The notes under the pieces: generated by a model
The model's input: only the letters and a program-made list of their open reading frames with translations
Database searches by the model: none
What the model was told of the DNA's origin: nothing
Origin: Halichondria panicea
Taxonomy: Eukaryota; Porifera; Demospongiae; Suberitida; Halichondriidae
Assembly: GCF_963675165.1 (NCBI RefSeq)
Contig: NC_087377.1
Location: 15,496,198-15,560,197, forward strand
Length of the DNA: 64,000 nt
Direction: 5' to 3'
Position numbers and translations under genes: made by a program
Part shown: positions 1 through 64,000 of the stretch, piece after piece
Numbering within the stretch: the stretch's first letter is position 1
How the letters are laid out: each line of letters starts with the position of its first letter

Positions 1-120
1 ATAATTATGTGCAGTTAGCCTCCATCTCAAGCCGCACTTCCTCGAAAATTGGCCTGGTAGTATAGACTGCTTGCGCATGCGCTAACCATTAGCCACTGAA
101 CATGAAAACTGTGCTGATCC

Positions 121-147
121 AATGAAGAACCTTCATCAAGAACAAGG
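121..147 (+). pseudogene. Remnant of the USF-like first exon
   Basis: The stretch ending in CATCAAGAACAAG followed by a GTACGT donor matches the end of the first plus-strand exon of later units (6698-6744). The ATG-proximal part is changed, so only the 3' half is recognisable. It marks the truncated left edge of the first unit. Confidence 0.4.
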
Positions 148-741
148 TACGTGTGTATAATGTGTAGTTATGCAGTGCAATGAGTTGACTGTGTACTATT
201 GAATGTATATACAGTACAGAGAATGGGAACCTAGCATGCTTACTAGTCTGTATGTACATGCACTTGTATACAAGGTATGCTTCAATGTATGCAGTTTAGG
301 TGTGTACAGGGAAACGTGTGTTAATTGAGAACACTAGCTCACAATATTTGTACATGACATTGTACAGTACGTGTACCAGACCCTTCATCACACTACCAGT
401 TTGAATGTGTCCATGTGTTGTTTATCCTGGCTACAGAACACTGACTCAGGACGAGGAGGACTTTGACAAGTTCCTGGAGAGTGTCAAAGCTCAGCAGCTC
501 TCACTCTCCACAAAAGGTATCACTTTAACTGACTCTTACGATTATTCTAGTATTCATAATGTAAGTACGTACATATTGTATACCAGTACATGTGTTGTGT
601 GGTGTCCCTATAGTTGAGTGTGAGTGATAGAGGCCATATATATAAGGAGGACATACGTGTGTCGAGGCTGGTGGTGGCCCGTGTGCTGAGGGAGAGAAAT
701 GAGTACAAAGAGGAGTAGCTCTCACTATTGGAGCAGATTAG

Positions 742-1896
742 GTAAAGGGTCATCTTGTAGTGTTTGTAAAGCGGTCATAATAACAAACACATGGGCTTGA
801 TTCAAGGCCGCTTAAACATGGCCAATCAAGGCTACTAAAATCACACTTTTATAGCTATAGCAATAATGTGTGCATGAGGATGCACTCGCTATATGCTCAT
901 GCGCTACGTAACCTCAAGCATGCATTTATACATGTACAAATGGCACTCAGCACATGGGTCTTCTTGTGGGCGTCTAGCCCAAGCAGTTGGGGCTAACAAT
1001 AATTGTTTTGTACAGCATCATGCACATGCATGCATAACAATACTATATAGTCCTATAGGACCATCTCATAATGATCGGATTGACATAATGATGAAAACAG
1101 TAGACTATATATACTTTTTTTTATATTTTTTTTATATCAACAAATTTGTGCATCCAGAGGTCAACAAAAAATAGCTATAAGCTAATACTAATCTGAGACC
1201 TGATAGTATAATGATTTATACAGAGAGAGAACAGTACAGTTAATACACGAAAGAGTACGTTAGAGAGATTACTGACATATTTATAGAACGTGTCTGTAAT
1301 AGTGTATAGAGCTGTTTCATACAAATTCCTCTATGAATTCTTAAATGGGGTGCTCCTTCTCATCAGTTACAGGACATTCACAATGTGTCAATTGTATTTA
1401 TACCACCACTGACTTCTAGCTTCATGAATATCACCAATTAAAGCTTTAGCTACTGCAGACATGCATGAAATTTAAAGCCATAATCTGCTGCAAGATAATA
1501 ATTATTTGTGTATCGTCTGCTACGTCGCTAGTTTATGCAGTTGACCAATAACTGATAAATGAGCGAGAACAAATGCACGATTCAAAAGGCAGTGGAGCAG
1601 CTAGAGGCTCCCATACACAAGAGAGCCACCTGGAACAGGCCCTCTATAGCTATATAAATTATAGGCGCAAAGGAACAAAGAACAACTACACAAAAATAAC
1701 AAAAACTAAAGTTAACCACAGGAAATAACCGCATAATCTAATTTCTAATCTAACCAACAAATGCATGCATGCACATACAATAACAAACAGAACAGGAAGT
1801 TAAAGTCTATAATCTATTTACACAACTAATTATTATACACACTTGAAAAAAACTAAACAGGACTATTAATTTATACTAAGAGACAGTTAAATTAAA
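742..1896. other. AT-rich spacer, no gene seen
   Basis: This stretch is unique to unit 1 (the other units have only about 250 bases between the flanking exons). It holds T-runs and short open frames without coding character. I see no motif, terminal repeat or convincing exon. Confidence 0.5.
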
Positions 1897-2106
1897 TTAA
1901 ACATTTCTAAGGTACAGACTCTTCGCAAGGTCATTATTTGTAGGCCTGAATTTATGCTCACACTTCGGGCAATTTGCCTCAATCATATCACCTTCGAATT
2001 CATTCACACTTGACGCTCTTCGGCACCAAGGACATTCGAACGGCAAGCTATTGATACTGTGAAATGAAGCAGCCAGGTTTTTCGCTTTCTTGACCGCCTC
2101 TATCAA
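1897..2106 (-). other. Small ORF with zinc-ribbon-like cysteines
   Basis: A 69-codon frame carries two CxxC knuckles (CPWC and CPKC) about 22 residues apart, a plausible zinc ribbon. The frame opens with an acceptable ATG but no partner exon was found. It sits in the insertion unique to unit 1, so it may be a captured exon or transposon remnant. The chance of it being a real gene is modest. Confidence 0.3.
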
Positions 2107-3415
2107 TGTATGCTAATACATGCTAACACTGTGTATCCAGAGGAGGTTCGACAGGTGCAGTGCAGCTCAAGCAATTAGTCTCTGATTACACGCTTGCATG
2201 AGCGGATAATTAGTGTTCATGCAATCAAAGGCTAATACATACTAACACTGTGTATTTGTACTAACAATGTTAGTTGATTAATAATAATGTTTCTCTGTTG
2301 CACAGGATGAGTGCTGACTCGGCTCTGTTTAAGTCCAAGAGCAAGAAATCAAAGTGGCTCGACTAGTGAGTTGTGTCACGTCAGTTAGTGTGTAGAGTTG
2401 TAGTGAAGCTTTTCTTATTCTAGTCACTCTATAGAGATTATTATAGAATACAGTCAGGTTAATTAATGGACTCCATAGCGGACCTATGCCACCTCTAGAG
2501 TACAGCTATACTGTTTCACTGTATATCTTGAAGTAAGATTATAATCTAGTGCAATAAGATACTATTAGTGTTATGATTCTACTAAAACTCGTTCTCAAAA
2601 GTTTCAGCCTCTAGTCTAGTTTTATTTTATTGCTCCCATTACTTGCTGCTTAGCCAGATCATATATACTATTGTATAACACTCCTCTGGTTTCTATAGAT
2701 CTTTATTATTTATGTCAACAGCCGAGGGTGGCACTTCAATGCTCTAGTTCTAATTGTAGATTGACTGATCGATTTGTCTTCTGTATTATTGTTTGATTTT
2801 TCCACCCCTCATCTTTTCCGGCCTCCACTTATGCGGCAAATTTTCGGTCTGGCCAAGTGTTGAGGAGACAAGAAGTGGCACTGAGAATGGAGGTAGAGGT
2901 ACAGAGTACATTAGCTGGAAAATGCATTTGTGTCATACTTTGTAGAGTCCCTTAAAGTCATTCAAGGTCAGCTATAGTGTGTCCTATTTGAAGGTGTGCA
3001 ATGTACAATCATGTACGACCCCCCCCCCCCCACACACACCTTTAGGCCTACTATGCTGCTAAGAAAGAGAGGGGCCTCACGTAAACTTGCCACTCAGTGT
3101 GACTATGACCATGTGACTCTTTACCCCCTCAGTTCCTGAGCCCCACCCCTCACTGTCTGACTCGGAAGAGGAGATAGACTTTGTATTCTGGGAGAAGGCG
3201 TCCACCCTACCCTCAGACAAGACCCCAACCAAGGACCTGAACTTGTTATGAGACTGTTAAATATTATTTTGTCTGTTTTTGTACTATTTTCTGGCAATGT
3301 AATTATGTATGTACCACTTCATGTCATCATAATAACTATAATTATATGATAAACATGATAAAAAGAATATCAATATCGTTATAAACTCATCACACAATTG
3401 CAAGTAAGAAAATAA

Positions 3416-6298
3416 CTAATTAGCACTTATAGAGAAGAAATCAACAGTTTGAAATTTAGTATACATGTACACATCTGTAAACAAATTAATTATTGTCTGT
3501 CCTCCGGCTACAATGACCTCTCCACTAGGAAGTACTGAGCATGTGCAGCGGTATCGTGCAGTAGGCAGGTCTTCTACTTTCACCCACCTCCTGGTGTCAG
3601 GCTGGTAGAGGTGGATCGATGAACTTAGGTTGGCTCTGTCGCCCCATCCACCAACGGCTAATAGTGACCTCCCAATACTGAGAGGAGCTGAGAACTTGAG
3701 TGGTACTTCTTGTAAAGTCTGCCAGAGAGTGGGTGTGTCCAGGTTGGAAAGGGCCTTTGCAATGAGTTCATTGAGGTCGACGTGGTGCACTGTCTTGGTT
3801 ACCTCAGTGTGATCGAACCCTCCCATTAGGTAGAGGGTGTTTCCTATGAGAGTCGATTTCAGTGATGATCGTGGGTTAGGTAGTGACTGAGCAATGTACC
3901 ATCTTCTTAATGCCACGTCCAACACCTCCACAGAGGAGGTGGTACGTCTTTTATCATCACGCCCACCAGCTACAATGATGTGGTTGTTGAAGGAGACAGC
4001 TGTTGAGGAATGACGAGCAATGTTCATTGGTGGGTACGGGTGAGTCCATTCCCCTGACACTAACACTGCAAGTTGATTGGTGGGTTTGTTGTTTCTTGAT
4101 TCACATCCTCCCACCAGCACTAGTTGATTAGCGAGTGATGTCATAGCGAACCAATAGGCAGTGTACTGTGGTAGTTTGGTCCATTCATCTTGCTCGAGCT
4201 TCATCACTGTACACCTGTCACAATCATTGTCTGGACTACCTCCACCAACATACACCGTGTCACTGATAACAGCACTCTGTACCGTGGTGCTCATCTTAAT
4301 TGGCATGTCTTTTCCTCTTCTCCATTTCAGAGTGAGTGGAGGTCTCAACTCTCTGGGAGGGGGACCCTGAATAATGAATGAGTGTAATTAGGATAGTGTC
4401 TACTAACAAGCGAGTGTTACTTGTAGCATGCACACTAAATCACTTTCTCTAATTAGCTTAAGAGGCCACGCCCACCAGTCTAATAGAATGTACAGTACGA
4501 TTATAAGAGATCAAAGCTTCTACTATAGCTCTGTAATAATAATTATAATGGTGCATTTCTCTGCTGTTGAATGATTGCGTCTCTCCTGACCAGCTCAGCA
4601 TCTTTGTGCTTAATCTGTTCCCTGTGTGTCTGTACAGGGGAACTTTGGTGGAAATTTTGTCACAGACGTGAATATCATTAGTGGAAATTCTACAACAGAA
4701 CGAGAACAAGCAACACTTTCTGCTAAAGGAAGTACATAATTATAGGCACACTCAAACGGATGTGTAGTTACGGCTTAACACATGAGACAGCATCCATGCA
4801 TGTTAAGGTACAATACTATTGCTGCTGTGGGAATCTCATTATCACACTACATGTACGCACCTTCTTGACTGGTTGAGTGTCCTTTGACTCCCTCTTTGTT
4901 GCCTCCACTGGGTCTGAGCTTGTTATGAGGTCAGCATCTAAAAAGTAAAAGAAAATCGATACCAACATGAAATGATTTTTTCTGTTAGAGCTAGGAGTTA
5001 GTGGAAACGTAAAACACATAATTATAATTAACTCACAGATGTCCGTGGCAGACGGTCTCCTCGTCATGTCTTCTTGCAAACAACTGTCGATAAGCTTCCT
5101 CAACTTGTGTGTGTGAGGGATCTGGGCAACATGGAATGATCGATCCTTGGCTGATTTGATCGTCTCCAGCTTGCAAACAATCTGCATCATAATCGCCCCA
5201 AGAGAGAACACATCCAAGCTATTATCGTAATTATCCTTGTCCAATCGAATAGCTTCAAGAGGTAGATACCCCATACGGTGACCAACGGCCGTGAGGGTGT
5301 GGCTAAGCATGGAGGGATCATATAGCCGTGACATGCCAAAGTCGGAAATCTTTGCGACAGGCACTGGTCGTGTAAGCTTCAGCAAAACGTTATCGCCACA
5401 GAGGTCACGGTGGATAATCTTCTTGCTATGAATGTAGGCCAGACCACAAGCTATGTCTTTAGAGAGGCTAATTTCACATTCGCTAGTGAGGGACTCTTTA
5501 TCAAGGCCAGAGAAATAGGATCTCAGATTGCAATCCATCAGCTCAACAACGAGGATTGTACTCCCTGATTTAGGGTGCTTAGCAGTCAACAAAAACTGAA
5601 CAACATTTGGGTGCTGGAACGACTTGAGAAAATCACTCTCACGATCAATTGCATCGCTAGCTTGTTCGTTTTTGCCGATTGGAATACTTGCCTGCATCTC
5701 CATAGCATCGTGAAGCAGCACTTTGACTGCACATATCTCGCCCCTGTAGCTGCCTTTGAAGACTGCTCCAAATGCACCTTTTCCGAGAAGTTCGTCTAAG
5801 AAAACAGTCAAATCATCGTTGATCTTCTGGCGGTTTTGGTCAACTGTAGAACATTGTGTGTGTGTGTGTGTGTGTGTGTGTGCATATTTATGTGTGTGGG
5901 TGTGGGGGGATATAACTATTATAGTAGTTAAGCATCATGTATGTATACATTCCTGTGCTGAACTAGTGCTTACCCTCTGACTTCACATCAGTAGGATTGC
6001 TTGCATCAGTAGACTGTAGATGATCTTTCTCGATGGTCCTGGCTATGTGAACGTGGCCCACAATGGGACTGGACAATGCTTGGACAACATCTTCCCAGCG
6101 TCTCTCTTCACCTTTCAGCCATTCTTTCAAACCCTCACGATAGCATTCTTCAGGATTGTCTCGCCATTTCGTACCAATACTATCGATGGTATCCGAGGGT
6201 ACATCAAGAATAAGCAAGATGTTTCGCCACTTAATTCGAGCATCAAACGTGACGAGGTACAATTTCTTTAGATCTGCTATTGTGAGATAGTCAGACAT
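3416..6298 (-). pseudogene. Death-kinase-kelch gene, copy 1 (splice donor deleted)
   Basis: Exons read on the minus strand: Death 6298-5974, kinase 5843-5037, linker 4937-4861, charged helix 4629 to about 4559, kelch 4366-3416. Phases agree (Death ends +1, kinase ends +1, linker ends 0). The Death domain opens at MSDYLTIADL and keeps the W of the helix-2/3 core (KWRNIL). The kinase has the glycine loop LGKGAFGAVF, CAVK lysine, HRDLCGDN catalytic loop, DFGMSR and the RRPSATDI C-lobe, so it should be active, of TKL/IRAK type. The kelch exon has six GG-ended blades. Oddity: 12 bases present in every other copy are missing at 4558/4559, removing the GTGAGA donor of the helix exon. Read on, the frame stops four codons later (NAPL, stop), so the propeller would be lost unless another donor is used. 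The Death-kinase intron holds a TG microsatellite (5857-5882). The kelch tail is longer than in the sister copies (extra NLFTDVYMY stretch). It may be a truncated Death-kinase gene rather than a dead one. Confidence 0.75.
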
Positions 6299-6697
6299 CT
6301 TCTGAGTCTCTGTAGAGTGTGGGATAGAGACATAATTATTAAATGCTAGTAAAGTATAGACTAGCTAGCTTGACAAGATCTAAACCATTAACAGTCAACA
6401 GTGCTGTCTGCACTCACTGATAATAATCCAGAGGCAGTATCTTCACAGCTTGATACCAGGCAGAGTACAGAAGTATAGGACAACAACAGCTAGCTCAGCT
6501 ACAACGAGACCCGCCCTCTTTCTCTGCAGAATAAACAATAGCTGTCACGTGCGATAACAAATAACATTGCTAAACCACGTGGCTGGTCTTTCACTAGTTC
6601 CAGAGCTAGAGCTAGAGAGAAGAAAAAATTGTGCTGTCAATTTTGAAGCTCTGAGCAAGTGATCAACTATTTGTCTGTATTGGTGGAGGTTGAAGAC
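6299..6697. promoter_or_regulatory. Divergent promoter, unit 2
   Basis: About 400 bases separate the Death-exon ATG (minus) from the USF-like first exon ATG (plus, 6698). The region carries two CACGTG E-boxes (6546-6551 and 6576-6581) and a conserved GCCCTCTTTCTCTGCAGAATAAACAAT block that recurs at every Death-kinase copy. No TATA box is obvious. E-boxes of this type are the known target of USF/Myc-class bHLH-ZIP factors. Use as a shared bidirectional promoter is inferred from gene order. Confidence 0.5.
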
Positions 6698-7410
6698 ATG
6701 AGTCCATGGACAGGGACTACTGAGGAACCTTCATCAAGAACAAGGTAATGTGCTTATTCGACAATTTTAAATAATTACAAAGCGAGAGGTCATTTCTTTT
6801 GGAGGTTGAGAAAAATTCCTGGTGTCGCATATTTAGAGGGTCGTATCTAATTGGAGGTTACTCTACTATCCTTAATTATAGGCTGCTTAAAATTATATTG
6901 TTTCTAGCGGCCTGGAATCGAGACTGTGGTTTGACCTCTATTTAGGACGCCGCATAAAAAAGTAATTGTCACACGCAGCAGTCGCTACTTTTAGAGGTCA
7001 GAATATTACCTAAGATCGAGGGTGTCGCATATTTAGAGGGTCGCCTTAAATTGAACAAGTACAGTACTTGTGTATAATGTGTAGTTGGTTATAATGTGGA
7101 CCCTAACTTTGGACGTTTCGTTTTCGTATTATTTTCGCTTTCGTATTACATGGTTAGAATTTGCATGATGATAACTACCTCCCAAATAACGAACACACAC
7201 ACACTTGTTGTTCCCACCCACTCACACAGGAGGTCCACACGCTAACTAGTGATGATGGTTTGCCCTCTAACATGACCTCTGAGGATAGCTCCACCCTCAA
7301 CGCTATAGGCCACGCCCTCATCCAGATGCAGCAAAGTGGACAGACCACCCCCTCATCTTAGTTCCTCATCACTAGGAGCACCTCATCTGGTTCAGAGTCT
7401 GGACAAAATG
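6698..7410 (+). pseudogene. USF-like N-terminal exons, unit 2 (nonsense)
   Basis: Exon 6698-6744 encodes MSPWTGTTEEPSSRT and ends at a GTAATG donor. A second exon, 7230-7410, encodes TLTSDDGLPSNMTSED and AIGHALIQMQQSGQTTPSS, then hits TAG where the intact copy at 25140-25320 has CAG. The third exon found at 25491-25626 is absent here, as is any bHLH-leucine zipper. The assignment to USF rests on that third exon. The two exons are not in matching phase, so an intervening exon is missing or unseen. Confidence 0.4.
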
Positions 7411-8295
7411 GTGAGTAATGGAGGCCAAATTTATCAGTGTGACGATACATTTTTTGAGGCAAATCCAAAAGTTATAGGCCTCGATAAGTTATCCAAGTGC
7501 TTGTACGTACTAATTATGCCTCGAGGCGTAGCCGCACGAGGGATACGGTAAAGCTGACTGTGTGTGTGTGTGTGTGTTCCAGCTGTAACTGCTCAACAGT
7601 TGCAATGCGACGAAAACTAACAGCTTCTATCCACATTCTCTTGGATTTTGATTCGTGGATTAGCAAACTAAAGCTTCTTTCTCGAGTTATGGCTAGTTTG
7701 ACTCACATTGAAGGCTGTTGCAGTCTCTTTAGAATCTTTCATAGCATCATCTGTCCCCACAAACTTTCTATTCAACATATGAGTTAGCCTTGCACTAAAG
7801 CGCTAGCTTTTTGTTAGTTACAAGACTCAGAAAATATCTGTTAAAACAGCTAGCTAGCAGTAGCCATTTGTGAAATTGATCTCTTTGGACACACCCTTTA
7901 ATTATTCCTGTGGATGTAATGCGCATGCGCGCTCATTCCCCATGTGTGATATCCAAGATCCAGATCCAGATCCTCCTGGCAGAATCATATATTTTTCTTG
8001 AGGGCCTGGTAAGCCACAAAACATGTATGTACACAAGTCTTTTCTTCTTAAATATTATATACACTGAACTACAGATCCTGGAAGAATCAATTTTCTTCTT
8101 TCTTGAGGTCCTGATATTAAAGCCACATAATAGATGCATGTAAATAAGTCTTTTTTTTCTCAGTGACTTTATATAGACTCATTGGATAGTACTGTCCCTA
8201 TTCCTGTGTTGTACACTACTGTCTATTTAATTGTAGATTGTGTTATTTATGTTTATGTGATCAATTTCCTGAACCAATTTTCCCTCCCCCCACAG
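7411..8295. repeat. Spacer with imperfect ~75-bp tandem duplication
   Basis: Two adjacent stretches (about 7967-8045 and 8073-8153) share GATCC, AGAATCA, TTTTCTT, CTTGAGG and AAGTCTTT in the same order, a diverged tandem duplication. The rest holds a TG run (7559-7577) and no convincing exon. Confidence 0.4.
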
Positions 8296-8505
8296 TCTCG
8301 TGCATGGACAAAGATGATGTGTACAGTTTTGGAGTGCTTGCTTGTGAAGTGGTGAATGCCAGATTTCCTGAAGCTGCTGTATTTCTTGGTCTGCTATCGA
8401 GTATGGAAGGTGTATGGCGGGAGCTCCACCCACTCATCACCTCAGGACAGACCCTCCATGGACACTGTGTTACACCACATCAAACAATTGGACTCTGAGT
8501 CTTAG
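8296..8505 (+). pseudogene. Kinase C-lobe fragment, unit 2
   Basis: After a pyrimidine tract and CACAG acceptor, the frame gives DKDDVYSFGVLACEVVNARF, the DVYSFGV subdomain IX of TKL/tyrosine kinases. The end of the same segment reads DRPSMDTVLHHIKQLDSES and stop in another frame, matching subdomain XI (DRPSM). One exon therefore carries two frames joined by an indel near 8440. No N-lobe, HRD or DFG accompanies it. The residues differ from both kinase types in the minus-strand genes, so it comes from another kinase gene. Confidence 0.6.
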
Positions 8506-8640
8506 TATTGGTGCATGAGTGTGTTATTATTAATTTGTGTAAAGAATATATAATTATTCTTGCAAACAAAGTGGGGGAGGGGCTGCTCAAGATGAGGGGG
8601 TGTTGCATATGGGGTCAGAGATCAGAAAGCCATAGGCCAT

Positions 8641-8904
8641 GTGGACTCACTGAAAACTGTACTAGATATCATGCAAGATGAAGGCAGCCTTGATAGCAGC
8701 CACGGTCCTCACACTCGTGTCTGCTCCCTTCATAAAGCCAGCTCTCTGGGGAAGCTGAATGTACCGGTGGTTTTACTTCCCTATGTCCCCTCCAGCACTG
8801 GAGTCAAGGTCAACTTCACTCTGAGCTCCCCTCAAGGTTGCTTCTTTTGGTCAGTGTACCTACTGTGTGTGTGTAGGGGAGGGGGATACTGGTGTAAGCT
8901 GTGA
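8641..8904 (+). pseudogene. Unrecognised exon fragment, unit 2
   Basis: An open frame contains KASSLGKLNVPVVLLPYVPS and GVKVNFTLSSPQGC. In a second frame from the ATG at 8678 the sequence looks like a signal peptide (MKAALIAATVLTLVSAPF), ending at TGA near 8756. In units 6 and 7 a two-base difference fuses the two frames. I cannot name the family. It is repeated in four units with small indels, so it is probably decaying. Confidence 0.35.
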
Positions 8905-9196
8905 CCCTGAGTTACAGTCAATAGTTAATTAAGCTTGGTGCAAAGATTTAGGCCTAAAAACAATTTTAACGTGGCTTAATATTGCTCGGTGAATTCCAGC
9001 GTCCAATAATTATTATATAATTATAGTGCAATAAAAATAATTAATGATTACGTATAATTATTATGCCACGCCCACACACACAGGTTGAGCATTATCCGGA
9101 CATAGTGTCAGATATCTAACCATGCAGCTAGCATACTTGTAGTGATACATGTGTGTCTCTCCCCTGCCCTAACCACACCCCCTCACACACGTGCAG

Positions 9197-9850
9197 GTGT
9201 TGGCAAGTCCACCCTCCTCCGCTCTATGGCGTGTCATGAGCTGCGTCTACCAGCTGGTGTGAGTGTACTACACGTGGAGCAAGAGGTCACCGGGGACAAC
9301 ACACTAGCACTGGATAGTGTACTCGAGTGTGACACTGAGAGAGTGCAGCTGCTCGCTAGAGAGGGGGAGCTACTGCATGGCCTCAGGGGACAAGAACACA
9401 GCAGCAGGCAGGTCTGTATACTAGGGGTGGGGGGAGGTGTATTAAGTACAGTAAAATTACAATAATTACCAAATTTGTGTCCAGCTATAATTAGGGTTAC
9501 CAGTGTGTAGGTGTCCTAGTGTGTAGTGTACTGTGTGTTTGACTGCTAGTCAGCATTTGTATGATTATGGTTTGTGTGTATATTTTCAGTAGTTATTTTC
9601 AGTACTTTATTTACCTTTCATCTGCCCCTCTCTCTGTATGTGTAGCGCTTCTGATGAGCTGGCTGAGGTATACCTTCCACTACAGGAGATAGACGCTGAT
9701 GAAGCACCAGCAAGGTAACTGTACCCAGTAGATCAAGTACCATCTTACACACTGTGCTCACTCACTCACAGAGCTGGCTGTATTCTGGCTGGTCTGGGGT
9801 TCACTCCACAGAAGAATGAGATTTTATCTAGCTAAGACACTATTTGCAAG
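9197..9850 (+). pseudogene. ABCF3: ABCF3-like ATPase fragment, unit 2
   Basis: Three exons with good splice sites: 9197-9411 (Walker A end VGKSTLLRSMACHELRLP, then VLHVEQEVTGDNTLALDSVL), 9645-9714 (ASDELAEVYLPLQEIDADEA) and 9772-9850 (GCILAGLGFTPQ). The order and wording match ABCF3/GCN20, a cytosolic ABC-F ATPase of translation control. The third exon has one extra base compared with unit 7, giving a stop after ILSS. Even the open copy lacks the ABC signature (SGGWRMRL) that should follow. The first ABC domain is incomplete and the second is absent, so this cannot be a working transporter-like ATPase. Confidence 0.75.
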
Positions 9851-9950
9851 GTAAGCAGTTTTTGTGAGACGGAAGTGCTGACATTAATTAATCTTCTGTT
9901 TTCTAGGGGAAGGCGTGGGTGTTTTTTCAGAATCAGGCCTGTTTTCAGAG

Positions 9951-10300
9951 CTATCTTTTAGCTGCCATAAGTTGAATTCCGTGGATACAATTTCAATGAT
10001 TTTCTGATTTTTTGAAAGCTTAGAAAGAGACCTTTCAAATGGTGTCATCAAAGTTTATATTTGAGAGATAAAAGTATTTGTCAATTTGGCCATACCATGA
10101 ATAAAATAGCCCATGGTCCAAGGCGGAAAATTACAAATTAGGGCCCTTGGATCGAAACACATCATTTGAAAGGTCTCTTTCTAAGCTTTCAGAAAATCAT
10201 AACATTTTTGACATTGGATCAACGGTATTAAAGTTAATGGCTGTTGAAAAATCAGGTTTGTTTTTAGAGCTATCTTTTAGAGGCCATAACTTGAGTTAGG
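9951..10300. repeat. Foldback repeat, unit 2
   Basis: GAAAGCTTAGAAAGAGACC and TTTCAAATG (about 10014-10041) are answered by their reverse complement about 130 bases later (10164-10190, CATTTGAAAGGTCTCTTTC then TAAGCTTTC). The flanks share a direct piece (GAGCTATCTTTTAG). A foldback or MITE-like element, present in all four complete units. Confidence 0.7.
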
Positions 10301-10434
10301 AACGTCCTATTTAAAAAACTCAAAGACGCATTCTGTAGCTCTGAGAAAGCACTATTGTATACAATTAAAGTGTCTTAAAACCGCTAATTGCTCGCAGTGC
10401 CAAAGCTCACTAATTTGTGTGTCCTATGCTGTAG

Positions 10435-10930
10435 ATGTGGGAACACGGAACCATCGTCGGTTGTGTGCAGTGTATTATAGTCGTACCCCCGGGTTTGAAG
10501 TGTCCATGGACTACTGGACCGTGTCATGCAGCTGCTGGAGGTGTCCTTCACCAAAGATGGCAGTAGATACTTCCTGAAGGCAGTTGAAGGTGAGGGTTGC
10601 ATAAGCACAGCTGTGTATGTGTGTTAGGGACTTGTGAAGGAACTACATATGCATTCAGTCCAGTTTGTTGGGAATTAGTGGCCGTGAGGTTTTTGAAGTG
10701 TATGTGTTGAATCCACTGGAAGATTATTTTGTCATAAAATTTATTCCTACAACTACACTTGCTCACTGCCCACACTTCTGCACTGCTTGTGTTTACCGCC
10801 CCCTCCCCTGCACACACACTCCACAGACTCTACCTAGTTCCCGGGCCGTTGTGCAGAGGTGTGTGTACGTGGGAAGGTGATTAGGAAACTGGGCATGCTC
10901 CATCCTGGTGTGTCTGTTGTGCAGCTCTAG
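10435..10930 (+). pseudogene. FARSB: Phenylalanyl-tRNA synthetase beta fragment, unit 2
   Basis: The first exon 10435-10589 gives RNHRRLCAVYYSRTPGFEV, the conserved C-terminal part of cytosolic PheRS beta. A one-base deletion after GFEV (unit 7 reads on as IHGLLDRVMQLLEV) shifts the frame. The second exon, from 10827, gives [19 protein letters not shown] and MLHPGV, with an in-frame TAG just before FPGR, and stops at 10930 before the usual end of the family. It is a two-exon 3' fragment without the catalytic part. Confidence 0.8.
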
Positions 10931-11261
10931 TGTGTGTGAGACTGGGAGGTGTGTCTGGTGCAGCTGTTCTCACGGCCTCCTCCAACCAGTACCTGCCCTC
11001 CGTACTCTCCAGGGAGAACCTATCTCCTCAGGTTAGTGTGTGTTCATCATGACCTCCTTGACAGTATGTACCCATGCCAGGTGTGTGTTTAGGGTCAATA
11101 CTGCAAGGTCATGTACTGTACATAATTATGTCATGTACATATAATTATAGCCTGGATCCCAGGGTAGGCCGGTGAACGAGGCTAGTACATATAATCCTTT
11201 TGTTTGTAGTTAGGGTGCTTTAGAGATCTAACATACTCTTCTTGAGGGGAGGGGTAGTTAA

Positions 11262-11475
11262 ACACATTATTTTAAACAGCCATAACTTTAATACCGTTGA
11301 TCCAATGTCAAAATTTATATTATTTGCTTAAAGCTTAGAAACAGACTTTCAAATAATGTGCTTCAATCCAAAATTTCTTTGGTGTAGTTTTTCGGCCTTG
11401 GACCATCAGCTATTATCCTTGGTTGTGTCCAAATTAGTTTTGTAGCTCAAAATAATATGAACTTTGATGGCGACG
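11262..11475. repeat. Inverted copy of the foldback repeat, unit 2
   Basis: AATACCGTTGATCCAATGTC is the reverse complement of GACATTGGATCAACGGTATT in the first foldback element (about 10210-10232). The following AAGCTTAGAAACAGACTTTC is its diverged arm. Together the two copies bracket the PheRS fragment in inverted orientation. Confidence 0.6.
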
Positions 11476-11797
11476 TTTGAAAGGTATATCTTATATACCA
11501 TTCGATTCCTTGTTAAAAAACGCTATATATGCTGTAGAGCTGGTAAGCTCCACATTTTGTGATCTTGTGTGTGTGCATTGGGTGCATTATGTGAGATCAA
11601 TTTCAACATGGTATGGAGTGTTGTTAACATGGAGGGTGACATTGTATGAGTGTAATAACGTGTGACCCCCCCCCCACACACCTTTAGGCCTACTATGCTG
11701 CTCACTTTAACTGACTCTTACGATTATTCTAGTATTCATAATGTAAGTACGTACATATTGTATACCAGTACATGTGTTGTGTGTGGTGTCCCTATAG

Positions 11798-13128
11798 TTG
11801 AGTGTGAGTGTGAGAGGCCATATATATAAGGAGGACATACGTGTGTCGAGGCTGGAGGTGGCCCGTGTGCTGAGGGGAGAGAAATGAGTACAAAGAGAAG
11901 TACCTCTCACTATTGGAGCAGATTAGGTAAAGGGTCATCTTGTAGTGTTTGTAAAGCGGTCATCATAACTTTAATAACTGCTAATACATACTAACACTGT
12001 GTATCCAGAGGAGGTTCGACAGGTGCAGTGCAGCTCAAGCAATTAGTCTCTGATCACACGCTTGCATGAGCGGATAATTAGTGTTCATGCAATCAAAGGC
12101 TAATACATACTAACACTGTGTATTTGTACTAACAATGTTAGTTGATTAATAATAATGTTTCTCTGTTGCACAGGATGAGTGCTGACTCAGCTCTGTTTAA
12201 GTCCAAGAGCAAGAAATCAAAGTGGCTCGACTAGTGAGTTGTGTCACGTCAGTTAGTGTGTAGAGTTGTAGTGAAGCTTTTCTTATTCTAGTCACTCTAT
12301 AGAGATTATTATAGAATACAGTCAGGTTAATTAATGGACTCCATAGCGGACCTATGCCACCTCTAGAGTACAGCTATACTGTTTCACTGTATATCTTGAA
12401 GTAAGATTATAATCTAGTGCAATAAGATACTATTAGTGTTATGATTCTACTAAAACTCGTTCTCAAAAGTTTCAGCCTATAGCCTAGTTTTATTTTATTG
12501 CTCCCGTTACTTGCTGCTTAGCCAGATCATATATACTATTGTATATATAGCACTCCTCTGGTTTATATAGATTTTTATTATTTATGTCAACAGCCGAGGG
12601 TAGCACTTCAGTGCTCTAGTTCTAATTGTAGATTGACTGATCGATTTGTCTTCTGTACTATTGTTTGATTTTTCCACCCCTCATCTTTTCCGACCCTCAG
12701 TTTTGCGGCCATTTTTCAGCCCTGCCAAGTGTTGAGGAGACAAGAAGAGGCACTGAGAATGGAGGTAGAGGTACAGAGTACATTAGCTGGAAAATGCATT
12801 TGTGTAATACTTTGTAGAGTCCCTTAAAGTCATTCAAGGTCAGCTATAGTTTGTCCTATTTGAATGTGTGCAATGTACAATCATGTACGACCCCCCCCCC
12901 ACACACACACACACCTTTAGGCCTACTATGCTGCTAAGAAAGAGAGGGGCCTCACGTAAACTGGTCCCTCAGTGTGACTATGACCATGTAACTCTTTAAC
13001 CCCTCAGTTCCCGAGCCCCACCCCTCACTGTCTGACTCGGAAGAGGAGATAGACTTTGTATTCTGGGAGAAGGCGTCCACCCTATACCCTCGGACAAGAC
13101 CCCAACCAAGGACCTAAACTTGTCATGA
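11798..13128 (+). pseudogene. Coiled-coil / acidic-tail gene remnant, unit 2
   Basis: Exons are 11798-11936 (coiled-coil strip, with an extra G at GAGGGGAGAG that breaks the frame), 12174-12233 (SALFKSKSKKSKWLD, intact splice sites) and 13008-13128 (acidic tail, two extra bases at CCTATACCCT that shift the frame). A C-run followed by CA repeats (12891-12914) lies in the last intron. Multiple disabling changes make this a pseudogene copy. Confidence 0.6.
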
Positions 13129-13328
13129 GACTGTTAAATATTATTTTGTCTGTTTTTGTACTATTTTCTGGCAATGTAATTATGTATGTACCACTTCATG
13201 TCATCATAATAACTATAATTATATGCGATAAAATTCTGTTGCAACTTAATTTTCTCAACATGATAAAAAGAATATCAATATCGTTATAAACTCATCGCAC
13301 AATTAAAGAGAAACGATTAACAAAATAA

Positions 13329-16261
13329 CTAATTAGCACTTATAGAGAAGAAATCAACAGTTTGAATATAAGGAAATGCACCTGTCCGTCCTCCGGCTAC
13401 AATGACCTCTCCACTAGGAAGTACTGAGCATGTGCAGCTGTATCGTGCAGTAGGCAGGTCTCCCACTTTCACCCACCTCCTGGTGTCAGGCTGGTAGAGG
13501 TGGATCGATGAACTTGGGTTGACTCTGTCGTCCCATCCACCAACGGCTAATAGTGACCTCCCAATACTGAGAGGAGCTGACCGCACGAGTGGTACTTCCT
13601 GTAAGGTCTGCCAGAGAGTGGGTGTGTCCAGGTTGGAAAGGGTCTTTGCAATGAGTTCATTGAGGTCGACGTGGTGCACTGTCTTGGTTGTCCCCCCAGT
13701 GTGCTCCCACCCTCCCATTAGGTAGAGGGCGTTTCCTATGAGAGTCGATTTCAGTCCTGATCGTGGGTTAGGTAGTGACTGAGCAATGTACCATCTTCTT
13801 GATTCCACGTCCAACACCTCCACAGAGGAGGAGGTACGTCCTTTATCATCATACCCACCAGCTACAATGATGTGGTTGTTGAAGGAGACAGCTGTTGAGC
13901 AATCACGAGCAATGTTCATTGGTGGGTACGGGTGAGTCCATTTCCCTGACTTAAACACTGCAAGTTGATTAGTTGGTTTGTTGTTTCTTGGATCAAATCC
14001 TCCCACAAGCACTAGTCGATTAGCGAGTGATGTCATAGTGAACCACTTGGCAGTGTACTCTGGTAGTTTGGTCCATTGATCTTGCTCGAGCTTCATCACT
14101 GTACACTTGTCACGATCATTGCCTGCACTACCTCCACCAACATACACCGTGTCACCGATAACAACACTCTGTACCGAGCCACCCATCTCGATTGGCATGT
14201 CTTTTCCTCTTCTCCATTTCAGTGGAAGTCTCAACTCTCTGGGAAGGGGACCCTGAATAATGAATGAGTGTAATTAGGATAGTGTCTACTAACAAGCGAG
14301 TGTTACTTGTAGCAATAATTGCATGCACACTAAATCACTTTCTCTAATTAGCTTAAGAGGCCACGCCCACCAGTCTAATAGAATGTACAGTACGATTATA
14401 AGAGATCAAAGCTTCTACTATAGCTCTGTAATAATATAATGGTGCATTTTGTCTCACCTGTCTCTGCTGTTGAATGATGGCGTCTCTCCTGACCAGCTCA
14501 GCATCTTTGTGCTCAGTCTGTTCCCTGTGTGCCTGTACAGGGGAACGTTGATGGAAATCTTTGAATTAAAACACAGACGTGAATATCATTAGTGGAAACT
14601 CTACAACAGGACGAGAACAAACAATAATTTCCGCTAAAGGAAGTACATAATTATAAGCACACTCAAACGGATGTGTAGTTACGGCTTAACACATGAGACA
14701 GCATCCATGCATGTTAAGGTACAATACTATTGTTGCTGTGGGAATCTCATTATCACACTACATGTACGCACCTTCTTGACTGGTTGAGTGTCCTTTGACT
14801 CCCTCTTTGTTGCCTCCACTGGGTCCGAGCCTCTTGTATCTAAAAGAGAGATTATAGGAAATCAACGCCAAACACTCATACCTTTAGTGTCCTTCATTTG
14901 AGTAAAGGTTGTCGTGCTCGTTCTTGTGTCTTTAGACATCTCCTCAACACCTTTTAGTTTGAGTTTGCTCTGATCCCTGTACGTGACATGTACATACTTG
15001 TAATAATACGAATATTATATTTAAATTATATATATATAGGGCCCATGCTTGTTATGGTATAATTATTATAATTATACCAGGAGTACCGGTATAGTGCCTC
15101 TTCAAGAACTTACTGTTCCAGCAGAAATGTCTCCACCTCATCTGTACTTCCACAGGTGAGAACTTTGACCCCCATCGCAATGAGAGCAGCCTGTACAGTA
15201 GGGGACACTGGGTAGACACGCTTGGCAACAGCTACAGTGATGAGAAAGTGGAGCTCTAAGCAGCCTTGTCTGACTGAACGGAGTTGTAGTGCTGCTCTTT
15301 GTAGACCAAGTGCCTCAGCAATTCTTCGTGTCAGCCTTCTTACATACTCCAGTGTGGTTACTTGCGATCGCTCAGTGAACTTAAGAACAAACACTTTAGC
15401 CGTTTTGATACGAGATTTTGAAGAGAAAGCTTCGGCCGGAACTTCAAACACATTTCGCTTACAGAACTGATCAAGTGCAGAACAATACTCACGCAGTTGT
15501 GTTTGGTCGTCTGGTGATCCCAGCAGCTCGATGAGGTACTGCACTATCTCATAGTTGAAGAAGGAGATGTAATCACGTAGAGTCATAAAGACTTGGGCCA
15601 AATTTTTGGCATTTTCAATCTTTTGCTTATCTTTTGGATCAAGCACTTTGACTCCAATCCCGTTGTTAAAAGCGTCGAGGCTGAGAACAAAATCTTTAAT
15701 CTTATCCAATGGGATCCGTTTTTCAAATGACTCTTGGATAATTAGAGTAAAAGCAGTGAATCTAATCATCATTTTCGTTGTATCCGCTATGAGCCGATCC
15801 TCCATTTCAATTCTATCGTCCTCATCAAGGCTAGAGGTGTCAAGGTACGGGAAACTGAAGGACGTCGGAGCCTCTGGTGGAGGTTGCTGGTGTGGGGGTG
15901 GAGAGAGTTGTGGCTGTTCAACACGGCTGGTCACAGTCTTGTGACGCTTGTAACTATCGTGTAGCTTCTTGACAACATCGTCAGTAGAAGGGCCAGCGAT
16001 GGCAGTGATAAAGCCGTGGAATACACTGGAATTGAGCTTAATTCGATGGATGATAGTATCCAGAATCTTTCGAGATTTATCCGAGTCCATAACTCCATTT
16101 AGTCTAGAGTACTCGAGAACTTCATCTGGTATGTAGCCATTGGAGAAGAGGCTATCAGCGTATGCAGCAGGTTGAGCTTTGAAGGTGGACACCAATGCTT
16201 CAAAGTTCTCTTGGAAGGACAGATACTCAGGAGAATGGTCAGGGGTTGCTTGAGTGGCCAT
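13329..16261 (-). CDS. CARD-like / unknown domain / kelch gene, copy 2
   Basis: Exons: 16261-15114, 14976-14882, 14839-14772, 14532-14458, 14252-13329; phases 2, 1, 0, 0 agree and the total is 2310 nt (769 aa). The apparent TAA at 15110 is simply the GTAAGT donor. Residues about 14-95 form a CARD-like six-helix segment (FQENFEALVSTF, GYIPDEVLEY, LDTIIHRI). Residues 115-135 are proline-rich. Residues about 155-380 form an unrecognised domain with a possible alpha/beta end (VFVLKFTE, RLTRRIAEALGL). Then come a linker, the 25-residue charged helix (HKDAELVRRDAIIQQQ) and six kelch blades. There is no kinase. The 3' module is the one shared by all array genes, so the N-terminus has been exchanged. 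A role as an adaptor that docks by CARD contacts and senses through the propeller is inferred. All exons are open. Confidence 0.85.
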
Positions 16262-16814
16262 TGACAGTTAGCCTGTGAGTGGACCAGGGCATTTCATACA
16301 ATGGCATATGGTGCACATCAATTTTAGTATGTAGAATCTCATTATATTATTCAGTGAAGTTAAACCGAGACTATTGCAACTTTGAGATGGGCTATAGAAT
16401 GAGATATGAATCACACACTCACCTTGGTGGCTACTCACTCCTTATAGGCCCTAGCTACACAGCCAAAAATTTCATTCTGTATCGGAACTGGCACAGTGTG
16501 TATCGGAAGTGGTTACAGTCGCATACAGATCATGTGATCATTTGTGAATCTGAACATTAGGGGAACAGGTCAGATTCAAAATGTGTGTACACTTATGTAT
16601 CGTTTTGTAATCGGAGCTGAATCAGACTAGAAATTCTATCATTCTGAAACTGACTGTAAAAAGCTCTTTTAATAATAGTTTCAGAATTGTCATTATTTTA
16701 AAGGCAAAGTGATAGTATACAGACAACAAATTAGCAATAGAATTGAAAGCACAAAAGTGATAGTAACAACATGAAAGCTACTGCGTCATGCAGTATACAT
16801 TGAAACAATACAAT
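16262..16814. other. Spacer between copy 2 and the gene at 16815-18812
   Basis: This stretch holds the 5' flank of copy 2 and the 3' flank of the next minus gene. I see no CACGTG pair here, unlike the Death-kinase promoters, and no repeat from the array. Copy 2 therefore has a promoter of different origin. Confidence 0.4.
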
Positions 16815-18812
16815 TTATTCGTCCAGTCGTGCATTTATATATACAAATCTGTTTGTTGGAATTGTTTCTCGTTCGACTTGTAGGACATTGAGCGGTCCGT
16901 TACTGACAAATCCACAAGTGTCTGTACATTCATGTACTATTGACGTTTCAATTAAAATGTCAACAGGGTAGACTTCAGTAATCGTATCCGTTAGGGTCAA
17001 CAGTGGGCAGTCATACTCGTTGACAATTAGTTGTCCATTCAAGACGATGCCCTCAAATTTCTGGACCAGGCACATAGATGAATGGGATGCTAGTCTGAGT
17101 ACATTTGCCACCAGTATACCATACTGCAGTGTTGTGTGTGTGGTAGAAGTGTGAGGTTGTGTATGAACACAAGTCGAATGTTAACTTGTAAAGTACGTAC
17201 CTATGACATGTTGTCTGTGGTGGCCAATTTAACAGATTGCCCACAGTGAACAAGTTGGCCAGCTTGTGACACAACACCTCCATATCTTTGGACATCATCC
17301 CGCAGGTTGAAGGTCTCAAGAAGATCCACAGACAGGCCAGTGGGAAGGCTTCCCAGGGTCATCACCTCTCCACCCACATTAAGCTCAACACTCGAGAGAG
17401 ATGCAGGCTGTACTTGTTTCTGTAATTTATGTCATTTTGTATGTTTTCGTCGACTCAACAGAAAAATGTGATAATTACCATTCTGAGTGCTCCTGGCTGG
17501 TATATCGCCTTGTGTTTGGGTGGTGTTGCTCCATTCAGAAACTTTTGGACCGCATTTGAATGGTACATGTGTACCAGTCCTAACTCAACGCTCCTGGATG
17601 GTAATATGCATACTGGTTACGCGGGAAAGGGGGGGGGTACGATCACTGTATATACAAGTACATGGCATAAAATGGTACAAAATGGTTGAATAAAAAGTAA
17701 TAACTGTAGCAAGCCAACAGCTACCTGCCAAAACTGAGTGTCGTTTTCCCGTCACACACAAGCCTGATGTCTTCCAACACAGAAAAGCTGAGAGCAATGT
17801 CTCTACTTGACGCAGCAGAGCTTTATTAGAGTATACATTGTAGTTTCTCATCTTTGAGTTGAAAGCCTCACACCTGCATGAATAAAATTGATGTACAGTG
17901 GACAGTAATTTGTTATACCTTTCTGTGTTAAAAGATGATGGACCAAACTCTTTCATACTTGTAGCATGGCAAGCTTGCTGACATAGGTCCATCATATAGT
18001 CAGAATCCTGGGCCCACTCTGACTCGTACTCGCTCTGTCCTTAAAATCCTTGTACTGCATGTTGCAATTGATGATCATAATTATAATGTGCATGGGTGAA
18101 CCATGTATAATGAAAACATACCCACAATGGCTTTTCATTGGCCAAATCAAAGTGTGATGGCGAGCATGACTTCAGTGGGGATTAAATGAATGAATTGTAA
18201 TTGTGGTGTTCGCAATCATGTCATACTAAACTTACCCATTTGAGATCCCTGCGAGGAGCATCAAAAGTGAGGCATTTCCTAGGACTATATATGCATGTGA
18301 TTGAAGTATAATGGGAGTATGATGTACGTCAAAGTATAACACTTTAATTGAAGGTCCTTAGGAGAGACTTTTCGCATAAAATATATGAACACACCTTGAA
18401 GTGCTTGAATCTGAGTCTGCAGCTGACTCAATGTTTCCCTGGAGTCTGCATGCAAACAATAGAGTTTAATGAGCTGCATGTCTCAGATAGAAATAAGTAC
18501 ACCAATTAAACCGTATATACACATGCATGCACCGTATCTATACCATGTAACTCACTTCGTTAGCGTTGTTAGTTTTTTATCAATGGTGCTGATATTGAAA
18601 CGTAAACCTATAATAATCGTAGGTGCATGATTGCTGGACAATGGTGCATTGTATAAAGTAGATCTATAAGGTACTGAACAGCTATATTATTATACAAGTC
18701 ATGTCAATGAGGAAAAGTCTATATAATTATGTATAATCATGCTGTAACTTATACACTCACTTTTTAACTCATCTAATATCGACTGTAGGAGCTGGCTATC
18801 TGGGGAAGACAT
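16815..18812 (-). CDS. Multi-exon gene of unknown function
   Basis: Splice-consistent exons: 18812-18761 (ATG; MSSPDSQLLQSILDELK), 18607-18556, 18445-18395, 18278-18236 (CLTFDAPRRDLKW), 18034-17919 (SEYESEWAQDSDYMMDLCQQ), 17873-17725 (CEAFNSKMRNYNVYSNKALL), 17579-17479, 17419-17201 (VELNVGGEVMTLGSLPTG) and 17111 or a little above to 16815 (GILVANVLRLASHSSM, ending ARLDE). The first four exons suggest a short helical start; the last two look beta-rich. I recognise no family. One oddity is a TAG as the last codon of exon 17419-17201, directly before the GTACGT donor. It either ends a shorter protein there, is a sequencing error, or disables the gene. The gene is unique in the window and interrupts the array between copy 2 and its expected upstream partner. 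Confidence 0.5.
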
Positions 18813-19288
18813 TTTGCTTTGCTTTGCTTTGTTTTATTACTACATGTGCTCTCTCATGTGCTCTATTTTAAGCTTCTGGTCTGATACATCATACATGATC
18901 TCTTAACACATCAGATACTGTTCTGTCCGTTGTACACTTGTGTATCAATAAAAAACTAACAGTACAGTAATTGGCTGAAATCTGCTTCAGATCAAGTACA
19001 ATTTGAAAATACAGAATAGTTACTGATCCGCATGCATACAGTTCAGATACAAAACCGACTACATAACAGTATCGGATGCGGAACAATTCACTTCAGATAC
19101 GGAAATGATTATTTTTGGCTGTGTAGCTGTGTAAGTCATGGGATTAGATAGGAAGTGAACTGGTGAAGGACCCACAAAACCACTGATAATCTCCCGGTGC
19201 TGTATTACCGAGATACGCCCCCTTTTCTGCAATAACAATGCTGAATCAGCAAATCACGTTTTGAAGCATGGCCAAAATCTATTGCCTG

Positions 19289-19450
19289 GAGGCTTTGTCC
19301 AGTCCCATTGTGGGCCACAGTGACATAGCCAGGACCATGGAGAGAGACCATTACTGAGGGGGTGGGGAGGGCAAGTTCCTGGCCAATCAGATATTCCTAC
19401 ATGACAAAGCTGCTCGTAAAGATGCAAGTGTGATGACAAACTCAGGATGA
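19289..19450 (+). pseudogene. Death-domain exon fragment on the plus strand
   Basis: The plus strand reads EALSSPIVGHSDIARTMERD, matching the end of the Death exon of the array genes (ALSSPIVGHSDIARTIEN at 53854-54178, minus). A TGA follows HY, and the frame then continues as KFLANQIFLHDKAARKDAS to a double stop. It is in the opposite orientation to the living Death exons. No start or first helices are visible. Confidence 0.6.
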
Positions 19451-19549
19451 TGAGTGAGTGATAGTGTTGTTATTTAATAGCTTGATAGGATATACCTACT
19501 GCCAACATTTTCATGTACACTGTTCCTATAGGACGCATTTGATTTTGTT

Positions 19550-19592
19550 GGATGGTCCAGAAAGCTGTTTGGATGGTCTGGAAAGCTGTTTG
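19550..19592. repeat. Short tandem repeat
   Basis: TTGGATGGTCCAGAAAGCTG is followed by a copy with two changes (TTTGGATGGTCTGGAAAGCTG). A diverged single copy occurs near 38464 behind the second plus-strand Death fragment, so both loci derive from one duplication. Confidence 0.5.
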
Positions 19593-19844
19593 AAACTTTT
19601 AAATAGTATGTTGAAGAGTGCGCCAGTAGACTACCGTCATGTAGCAAGCTCTGACAAGGGCTCTAATGACACGAGTATTTGACCTTATAGCCAGGGGTCG
19701 TATTATGGTAAAGTTGCTTGAGACTATTATAGCCATTGCCTTGGTTACATGTGCAGTGTTTGAAGACGTGCTTGTGTGTGTACAGTTATTATTGTTTGAC
19801 CATAATTCGTAGTAAGTACTGTTCACGTGTTTTCTCCCTACTAG

Positions 19845-21083
19845 ACCTGAGGATTTGTACCAACCAGGTGAGGTGGACTTTGACCCCAACAAGGAGAGCT
19901 TATTAGCGGAGCTCCACCTAGCAACCAGCGGTAGCAACAAACCCGGAGTGGATCAGATCATTATAGACAATGAGAAACTAATGCTGGAGAAGTGAGTGAT
20001 AGCATGTCAGACAACTACACACATTGTAGGTCTCTTTCTGAAAGCTTTGTTGACTTGTGTAGTCATCTTGTGTTGCGAACCTCCGATTTTATTGTATTTG
20101 TACTAACAATGTTAGTTGATTAATAATAATGTTTCTCTGTTGCACAGGATGAGTGCTGACTCGGCTCTGTTTAAGTCCAAGAGCAAGAAATCAAAGTGGC
20201 TCGACTAGTGAGTTGTGTCACGTCAGTTAGTGTGTAGAGTTGTAGTGAAGCTTTTCTTATTCTAGTCACTCTATAGAGATTATTATAGAATACAGTCAGG
20301 TTAATTAATGGACTCCATAGTGGACCTATGCCACCTCTAGAGTACAGCTATACTGTTTCACTGTATATCTTGAAGTAAGATTATAATCTAGTGCAATAAG
20401 ATACTATTAGTGTTATGATTCTACTAAAACTCGTTCTCAAAAGTTTCAGCCTATAGTCTAGTTTTATTTTATTGCTCCCGTTACTTGCTGCTTAGCCAGA
20501 TCATATATACTATTGTATAACACTCCTCTGGTTTCTATAGATCTTTATTATTTATGTCAACAGCCGAGGGTAGCACTTCAGTGCTCTAGTTCTAATTGTA
20601 GATTGACTGATCGATTTGTCTTCTGTACTATTGTTTGATTTTTCCACCCCTCATCTTTTCCAGCCCCCAGTTATGCGGCCATTTTTCAGCCTGGCCAAGT
20701 GTTGAGGAGAGGCACTGAGAATGGAGGTAGAGGTACAGAGTACATTAGCTGGAAAATGCATTTGTGTCATACTTTGTAGAGTCCCTTAAAGTCATTCAAG
20801 GTCAGCTATAGTGTGTCCTATTTGAAGGTGTGCAATGTACAATCATGTACGACCCCCCCCCCCACACACACACCTTTAGGCCTACTATGCTACTAAGAAA
20901 GAGAGAGGCCTCACGCAACTGGCCACTCGTGCGACTATGACCATGTGACTCTTTAACCCCTCAGTTCCCGAGCCCCACCCCTCACTGTCTGACTTGGAAG
21001 AGGAGATAGACTTTGGATTCTGGGAGAAGGCGTCCACCCTACCCTCGGACAAGACCCCAACCAAGGACCTGAACTTGTTATGA
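19845..21083 (+). pseudogene. Coiled-coil / acidic-tail gene, unit 3 (best preserved 3' part)
   Basis: Exon 19845-19991 (PEDLYQPGEVDFDPN, LAELHLATSGS, IIIDNEKLMLE) is seen only here and joins in phase to 20148-20207 (KMSADSALFKSKSKKSKWLD). The acidic tail exon is 20965-21083, ending LNLL and TGA. Phase from the basic exon to the tail is not satisfied directly. A small exon around 20690-20730 (PSVEE, RGTENG) would supply the phase for the tail but not for the basic exon. The parent family is not recognised. This copy shows no stop, so it is the best template for the ancestral plus-strand gene. Confidence 0.5.
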
Positions 21084-21124
21084 GACTGTTAAATATTATT
21101 ATATACTATATTATATTATTATAT

Positions 21125-21431
21125 ATTAAAGTCATTCAAGGTCATGCAGCTATAGTGTGTCTTATTTGAAGGTGTGCAATGTACAATCATGTACGACCCC
21201 CCCCCCCACACACACACACATTTAGGCCTACTATGCTGCTAAGAAAGAGAGGGGCCTCACGTAAACTGGCCACTCAGTGTGACTATGACCATGTGACTCT
21301 TTAACCCCTCAGTTCCCGAGCCCGACCCCTCAATGTCTGACTCGGAAGAGGAGATAGACTTTGTATTCTGGGAGAAGGCGTCCACCCTACCCTCGGACAA
21401 GACCCCAACCAAGGACCTGAACTTGTTATGA
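21125..21431 (+). repeat. Tandem duplication of the acidic tail exon
   Basis: The block from AAAGTCATTCAAGGTCA through the tail exon (20783-21083) is repeated at 21125-21431, with the second tail exon at 21313-21431, again ending LNLL and TGA. The C-run plus CA-repeat lies inside both copies and is a likely site of slippage or unequal exchange. Confidence 0.8.
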
Positions 21432-21614
21432 GACTGTTAAATATTATTTTGTCTGTTTTTGTACTATTTTCTGGCAATGTAATTATGTATGTACCACTTC
21501 ATGTCATCATAATAACTATAATTATATGCGATAAAATTCTGTTGCAACTGAATTTTCTCAACATGATAAAAAATATCATTATAAACTCATCGCACAATTA
21601 CAATAACAAAATAA

Positions 21615-24480
21615 CTAATTAGCACAGAAGAAATCAACAGTTTGAAGTAAAGTAATTGTCTGTCCTCCGGCTACAATGACGTCTCCACTAGGAAGTACTG
21701 AGCATGTGCAGCAGTATCGTGCAGTAGGCAGGTCTCCCACTTTCACCCACCTCCTGGTGTCAGGCTGGTAGAGGTGGATCGATGAACTTGGGTAGAATCT
21801 GTCGTCCGCTCCACCAACGGCTAATAGTGACCTCCCAATACTGAGAGGAGCTGACCACACGAGTGGTACTTCCGGTAAGGTCTGCCAGATAGTGGGTGTG
21901 TCCAGGTTGGAAAGGGCTTTTGCAATGAGTTCATTGAGGTCGACGTGGTGCACTGTCTTGGTTGGCCTCAAAGTGTGATCCATCCCTCCCATTAGGTAGA
22001 GGGTGTTTCCTATGAGAGTCGATGTCAGTTTTGATCGTGGGTTAGGTAGTGACTGAGCAATGTACCATCTTCTTGATGCCACGTCCAACACCTCCACAGA
22101 GGAGAAGATACGTCCTTCATCATCAGTCCCACCAGCTACAATGATGTGGTTGTTGAAGGAGACAGCTGTTGAGGAAGAACGAGCAATGTTCATTGGTGGG
22201 TACGGATGAGTCCATTCCCCTGAACCAAACACTGCAAGTTGATTGGTGCGTTTGTTGTTTCTTAGATCCTTTCCTCCCACCAGCACTAGTTGATTAGCGA
22301 GTGATGTCATAGGGAAATACTTGGCAGTGTACTCTGGTAGTTTGGTCCATTGATCTTGCTCGAGCTTCATCACTTCATACATGTCATGATTGTTGTATGC
22401 ATTACCTCCACCAACATACACCGTGTCACCGATAATAACACTCTGTACAGAGCGACTCGTCTTGATTGGCATGTCTTTTCCTATTCTCCATTTCAGAGTG
22501 AGTGGAGGTCTCAACTCTCTGGGAGGGGGACCCTGAATAATGAATGAGTGTAATTAGGATAGTGTCTATACTAACAAGCGAGTGTTACTTGTAGCAATAA
22601 TAGCAATAACACACTTTCACTTTCTGTATTTTATTAGCTTAAGAGGCGACGCCTATGTCTAATAGAATGTACATCAAGATATACGTATATGTAGCTCAGT
22701 ATATTATTGCATTTTGTCTCACTTGTCGCTGTTGTTGAATGATAGCGTCTCTCCTGACCAGCTCAGCATCTTTGTGCTTAATCTGTTCCCTGTGTGCCTG
22801 TACAGGGGAACGTTGGTGGAATTTTTTACAGACGTGAATATCATTAATAAAAATTCTACAACAGAACGAGAACAAACGATTTCCGCTAACGGAAGTACAT
22901 AATTATAGGCACACTCAAACGGATGTGTAGTTACGGCTTAACACATGAGACAGCATCCATGCATGTTAAGGTACAATACTATTGTTGCTGTGGGAAACTC
23001 ATTATCACACTACATGTACGCACCTTCTTGACTGGTTGAGTGTCCTTTGACTCCTTCTTTGTTGCCTCCACTGGGTCCGAGCTTGTTGTCAGGTAATTAT
23101 CTAAAATCGACACCAACATTAATAGACGGATATGATTTTTTCGTTAGGGTTACAGTTAGCTGAAACGTAAAACACATAATATACTTATCATTGACTCACA
23201 GATGTCCCTGGCAGATGGTCTCCTCCTCATGTCTTCTTGCAAACAACTGTCGATAAGCTTCCTCAACCTGTGTGTGTGAGGGATCTGGGCAACATGGATT
23301 GATCGATCTTCTATAGATTTGATCGTCTTCAGCTTGCAAACAATCTGTACCATAATCGCCCCAAGAGAGAACACATCCAGGCTATTATCGTAATTATCCT
23401 TGTCCAATCGAATAGCTTCGAGAGGTAGATACCCCATACGATGACCAATGGCTGTGAGGGTGTGGCTAAGCATGGAGGCTAAGCATGGAGGGATCATATA
23501 GCCGTGACATGCCAAAGTCGGATATCTTTGCGACAGGCACTGGTCGTGTAAGCTTCAGCAAGACGTTATCGCCACAGAGGTCACGATGAATAATCTGCTT
23601 GCTGTGAATGTAGGCCAGACCACAAGCCATGTCTTTGGAGAGGCTAATTTCACATTTGCTAGTGAGGGACTCTTCATCAAGGCCGGAGAAATAGGATCTC
23701 AGATTGCAATCCATCAGCTCAACAACGAGGATTGTACTCCCTGATTTGGGGTGCTTGGCAGTCGACAAAAACTGAACAACGTTTGGGTGCTGGAATGACT
23801 TGAGAAAATCACTCTCACGATCAATTGCATTGCTAGCTTCTTCGTTTTTGCTGATTGGAATACTTGCCTGCATCTCCATAGCATCGTGAAGCAGCACTTT
23901 GACTGCACATATCTCGCCCCTGTAGCTGCCTTTGAAGACTGCTCCAAATGCACCTTTACCGAGAGGTTCGTCTAAGAAAACAGTCAAATCATCGTTGATC
24001 TTCTGGCGGTTTTGGTCAACTGTAGAACATTGTGTGTGTGTGTGTGTGTGTGTGTGTGAGTGTGTGTGTGTGTGTGTGGGGGGGGGGTGAATATTATAGC
24101 AGCTAACGAACTAAGCATTATGACTGTATGATTCCTGTGATGAACTAGTGCTTACCAACTGACTTCACATCAGTAGGATTGCTTGGACCAGTAGACTGTA
24201 GATGATCTTTCTCGATGGCCCTGGCTATGTGAACTTCACTCACGATGGGACTTGACAAAGCCTCCACCATCTCTTTCCAGCTTTTCCCTCCTTCATTAAG
24301 CCATCTAATCAAACCCTCACGATAGCAGTCATCAGGATTGTTGCTCCATTCTTTCCCGATGCTGTGGATTGTAGCCTGGGGTATGTCAAGAATAAGCAAG
24401 ATGTTTCGCCACTTGATTCGAGCATCAAACGTGACGAGATACAATCTCTTTAGATCTGCTATTGTGAGATAGTCGGACAT
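21615..24480 (-). pseudogene. Death-kinase-kelch gene, copy 3 (13-bp frameshift in kinase)
   Basis: Exons: Death 24480-24156, kinase 24019-23200 (820 nt instead of 807), linker 23100-23024, charged helix 22797-22723, kelch 22532-21615. The kinase is normal up to DFGMSRLYDPSMLS, with LGKGAFGAVF, CAVK and HRDLCGDN in place. The 13 bases CTAAGCATGGAGG (plus-strand sense) are then present twice in direct succession (23466-23491), shifting the frame and cutting off the C-lobe. The two halves are otherwise open, and the kelch exon is intact with its own set of blade residues. The Death domain pairs with that of copy 7. TG repeats fill the first intron. It is either a recent pseudogene or a truncated N-terminal product. 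Confidence 0.8.
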
Positions 24481-24844
24481 CTTCCCTGTAGAATAATTAT
24501 GGTTATCAGAGTTATGTGATAAAATAATATTTGGTGTGTGCAAACTAAATCATGTACATACAGTAAAAACAGTACTGTCTGCACTTACTGATAATAATCC
24601 AGAGGCTACAGTGCTAGTAGTGCAGTCAGTGCAGTATCTTCCACTCACAGTGCAGTGTAACAGTTTAGTTTGACAGTTGTACAATTACAAGACATGCCAT
24701 TTTTCCTCTGCAGAGCAAACAATATCTGGTCAGGTGATAAACCACATGGATTCAGTCAGTAAAAAACATCGGCCGTAATCGGATCGCTGGCTATACCTTA
24801 AAGCTCTGAGCAAGTGTTTGTCTGTATTGGTGGAGGCTGAAGAC
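24481..24844. promoter_or_regulatory. Divergent promoter, unit 4 (E-boxes altered)
   Basis: Same position and partly the same sequence as the other divergent promoters. The two CACGTG sites have become CAGGTG (24731-24736) and CACATG (24743-24748), and the spacer between them is shortened. The minus gene it serves is the frameshifted copy 3. Confidence 0.4.
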
Positions 24845-25626
24845 ATGAGTCCATGGACAGGGACTACTGAGGAACCTTCATCAAGAACAAGGTACATGTT
24901 AATATTAATGTGTAGTTAACTTTGGCCTTGTGCATGATACCTACCCAGGTAACACACACACACAGTTCCAAGTAACATATAAAAACTAGCACTTAAAAAC
25001 AAGGTCTCCTAGGACGTTTTGTTTTCGTTCGCTTTCGTATTGGTTAGAATTTGCATGATGGTAACTACCTCCCAAATAACGAACACACACACTCACACAC
25101 ACACACACACACACTTGTTGTTCCCGCCCACTCACGCAGGAGATCCACACGCTCACTAGCGATGATGGTTTGCCCTCTGACATGACCTCTGAGGATGGCT
25201 CCACCCTCAACGCTATAGGCCACGCCCTCATCCAGATGCAGCAAGGTGGACAGACCACCCCCTCATCTCAGTTTCTCATCACTAGGAGCACCTCATCTGG
25301 TTCAGAGTCTGGCCAAAATGGTGAGTAATGGAGGCCAAATTTATCAGTGTGACGATTCCCAAGTGCTTGTACGTACTAATTACATGTAGAACCATGAGTA
25401 TTATTGCTAATGTTCGAGGTTTCTTGGAAGTGGTGTTGGAAAAAGTTATAAATAATAGTCAGTTTTTACTATGTTGTTGTGTGTGTTCAGGTCCTCTGTA
25501 TGTGATGATCCCACCATCCAGTAGTGCTGAGATACTGCATGCAATGGGTCGACCTATAGCACCCAAGATGAGCGGGATATCAACTATGAATTATCACACG
25601 GCCGACCCCATCGTTCAAATGCAGTT
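24845..25626 (+). pseudogene. USF-like N-terminal exons, unit 4 (longest copy)
   Basis: Exons: 24845-24891 (MSPWTGTTEEPSSRT), 25140-25320 (TLTSDDGLPSDMTSEDGST, TPSSQFLITRSTSSGSESG) and 25491-25626 (GPLYVMIPPSSSAEILHAM, GRPIAPKM). The last two join in phase (N-G-P). The final exon resembles the stretch upstream of the bHLH in USF1/2, where a Y/FVMM-P-x-x-V/I-L core is followed by R-x-IAP. That resemblance is from memory and moderate. The bHLH-zipper exons are not found: the reading ends where a transposon-rich insert starts 20 bases on. Without them it cannot bind DNA. Confidence 0.45.
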
Positions 25627-25647
25627 GTGAGTACACAGTTCATGTGA

Positions 25648-25830
25648 TTGTTTATATTGTGTTACTAGGACAGTGTTATGTTGCTATGCCCTCGGGATAT
25701 AAACTAGTTATAACACGCGCACTCGGGCTGCATGGCATATATTGCACTCAGCCCTCGGGGCTGGCGCCCTCGTGCTTCAGTGCAATATATTCCATACATC
25801 CCTTGTGCCCGTGTTATAACTATAACATAG
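25648..25830 (+). mobile_element. Palindromic repeat, left copy of an inverted pair
   Basis: About 180 bases with internal dyad (TTGCTATG and CATAGCAA-like ends; TGCAATATAT twice in opposite orientation). A near-identical copy lies in reverse complement at 29781-29961. The pair bounds a block absent from the other units. It could be the ends of one compound element or two independent MITEs. Confidence 0.65.
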
Positions 25831-25999
25831 CAATTATAATTATACTCAACAAAGTATATCAGCAATATTATACTGGACTGGATGTGATACGGGATTAATA
25901 ATTATAGTATATACAAGTTCCAGCTAGTGTATATATACATGCAGTAATATTATTTTATAGCACATCATGCATACGACTATTCAGTATAATGGTGTATAA

Positions 26000-26190
26000 T
26001 TATTTCACCATTTTGAACTTTGCAGTGCTTCAAAAAACTCCTGAGATCTGTTGGTACTGGTGGTACCTGTGACTCCAAATACTGGCAGTGATCCTGACAA
26101 AAAGCTTTTCCAGGCATTGGCGGATAGGTGCACACATCTGGCATAGATATTGATGGAATTCGGTCCACAACATACTGTGAACGATGACAA
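26000..26190 (-). pseudogene. Cysteine-cluster fragment, possibly KDZ-type transposase
   Basis: The minus strand reads ISMPDVCTYPPMPGKAFCQ, then DHCQYLE and DLRSFLKHCKV. The short C-x(12)-C-x(3)-C spacing and proline-rich setting resemble the cysteine-rich leader of KDZ (Kyakuja-Dileera-Zisupton) elements. That is my recollection of the family and is uncertain. No catalytic core is present in the window. Confidence 0.3.
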
Positions 26191-26260
26191 TAATAATAAT
26201 ACTGAATGTATGCTGCAGGACTTGGATGATAATTTTTGTGCATTTACCTTCAGTCTTAGC

Positions 26261-27333
26261 CTCGATCCCAGGCCGAGTTTTCGCTTTTATAACGGTTAGG
26301 CGAACAACTGGGCCTGGTACTAGTTGTCTGCGCATGCGTCAAATTTTCATTGTATATTTGTGGTGGGCAAAAATATTTAATAAATCAATAATAGAAATTT
26401 GTACACAGAAAATGCACATACACAAAAGATGCACATAGGGAGCTGCTTCACAAAGGCCTGGGGAGTTGCCAGTTGTGCTGCAGCACAATTACAGTGACCC
26501 AGGGCAACTTCAGGATGAATGAATGCCTTCAAATTACGTTTCAAAAAGATTTAGCAGGCTGCTGGACTTCTCTGATTCTAGGCCCCAACTCGTAACTCAT
26601 TGCTTGAGAAAACGTAGATTCTCTTGATGTCTCTGAGCTACCCAGCAACGCTCAAATGAGCAGGTCATACTCCAGTCCTGTGTCTGTGAGTATAGGACAA
26701 TATTAAAAGAAACCAAAGACGGTTAAACCCTTACCTCAAACTGTCCAGTCTCGTCCGTTAGTATAGCCAAGAGGAGCACTGTTGGGATAGCTGGATATTA
26801 GCCATTGCTCCTGTACAGAGAAGTAGACATTTTAAATACGTGTAGATCTATACATATTAAATTTCTCGGTTATAGTGTGATTGTCGACGAGCTGATGATG
26901 GCAGCACCAAGTTCTCTAGCTCACACTCTTCACTTGATCCACCATATTAATGATAAAACTATAGTCTACCTACATTCTTGCCAAACATGAACAAGACTTG
27001 ATAGCATAGCCGGCCATAGGGCCCACACAAAAATATCTGACCTTAACAAGCTTGACAAAGCTTTATACCTCTTCCCTTGTTGTTCAGTCTTCAGAATAAG
27101 CTTCAGAGAAGAGAGAAGCTTCAGCTAAGAGCCATTCCAATCGATTCCAATAATGATAAAATGGGAACTGACTTCTAGTACACAATAGTACACGAATATA
27201 AATGTCACAAAAGTGAACAAGAATATCCATTTGTCAGAATCTGACAAACGACTGACACATGCGCAGACAACTAGTACCAGGCCCAGTTGTTCGCCTAACC
27301 CTTATAAAAGCGAAAACTCGGCCTGGGATCGAG
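26261..27333. mobile_element. TIR element, ~1.07 kb with ~80-bp inverted ends
   Basis: 26261-26341 (CTCGATCCCAGGCCGAGTTT ... GTCTGCGCATGCGTCA) and 27253-27333 are near-perfect reverse complements over about 80 bases. The interior has no transposase frame, so this is a non-autonomous DNA element. It is nested within the larger insert at 25648-29961. Confidence 0.75.
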
Positions 27334-27334
27334 A

Positions 27335-28255
27335 CTACTTCAGTCTGTGCATGCAATGTGGAAAAACAAGTTTCCAAATCCCGTCAGTAACCCACAGAGT
27401 GCCACAACCTATATTATAATGATAATAGCAATGTATATTATTATTATTATTATGAGTAGAAAAACTTTCCTCTTTTCTTGCAAACAGCAGTGCAGTCAGT
27501 TTCACAGTGAGGATATATATACTGCATGAGCGAATTGTTTCAATCATTTCCATTGTTTCCTCTCTGTCACTGTCTCGTTTGAAGGTTAGGGAAAAAGTAG
27601 GATTGGTTGCTAGTACAAGAAACCTAATTTCATTCTCAATCTCTCCATTGTAGAATGCATCTGCTGCAATCTTTTCTGTCATGGCTGAATTAACAAGAAG
27701 TAAAATTAATGCGGATGCAAGCCATGTGTATATAATTGAATTTATATACATTAATATAATTATAATTATACCATAAAACCTTGGTCCTTGTTGAGAGAAT
27801 GAGTGTCATTGTATGTTTCACTAAAACCCTGGAAGGAAACCCATGAGTGGTTCCTGCGGAGTGATAAAACTTGATAGGAGCAAATGATTGCAATGACCGT
27901 TATAATATAATAATACCATATACATATAGCCGAGGGGCTTAATTTTCACTGTTTTTGAGGGCTATATATATATAATATAGCAGTTAGGTGCAAAGATAGA
28001 AAGCGTAACCTGCATGCATGGGAGTGATTCCGGTAAGCATGCAGTCAACCCAAAATTCCGCGCTATATATATATATAGATACAGTGCATTATACATAATG
28101 TACTTACGCAAGGGAGCACTGAAATTCTAGGAGAGGCCGAGTGAAGAAAACGGTGTCATAAACTTCAATTAAATTTTGCTGGCTCTGATAGAATTCAAAC
28201 GAATTCTCTCCGGGTAGAGGATACTCTAGATTCTGACACCCAGTCCAAACTCATT
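27335..28255 (-). other. Insert DNA with a possible lone exon
   Basis: A minus frame around 27683-27530 (MTEKIAADAFYNGEIENEI, TFSLTFKRDSDREETME) has coding-like composition and may be an exon of a captured or transposon gene. No partner exons are seen. The remainder (27750-28255) is AT-rich with TATA runs and nothing I recognise. Confidence 0.25.
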
Positions 28256-28571
28256 GTGAAGCAAACCAGAGCAAAACGGTCAGCAAGAAGGAAGCGTGTA
28301 CGACCACCTACAGATCCCTTGGTACAAGCTGCAAACAAACTTCAAGGGTGTTTAACAATTACAGCCTTGGAGGATGATCACCAGCCAAAGTCAAAAAGAA
28401 AACGCACTAAGATTGACGAGTCAAGGTGCCATGTATGTAAAGAACCATTATTTTATAGATGGTCAAGAAGCCAAGTGGGTGGGGTGTGACTTCTGTCCAA
28501 GGTGGTTTCATAAGAAATGTATAAAAGGGTACGTACTCAAAAGGAAATGGAAATGTTCTTTCAAGCATTGA
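28256..28571 (+). pseudogene. Basic region plus broken PHD-like zinc finger
   Basis: The first frame gives a lysine/arginine-rich segment (QTRAKRSARRKRVRPPTDP) and CHVCKEP. A second frame takes up WVGCDFCPRWFHKKC, the second half of a PHD-type finger. A frameshift near 28440-28460 separates the two halves. PHD-like tails after a basic stretch are common at the C-terminus of pogo/Tigger-type transposases, so a transposase tail is my best guess. No DDE core is present. Confidence 0.5.
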
Positions 28572-28949
28572 CTAATGAAACTTAATAATTCGAAATACGA
28601 CTGACTATATAATTATAATCTGTTTTGGGTTTTAGCATGCGCATGTGCATGCATGCATTATGTTGATTTCAACTCTTTTTTCTGGCAGTAAATCATTTAA
28701 TCACATCATATTATATATTCTCTATTCATGCGATTATCGATTGATCGTATAATGAATATAGCAAAGTCAGTGTATTATTATATACATGTATTGCTAATAA
28801 TAGTATAAAATATAATTTTATCGTCGTGTATCAATAAATAACATGTATATAGGGTGAGGGTTAGGGTTAGTATAATTTATACATGCATGCATAATTATAT
28901 ATACACATGCATGTGTATATATAATTATTTTACTGGTACTTATTTACTT

Positions 28950-29007
28950 ATTTTACTGGTACTTATACGTTATGTGCATGCACATAACGTATAAGTACCA
29001 GTAAAAT
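28950..29007. repeat. Perfect 58-bp palindrome
   Basis: ATTTTACTGGTACTTATACG continues through TTATGTGCATGCACATAA and is followed by its exact reverse complement; there is no spacer. It could extrude a cruciform or be two fused element ends. A partial copy of the left end (TTTTACTGGTACTTATTTAC) precedes it at 28928-28949. Confidence 0.85.
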
Positions 29008-29084
29008 TCTCTTCTTAGTGCATGCATGTCAGTCAGTTGAACAGCTGTATAATATTTTCTTTGCGCTCCTGCATCCAATTAAAC

Positions 29085-29636
29085 CATTGTAAGGAATTTC
29101 TCTTTATGTAAGGAACTTTCAGAACATATACACACATGTGATGCATGCACACCCATGCACATGCATGCATGCATGTATATAATTATACACAATGCGGACA
29201 CTAATATTTTTATTTGTAAGGAATTTCTTCTTATGTAAGGAACTTTCAGGCATACACACATGTGATGCCGCACCCACGTGTGATACACAATGAATAAAAT
29301 TGGACACCATAATTTATTTGTAAGGAATTTCTCCTTATGTAAGGAACTTTCAGGCATACACATGTGATGCACACCCACATGTGATATACAATAAATTGGA
29401 CAGCATAATTTATTTGTAAGGAATTTCTCCTTATGTAAGGAACTTTCAGGCATATACACATGTGATGCACACCCATGCATACATGCATGCACATGTGATA
29501 CACAATACTTGTAAGGAATTTCTCCTTATTGTAAGGAACTTTCAGGACATACACATGCATGCATGCATGCATGCATATACAACGAAATTGCAACTATAAT
29601 GTAAGCAATTTCTCCTTATGTAAGGAACTGTCAGGA

Positions 29637-29660
<24 letters not shown>
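29085..29660. repeat. Minisatellite, six irregular copies
   Basis: The core TGTAAGGAATTTCTCCTTAT followed by GTAAGGAACTTTCAGG recurs at about 29090, 29213, 29319, 29415, 29506 and 29599, separated by CATG/ACAC-rich spacers of varying length. The core is a partial dyad. Several open frames across it are by-products of the repeat. Confidence 0.75.
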
Positions 29661-29669
<9 letters not shown>

Positions 29670-29780
29670 TGTACATGCATATGCACACCCACATGCATGC
29701 ATGCATGTATGTGTGATGCATGTATGCATGTATGCATGTATGCATGTATGTGTGATCGGCACACATATTTGTAAGGGATT

Positions 29781-29961
29781 TATGTTATAGTTATAACACG
29801 GGCACGAGGGATGTATGGAATATATTGCACTGAAGCACGAGGGCGCCAGCCCTGAGGGCTGAGTGCAATATATGCCATGCAGCCCGAGTGCACATGTTAT
29901 AACTAGTTTATATCCCGAGGGCATAGCAACATAACACTGTCCTAGTAACACAATATAAACA
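29781..29961 (-). mobile_element. Palindromic repeat, right copy of an inverted pair
   Basis: Reverse complement of 25648-25830 with a handful of differences, including the outer TTGTTTATATTGTGTTACTA edge. Array sequence resumes about 130-150 bases further on. Confidence 0.65.
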
Positions 29962-30241
29962 GCACAAAAAAAGACAGAGATAACTCTAGACACAGCTCCA
30001 TCTCTTCTCTCTTCTAGACGCCAGTATCTGCAGCGTATAAGATTGGCATGACCGACGAATGGCTTGACACAAAATTTTCTTCTTCTATCTATGATTGCAC
30101 AGACACAATCCATTAACCTCTCATTGGATAGTACTGTCCCTATTCCTGCATGTGTTGTACACTACTGTCTATTTAATTGTAGATTGTGTTATTTATGTTT
30201 ATGTGATCAATTTCCTGAACCAATTTTCCCTCCCCCCACAG

Positions 30242-30451
30242 TCTCGTGCATGGACAAAGATGATGTGTACAGTTTTGGAGTGCTTGCTTGAGAAGTGGTG
30301 AATGCCAGATTTCCTGAAGCTGCTGTATTTCTTGGTCTGCTATCGAGTATGGAAGGTGTATGGCGGGAGCTCCACCCACTCATCACCTCAGGACAGACCC
30401 TCCATGGACACTGTGTTACACCACATCAAACAATTGGACTCTGAGTCTTAG
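30242..30451 (+). pseudogene. Kinase C-lobe fragment, unit 4
   Basis: Same exon as 8296-8505 with the same internal two-frame structure. In addition TGT has become TGA in FGVLAC (30289-30292 region), a second disabling change found only here. Confidence 0.6.
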
Positions 30452-30581
30452 TATTGGTGCATGAGTGTGTTATTATTAATTTGTGTAAAGAGATTTAATA
30501 ATTATTCTTGCAAACAAAGTGGGGGAGGGGCTGCTCAAGATGAGGGGGTGTTGCATATGGGGTCAGAGATCAGAAAGCCAT

Positions 30582-30839
30582 GTGGACTCACTGAAAACTG
30601 TACTAGATATCATGCAAGATGAAGGCAGCCTTGATAGCAGCCACGGTCCTCACACTCGCGTCTGCTCCCTTCATAAAGCCAGCTCTCTGGGGAAGCTGAA
30701 GGTACCGGTGGTTTTACTTCCCTATGTCCTCTCCAGCACTGGAGTCAAGGTCAACTTCACTCTGAGCTCCCCTCAAGGTTGCTTCTTTTGGTCAGTGTAC
30801 CTACTGTGTGTGTGTAGGGGAGGGGGGATACTGGTGTAA
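30582..30839 (+). pseudogene. Unrecognised exon fragment, unit 4
   Basis: Copy of 8641-8904 with the two frames still separate (ASSLGKLKVPVVLLPYV in one, a signal-peptide-like start in the other). Confidence 0.3.
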
Positions 30840-31137
30840 GCTGTGACCCTGAGTTACAGTCAATAGTTAATTAAGCTTGGTGCAAAGATTTAGGCCTGAA
30901 AACAATTTTAACGTGGCTTAATATTGCTCGGTGAATTCCAGCGTCCAATAATTATTATATAATTATAGTGCAATAAAAATAATTAATGATTACGTATAAT
31001 TATTATGCCACACACACACACAGGTTGAGCATTAAACCGGACATAGTATCAGATATCTAACCATGCAGCTAGCATACTTGTAGTGATACATGTGTGTCTC
31101 TCCCCTGCCCTAACCACACCCCCTCACACACGTGCAG

Positions 31138-31352
31138 GTGTTGGCAAGTCCACCCTCCTCCGCTCTATGGCGTGTCATGAGCTGCGTCTACCAGCTGGTG
31201 TGAGTGTACTACACGTGGAGCAAGAGGTCACCGGGGACAACACACTAGCACTGGATAGTGTACTCGAGTGTAACACTGAAAGAGTGCAGCTGCTCGCTAG
31301 AGAGGGAGAGCTACTGCATGGCCTCAGGGGACAAGAACACAGCAGCAGGCTG
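31138..31352 (+). pseudogene. ABCF3: ABCF3-like first exon only, unit 4
   Basis: Walker A end VGKSTLLRSM and HVEQEVTGDNT are intact, and the GTCTGT donor is retained (preceded by CTG instead of CAG). A deletion right after this exon joins its intron directly to the foldback repeat at 31423, removing the second and third ABCF exons kept in units 2, 6 and 7. Confidence 0.7.
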
Positions 31353-31422
31353 GTCTGTGTACCTTGGGGTGGGGGGAGGTGTTTTAAGTACAGTAAAATT
31401 ACAATAATGACCAAATTTGTGA

Positions 31423-31745
31423 TTTTCTGATTTTCTGAAAGCTTAGAAAGAGACCTTTCAAATGGTGTCATCAAAGTTTATATTTGAGAGATAAAAGTAT
31501 TTGCCAATTTGGCCATACCATGAAAAATAGCCCATGGTCCAAGGCGGAAAATTACAAATTAGGGCCCCAACAAAATTTTTGATCGAAACACATCATTTGA
31601 AAGGTCTCTTTCTAAGCTTTCAGAAAATCATAACATTTTTGACATTGGATCAACGGTATTAAAGTTAATGGCTGTTGAAAAATCAGGTTTGTTTTTAGAG
31701 CTATCTTTTAGAGGCCATAACTTGTATTAGGAACGTCCTATTTAA
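31423..31745. repeat. Foldback repeat, unit 4
   Basis: Same inverted arms as at 9951-10300 (AGAAAGAGACCTTTCAAATG and CATTTGAAAGGTCTCTTTCT). Its left edge is the breakpoint of the deletion that removed two ABCF exons. Confidence 0.65.
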
Positions 31746-31865
31746 AAAACTCAAAGACGCATTCTGTAGCTTTGAGAAAGCACTATTGTATACAATTAAA
31801 GTGTCTTAAAACCGCTAATTGCTCGCAGTGCCAAAGCTCACTAATTTGTGTGTCCTATGCTGTAG

Positions 31866-32361
31866 ATGTGGGAACACGGAACCATCGTCGGTTGTGTGCA
31901 GTGTATTATAGTCGTACCCCCGGGTTTGAAGTGTCCATGGACTACTGGACCATGTCATGTAGCTGCTGGAGGTGTCCTTCACCAAAGATGGCAGTAGATA
32001 CTTCCTCAAGGCAGCTAAAGGTGAGGGTTGCATAAGCACAGCTGTGTATGTGTGTTAGGGACTTGTGAAGGAACTACATATGCATTCAGTCCAGTTTGTT
32101 GGGAATTAGTGGCCGTGAAGTTTTTGAAGTGTATGTGTTGAATCCACTGGAAGATTATTTTGTCATAAAATTTATTTCTACAACTACACTTGCTCACTGC
32201 CCACACTTCTGCACTGCTTGTGTTTACCGCCCCCTCCCCTGCACACACACTCCACAGACTCTACCTAGTTCCCGGGCCGTTGTGCAGAGGTGTGTGTATG
32301 TGGGAAGGTGATTAGGAAACTGGGCATGCTCCATCCTGGTGTGTCTGTTGTGCAGCTCTAG
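31866..32361 (+). pseudogene. FARSB: Phenylalanyl-tRNA synthetase beta fragment, unit 4
   Basis: Exons 31866-32020 and 32258-32361. It shares with units 2 and 6 the one-base loss after GFEV and, with all units, the TAG before FPGRCAEV. Disabled. Confidence 0.75.
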
Positions 32362-32696
32362 TGTGTGTGAGACTGGGAGGTGTGTCTGGTGCAGCTGTTC
32401 TCACGGCCTCCTCCAACCAGTACCTGCCCTCCGTACTCTCCAGGGAGAACCTATCTCCTCAGGTTAGTGTGTGTTCATCATGACCTCCTTGACAGTATGT
32501 ACCCATGCCAGGTGTGTGTTTAGGGTCAATACTGCAAGGTCATGTACTGTACATAATTATGTCATGTACATATAATTATAGCCTGGATCCCAGGGTAGGC
32601 CGGTGAACGAGGGTAGTACATATAATCCTTTTGTTTGTAGTTAGGGTGCTTTAGTAACTATTAAAGATCTAACATACTCTTCTTGAGGGGAGGGGT

Positions 32697-32940
32697 AGTT
32701 AACCACATTATTTTAAACAGCCATAACTTTATTACCTTTGATCCAATGTCAAAATTTATATTATTTGCTTAAAGCTTAGAAACAGACTTTCAAATAATGT
32801 GCTTCAATCCAAAATTTCTTTGGTGTAATATTTCGGCCTTGGACCATCAGCTATTATCCTTGGTTGTGTCCAAATTAGTTTTGTAGCTCAATGAACTTTG
32901 ATGGCGACGTTTGAAAGGTATATCTTATATACCATTCGAT
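32697..32940. repeat. Inverted copy of the foldback repeat, unit 4
   Basis: Matches 11262-11475, lying just downstream of the PheRS fragment. Confidence 0.55.
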
Positions 32941-33242
32941 TCCTTGTTAAAAAAACGCATATGCTGTAGAGCTGGTAAGCTCCACATTTTGTGATCTTGT
33001 GTGTGTGCATTGGGTGCATGATGTGAGATCAATTTCAACATGGTATGGAGTGTTGTTAACATGGAGGGTGACATTGTAATGTGTAGTGTAATAACGTGCG
33101 ACCCCCCCACACACACACACACACACCTTTAGGCCTACTATGCTGCTCACTCTAACTGACTCTTACGATTATTCTAGTATTCATAATGTAAGTACGTACA
33201 TATTGTATACCAGTACATGTGTTGTGTGTGGTGTCCCTATAG

Positions 33243-34530
33243 TTGAGTGTGAGTGTGAGAGGCCATATATATAAGGAGGACATACGTGTGTCGAGGCTGG
33301 AGGTGGCCCGTGTGCTGAGGGAGAGAAATGAGTACAAAGAGAAGTACCTCTCACTATTGGAGCAGATTAGGTAAAGGGTCATCGTGTAGTGTTTGTAAAG
33401 CGGTCATTATAACTTTAATAACTGCTAATACATACTAACACTGTGTATCCAGAGGAGGTTCGACAGGTGCAGTGCAGCTCAAGCAATTAGTCTCTGATTA
33501 CACGCTTGCATGAGCGGATAATTAGTGTTCATGCAATCAAAGGCTAATACATACTAACACTGTGTATTTGTACTAACAATGTTAGTTGATTAATAATAAT
33601 GTTTCTCTGTTGCACAGGATGAGTGCTGACTCGGCTCTGTTTAAGTCCAAGAGCAAGAAATCAAAGTGGCTCGACTAGTGAGTTGTGTCACGTCAGTTAG
33701 TGTGTAGAGTTGTAGTGAAGCTTTTCTTATTCTAGTCACTCTATAGAGATTATTATAGAATACAGTCAGGTTAATTAATGGACTCCATAGCGGACCTATG
33801 CCACCTCTAGAGTACAGCTATACTGTTTCACTGTATATCTTGAAGTAAGATTATAATCTAGTGCAATAAGATACTATTAGTGTTATAAAACTCGTTCTCA
33901 AAAGTTTCAGCCTATAGTCTAGTTTTATTTTATATAGATTTTATATAGATCATATATACTATTGTATAACACTCCTCTGGTTTCTATAGATCTTTATTAT
34001 TTATGTCAACAGCCGAGGGTAGCACTTCAGTGCTCTAGTTCTAATTCTGATCGATTTGTCTTCTGTACTATTGTTTGATTTTTCCACCCCTCATCTTTTC
34101 CGGCCCCCAGTTATGCGGCCATTTTTCAGCCCGGCCAAGTGTTGAAGAGACAAGAAGAGGCACTGAGAATGGAGGTAGAGGTACAGAGTACATTAGCTAG
34201 AAAATGCATTTGTGTCATACTTTGTAGAGTCCCTTAAAGTCATTCAAGGTCAGCTATAGTGTGTCCTATTTGAAGGTGTGCAATGTACAATCATGTACGA
34301 CCCCCCCCCCCCACACACACCTTTAGGCCTACTATGCTGTTAAGAAAGAGAGGGGCCTCACGTAAACTGGTCCCTCAGTGTGACTGTGTCCATGTGACTC
34401 TTTAACCCCTCAGTTCCCGAGCCCCACCCCTCACTGTTTGACTCGGAAGAGGAGAGATTTTGGATTCTGGGAGAAGGCGTCCACCCTACCCTCGGACAAG
34501 ACCCCAACCAAGGACCTGAACTTGTTATGA
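33243..34530 (+). pseudogene. Coiled-coil / acidic-tail gene remnant, unit 4
   Basis: Exons are 33243-33370 (RVLRERNEYKEKYLSLLEQI, open), 33618-33677 (basic exon, open) and 34414-34530 (acidic tail, missing two bases after GAAGAGGAGA so the frame is lost). Small deletions in the 3' half also remove part of the GATTGACTGATCG block. Confidence 0.55.
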
Positions 34531-34698
34531 GACTGTTAAATATTATTTTGTCTGTTTTTGTACTATTTTCTGGCAATGTAATTATGTATGTACCACTTCA
34601 TGTCATCATGATAACTATAATTATATGCGATAAAATTCTGTTGCAACTTAATTTTCTCAACATGATAAACTCATCGCACAATTACAATAACAAAATAA

Positions 34699-37600
34699 CT
34701 AATTAGCACTTATAGAGAAGAAATCAACAGTTTGAATAAAAGTAAACAGTTTTGTCTCTCCTCCGGCTACAATGACCTCTCCACTAGGAAGTACTGAGCT
34801 TGTGCAGTTGTATCGTACAGTAGGAAGGTCTCCCACTTTCACCCACCTCCTGGTGTCAGGCTGGTAGAGGTGGATCGATGAACTTGAGTTGACTCTGTCG
34901 TCCCGTCCACCAACGGCTAATAGTGAACTCCCAATACTGAGAGGAGCAGAACACAGGAGTGGTACTTCCTGTAAAGTCTGCCAGAGAGTGGGTGTGTCCT
35001 GGTTGGAAAGGGCCTTTGCAATAAGTTCATTGAGGTCGACGTGGTGCACTGTCTTGGTTGCCCCAGTGTGTTCATACCCTCCCATTAGGTAGAGGGTGTT
35101 TCCTATGAGAGTTGATTTCAGTACTGATCGTGGGTTAGGTAGTGACTGAGCAATGTACCATCTTCTTGATGCCACATCCAACACCTCCACAGAGGAGGCA
35201 TATCCTTTATCATCACCCCCACCAGCTACAATGATGTGGTTGTTGAAGGAGACAGCTGTTGAGGAAGAACGAGCAATGTTCATTGGTGGGTACGGGTGAG
35301 TCCATTCCCCTGATTCAAACACTGCAAGCTGATTGGTGCGTTTGTAATTGTTTCTTGGATCCTCTCCTCCCACCAGCACTAGTCGATTAGCGAGTGATGT
35401 CATAGCGAACCAATAGGCAGTGTACTCTGGTAGTTTGGTCCATTGATCTTGCTCGAGCTTCATCACTATACATATGTCACGATCATAGCCTGTATGACCT
35501 CCACCAACATACACCGTGTCACCGATAACAACACTGTGTACCGAGTCACCCATCTTGATTGGCATGTCTTTTCCTCTTCTCCATTTCAGAGTGAGTGGAA
35601 GTCTCAACTCTCTGGTAGGGGGACCCTGAATAATGAATGAGTGTAATTAGGATAGTGTCTACTAACAAGCGAGTGTTACTTGTAGCAATGATTGCATGCA
35701 CACTAAATCACTTTCTCTAATTAGCTTAAGAGGCCACGCCCACCAGTCTAATAGAATGTACAGTACGATTATAAGAGATCAAAGCTTCTACTATAGCTCT
35801 GCAATAATATAATGGTGCATTTTGTCTCACCTGTCTCTGCTGTTGAATGATGGCGTCTCTCCTGACCAGCTCAGCATCTTTGTGCCCAATTTGTTCCCTG
35901 TGTGCCTGTACAGAGGAACGTTGGTGGAAATCTAAAACACAGACGTGAATATCATTAGTGGAAATTCTACAACAGAACGAGAACAAACAACAATTTCTGC
36001 TAAAGGAAGTACATAATTATAGGCACACTCAAACGGATGTGTAGTTAGCAGCTTAGCATGATTTATACAATAGCATCAATTGTTGAGGTATAATACTATT
36101 GTTGGAATCTCATCGACACACTTAGCTATATGTACGCAAACAAATATCATTATTGAGTATAATACTAGCGTATAAGAGTGTGTGCATTTGGTGACTACTA
36201 TAATACCTGTAAGAGAGCGGCCCTCTCAACTAGAGCAGCCTCTCTCTGGGAAATGAGATCAGCGATCCTTGACTCTTGTTCACTGAGTTGTCTGTTCTTG
36301 TCAGAAATCATACCATCTTTGGTGGCAGCATTAGCACGGACACTATTCAATATCTGTATAAAGTGAAAAAAAGGTTATCAACATGTTAGCTCGTTGAACA
36401 AAATAGCTTATAATGAACAAAATAAACTGGTTCTGCTGACCTGTTGCTGTCTAGCAAGCTGAGTATCTTTGTCAGCTACTTCCTGAACAAGTAGCTCATC
36501 TTTTTGTGCCAGAAGTGCAGCATTCTGTTCCAACTGGTATCCTTGCTGTTCAAGTTGGTTGTCTTTTTGCACTAGAAGTACATCTTTCTCAGTAATTTGC
36601 TCATCTTTCCTCTCCAGTATCCTGTCCTTCTGGACCACCTCTCTCTGAGAACAGAGTACAGCATGCAGTGTCAGACCCTTGCACCCACTAGCTCACTGGA
36701 CTGGACTCACCTGTAGAGCCTCTATCCTCTTCTCCTTTGCCTTGAGGATCCTGACAGTCTTCACTCGTCCAATGTCCAGCTGGAGCAGTCCTCCGTCCAT
36801 CTCCCTCCCCACCTCCTCCAGAGACGAGAGGAGCTCAGCGGTGGTCGGTCTTCTCTCTGGGGTGTTGGCCAGACACTCCCTCACCAGACCAAACAGAGGG
36901 TGCTCACGTCCACCCACCAGACTCCTCTCAAGGAGAGCCGTGTAGGGATCTCGACGCTCAAACTCTGAGCGAGCCAGGAGGTGGTCTGGGTCGTTGGGGT
37001 CACTGTACGTGGGGGCAAGGAGATCTCCTGGAAACACCTAGTCCAATGACACGAGTGGAAGAACATGTGAATACTGACTGTCATGATTGTTTTTATGTAT
37101 GTCTGTATGTATGGAGAAAATGAGTGCACGTATATTCACAATCATACATACAAAATGCATTCGCTGAAGGTCAACAATATTAAAGGGGGATCTCCCCAAC
37201 ACATACAACCACAATACTTATAAGGTAATTCACTGCATGTATGGTCACCAGGAATCTAACCTATGAATATCATTAACTACACACATACTTGTGTGAGTGC
37301 AAACAGTTGTAGCACTCCGAAAGAGAAGACGTCCAGACTGGGTCCGTACACACTGTGACCTCTGTCAGAGAGGGCCTCGGGCGGCATGTACACCAGTGTC
37401 CCAGGAAACCTCGTCAGAGTCCTGGCCAGTCGACCAGGCTCCAGATTCACGATACGAGAGTTACCAAAGTCTGTGATCTTGGCTCTCAGAGATGCCGTCA
37501 GCAGGACGTTCCTGGCAGTGAGGTCACGATGGACCACGGACTCACGATGCAGGTGGAGCAGCCCTCGAGCCACACAGACCAGAATGTACTGGGTGACAGA

Positions 37601-38051
37601 GAGGGGGATGTTGGGGGTGGACTCCAGGAGATCGTCCAGACTTGAGTCCAGCCTCTCCATGACCAGGAGGGGCAGTCGAGAGCCAGTCACGAAACACAGC
37701 CCAATGAACTGGGTGATGTTGGGGTGACGGATGCGAGCCATGAGTCGACACTCTCGGCGGTAGTTCCCAGCTAGGTTGGCCACTCCACCACGCTCGTCCG
37801 TCTCCAGGAGAACCTCGTGGATCTTCTTGGCTGCATACACCTCACCATTGATCATCACCTGTGCATGGAGGCAGTCACACTTGAATAGCTAGCAGATACA
37901 CTAGAGACAGTGCACAGAAACAGAGCATGCAGTGACTGACCTCTTGAACAGAGCCATAGGAGCCAGTTCCTAGAACTCTCTCCTCTCCAAAGTGCTCCAC
38001 ATTCTCCAGCACAAACTCCCTCAAGTCAGCATCATCTCGCAAAGAAAACAT
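34699..38051 (-). CDS. Kinase / coiled-coil / kelch gene, copy 4
   Basis: Seven exons, all phase 0: 38051-37941, 37858-37289, 37037-36711, 36644-36441, 36353-36207, 35905-35831, 35625-34699 (2361 nt, 786 aa). The kinase starts almost at the N-terminus with no Death domain: glycine loop LGTGSYGSV split from the lysine (YAAKKI) by an intron, catalytic loop HRDLTARNVLL, DFGNSR, YMPPEAL and DVFSFGVL. The HRDLxARN form is usual in tyrosine and some TKL kinases, so specificity cannot be fixed. Exons 36644-36441 and 36353-36207 form a long coiled coil (VQKDNQLEQQGYQLEQ, SEQESRIADLISQRE) that probably oligomerises the protein. The shared charged helix and kelch follow. This kinase is not an allele of the Death-kinase type; the 5' part was exchanged. 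Every exon is open. Confidence 0.9.
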
Positions 38052-38207
38052 TGCTAGTATTAAAAGTTGACCCAGCTAGCTAGCTTGACAGCTACACAAG
38101 ATACGCCCCTTTTCTTATTCAATCACATGCAAATAACTGCTGAATCAGCAAACCACGTGGTCATTTTGAAGCGTGGAGCAAATGGCTACTATTGTCTCAG
38201 TGTTAGG
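38052..38207 (-). promoter_or_regulatory. Upstream region of copy 4
   Basis: It keeps the ATACGCCCCTTTT block, an AATCAGCAAACCACGTGG segment and one CACGTG E-box (38154-38159) seen in the other promoters. So the promoter has been retained although the N-terminal coding exons differ. Confidence 0.4.
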
Positions 38208-38395
38208 TGGAGGCTTTGTCCAGCCCTATAATTTGTAGACCACAGTGACATAGCCAGGACCATGGAGAGAGACCATTGCTGAGGAGGTGGGGATGGCAAG
38301 TTCCTGGCCAATCAGATGATCCTACATGACGAAGCTGCTCGTAAAGATGCAAGTCTGATGACAAACTCAGGATGATGAGTGAGTGATAGTGTTGT
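38208..38395 (+). pseudogene. Second plus-strand Death-domain fragment
   Basis: VEALSSPII followed, after a frameshift, by GHSD-IARTMERDH-like sequence and the KFLANQ tail. It is closely similar to 19289-19450, with insertions that break it further. It lies just upstream of copy 4, divergent from it. Confidence 0.5.
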
Positions 38396-38522
38396 TATTT
38401 AATAGCCTGATAGGATATACCTACTGCCAACATTTTCATGTTCACTGTACCCAAGTATTGTATTTGGATGGTCCGGAAAAACTGTTGTAAACTAGTAAAT
38501 AGTACATGTATGTAGAGGAGCC

Positions 38523-38805
38523 TACGCACGCGAGGGACTGGCAAACTGCCTATCAGTCACTCGTCTCAGCTGCAACGAGCATTGCAGCCTATCAGATTGC
38601 TCAACGTCATATTAGCCCTGTAATTGTAACCGCACTTACACTTCAGGGGATTCAATACATTCCATAGTAGCTAAATCTCGTAGCAAAATTTAACCACATT
38701 ATCTATAATGATATTCTTGGTAGTGTCATAATTATGATCCATATATTCCGCTGAGACGAGTGACTGATAAGCAGTTGGCCAGTCGCTCGCACTACGCGCC
38801 AGTCT
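38523..38805. mobile_element. MITE, decayed copy
   Basis: The ends carry GCGAGGGACTGGCAAACTGC and its inverse near 38780-38800, and the interior matches the element at 55162-55482 in reverse orientation (CAGCTGCAACGAGCATTGCA ...). The outermost CTGGCGGC terminal bases are missing or changed. Confidence 0.65.
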
Positions 38806-38989
38806 ACCTTTTTAATACCCTCGAAATATACCCGCTATATACGGTAGCTTCTTTATAGTGCATAGTGTGCTTAAATCAATATGAAATTCATTCCCAAATT
38901 GTGGAAAATAAGCGTGGACAATATTTAAATAACACGCATAATTTAGTACATACATGTATGTGTATGTGTACTGAGTTTGCAAGTCCTCA

Positions 38990-39050
38990 GGGCCATGTTC
39001 AAGCTGAACCCCAATGCAAAGACGTCAAGTTCAACCTGAATGCCTAAGAG
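38990..39050 (+). pseudogene. Possible PAM2-like exon fragment
   Basis: After TCCTCAG the frame reads AMFKLNPNAKT, close to the PAM2 motif (LNPNAKEF) by which ataxin-2 and similar proteins bind poly(A)-binding protein. The continuation KFNLNA is one base out of frame. A single short match, so tentative. Confidence 0.3.
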
Positions 39051-39767
39051 TTCTAACCTCCGAGAGCAAGCTTCTCTCCAGTGGTCACTGCCTCCTCCAC
39101 ACCTCTCCGGTAAATGCAATCATATTATAATTGTGAAATAGGCTTTTCCCGAATTTCGAATGTCAAAATGTGCATACCCCCAGGCCATAATAATCTGTCT
39201 TTGAGCTCGTGCATGCATGAACAATCTGCCATCATGATCTTAGTATTATCATTGTACGGGATTGATCCCCATCCAGAACTACGAAACTAGCTGGCAAAAA
39301 GGACATCTAATTATTATTGCATATTGAGAATGCATTTTCAGTTGGTTGTATAATTGTTGCTTAGCAGTGGACTTTATAAATGCTCTGTAGTACCCAAAAG
39401 GACAACTCCCCTAGAAGTGTCCTACTGGAATCAATATTAGGAGTTTTCACACTTTTTGTGTTTGGCCAGAGCCATTTGTTTATGCACAAGTCATATTTCT
39501 GCCTGATGGGGCCTTTGGGTCGTAGCCTTGGGCCTTGTCTGAGACCATGTTGGAGTCAAAGCTCCGTTCTGCAAATTGTGATTATGCTTATTTATATGCG
39601 TTTGTTAATTGTTAGTTCTAATTTGTGGTTTACGTGCCTGTGTCCATGAATAACTATTTGAACACGTCATAAAATGCAATTCATACGACAGGAATGTTGC
39701 CACCAACCAGCAAAATAATTCCGTTTCTGCTTTTGTCACCAAACTGGAGGTAAAAGTTTACGTAAGG

Positions 39768-41185
39768 ACTTTGAGAAGGAGCGGGAAAATGAGTACAAAG
39801 AGAAGTACCTCTCGCTATTAGAGCATACTAGGTAAAGGTCATGTAATTTACTTACTGTTATTATAACGTGTTATGTTAGGTAAGATCTTAGTATTATATT
39901 GGAGCATACTAGGTAAAGGTCATCGTGTAGTGTTTTGTAAAACAGTCATCATAATCCTTAGTTTTGCTGTATAGCGGCTCTTGGGCTATCAGAAATGTTC
40001 ATGGGGTCTAATATTCATGTTTCAATGTTAGGAAACCACACCCATCAATAGCTAGTTTTAATGTTCACGTTAGCTGCTCTGCCCCGAAAAACGCGAAATG
40101 TTGCACCTCACCTGCTACGGTACATGCTAACACTGTATATATCACTATACAACCATTTGAATGCAGATAAAGTATCACTCTCTTTATTGCCTCCCAAGAA
40201 GTTAAGTAGCTAACTGTTCTCTGTTGCACTGGATGAGTGCTGACTCGGCTCTGTTTAAGTCCAAGAGCAAGAAATCAAAGTGGCTCGACTAGTGAGTTGT
40301 GTCACGTCAGTTAGTGTGTAGAGTTGTAGTGAAGCTTTTCTTATTCTAGTCACTCTATAGAGATTATTATAGAATACAGTCAGGTTAATTAATGGACTCC
40401 ATAGCGGACCTATGCCACCTCTAGAGTACAGCTATACTGTTTCACTGTATATCTTGAAGTAAGATTATAATCTAGTGCAATAAGATACTATTAGTGTTAT
40501 GATTCTACTAAAACTCGTTCTCAAAAGTTTCAGCCTATAGTCTAGTTTTATTTTATTGCTCCCGTTACTTGCTGCTTAGCCAGATCATATATTATACTAT
40601 TGTATAACACTCCTCTGGTTTCTATAGATCTTTATTATTTATGTCAACAGCCAAGGGTAGCACTTCAGTGCTCTAGTTCTAATTGTAGATTGACTGATCG
40701 ATTTGCATGTCTTCTGTACTATTGTTTGATTTTTCCACCCCTCATTTTTTCCGGCCCCCAGTTATGCGGCCATTTTTCAGCCCTGCCAAGTGTTGAGGAG
40801 ACAAGAAGAGGCACTGAGAATGGAGGTAGAGGTACGGAGTACATTAGCTGGAAAATGCATTTGTGTCATACTTTGTAGAGTCCCTTAAAGTCATTCAAGG
40901 TCAGCTATAGTGTGTCCTATTTGAAGGTGTGCAATGTACAATCATGTACGACCCCCCCCCCACACACACACACCTTTAAACCTACTATGCTGCTAAGAAA
41001 GAGAGGGGCCTCACGTAAACTGGCCACTCAGTGTGACTGTGATCATGTGACTCTTTAATCCCTCAGTTCCCGAGCCCCATCCCTCACTGTCTGACTCGGA
41101 AGATGAGATAGACTTTGAATTCTGGGAGAAGGCGTCCACCCTACCCTCGGACAAGACCCCAACCAAGGACCTGAACTTGTTATGA
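39768..41185 (+). pseudogene. Coiled-coil / acidic-tail gene remnant, unit 5
   Basis: 39768-39831 (ENEYKEKYLSLLEHT) is a diverged form of the coiled-coil strip. The basic exon (about 40233-40291) has lost its AG acceptor (CACT instead of CACAG). The tail exon 41067-41185 is open to LNLL and TGA. This unit lacks the USF, kinase, ABCF and PheRS fragments altogether. Confidence 0.55.
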
Positions 41186-41377
41186 GACTGTTAAATATTA
41201 TTTTGTCTGTTTTTGTACTATTTTCTGGCAATGTAATTATGTATGTACCACTTCATGTCATCATAATAACTATAATTAAAAGTCTGTTGCAATTTAATTT
41301 TCTCAACATGATAAAAAATATATAATCGTTATATATAAGCTCATCGCACAATTAAAGAGAAACAATAACAAAAATAA

Positions 41378-43804
41378 CTAATTAGCACTTATAGAGAAGA
41401 AATCAACAGTTTGAGCATAAATAAATGAATTTGTCTGTCCTCCGGCTACAATGACCTCTCCACTAGGAAGTACTGAGCATGTGAAGTAGTATCGTGCAGT
41501 AGGCAGGTCTCCCACTTTCACCCACCTCCTGGTGTCAGGCTGGTAGAGGTGGATCGATGAACTTGTGTTGTGTCTGTCGTCCTGTCCACTAACGGCTAAT
41601 AGTGACCTCCCAATACTGAGAGGAGCTGAGAACTTGAGTGGTACTTCCTGTAAGGTCTGCCAAAGAGTGGGTGTGTCCAGGTTGGAAAGGGCCTTTGCAA
41701 TGAGTTCATTGAGGTCGACGTGGTGCACTATCTTGGTTGGCCCAGTGGGATCCACCCCTCCCATTAGGTAGAGGGTGTTTCCTATGAGAGTCGATTTCAG
41801 TACTGATCGTGGGTTAAGTAGTGACTGAGCAATGTACCATCTTCTTGATGCCACCTCCAACACCTCCACAGAGGAGATACGTACTTTGTCATTATACCCA
41901 CCAGCTACAATGATGTGGTTGTTGAAGGAGACAGCTGTTGAGTAAGCACGAGCAATGTTCATTGGTGGGTACGGGTGAGTCCATTCCCCTGATTCAAACA
42001 CTGCAAGCTGATTGGTGCGTTTTTTGTTTCTTGGATTATTTCCTCCCACCAGCACTAGTCGATTAGCGAGTGATGTCATAGCGAAGTACATGGCAGTGTA
42101 CTCTGGTAGTTTGGTCCATTGATCGTGCTCGAGCTTCATCACTGTACACATGTCACGATCATTGCCTGCATTACCTCCACCAACATACACCGTGTCACCG
42201 ATAACAACACTCTGTACCGAGCCACCCATCTTGATTGGCATGTCTTTTCCTCTTCTCCATTTCAGAGTGAGTGGAGGTCTCAACTCTCTGGGAGGGGGAC
42301 CCTGAATAATGAATGAGTGTAATTAGGATAGTGTCTACTAACAAGCGAGTGTTACTTGTAGCAATAATTGCATGCACACTAAATCACTTTCTCTAATTAG
42401 CTTAAGAAGCCACGCCCACCAGTCTAATAGAATGTACAGTACGATTATAAGAGATCAAAGCTTCTACTATAGCTCTGCAATAATATAATGGTGCATTTTG
42501 TCTCACCTGTCTCTGCTGTTGAATGATGGCGTCTCTCCTGACCAGCTCAGCATCTTTGTGCCCAATCTGTTCCATGTGTGCCTGTACAGGGGAACGTTGG
42601 TGGAAATCAAACACAGACGTGAATAACATTAGAGAAAATTCTACAAAGAACGAGACAATCTTCACTAAAGGAAGTATACATAATTATAGGCACACTCAAA
42701 CGGATGTGTAGTTACGGCTTAACACATGAGACAGCATCCATGCATATTAAGGTACAATACTATTGTTGCTGTAGGAATCTCATTATCACACTACATGTAC
42801 GCACCTTCTTGACTTGTTCAGTGTCCTTTGACTCCCTCTTTGTTGCCTCCACTGGGTCCGAGCTTGTTGTCAGGTAAGTATCTAAAATCGATACCAACAT
42901 TAATAGACGGACATGATTTTTTCGTTAGGGTTACAGATAGCTGAAACGTAAAACACATAATAATATTATACTTATCATTGACTCACAGATGTCCCTGGCA
43001 GATGGTCTCCTCCTCATGTCTTCTTGCAAACAACTGTCGATAAGCTTCCTCAACCTGTGTGTGTGAGGTATCTGGGCAACATGGAATGATCGATCTTCCA
43101 CAGATTTGATCGTCTTCAGCTTGCAAACAATCTGCATCATAATCGCCCCAAGAGAGAACACATCCAAGCTATTATCGTAATTATCCTTGTCCAATCGAAT
43201 AGCCTCGAGAGGTAGATACCCCATACGGTGACCAATGGCTGTGAGGGTGTGGCTAAGCTTGGAGGGATCGTATAGCCGTGACATGCCAAAGTCGGATATC
43301 TTTGCGACAGGCACTGGTCGTGTAAGCTTCAGCAAGACGTTATCACCACAGAGGTCACGATGGATAATCTGCTTGCTGTGAATGTAGGCCAGACCACAAG
43401 CCATGTCTTTGGAGAGGCTAATTTCACATTCGCTAGTGAGGGACTCTTCATCAAGGCCGGAGAAATAGGATCTCAGATTGCAATCCATCAGCTCAACAAC
43501 GAGGATTGTACTCCCTGACTTGGGGTGCTTGGCAGTCGACAAAAACTGAACAACGTTTGGGTGCTGGAACGACTTGAGAAAATCACTCTCACGATCAATT
43601 GCATTGCTAGCTTCTTCGTTTTTGCCGATTGGAATACTTGCCTGCATCTCCATAGCATCATGAAGCAGCACTTTGACTGCACATATCTCGCCCCTGTAGC
43701 TGCCTTTGAAGACTGCTCCAAATGCACCTTTACCAAGAGGTTCGTCTAAGAAAACAGTCAAATCATCGTTGATCTTCTGGCGGTTTTGGTCAACTGTAGA
43801 ACAT

Positions 43805-43848
<44 letters not shown>

Positions 43849-44256
43849 GGGGGGGTGAATATTATATTATATATAGCAGCTAACGAACTAAGCATTATGA
43901 CTGTATGATTCCTGTGCTGACTAGTGCTTACCCTCTGACTTCACATCAGTAGGATTGCTTGCATCAGTAGACTGTAGATGATCTTTCTCGATGGTCTGGG
44001 CTATGTAAACGTGGCCCACAATGGGACTTGATAAAGCTTTGATAACATCTTCCCAGCTTCTCTCACCACCTTTCAGCCATTCTTTCAAACCCTCACGATA
44101 GCAGTCATCAGGATTGTTGCTCCAATCTTTCCCAATGCTGTCGATGGTATCCGAGGGTATCTCAAGAACTAGCAAGAAGTTTCGCCACTTGATTCGAGCA
44201 TCAAACGTAGCTATGTATAGTTTTCCTAGATCTGCTATTGTGAGATAGTCAGACAT
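41378..44256 (-). CDS. Death-kinase-kelch gene, copy 5 (intact)
   Basis: Exons: Death 44256-43932, kinase 43793-42987, linker 42881-42805, charged helix 42581-42507, kelch 42301-41378; 2208 nt, 735 aa. Residues about 1-95 are the Death domain (MSDYLTIADL start, IKWRNFLLVLEIP core), about 121-375 the kinase (LGKGAFGAVF, CAVKVLL, HRDLCGDN, DFGMSR, YLPLEAI, DVFSLGAIMMQ, RRPSARDI), 404-428 the charged helix, 429-735 six kelch blades. Death plus kinase is the IRAK/Pelle arrangement of Toll/interleukin-1 signalling. The added propeller is not known to me in IRAKs. No signal peptide or membrane segment is seen, so it is cytosolic. The kinase should be active. Sensing by the propeller and signalling by the kinase is inference. 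The first intron holds a TG microsatellite (43806-43846). Confidence 0.93.
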
Positions 44257-44634
44257 CTTCTCTGTAGAGAGTGGAATAAGATAAACAATGAATGTATAAT
44301 AATTATATATTATGTCAGAATTAGTGTGTGCAAATTATATCATGCCATTTAAATCATGTACATGCAGTAAACAGTGCTGTCTGCACTCACTGATAATAAT
44401 CCAGAGGCTCTGTACAGTACAGTATCTTCACAGCATGATACAGAAATACAGCAACTAACAAGATACGCCCTCTTTCTCTGCAGAATAAACAATAATCTGT
44501 CACGTGCAATAACACATACATTACTAAACCACGTGGTGCTTCCAGAGAAACAGAAGAGAAGAACTTGTGCAGTCAGTTTTGAAGCTCTGAGCAAGTGGTC
44601 AAACTATTTGTCTGTATTGGTGGAGACTGAAGAC
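44257..44634. promoter_or_regulatory. Divergent promoter, unit 6
   Basis: CACGTG sites at 44501-44506 and 44530-44535, plus the CTCTTTCTCTGCAGAATAAA block. Almost identical to the unit 7 promoter (54179-54570). Confidence 0.5.
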
Positions 44635-44681
44635 ATGAGTCCATGGACAGGGACTACTGAGGAACCTTCATCAAGAACAAG
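44635..44681 (+). pseudogene. USF-like first exon only, unit 6
   Basis: MSPWTGTTEEPSSRT with GTAATG donor, identical to unit 2. The second and third exons are missing: the acceptor region (TTGTTCCCGCCCA) runs straight into unrelated sequence at about 45170. An orphan promoter-exon pair. Confidence 0.4.
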
Positions 44682-44840
44682 GTAATGTACTTATTCGTAT
44701 TAAAATAATTACAAAACGAGAGGTCATTTCTTTTGGAGGTTGAGAAAAATTCCTGGTGTTGCATATTTAGAGGGTCGCATCTAATTGGAGGTTACTCTAC
44801 TATCCTCGATTACAGGCTGCTTAAAATTACTTCTAGCGGC

Positions 44841-44920
44841 CTGGAATCAAGGCTGTGGTTTGACCTCTATTTAGGACGCCCTGGAATCGAGGCCGTGGTT
44901 TGACCTCTATTTAGGACGCA
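44841..44920. repeat. 40-bp tandem duplication
   Basis: CTGGAATCAAGGCTGTGGTT ... TTAGGACGCC occurs twice head to tail. Unit 2 has it once (near 6910). The unit 7 counterpart is at 54779-54858, so the duplication predates the split of units 6 and 7. Confidence 0.7.
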
Positions 44921-45169
44921 ACATAAAAAAATAATTGGGTACTTTTAGAGGCCAGAAAATTGCCTAAGATCGAGGGTGTCGCATATTTGGAGGGTCGCCT
45001 TAAATTGAATAAGTACGGTACTTGTGTATAATGTGTAGTTAGTTATAATGTGGGCCCTAATTTTGGACGTTTCGTTTTCGTATTATTTTCGCTTTCGAAT
45101 TACATGGTTAGAATTTGCATGATGATAACTACCTCCCAAATAATGAACACACACACGCTTGTTGTTCCC

Positions 45170-45720
45170 GCCCATACTTGTACTCAGAGATGTGCTCACA
45201 GAATAAGGCCTATAGTTTACTAGGATCATTTATGAGATGGAGGATTGAAAAATTAAGATATTCCGGGCACACCACTGTCAGTGTGTACTGTATACCGTAT
45301 AGCGGGTAGGGTATAAACTTTCGTAGAATGACCGTTGAAAGGTTTTCGCCGATTTAATTTTCACGGAATAGCAGCCTTTCTGCAGCATGCATGCATGCGA
45401 TATTAAATTCTAAACCTGTGTAGGTTACCAGCTACATAGTCTTGTACATGGCTTGTAATAATAATTATTATACGTGTATAATTATGATGATATCCCATTT
45501 TGTACTACATCAGGAGTGCATGAACTCCTGGTACTATAATAATTATTATCGGGTTTAAAATACAGCGACTTTTCAATTACGAATTACGAAATTCGCTCAA
45601 TAGATTGATTTCCCATTTATAGTTACAACACAATCAAGTTTGTACAGTGTCATTCACAATCCGTTAACCTCTCATTGGATAGTACAGTCCCTATTCCTGT
45701 GTTGTACACTACTGTCTATT
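45170..45720. other. Spacer shared with unit 7, no gene seen
   Basis: It contains GCATGCATGC and AATAATTATTAT runs. The same sequence occurs at 55125-55161 and 55486-55975, where a MITE interrupts it. I find no exon. Confidence 0.4.
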
Positions 45721-45724
45721 ACTA

Positions 45725-46154
45725 CAGTAGACTCTCGTTAATCTGGTCACCCTTGGGACCATGCAGCTTGGCCGGAATAGCGAGGTGGCTGTAGCTCAGG
45801 AAATAGCCGCGGCTTAAAAACGACCTTACCTCGAAACTAATGACTACTTTTGCGGTTCTTGTCTCGAGGATAATGTAGGATAATGAATCATTCTGTTCTC
45901 TATTTAAGTGTAATTCAATTTTATTTGCTAAACCACACCCAAAACGTCATATCCGGCCGTAATATACATATAAAATTACATTGAAAACCTTGTTTGGGAC
46001 AGACAGCACTGGCCGGAAAACGGAATAGCGAGGTGGCCGTACTTCAGGTCGAGTTTTGTGCAGAAAACATATAGCTAGCATTCCGTGCCAAACCAAATGG
46101 CCGGTATATCGAGGTGGCCGCATTTCAGAGAGCCGGAATAGCGAGAGTCTACTG
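45725..46154. mobile_element. Pogo/Tigger-like MITE
   Basis: It begins CAGTAGACTCTCG and ends CGAGAGTCTACTG, flanked by TA on both sides (45723-45724, 46155-46156). The inside repeats a GGCCGGAATAGCGAGGTGGC phrase several times. Terminal sequence and TA target are those of pogo/Tigger elements. No transposase is encoded. The other units lack it at this site; CTGTCTATT is duplicated on both sides. Confidence 0.8.
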
Positions 46155-46233
46155 TACTGTCTATTTAATTGTAGATTGTGTTATTTATGTTTATGTGATC
46201 AATTTCCTGAACCAATTTTCCCTCCCACCACAG

Positions 46234-46443
46234 TCTCGTGCATGGACAAAGATGATGTGTACAGTTTTGGAGTGCTTGCTTGTGAAGTGGTGAATGCCAG
46301 ATTTCCTGAAGCTGCTGTATTTCTTGGTCTGCTATCGAGTATGGAAGGTGTATGGCGGGAGCTCCACCCACTCATCACCTCAGGACAGACCCTCCATGGA
46401 CACTGTGTTACACCACATCAAACAATTGGACTCTGAGTCTTAG
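46234..46443 (+). pseudogene. Kinase C-lobe fragment, unit 6
   Basis: Same as 8296-8505, with DVYSFGVLACEV and, after the shared frame break, DRPSMDTVL. No extra stop. Confidence 0.6.
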
Positions 46444-46610
46444 TATTGGTGCATGAGTGTGTTATTATTAATTTGTGTAAAGAGATTTAATAATTATTCT
46501 TGCAAACAAAGTGGGGGAGGGGCTGCTCAAGATGAGGGGGTGTTGCATATGGGGTCAGAGATCAGAAAGCCATGTGGACTCACAGAAAACTGTACTAGAT
46601 ATCATGCAAG

Positions 46611-46829
46611 ATGAAGGCAGCCTTGATAGCAGCCAAGGTCCTCACACTCTTCTGCTCCCTTCATAAAGCCAGCTCTCTGGGGAAGCTGAAGGTACCGGTG
46701 GTTTTACTTCCCTATGTCCCCTCCAGCACTGGAGTCGAGATCAACTTCACTCTGAGCTCCCCTCAAGGTTGCTTCTCTTGGTCAGTGTACCTACTGTGTG
46801 TGTGTAGGGGAGGGGGGATACTGGTGTAA
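46611..46829 (+). pseudogene. Unrecognised exon fragment, unit 6
   Basis: Here the start MKAALIAAKVLTLF and the segment SSLGKLKVPVVLLPYVPS lie in one frame of 72 codons, because two bases differ from units 2 and 4. The family is unknown to me. Confidence 0.3.
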
Positions 46830-47129
46830 GCTGTGACCCTGAGTTACAGTCAATAGTTAATTAAGCTTGGTGCAAAGATTTAGGCCTAAAAACAATTTTA
46901 ACGTGGCTTAATATTGCTCGGTGAATTCCAGCGTCCAATAATTATTATATAATTATAGTGCAATAAAAATAATTAATGATTACGTATAATTATTATGCCA
47001 CGCCCACACACACAGGTTGAGCATTAAACCGGACATAGTGTCAGATATCTAACCATGCAGCTAGCATACTTGTAGTGATACATGTGTGTCTCTCCCCTGC
47101 CCTAACCACACCCCCTCACACACGTGCAG

Positions 47130-47783
47130 ATGTTGGCAAGTCCACCCTCCTCCGCTCTATGGCGTGTCATGAGCTGCGTCTACCAGCTGGTGTGAGTGTA
47201 CTACACGTGGAGCAAGAGGTCACCGGGGACAACACACTAGCACTGGATAGTGTACTCAAGTGTGACACTGAGAGAGTGCAGCTGTTCGCTAGAGAGTGGG
47301 AGCTACTGCATGGCCTCAGGGGACAAGAACACAGCAGCAGGCAGGTCTGTATACTAGGGGTGGGGGGAGGTGTTTTAAGTACAGTAAAATTACAATAATG
47401 AATTTTATTACCAAATTTGTGTCCAGCTATAATTATGGTTACCAGTGTGTAGGTGTCCTAGTGTGTAGTGTACTGTGTGTTTGACTGCTAGTCAGCATTC
47501 GTATGATTATGGTTTGTGTGTATATTTTCAGTAGTTATTTTCAGTACTTTATTTACCTTTCATCTGTCCCTCTCTCTGTATGTGTAGCGCTTCTGATGAG
47601 CTGGCTGAGGTATACCTGGAGATAGACGCTGATGAAGCACCAGCAAGGTAACTGTACCCAGTAGATCAAGTACCATCTTACACACTGTGCTCACTCACTC
47701 ACAGAGCTGGCTGTATTCTGGCTGGTCTGGGGTTCACTCCACAGAAGAATGAGATTTTATCTAGCTAAGACACTATTTGCAAG
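47130..47783 (+). pseudogene. ABCF3: ABCF3-like ATPase fragment, unit 6
   Basis: Exons 47130-47344, 47588-47647 and 47705-47783. The Walker A glycine before VGKST is changed (GAT), exon 2 lacks nine bases (LPL lost), and exon 3 carries the extra base giving a stop. More decayed than unit 7. Confidence 0.7.
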
Positions 47784-47872
47784 GTAAGCAGTTTTTATGA
47801 GAAGAAAGTGCTGACATTAATTAATCTTCTGTTTTCTAGGGGAAGGCGTGGGTGTTTTTTCAGAATCAGGCT

Positions 47873-48245
47873 TGTTTTCAGAGCTATCTTTTAGCTGCCA
47901 TAACTTGAATTCCGTGGATACAATTTCAATGATTTTCTGATTTTCTGAAAGCTTAGAAAGAGACCTTTCAAATGGTGTCATCAAAGTTTATATTTGAGAG
48001 ATAATAAAGTATTTGCCAATTTGGCCATAACATGAATAAAATAGCCCATGGGGTCCAAGGCGGAAAATTACAAATTAGGGCCCCAACAAAATTTTGGATC
48101 GAAACACATCATTTGAAAGGTCTCTTTAATTCTAAGCTTTCAGAAATCATAACATTTTTGACATTGGATCAACGGTATTAAAGTTAATGGCTGTTGAAAA
48201 ATCAGGTTTGTTTTTAGAGATATCTTTTAGAGGCCATAACTTGTG
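47873..48245. repeat. Foldback repeat, unit 6
   Basis: Same arms as at 9951-10300; an ATTC insertion interrupts the right arm (TCTCTTTAATTCTAAGC), shared with unit 7. Confidence 0.65.
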
Positions 48246-48384
48246 TTAGGAACGTCCTATTTAAAAAACTCAAAGACGCATTCTGTAGCTCTGAGAAAGC
48301 ACTATTGTATACAATTAAAGTGTCTTAAAACCGCTAATTGCTCGCAGTGCCAAAGCTCACTAATTTGTGTGTCCTATGCTGTAG

Positions 48385-48880
48385 ATGTGGGAACACGGAA
48401 CCATCGTCGGTTGTGTGCAGTGTATTATAGTCGTACCCCCGGGTTTGAAGTGTCCATGGACTACTGGACCGTGTCATGCAGCTGCTGGAGGTGTCCTTCA
48501 CCAAAGATGGCAGTGGATACTTCCTCAAGGCAGCTAAAGGTGAGGATTGCATAAGCACAGCTGTGTATGTGTGTTAGGGACTTGTGAAGGAACTACATAT
48601 GCATTCAGTCCAGTTTGTTGGGAATTAGTGGCCGTGAGGTTTTTGAAGTGTATGTGTTGAATCCACTGGAAGATTATTTTGTCATAAAATTTATTCCTAC
48701 AACTACACTTGCTCACTGCCCACACTTCTGCACTGCTTGTGTTTACCGCCCCCTCCCCTGCACACACACTCCACAGACTCTACCTAGTTCCCGGGCCGTT
48801 GTGCAGAGGTGTGTGTACGTGGGAAGGTGATTGGGAAACTGGGCATGCTCCGTCCTGGTGTGTCTGTTGTGCAGCTCTAG
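48385..48880 (+). pseudogene. FARSB: Phenylalanyl-tRNA synthetase beta fragment, unit 6
   Basis: Exons 48385-48539 and 48777-48880, with the same GFEV frameshift as units 2 and 4 and the TAG before FPGRCAEV. Confidence 0.75.
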
Positions 48881-49211
48881 TGTGTGTGAGACTGGGAGGT
48901 GTGTCTGGTGCAGCTGTTCTCACGGCCTCCTCCAACCAGTACCTGCCCTCCGTACTCTCCAGGGAGAACCTATCTCTTCAGGTTAGTGTGTGTTCATCAT
49001 GACCTCCTTGACAGTATGTACCCAGGTGTGTGTTTAGGGTCAATACTGCAAGGTCATGTACTGTACATAATTATGTCATGTACATATAATTATAGCCTGG
49101 ATCCCAGGGTAGGCCGGTGAACGAGGCTAGTACATATAATCCTTTTGTTTGTAGTTAGGGTGCTTTAGTAACCATTAAAGATCTAATATACTCTTCTTGA
49201 GGGGAGGGGTA

Positions 49212-49460
49212 GTTAAACACATTATTTTAAACAGCCATAACTTTAATACCGTTGATCCAATGTCAAAATTTATATTATTTGCTTAAAGCTTAGAAACAGA
49301 CTTTCAAATAATGTGCTTCAATCCAAAATTTCTTTGGTGTAATTTTTCGGCCTTGGACCATCAGCTATTATCCTTGGTTGTGTCCAAATTAGTTTTGTAG
49401 CTCAAAATAATATGAACTTTGATGGCGACGTTTGAAAGGTATATCTTATATACCATTCGA
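49212..49460. repeat. Inverted copy of the foldback repeat, unit 6
   Basis: Matches 11262-11475. Confidence 0.55.
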
Positions 49461-49768
49461 TTCCTTGTTAAAAAACGCTTCTATCTATATATGCTGTAGA
49501 GCTGGTAAAGCTCCACATTTTGTGATCTTGTGTGTGTGCATTGGGTGCATGATGTGAGATCAATTTCAACATGGTATGGAGTGTTGTTAACATGGAGGGT
49601 GACATTGTATGAGTGTAATAACGTGCGACCCCCCCCCCCCCCACACACACACCTTTAGGCCTACTATGCTGCTCACTCTAACTGACTCTTACGATTATTC
49701 TAGTATTCATAATGTAAGTACGTACATATTGTATACCAGTACATGTGTTGTGTGTGGTGTCCCTATAG

Positions 49769-51097
49769 TTGAGTGTGAGTGTGAGAGGCCATATATATAA
49801 GGAGGACATACGTGTGTCGAGGCTGGAGGTGGCCCGTGTGCTGAGGGAGAGAAATGAGTACAAAGAGAAGTACCTCTCACTATTGGAGCAGATTAGGTAA
49901 AGGGTCATCGTGTAGTGTTTGTAAAGCGGTCATCATAACTTTAATAACTGCTAATACATACTAACACTGTGTATCCAGAGGAGGTTCGACAGGTGCAGTG
50001 CAGCTCAAGCAATTAGTCTCTGATTACACGCTTGCATGAGCGGATAATTAGTGTTCATGCAATCAAAGGCTAATACATACTAACACTGTGTATTTGTACT
50101 AACAATGTTAGTTGATTAATAATAATGTTTCTCTGTTGCACACGATGAGTGCTGACTCGGCTCTGTTTAAGTCCAAGAGCAAGAAATCAAAGTGGCTCGA
50201 CTAGTGAGTTGTGTCACGTCAGTTAGTGTGTAGAGTTGTAGTGAAGCTTTTCTTATTCTAGTCACTCTATAGAGATTATTATAGAATACAGCCAGGTTAA
50301 TTAATGGACTCCATAGCGGACCTATGCCACCTCTAGAGTACAGCTATACTGTTTCACTGTATATCTTGAAGTAAGATTATAATCTAGTGCAATAAGATAC
50401 TATTAGTGTTATGATTCTACTAAAACTCGTTCTCAAAAGTTTCAGCCTATAGTAGACTAGTTTTATTTTATTGCTCCCGTTACTTGCTGCTTAGCCAGAT
50501 CATATTATATACTATTGTATAACACTCCTCTGGTTTCTATAGATCTTTATTATTTATGTCAACAGCCGAGGGTAGCACTTCAGTGCTCTAGTTCTAATTG
50601 TAGATTGACTGATGGATTTGTCTTCTGTACTATTGTTTGATTTTTCTACCCCTCATCTTTTCCGGCCCCCAGTTATGCGGCCATTTTTCAGCCCGGCCAA
50701 GTGTTGAGGAGACAAGAAGAGGCACTGAGAATGGAGGTAGAGGTACAGAGTACATTAGCTGGAAAATGCATTTGTGTCATACTTTGTAGAGTCCCTTAAA
50801 GTCATTCAAGGTCAGCTATAGTGTGTCCTATTTGAAGGTGTTTAATGTACAATTATGTACGACCCCCCCCCCCACACACACACACCTTTAGGCCTACTAT
50901 GCTGCTAAGAAAGAGAGGGGCCTCACGTAAAGTGGCCACTCAGTGTGACTATGACCATGTGACTCTTTAACCCCTCATTTCCCGAGCCCCACCCCTCACT
51001 GTCTGACTCGGAAGAGGAGATAGACTTTGGATTCTGGGAGAAGGCGTCCACCCTACCCTCAGACAAGACCCCAACCAAGGACCTGAACTTGTTATGA
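49769..51097 (+). pseudogene. Coiled-coil / acidic-tail gene remnant, unit 6
   Basis: The coiled-coil exon 49769-49896 is open. The basic exon (about 50145-50203) has lost its acceptor (CACG for CAGG). The tail exon acceptor is also lost (CTCATTT for CTCAGTT, near 50979). So two of three exons could not be spliced as in unit 3. Confidence 0.55.
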
Positions 51098-51297
51098 GAC
51101 TGTTAAATATTATTTTGTCTGTTTTTGTACTATTTTCTGGCAATGTAATTATGTATGTACCACTTCATGTCATCATAATAACTATAATTATATGCGATAA
51201 AATTCTGTTGCAACTTAATTTTCTCAACATGATAAAAAGAATATCAATATCGTTATAAACTCATCGCACAATTAAAGAGAAACAATTAACAAAATAA

Positions 51298-54178
51298 CTA
51301 ATTAGCACTTATAGAGAAGAAATCAACAGTTTGAATAAAAGTAGGCGATTTTGTCTTTCCTCCGGCTACAATGATCTCTCCACTAGGAAGTACTGAGCAT
51401 GTGCAGCTGTATCGTGCAGTAGGCAGGTCTCCCACTTTCACCCACCTCCTAGTGTCAGGCTGGTAGAGGTGGATCGATGAACCTGGGTTGACTCTGTCGT
51501 CCCGTCCACCAACGGCTAATAGTGACCTCCCAATACTGAGAGGAGCTGACGACATGAGTGGTACTTCCTGTAAGGTCTGCCAGAGAGTGGGTGTGTCCAG
51601 GTTGGAAAGGGCTTTTGCAATGAGTTCATCGAGGTCGACGTGGTGCACTGTCTCGGTTGGGCTACCGAACCCTCCCATTAGGTAGAGGGTGTTTCCTATG
51701 AGAGTTGATTTCAGTTCTGATCGTGGGTTAGGTAGTGACTGAGCAATGTGCCATCTTCTTGATGCCACGTCCAACACCTCCACAGAGGAGGAGGTACGTC
51801 CTTTATCATCACACCCACCAGCTACAATGATGTGATTGTTGAAGGAGACAGCTGTTGAGGAATGACGAGCAATGTTCATTGGTGGGTACGGGTGAGTCCA
51901 TTCCCCTGACTTGAACACTGCAAGCTGATTGGTGGAATTTTTGTTTCTTGGATCATGTCCTCCCACCATCACTAGTCGATTAGCGAGTGATGTCATAGCG
52001 AAGTACCTGGCAGTGTACTCTGGTAGTTTGGTCCATTGATCTTGCTCGAGCTTCATCACTGTACACGCGTCACGATTATTGTCTGCACCACCTCCACCAA
52101 CATACACCGTGTCACCGATAACAACACTCTGTACCGAGCCACCCATCTTGATTGGCATGTCTTTTCCTCTTCTCCATTTCAGAGTGAGTGGAGGTCTCAA
52201 CTCTCTGGGAGGGGGACCCTGAATAATGAATGAGTGTAATTAGGATAGTGTCTACTAACAAGCGAGTGTTACTTGTAGCAATAATTGCATGCACACTAAA
52301 TCACTTTCTCTAATTAGCTTAAGAGGCCACGCCCACCAGTCTAATAGAATGTACAGTACGATTATAAGAGATCAAAGCTTCTACTATAGCTCTGCAATAA
52401 TATAATGGTGCATTTTGTCTCACCTGTCTCTGCTGTTGAATGATGGCGTCTCTCCTGACCAGCTCAGCATCTTTGTGCTCAATTTGCTCCCTGTGTGCCT
52501 GTACAGGGGAACGTTGGTGGAATCTTTCACACACGTGAATATCATAATGAAAATTCTACAACAGAACGAGAACAAACAACAATTTTCGCTAACAGAAGTA
52601 CATAATTATAGGCACACTCAAACGAATGTGTAGTTACGGCTTAACACATGAGACAGCATCCATGCATGTTAAGGTACAATACTATTGTTGCTGTGGGAAT
52701 CTCATTATCACACTACATGTACGCACCTTCTTGACTGGTTGAGTGTCCTTGGACTCCCTCTTTGTTGCCTCCACTGTGTCAGAGTCGCTTGTCAGTGAAG
52801 CATCTAAAGTAAAAGTTAAATCTTTAATAAGGAACTTTTTCCAAACAAAATTTCGGAATCGTACAAGACACAATTGACTCACAAATTATTTGCGGTAAAA
52901 TGTACAACACATTAATTATTTAATTAACTCACAGATGTCCCTGGCAGATGGTCTCTTCCCCATGTCTTTTTGCAAGCAACTGTCGATAAGCTTTTTCAAC
53001 CTGTGTGTGTGAGGGACATCGGCAACACGGTCTAATCGATCTTCCATAGATTTGACCGTCTCCAGCTTGCAAACAATCTGTACCATAATCACCCCAAGGG
53101 AGAAAACATCGACGCTATTATCATAGTTCTCCTTGTCCAATCGAATAGCCTCGAGAGGTAGATACCCCATACGGTGACCAATGGCTGTGAGGGTGTGGCT
53201 AAGCTTGGAGGAATCATATAGCCGTGACATGCCAAAGTCGGAAATCTTTGCGACAGGTACTGGTCGTGCAAGCTTCAGCAAGACGTTATCGCCACAGAGG
53301 TCACGGTGGATAATTTGCTTGCTGTGAATGTAGGCCAGACCACAAGCAATGTCTTTGGAGAGGCTAATTTCATATTCGCTAGTGAGGGACTCTTCATCAA
53401 GACCAGAGAAATAGGATCTCAGACTGCAATCCATCAGCTCAACAACGAGCATTGTACCACCTGATTTGGGGTGCTTGGCAGTCGACAAATACAGAACAAC
53501 GTTTGGGTGTTGGAGTGACTGGAGAAACTTACACTCACGATCAAATGCTTTGCTAGCTTCTTCACTTTTACTGACTGAGATACCTGTCTGCATTTCTACA
53601 GCCTCATAAATTAGAAGTTTGACTGCACATATCTCGCCCTTGTAGCTGCCTTTGAAGACTGCTCCAAATGCACCTTTACCGAGAGGCTCGTCTAGGAAAA
53701 CGGTCAAATCGTCGTTGATCAGCTGGCGATTTTGATAAACTGTAGATTATTGTGTGTGTGTGTGTGTGTGTGTGTGTAGGGGGTCCAGGGGGTGGATAAT
53801 AGCAGCTAACATCATGTATGAGATATGCATTCCTGTGCTGAACTAGTGCTTACCCTCTGACTTCACATCAGTAGGATTGCTTGCATCAGTAGACTGTAGA
53901 TGATCATTCTCAATGGTCCTGGCTATGTCACTGTGGCCCACAATAGGACTTGACAAAGCTTTGACAACATCATCCCAGCTTCTCTCGCCACCTTTCAGCC
54001 ATTCTTTCAAACCCTCACGATAGCATTCATCAGGATTGTTGCTCCAATCTTTCCCAATGCTGTCGATGGTATCCGAGGGTATCTCAAGAACCAGCAAGAA
54101 GTTTCGCCACTTGATTCGAGCATCAAACGTAGCTATGTATAGTTTTCCTAGATCTGCTATTGTGAGATAGTCAGACAT
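51298..54178 (-). CDS. Death-kinase-kelch gene, copy 6 (intact, divergent kinase)
   Basis: Exons: Death 54178-53854, kinase 53739-52933, linker 52803-52727, charged helix 52498-52424, kelch 52218-51298; 2205 nt, 734 aa. The Death exon is nearly the same as copy 5, but the kinase N-lobe differs in many residues (VKLLIYEAVEMQTGISVS, AFDRECKFLQSLQ) while keeping LGKGAFGAVF, CAVK, HRDLCGDN and DFGMSR. The N-lobe changes lie around helix C and could alter partner choice. Kelch blade 4 has a shorter loop (MGGFGSPTET). The intron after Death holds a TG repeat (53752-53778). Confidence 0.93.
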
Positions 54179-54570
54179 CTTCTCTGTAGAGAGTGGAATA
54201 AGATAAACAATGAATGTATAATAATTATATATTATGTCAGAATTAGTGTGTGCAAATTATATCATGCCATTTAAATCATGTACATGCAGTAAACAGTGCT
54301 GTCTGCACTCACTGATAATAATCCAGAGGCTCTGTACAGTACAGTATCTTCACGATCACAGCATGATACAGAAATACAGAAAAACAGCAGCTAACGAGAC
54401 ACGCCCTCTTTCTCTGCAGAATAAACAATAATCTGTCACGTGCAATAACACATACATTACTAAACCACGTGGTGCTTCCAGAGAAACAGAAGAGAAGAAC
54501 TTGTGCAGTCAGTTTTGAAGCTCTGAGCAAGTGGTCAAACTATTTGTCTGTATTGGTGGAGACTGAAGAC
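54179..54570. promoter_or_regulatory. Divergent promoter, unit 7
   Basis: CACGTG sites at 54437-54442 and 54466-54471. Nearly identical to 44257-44634. Confidence 0.5.
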
Positions 54571-54617
54571 ATGAGTCCATGGACAGGGACTACTGAGGAA
54601 CCTTCATCAAGAACAAG
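54571..54617 (+). pseudogene. USF-like first exon only, unit 7
   Basis: Same as 44635-44681; downstream exons lost in the same way. Confidence 0.4.
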
Positions 54618-54778
54618 GTAATGTACTTATTCGTATTAAAAAATAATTACAAAACGAGAGGTCATTTCTTTTGGAGGTTGAGAAAAATTCCTGGTGTTGC
54701 ATATTTAGAGGGTCTCATCTAATTGGAGGTTACTCTACTATCCTCGATTACAGGCTGCTTAAAATTACTTCTAGCAGC

Positions 54779-54858
54779 CTGGAATCAAGGCTGTGGTTTG
54801 ACCTCTATTTAGGACGCCCTGGAATCGAGGCAGTGGTTTGACCTCTATTTAGGACGCA
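54779..54858. repeat. 40-bp tandem duplication, unit 7
   Basis: Counterpart of 44841-44920. Confidence 0.65.
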
Positions 54859-55161
54859 ACATAAAAAAATAATTGGGTACTTTTAGAGGCCAGAAAATTG
54901 CCTAAGATCGAGGGTGTCGCATATTTGGAGGGTCGCCTTAAATTGAACAAGTACGGTACTTGTGTATAGTGTGTAGTTGGTTATAATGTGGGCCCTAACT
55001 TTGGACGTTTCGTTTTCGTATTATTTTCGCTTTCGAATTACATGGTTAGAATTTGCATGATGATAACTACCTCCCAAATAACGAACACACACACGCTTGT
55101 TGTTCCCGCCCATACTTGTACTCAGAGATGTGCTCACAGAATAAGGCCTATAGTTTACTAG

Positions 55162-55482
55162 ACTGGCGGTGACAGCCGCCCGAGCGTGTAGCGCGAGCGA
55201 CTGGCAAACTGCCTATCAGTCACTCGTCTCAGCGGAAGTGTAATAGATCGTATGACACTACTAAACATGAATATCGTTATAGATAATGTGGTTAAATTTT
55301 GCTATGAGATTCAGCTACTATGGAATGCACTGAATCCCCTGAAGTGTAAGTGCGGTTACAATTACAGGGCTAATATGACGTTGAGCAATCTGATAGGCTG
55401 CAATGCTCGTTGCAGCTGAGACGAGTGACTGATAGACAGTTTGCCAGTCCCTCGCGGTACACGAGGGGCTGTCGCCGCCAGT
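55162..55482. mobile_element. MITE with terminal inverted repeats and an empty sister site
   Basis: Ends ACTGGCGGTGACAGCC and GGCTGTCGCCGCCAGT, with subterminal GCGACTGGCAAACTGCC repeated inverted. Flanked by ATAGTTTACTAG on both sides (55150-55161, 55486-55497). Unit 6 has one uninterrupted copy of this flank near 45210. No coding capacity. Confidence 0.85.
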
Positions 55483-56067
55483 CTAATAGTTTACTAGGAT
55501 CATTTATGAGATGGAGGATTGAAAAATTAAGATATTCCGGGCACACCACTGTCAGTGTGTACTGTATACCGTATAGCGGGTAGGGTATAAACTTTCGTAG
55601 AATGACCGTTGAAAGGTTTTCGCCGATTTAATTTTCACGGAATAGCAGCCTTTCTGCAGCATGCATGCATGCGATATTAAATTCTAAACATGTGTAGGGT
55701 ACGAGCGCCGGGCTACATAGTCTTGTACATGGCTTGTAATAATTATTATTATACGTGTATAATTATGATGATCCCATTTTGTACTACATCAGGAGTGCAT
55801 GAACTCCTGGTACTATAATAATTATTATCGGGTTTAAAATACAGCGACTTTTCAATTACGAATTACGAAATTCGCTCAATAGATTGATTTCCCATTTATA
55901 GTTACAACACAATCAAGTTTGTACAGTGTCATTCACAATCCATTAACCTCTCATTGGATAGTACTGTCCCTATTCCTGTGTTGTACACTACTGTCTATTT
56001 AATTGTAGATTGTGTTATTTATGTTTATGTGATCAATTTCCTGAACCAATTTTCCCTCCCCCCACAG

Positions 56068-56277
56068 TCTCGTGCATGGACAAAGATGATGTGTACAGTT
56101 TTGGAGTGCTTGCTTGTGAAGTGGTGAATGCCAGATTTCCTGAAGCTGCTGTATTTCTTGGTCTGCTATCGAGTATGGAAGGTGTATGGCGGGAGCTCCA
56201 CCCACTCATCACCTCAGGACAGACCCTCCATGGACACTGTGTTACACCACATCAAACAATTGGACTCTGAGTCTTAG
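56068..56277 (+). pseudogene. Kinase C-lobe fragment, unit 7
   Basis: Same as 8296-8505 (DVYSFGVLACEV; DRPSMDTVL in the shifted frame). Confidence 0.6.
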
Positions 56278-56449
56278 TATTGGTGCATGAGTGTGTTATT
56301 ATTAATTTGTGTAAAGAATATATAATTATTCTTGCAAACAAAGTGGGGGAGGGGCTGCTCAAGATGAGGGGGTGTTGCATATGGGGTCAGAGATCAGAAA
56401 GCCATAGGCCATGTGGACTCACTGAAAACTGTACTAGATATCATGCAAG

Positions 56450-56668
56450 ATGAAGGCAGCCTTGATAGCAGCCAAGGTCCTCACACTCTTCTGCTCCCTT
56501 CATAAAGCCAGCTCTCTGGGGAAGCTGAAGGTACCGGTGGTTTTACTTCCCTATGTCCCCTCCAGCACTGGAGTCAAGATCAACTTCACTCTGAGCTCCC
56601 CTCAAGGTTGCTTCTCTTGGTCAGTGTACCTACTGTGTGTGTGTAGGGGAGGGGGGATACTGGTGTAA
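56450..56668 (+). pseudogene. Unrecognised exon fragment, unit 7
   Basis: One-frame version as in unit 6 (MKAALIAAKVLTLF then LGKLKVPVVLLPYVPS). Confidence 0.3.
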
Positions 56669-56967
56669 GCTGTGACCCTGAGTTACAGTCAATAGTTAAT
56701 TAAGCTTGGTGCAAAGATTTAGGCCTAAAAACAATTTTAACGTGGCTTAATATTGCTCGGTGAATTCCAGCGTCCAATAATTATTATATAATTATAGTGC
56801 AATAAAATAATTAATGATTACGTATAATTATTATGCCACGCCCACACACACAGGTTGAGCATTAAACCAGACATAGTGTCAGATATCTAACCATGCAGCT
56901 AGCATACTTGTAGTGATACATGTGTGTCTCTTCCTTGCCCTAACCACACCCCCTCACACACGTGCAG

Positions 56968-57629
56968 GTGTTGGCAAGTCCACCCTCCTCCGCTCTATGG
57001 CGTGTCATGAGCTGCGTCTACCAGCTGGTGTGAGTGTACTACACGTGGAGCAAGAGGTCACCGGGGACAACACACTAGCACTGGATAGTGTACTCGAGTG
57101 TGACACTGAGAGAGTGCAGCTGCTCGCTAGAGAGGGGGAGCTACTGCATGGCCTCAGGGGACAAGAACACAGCAGCAGGCAGGTCTGTATACTAGGGGTG
57201 GGGGGAGGTGTTTTAAGTACAGTAAAATTACAATAATGAATTGTATTACCAAATTGGTGTCCAGCTATAATTAGGGTTACCAGTGTGTAGGTGTCCTAGT
57301 GTGTAGTGTACTGTGTGTTTGACTGCTAGTCAGCATTCGTATAATTATGGTTTGTGTGTATATTTTCAGTAGTTATTTTCAGTACTTTATTTACCTTTCA
57401 TCTGCCCCTCTCTCTATACGTGTAGCGCTTCTGATGAGCTGGCTGAGGTATACCTTCCACTACAGGAGATAGACGCTGATGAAGCACCAGCAAGGTAACT
57501 GTACCCAGTAGATCAAGTACCATCTTACACACTGTGCTCACTCACTCACAGAGCTGGCTGTATTCTGGCTGGTCTGGGGTTCACTCCACAGAAGAATGAG
57601 ATTTTATCAGCTAAGACACTATTTGCAAG
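56968..57629 (+). pseudogene. ABCF3: ABCF3-like ATPase fragment, unit 7 (open frame)
   Basis: Exons 56968-57182, 57425-57494 and 57552-57629 are open and in phase: VGKSTLLRSM, ASDELAEVYLPLQEIDAD, GCILAGLGFTPQ, then ILSAKTLFAR. The ABC signature that belongs between GFTP and the LFAR end is absent, so the nucleotide-binding domain has an internal deletion even in this best copy. No downstream Walker B exon is seen. Confidence 0.75.
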
Positions 57630-57710
57630 GTAAGCAGTTTTTGTGAGACGGAAGTGCTGACATTAATTAATCTTCTGTTTTCTAGGGGAAGGCGTGGGTG
57701 TTTTTTCAGA

Positions 57711-58085
57711 ATCAGGCTGTTTTCAGAGCTATCTTTTAGCTGCCATAACTTGAATTCCGTGGATACAATTTCAATGATTTTCTGATTTTCTGAAAGCTTA
57801 GAAAGAGACCTTTCAAATGATGTCATCAAAGTTTATATTTGAGAGATAAAAGTGTTTGCCAATTTGGCCATAACATGAATAAAATAGCCCATGGGGTCCA
57901 AGGCGGAAAATCACAAATTAGGGCCCCAACAAAATTTTGGATCGAAACACATCATTTGAAAGGTCTCTTTAATTCTAAGATTTCAGAAAATCATAACATT
58001 TTTGACATTGGATCAACGGTATTAAAGTTAATGGCTGTTGAAAAATCAGGTTTGTTTTTAGAGCTATCTTTTAGAGGCCATAACT
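57711..58085. repeat. Foldback repeat, unit 7
   Basis: Same element as 47873-48245, sharing the ATTC insertion in the right arm. Confidence 0.65.
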
Positions 58086-58228
58086 TGTGTTAGGAACGTC
58101 CTATTTAAAAAACTCAAAGACGCATTCTGTAGCTTTGAGAAAGCACTATTGTATACAATTAAAGTGTCTTAAAACCGCTAATTGCTCGCAGTGCCAAAGC
58201 TCACTAATTTGTGTGTCCTATGCTGTAG

Positions 58229-58726
58229 ATGTGGGAACACGGAACCATCGTCGGTTGTGTGCAGTGTATTATAGTCGTACCCCCGGGTTTGAAGTGATCC
58301 ATGGACTACTGGACCGTGTCATGCAGCTGCTGGAGGTGTCCTTCACCAAAGATGGCAGTGGATACTTCCTCAAGGCAGCTGAAGGTGAGGGTTGCATAAG
58401 CACAGCTGTGTATGTGTGTTAGGGACTTGTGAAGGAACTACATATGCATTCAGTCCAGTTTGTTGGGAATTAGTGGCCGTGAGGTTTTTGAAGTGTATGT
58501 GGTTGAATCCACTGGAAGATTATTTTGTCATAAAATTTATTCCTACAACTACACTTGCTCACTGCCCACACTTCTGCAGTGCTTGTGTTTACCGCTCCCT
58601 CCCCTGCACACACACTCCACAGACTCTACCTAGTTCCCGGGCCGTTGTGCGGAGGTGTGTGTACGTGGGAAGGTGATTGGGAAACTGGGCATGCTCCATC
58701 CTGGTGTGTCTGTTGTGCAGCTCTAG
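58229..58726 (+). pseudogene. FARSB: Phenylalanyl-tRNA synthetase beta fragment, unit 7
   Basis: Exon 58229-58384 is fully open (CAVYYSRTPGFEVIHGLLD, MQLLEVSFTKDGSGYFLKAA) and joins in phase to 58623-58726. That exon reads [25 protein letters not shown] and stops before the usual C-terminus. It keeps the base lost in units 2, 4 and 6, so it holds the ancestral frame, but the TAG common to all copies still disables it. Confidence 0.8.
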
Positions 58727-59061
58727 TGTGTGTGAGACTGGGAGGTGTGTCTGATGCAGCTGTTCTCACGGCCTCCTCCAACCAGTACCTGCCCTCCGTA
58801 CTCTCCAGGGAGAACCTATCTCCTCAGGTTAGTGTGTGTTCATCATGACCTCCTTGACAGTATGTACCCATGCCAGGTGTGTGTTTAGGGTCAATACTGC
58901 AAGGTCATGTACTGTACATAATTATGTCATGTACATATAATTATAGCCTGGATCCCAGGGTAGGCCGGTGAACGAGGCTAGTACATATAATCCTTTTGTT
59001 TGTAGTTAGGGTGCTTTAGTAACCATTAAAGATCTAACATACTCTTCTTGAGGGGAGGGGT

Positions 59062-59295
59062 AGTTAAACACATTATTTTAAACAGCCATAACTTTATTAC
59101 CGTTGATCCAATGTCAAAATTTATATTATTTGCTTAAAGCTTAGAAACAGACTTTCAAATAATGTGCTTCAATCCAAAATTTCTTTGGTGTAATATTTCG
59201 GCCTTGACCATCAGCTATTATCCTTGGTTGTGTCCAAATTAGTTTTGTAGCTCGAACTTTGATGGCAACGTTTGAAAGGTATATCTTATATACCA
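59062..59295. repeat. Inverted copy of the foldback repeat, unit 7
   Basis: Matches 11262-11475. Confidence 0.55.
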
Positions 59296-59602
59296 TTCGA
59301 TTCCTTGTTAAAAAAACGCTTCTGTCTATATATGCTGTAGAGCTGGTAAGCTCCACATTTTGTGATCTTGTGTGTGTGCATTGGGTGCATGATGTGAGAT
59401 CAATTTCAACATGGTATGGAGTGTTGTTAACATGGAGGGTGACATTGTATGAGTGTAATAACGTGCGACCCCCCCCCCACACACACCTTTAGGCCTACTA
59501 TGCTGCTCACTTTAACTGACTCTTACGATTATTCTAGTATTCATAATGTAAGTACGTACATATTGTATACCAGTACATGTGTTGTGTGTGGTGTCCCTAT
59601 AG

Positions 59603-60913
59603 TTGAGTGTGAGTGTGAGAGGCCATATATATAAGGAGGACATACGTGTGTCGAGGCTGGAGGTGGCCCGTGTGCTGAGGGAGAGAAATGAGTACAAAGA
59701 GAAGTACTTCTCACTATTGGAGCAGATCAGGTAAAGGGTCATCGTGTAGTGTTTGTAAAGCGGTCATCATAACTTTAATAACTGCTAATACATGCTGACA
59801 CTGTGTATCCAGAGGAGGTTCGACAGGTGCAGTGCAGCTCAAGCAATTAGTCTCTGATTACACGCTTGCATGAGTGGATAATTAGTGTTCATGCAATCAA
59901 AGGCTAATACATACTAACACTGTGTATTTGTACTAACAATGTTAGTTGATTAATAATAATGTTTCTCTGTTGCACAGGATGAGTGCTGACTCGGCTCTGT
60001 TTAAGTCCAAGAGCACGAAATCAAAGTGGCTCGACTAGTGAGTTGTGTCACGTCAGTTAGTGTGTAGAGTTGTAGTGAAGCTTTTCTTATTCTAGTCACT
60101 CTATAGAGATTATTATAGAATACAGTCAGGTTAATTAATGGACTCCATAGCGGACCTATGCCACCTCTAGAGTACAGCTATACTGTTTCACTGTATATCT
60201 TGAAGTAAGATTATAATCTAGTGCAATAAGATACTATTAGTGTTATGATTCTACTAAAACTCGTTCTCAAAAGTTTCAGCCTATAGTCTAGTTTTATTTT
60301 ATTGCTCCCGTTACTTGCTGCTTAGCCAGATCATATAGTATAACACTCCTCTGGTTTCTATAGATCTTTATTATTTATGTCAACAGCCGAGGGTAGCACT
60401 TCAGTGCTCTAGTTCTAATTGTAGATTGACTGATCGATTTGTCTTCTGTACTATTGTTAGATTTTTCCACCCCCTCATCTTTTCCTGGCCCCCAGTTATG
60501 CGGCCATTTTTCAGCCCGGCCAAGTGTTGAGGAGACAAGAAGAGGCACTGAGAATGGAGGTAGAGGTACAGAGTACATTAGCTGGAAAATGCATTTGTGT
60601 CATACTTTGTAGAGTCCCTTAAAGTCATTCAAGGTCAGCTATAGTGTGTCCTATTTGAAGGTGTGCAATGTACAATCATGTACGACCCCCCCACACACAC
60701 ACCTTTAGGCCTACCATGCTGCTAAGAAAGAGAGGGTCCTCACGTAAACTGGCCACTCGTGCAACTATGACCATGTGACTCTTTAACCCCTCAGTTCCCA
60801 AGCCCGACCCCTCAATGTCTGTCTCGGAAGAGGAGATAGACTTTGTATTCTGGGAGAAGGCGTCCACCCTACCCTCGGACAAGACCCCAACCAAGGACAT
60901 AAACTTGTTATGA
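59603..60913 (+). pseudogene. Coiled-coil / acidic-tail gene remnant, unit 7
   Basis: Exons 59603-59730, 59978-60037 and 60795-60913 all keep AG/GT borders and open frames (basic exon has one K to T change; tail ends INLL and TGA). The upstream exons are missing, so no complete gene can be built. Confidence 0.5.
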
Positions 60914-61180
60914 GACTGTTAAATATTATTTTGTCTGTTTTTGTACTATTTTCTGGCAATGTAATTATGTATGTACCACTTCATGTCATCATAATAACTA
61001 TAATTATATGCGATAAAATTCTGTTGCAACTTAATTAGAACATGATAAAAAAATTCATAATTTATAATATAAAGAGAAACAAATTTAATTTAACAAAATA
61101 ACTAATAAAATATCGTTATAACATAAAATATCGTTATATAAACTCATCGCACAATTAAAGAGAAACAATTAACAAAATAA

Positions 61181-63981
61181 CTAATTAGCACTTATAGAGA
61201 AGAAATCAACAGTTTGAATAATAGTATAACTGTTGGTCTGTCCTCCTGCTACAATGACCTCTCCACTAGGAAGTACTGAGCATGTGCAGTTGAGTCGTGC
61301 AGTAGGCAGGTCTCCCACTTTCACCCACCTCCTGGTGTCAGGCTGGTAGAGGTGGATCGATGAACTTGGGTTGAATCTGCCGTCCCGTCCACCAACGGCT
61401 AATAGTGACCTTCCAATACTGAGAGGAGCTGACGACACGAGTGGTACTTCCTGTAAGGTTTGCCAGAGAGTGGGTGTGTCTAGGTTGGAAAGGGCTTTTG
61501 CAATGAGTTCATTGAGGTCGACGTGGTGCACTGTCTTGGTTAGGCTCCCAGTGTGATTGAACCCTCCCATTAGGTAGAGGGTGTTTCCTATAAGAGTCGA
61601 TTTCAGTATTGATCGTGGGTTAGGTAGTGACTGAGCAATGTACCATCTTCTTGATGCCACGTCCAACACCTCCACAGAGGAGGTTAATCGTTTATTATCA
61701 TACCCACTAGCTACAATGATGTGGTTGTTGAAGGAGACAGCTGTTGAGGAATCACGAGCAATGTTCATTGGTGGGTACGGGTGAGTCCATTCCCCTGCTT
61801 TAAACACTGCAAGCCGATTGGTGCGTTTGTTCTTTCTTGGATCACGTCCTCCCACCATCACTAGTCGATTAGCAAGTGATGTCATAGCGAAGTACCTGGC
61901 AGTGTACTCTGGTAGTTTGGTCCATTGATCTTGCTCGAGCTTCATCACTGTACACATGTCACGATCATCGACTGCAACACCTCCACCAACATACACCGTG
62001 TCACCGATAACAACACTCTGTACCGAGTCACCCATCTTGATTGGTATGTCTTTTCCTGTTCTCCATTTCAGAGTGAGTGGAGGTCTCAACTCTCTGGGAG
62101 GGGGACCCTGAATAATGAATGAGTGTAATTAGGATAGTGTCTACTAACAAGCGAGTGTTACTTGTAGCAATAATTGCATGCACACTAAATCACTTTCTCT
62201 AATTAGCTTAAGAGGCCACGCCCACCAGTCTAATAGAATGTACAGTACGATTATAAGAGATCAAAGCTTCTACTATAGCTCTGCAATAATATAATGGTGC
62301 ATTTTGTGTCACCTGTCTCTGCTGTTGAATGATGGCGTCTCTCCTGACCAGCTCAGCATCTTTGTGCTTAGTCTGTTCCCTGTGAGCCTGTACAGGGGAA
62401 CGTTGGTGGAAATCTTTGAATTAAAACACAGACGTAAATATCATTAGTGGAAATTCTACAACAGAACAAGAACAAACAACAATTTCCGCTAAAGGAAGTA
62501 CATAATTATAAGCACACTCAAACGGATGTGTAGTTACGGCTTAACACATGAGACAGCATCCATGCATGTTAAGGTACAATACTATTGTTGCTGTGGGAAT
62601 CTCATTATCACACTACATGTACGCACCTTCTTGACTGGTTGAGGGTCCTTTGACCTCCTCTTTGTTGCCTCCACTGAACCAGAACCTCTCGTCAAGTAAG
62701 CATCTAGAAAATCGATACCAACATTAATACAGACGAATATGATTTTTTTCGTTAGGGTTATAGTTATAGGGTTAGCGGAATTGTAAAACACATAATTATA
62801 ATTAACTCACAGATGTCCCTGGCAGATGGTCTCCTCCTCATGTCTTCTTGCAAACAACTGTTGATAAGCTTTCTCAACCTGTGTGTGTGAGGGATCTGGG
62901 CAACATGGAATGATCGATCCTTGGCTGATTTAATGGTCTCTAGCTTGCAAACAACCTGCGTCACAATCACCCCATAGGAAAACACATCCAGGCTACTATC
63001 GTATTTCTCTTCTTCCAATCGAATAGCCTCGAGAGGTAGATACCCCATACGGTGACCAATGGCTGTGAGGGTGTGGCTAAGCTTGGAGGAATCATATAGC
63101 CGTGACATGCCAAAGTCGGATATCTTTGCGACAGGCACTGGTCGTGTTAGCTTCAGCAAGACGTTATCGCCACAGAGGTCACGATGGATAATCTGCTTGC
63201 TATGAATGTAGGCCAGACCACAAGCCATGTCTTTGGAGAGGCTAATTTCACATTCGCTAGTGAGGGACTCTTCATCAAGGCCAGAGAAATAGGATCTCAG
63301 ATTGCAATCCATCAGCTCAACAACGAGGATTGTACTCCCTGATTTGGGGTGCTTGGCAGTCGACAAAAACTGAACAACATTTGGGTGCTGGAACGACTTG
63401 AGAAAATCACTCTCACGATCAATTGCATTGCTAGCTTCTTCATTCTTGCCGACTGAAATACTTGCCTGCATCTCCATAGCATCGTGAAGCAGCACTTTGA
63501 CTGCACAAATCTCGCCCTTGTAGCTGCCTTTGAAGACTGCTCCAAATGCACCTTTACCAAGACGCTCGTTTAGGAAAACAGTTAAATCCTCGTTGATCTT
63601 CTGGCGATCTTGGTCAACTGTGGAATGTTGTGTGGGGTAAAATATTATGCCGAATTGGTGCTTACCTTGTAATTTAGGGTTGTTTGGACCAGTAGACAGT
63701 AGATGATCTCTTTCGATGGTCTGGGCTATGTGAACTTCACTCACGATGGGACTTGACAAAGCCTCCACCATCTCTTTCCAGCTCTTCCCTCCTTCATTCA
63801 GCCATTCTTTCAAACCCTCACGATAACAGTCATCAGGATTGTTGCTCCATTCTTTCCCGATGCTGTCAATTGTAGCTGAGGGTACGTCAAGAATAAGCAA
63901 GATGTTTCGCCACTTAATTCGAGCATCAAACGTGACGAGATACAATCTCTTTAGATCTGCTATCGTAAGATAGTCGGACAT
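61181..63981 (-). CDS. Death-kinase-kelch gene, copy 7 (intact, 48-nt first intron)
   Basis: Exons: Death 63981-63666, kinase 63617-62811, linker 62703-62627, charged helix 62387-62313, kelch 62107-61181; 2202 nt, 733 aa spliced. Death residues resemble copy 3 (EWSNNPDDCYREG, GGKSWKEMVEA). The kinase has LGKGAFGAVF (preceded by LNER), CAVK, HRDLCGDN and DFGMSR. The first intron is only 48 bases (63618-63665), has no TG repeat, no stop and a length divisible by three, so retention would add 16 residues and still give a full protein. The helix-exon donor is GTGACA rather than GTGAGA. Blade 3 has SG in place of GG. Confidence 0.92.
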
Positions 63982-64000
63982 CTTCTCTGTAGAATAATTA

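What the first reader, a model, noticed from the sequence alone, without database searches (positions are those of the whole stretch)
3416..62107. Hypervariable residues at homologous positions of all six kelch blades
Read across copies 1-7, the residue following the blade-ending GG is: blade 1 S,S,N,H,N,G,V; blade 2 C,F,K,E,N,H,R (all different); blade 3 R,Y,T,G,Y,C,Y; blade 4 F,W,M,Y,V,F,F; blade 5 W,W,A,R,Q,R,R; blade 6 Q,R,Q,E,Q,K,Q. A second set varies in step: blade 2 YTAxxF (YW,KW,KY,YW,MY,RY,RY); blade 3 IARxxST (HS,DC,SS,SS,AY,HS,DS); blade 4 PRSxL (S,G,K,V,V,E,I); blade 5 PLxxSAP (KF,VR,VW,LC,KF,MS,VS). The framework between them is nearly invariant. In kelch propellers such as KEAP1 the residues after GG (for example Tyr334, Tyr572) and in the PR-S/N-x stretch (Ser363, Arg415) form the ligand-binding face. 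Diversification limited to that face is the signature of a recognition repertoire under diversifying selection.
Basis: partly seen in the sequence, partly recalled or inferred. Interest (0 to 1): 0.95.

Follow-up and report, generated by a model that had tools for sequence, protein, structure and literature searches.

The report
Hypervariable kelch propeller receptor repertoire
An animal-type genome carries well over a hundred near-copies of a gene segment for a ring-shaped binding domain that is almost frozen except for one face, which has been driven to vary at extreme speed, as expected of a large set of recognition receptors.

Summary
The seven kelch exons (3416-62107, minus strand) belong to at least 127 copies in this unnamed 131-Mb genome. 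In 114 fetched copies (106 distinct), 22 of 304 well-filled columns carry two bits or more of amino-acid entropy. All 22 lie in the BC and DA loops, the ligand face of known kelch domains; none lies in 47 back-loop or 152 strand columns. piN/piS is 2.8 at these codons, 0.47 in the framework, 0.40 in the linked kinase. Split-half and position-defined controls agree. Simulation points to an omega near 10-30 and largely reproduces the frozen third codon positions, so targeted mutagenesis is not required. One window gene reads in frame as Death domain, TKL-like kinase, coiled coil and kelch propeller. The kelch exon evolves largely apart from its kinase and sits behind at least two kinds of module. 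It works like the fungal HNWD WD40 repertoire but is built from other parts. Immune or allorecognition function is inferred; expression, ligand and organism are unknown. No structure model could be run.

The parts
3416..4366 (-). kelch propeller exon, copy W1 (start placed by analogy with the acceptor of copy W7)
   Evidence: open frame, kelch domains
13329..14252 (-). kelch propeller exon, copy W2
21615..22532 (-). kelch propeller exon, copy W3
   Evidence: acceptor CAG|GGTC
34699..35625 (-). kelch propeller exon, copy W4
41378..42301 (-). kelch propeller exon, copy W5
51298..52218 (-). kelch propeller exon, copy W6 (reference for residue numbers; the last base of residue p is 52240-3p)
   Evidence: (Kelch_1 98 bits)
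61181..62107 (-). kelch propeller exon, copy W7
   Evidence: acceptor ATTCAG, in frame with upstream exons; kelch domains
62313..62387 (-). W7 exon that looks like a short coiled coil (AHREQTKHKDAELVRRDAIIQQQRQ; by eye, no predictor run)
   Evidence: GT-AG borders, frame kept
62627..62703 (-). W7 linker exon
   Evidence: GT-AG borders, frame kept
62811..63981 (-). W7 Death domain (63688-63981) and TKL-like kinase in one open frame
   Evidence: Pkinase E 4e-37; the Death exon profile matches FADD, E 0.003
53885..54178 (-). W6 Death domain exon
52919..53746 (-). W6 kinase open frame
43963..44256 (-). W5 Death domain exon
42934..43803 (-). W5 kinase open frame (HRD and DFG motifs seen in the sequence)
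24187..24480 (-). W3 Death domain exon
23159..24110 (-). W3 kinase region, frame interrupted (two overlapping open frames)
6005..6298 (-). W1 Death domain exon
4819..5934 (-). W1 kinase open frame
   Evidence: Pkinase E 5e-37
37280..37888 (-). W4 kinase of a different kind (about 31% identical to the others)
15113..16267 (-). W2 upstream module of 385 aa, no known domain; relatives lie upstream of 12 of 127 kelch exons
52138..52140 (-). W6 variable codon 34, DA loop of blade 1 (13 codons across 106 copies, all ending in C)
52066..52089 (-). W6 residues 51-58, BC loop of blade 1 (variable 51, 53, 58)
52006..52008 (-). W6 residue 78, DA loop of blade 2
51955..51957 (-). W6 residue 95, first after GG, blade 2 (15 amino acids)
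51862..51864 (-). W6 residue 126, DA loop of blade 3
51811..51813 (-). W6 residue 143, first after GG, blade 3
51715..51717 (-). W6 residue 175, DA loop of blade 4
51658..51669 (-). W6 residues 191-194, BC loop of blade 4 (variable 191, 193, 194)
51550..51555 (-). W6 residues 229-230, DA loop of blade 5
51490..51504 (-). W6 residues 246-250, BC loop of blade 5 (variable 246, 250)
51406..51408 (-). W6 residue 278, DA loop of blade 6
51337..51351 (-). W6 residues 297-301, BC loop of blade 6

Best explanation
The window is part of a genomic repertoire of intracellular recognition receptors. A complete gene encodes a Death domain, a TKL-like kinase, a short coiled coil and a six-bladed kelch propeller (one gene, W7, checked in frame here). 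Shown: one face of the propeller (BC and DA loops of all six blades) is under strong diversifying selection while its framework and the linked kinase are under purifying selection. Shown: silent divergence of the kelch exon is about a third of that of the kinase in the same genes and only weakly correlated with it, which points to exchange between copies (gene conversion or exon replacement) alongside selection on the face. Inferred: each propeller binds a different ligand of microbial, viral or non-self origin; binding clusters the coiled coil, the kinase is activated by proximity, and the Death domain recruits downstream signalling that ends in inflammation or cell death.
For: At least 127 copies, 104 of them in two arrays on one contig. 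22 of 22 high-entropy columns in DA and BC loops. piN/piS 2.80 at those codons, 0.47 framework; kinase 0.0714/0.1768 = 0.40 in 28 frames, where the only 2 of 284 columns with 2 bits or more are residues 278 and 284 of the reading frame, past the donor inferred from W7. Split-half and position-defined controls. Silent change inside the variable codons is raised only 1.6-fold (same-residue pairs differing in codon 0.089 against 0.055) to 2.4-fold (piS 0.181 against 0.076), far less than replacement change (14-fold in piN). Copies with 13 of 810 framework bases different can differ at 19 of 22 variable residues. Matched genes: kelch framework dS 0.061, kinase dS 0.174, kelch lower in 366 of 378 pairs, correlation 0.21. 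Variable residues of different blades are nearly uncorrelated. Different modules upstream of the same kind of kelch exon. Predicted W7 protein of 749 aa with GT-AG introns in frame.
Against: No ligand, expression or polymorphism data. The Death assignment is weak by sequence (Pfam E 0.01 in 2 of 5; PDB profile E 0.003). No structural model. For 44 of 127 kelch exons no Death, kinase or 385-aa module was found upstream (capped lists). Loop borders drawn by hand after seeing the variability. r2 between framework variants shows no decay with distance, so conversion tracts are not demonstrated; kinase dS and variable-residue differences still correlate at 0.36 and five of seven pairs with kinase dS below 0.05 are plain recent duplicates. 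The omega 30 simulation gives fewer amino acids per site (8.9) than seen (11.3). The W3 kinase frame is interrupted and one exon of 114 (L053) ends early, so some copies may be pseudogenes.
Confidence: 0.7

Rival explanations
1. The same molecular design serves allorecognition (self against conspecific non-self) and not pathogen or symbiont sensing: the face binds a polymorphic self label and triggers rejection.
For: The closest mechanistic parallel, fungal HNWD, is an allorecognition system with face-limited diversifying selection and concerted evolution (PMC1805685, abstract and passages).
Against: More than 100 copies in one genome resembles pathogen-sensing families more than the few loci usual for allorecognition (recalled); no partner locus is known. 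The present data cannot separate the two.
Confidence: 0.3
2. A targeted mutagenesis process (like diversity-generating retroelements or somatic hypermutation) writes the variable codons, leaving third positions untouched.
For: Codon 34 takes 13 codons all ending in C; similar NNT, NNC, NNG and NNA series at other sites. Whole-codon replacements occur between near-identical copies. The simple selection model yields fewer amino acids per site than observed.
Against: A plain codon model with omega near 30 gives nearly the same diversity at codon positions 1, 2 and 3 (0.53, 0.52, 0.23 against 0.51, 0.57, 0.24) and the same silent change within those codons (0.090 against 0.089). The fixed third base differs between sites, so there is no common template base. 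The sites are set by protein geometry in six blades. Reverse transcriptase and template repeat were not searched for.
Confidence: 0.05
3. Relaxed constraint in surface loops with frequent gene conversion, without positive selection.
For: Loops of propellers often vary (recalled); exchange among copies is likely.
Against: Under omega 1, sites with 7 or more amino acids: 0 of 150 and 0 of 132 at mu 0.04, 0 of 132 at mu 0.08, 2.3% of 132 at mu 0.15; observed at all 22 sites, mean 11.3. piN exceeds piS. The AB and CD loops stay conserved (0 of 47 columns at 2 bits or more).
Confidence: 0.05
4. The arrays are swollen by assembly artefacts (unmerged haplotypes, duplicated tiles).
For: Eight of 114 exons are exact duplicates of others; two large blocks have opposite orientation; some C28 copies differ from C6 copies by 1-5 framework bases.
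Against: 106 of 114 are distinct, with 96 face combinations among the 106. Only 6 of 52 fetched minus-array copies have a plus-array partner within 10 codon differences (median best 44), and their order is not a clean mirror image.
Confidence: 0.05

Closest known systems
Fungal HNWD/NWD family (het-d, het-e) of Podospora anserina
   Same: Beta-propeller recognition domain; diversifying selection confined to a few residues per repeat at the interaction face; concerted evolution of the repeats; different N-terminal domains (PMC1805685 abstract and passages; PMC4986451 passages).
   Different: WD40 repeats shuffled as units within and between genes, NACHT domain, HET effector, 10 members. Here kelch blades, each blade keeping its own identity, kinase plus Death domain, at least 127 copies of the exon.
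BTB-Kelch (KLHL) adaptors such as KEAP1 and KLHL20
   Same: Six-bladed kelch domain; the variable positions fall in the BC and DA loops that form the substrate surface of KLHL20 (PMC6720452, passages); KEAP1 ligand contacts named in PMC6891428, their register to our columns recalled.
   Different: No BTB or BACK domain found in the exons scanned; fused to a kinase instead; hypervariable between copies.
IRAK/Pelle and RIP kinases
   Same: Death domain plus TKL-type kinase in one chain (recalled architecture).
   Different: Carries a C-terminal propeller and exists as a huge tandem family; relation to IRAK or RIPK not tested by phylogeny.
Expanded animal NLR repertoires (for example Dysidea avara, PMC12909245, seen in a search listing only)
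   Same: Large receptor families with death-fold signalling (recalled); NACHT matches are also abundant in this genome (at least 102).
   Different: No NACHT found in the gene; the sensor is a kelch propeller.

Membership tests
Kelch six-bladed propeller | six kelch repeats with GG at the end of strand B | tested here: met
   Pfam kelch models over the cut-off in all seven window exons; matches to solved kelch domains; six GG motifs in each window copy, allowing SG in one blade of W5 and W7
BTB-Kelch (KLHL) family | BTB/BACK domain in the same chain | tested here: not met
   No BTB in Pfam scans of the seven kelch exons and the W7 Death-kinase frame at E 0.001; the remaining W7 exons are only 77 and 75 bases. 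An undetected further 5' exon is not excluded.
HNWD / NLR (STAND) family | NACHT or NB-ARC NTPase domain in the same chain | tested here: not met
   Pfam finds only kinase in the W7 Death-kinase frame and only propeller families in the kelch exons; Death domain by profile
HNWD-like mode of diversification (works like) | diversifying selection limited to the interaction face of a propeller | tested here: met
   the face is assigned by homology, without a structure model
HNWD-like mode of diversification (works like) | concerted evolution of the propeller apart from the rest of the gene | tested here: met
   kelch framework dS 0.061 against kinase dS 0.174 in 28 matched genes, correlation 0.21; tracts not mapped, no second species
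IRAK/Pelle or RIP kinases | Death domain plus kinase domain | tested here: met
   Kinase strong; Death weak but consistent: 11 of 11 PDB matches up to E 10 are FADD, best E 0.003; Pfam Death E 0.01 in 2 of 5, none at E 5 for the W7 exon alone
IRAK/Pelle or RIP kinases | kinase groups with IRAK or RIPK in a phylogeny | not tested
   Best solved-structure matches are EGFR, LIMK1, CTR1, TAO3, CERK1 and B-Raf; no tree built
Diversity-generating retroelement target | template repeat with adenine-directed change and a reverse transcriptase | tested here: inconclusive
   Codon pattern largely explained by selection alone; fixed third bases differ between sites; reverse transcriptase and template repeat not searched

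The most novel reading that the evidence does not exclude
A previously undescribed animal immune receptor class: more than a hundred germline kelch receptors, many of them Death-kinase-kelch, in which a single beta-propeller scaffold carries a 20-odd residue hypervariable paratope spread over all six blades, renewed by exon-level gene conversion between copies and coupled to interchangeable signalling modules. This would be an animal counterpart, evolved independently, of the fungal HNWD propeller repertoire.
Probability: 0.5. Interest if true: 0.92.

Novelty: new variant of a known kind. Interest (0 to 1): 0.82.

Why it matters
Known animal recognition repertoires use immunoglobulin, LRR, SRCR, fibrinogen or lectin scaffolds (recalled). 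A kelch propeller used as a diversified binding face, fused to a kinase and a Death domain, would add a new scaffold and a new signalling logic. It would also be a case of convergence with fungi on the same solution: a propeller face diversified under selection while the framework is kept in step among copies. The variable residues are so sharply defined that ligand screens, deep resequencing and structure work have exact targets.

Tried and rejected
Targeted mutagenesis: the frozen third codon positions looked like randomised NNC/NNT codons; simulation showed that plain strong selection gives nearly the same pattern, so it was set aside, though the model yields somewhat fewer amino acids per site than seen. 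Assembly artefact: few close partners between the two arrays. Relaxed constraint: rejected by piN/piS above 1 and by the conserved back loops. Circularity of choosing sites by entropy: met with split halves, position-defined classes and the window copies alone. A fast maximum-likelihood tree was made but not used for site tests, because blade distances are weakly or not correlated. Relatives in prokaryote genomes: 37 pattern matches, none a relative.

Rows and columns dropped: of 127 copies 114 were used, 13 were not fetched; 8 exact duplicates were removed before site statistics; three fetched loci that repeat window copies (L009, L018, L022) were left out; kelch motifs outside the 127 were not studied. 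Columns absent from W6 or with 15 or more gaps were left out; of these, five with 2 bits or more of entropy lie in the insertions of BC loops 4 and 6. The framework includes seven read-through codons before the exon; one search leaves them out. Kinase comparison: 28 frames of 250 aa or more from the window and 47 fetched loci with flank; loci fetched as exon only could not be used. The ten close pairs were picked by me.


Full report
Observation. The seven kelch exons and every residue quoted in the finding are present as written. The exon proper begins at GPPPREL directly after a CAG or TAG acceptor, found in 54 of 54 copies with upstream flank. The preceding codons LHSFIIQ are intron read-through. 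Three of 127 copies have a stop inside the matched stretch: two of these (L010, L057) have open frames from GPP onward, so their stop lies in the read-through; the third is L053, which ends early.

Scale. The window lies at C1:15496198-15560197 of an unnamed 131-Mb assembly. A search with copy W6 found 127 copies (a lower bound) at 82-100% identity: 107 on C1, 17 on C6, 3 on C28. On C1, 54 copies lie in 15.4-16.2 Mb, all on the minus strand, and 50 in 16.7-17.4 Mb, all on the plus strand; median spacing is 9.3 and 8.2 kb. I obtained 114 of the 127 (7 in the window, 107 fetched). 106 are distinct at DNA level and 105 as proteins. Only 6 of 52 fetched minus-array copies have a plus-array partner within 10 codon differences.

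Where the variation is. Mean entropy is 0.49 bits over well-filled columns, but 22 columns reach 2.0-3.45 bits with 7-15 amino acids each. Placed on the kelch blade plan, 7 are in DA loops and 15 in BC loops; none is among 152 strand columns or 47 back-loop (AB, CD) columns. At 1 bit or more there are 34 of 87 face columns and 7 of 217 others: 3 in strands, 2 in the CD loop of blade 4, 2 in the C-terminal tail. All six blades contribute at the residue before strand A and at or near the residue after GG. I drew the loop borders by hand; the contrast with the back loops should not depend on fine borders. In KLHL20 the substrate surface is formed by the BC and DA loops, and the bound peptide touches all six DA loops and five of six BC loops (PMC6720452, passages). 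KEAP1 contacts named in PMC6891428 (abstract and passages) include Tyr334, Tyr525, Tyr572, Ser363 and Arg415; their exact register to our columns is recalled, not computed.

Selection. Pairwise piN/piS is 0.507/0.181 = 2.80 at the 22 codons, 2.45 at 19 codons of 1-2 bits and 0.0355/0.0761 = 0.47 at 270 framework codons. Classes defined by position alone: face loops 2.00 (bootstrap 1.83-2.18), back loops 0.50, strands 0.38; first residue after GG in six blades 2.81; the DA residue in six blades 2.91 (for the last the six residues were picked with the variability known). Sites chosen on half the copies give 2.77 (2.48-3.16 over 20 splits) on the other half, framework 0.48. In the seven window copies alone, with sites chosen on the others: 0.555/0.156 at 21 sites against 0.038/0.051 at 263. 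The linked kinase gives 0.0714/0.1768 = 0.40 in 28 frames.

Mutation or selection. At several sites the third codon base is nearly fixed while positions 1 and 2 are close to saturation; site 34 has 13 codons, all ending in C in 106 copies. This resembles directed randomisation. Coalescent simulation under a simple codon model with silent diversity matched to the framework (mu 0.04) gives, at omega 30, diversity of 0.53/0.52/0.23 at the three positions and 0.090 silent difference among same-residue pairs; observed 0.51/0.57/0.24 and 0.089. Its mean number of amino acids per site, 8.9, is below the observed 11.3, which omega 60 would reach (11.8) at the price of too much silent and third-position diversity. 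With doubled mutation depth, omega 8 and 15 bracket the observed diversities. Under omega 1, sites with 7 or more amino acids were 0 of 150 and 0 of 132 at mu 0.04, 0 of 132 at mu 0.08 and 2.3% at mu 0.15; all 22 observed sites have 7 or more. Silent and replacement changes are compared inside the same codon, so recombination between sites matters little to this test. Strong selection is therefore enough for most of the pattern. The estimate assumes a neutral-like coalescent and equal favour for every replacement.

Exchange. Copies L029 and L030 differ at 13 of 810 framework bases but at 19 of 22 variable residues. Variable-residue distances of different blades are almost uncorrelated (r from -0.02 to 0.15), framework distances weakly correlated (-0.06 to 0.34). 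Linkage is seen only between neighbouring variable sites (mean excess information 0.34 bits at 1-5 residues, about 0.12-0.16 beyond 15), and r2 among 41 two-state sites is low (0.03-0.08) with no decay by distance, so tract lengths cannot be read from it. Between ten close pairs, 22 of 64 differing codons at sites of 1 bit or more differ by two or three bases, against 3 of 75 in the framework; this fits whole-codon swaps but also repeated hits under strong selection. In 28 genes with both parts, kelch framework dS is 0.061 and kinase dS 0.174; the kelch value is lower in 366 of 378 pairs and the two correlate at 0.21. Kinase dS and the number of variable-residue differences correlate at 0.36. 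Of seven pairs with kinase dS below 0.05, five are recent duplicates (0-3 variable differences) and two differ at 15 and 18 variable residues. Flanking non-coding diversity averages 0.116 upstream and 0.145 downstream, above the framework piS of 0.076. Diversity is lowest from about 30 bases before the acceptor to 50 bases into the exon and rises upstream (ungapped, so the far upstream values are inflated). I conclude that the kelch exon evolves largely in concert as a cassette; gene conversion is the likely agent but was not demonstrated by tract mapping.

Gene architecture. W7 assembles with GT-AG introns in one frame to 749 aa: Death domain, kinase, linker, coiled-coil-like exon, kelch. The splice sites are by consensus; no transcript was seen. 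Death rests on a profile of five window exons whose 11 PDB matches up to E 10 are all FADD, best E 0.003, and on Pfam Death at E 0.01 in 2 of 5. The kinase shows HRD and DFG motifs and matches LIMK, CTR1, B-Raf and others. Of 127 kelch exons, 60 have Death and kinase upstream, 5 kinase only, 6 Death only, 12 the 385-aa module of W2, and 44 none of these (capped lists). W4 has a different kinase.

Comparison. The nearest system in mode of action is the fungal HNWD family: WD40 propeller, four residues per repeat under diversifying selection at the interaction surface, concerted evolution between members (PMC1805685, abstract and passages), different N-terminal domains (PMC4986451, passages). 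Membership fails, since no NACHT was found. KLHL membership fails for want of BTB. Seven of my ten paper searches bore on this family (one search found 0 papers; two searches were about KEAP1 and genome size). Their listings (titles and starts of abstracts, at most 20 of up to 433 papers each, open-access PMC only) showed no Death-kinase-kelch family and no hypervariable kelch domain in animals; this does not exclude one in papers not listed, subscription journals or preprints. One sponge study has two 'Kelch motif containing gene' entries in its tables of genes responding to microbial patterns (PMC6208332, passages); whether they are related is unknown.

Verdict. The pattern is real, extreme and well controlled. 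Recognition is the best reading; immune or allorecognition function is inferred. The organism is not identified.

Noticed in passing
window 23159-24110: The W3 kinase frame is interrupted next to a short tandem duplication, while its Death exon and kelch exon are open; pseudogene or assembly error.
   Followed up: partly
window 15113-16267: A 385-aa open frame without a Pfam match or a significant PDB match sits upstream of kelch copy W2; close relatives lie upstream of 12 of 127 kelch exons and distant ones elsewhere in the genome.
   Followed up: partly
window 8190-10877, 30052-32308, 46029-48999, 55962-58845 (+): Four plus-strand blocks of closely similar open frames between the kelch genes (about 85-100% identical); one frame has a NUP210 Ig-like match (E 7e-7), another a weak NTPase match below its cut-off. 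The duplicated unit thus carries more than the kelch gene.
   Followed up: partly
about 30 bases before to 50 bases after each kelch acceptor (window about 62058-62137 for W7): The least diverse stretch measured around the acceptor in 54 copies, including intron bases (pi 0.004-0.036 per 10 bases); splicing signals may explain part, or it may mark one end of the exchanged cassette.
   Followed up: partly
C1:15.48-16.13 Mb and 16.71-17.39 Mb of the own genome: Two large arrays of the family with strictly opposite orientation, 54 minus and 50 plus copies; 6 of 52 fetched minus copies have a close partner in the other array.
   Followed up: partly
L063 and L092, residue 95; L104 and L109, residue 191: Near-identical copies differ by whole-codon replacements (three and two bases) at variable sites with few other changes, suggesting very short conversion tracts or multi-base events.
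   Followed up: partly
own genome: At least 102 NACHT matches, many of them on C7, C13 and C14, so this genome has a second very large receptor-type expansion.
   Followed up: no
window 36411-37888: W4 carries a different kinase and a frame that looks like a long coiled coil upstream of the same kind of kelch exon.
   Followed up: no
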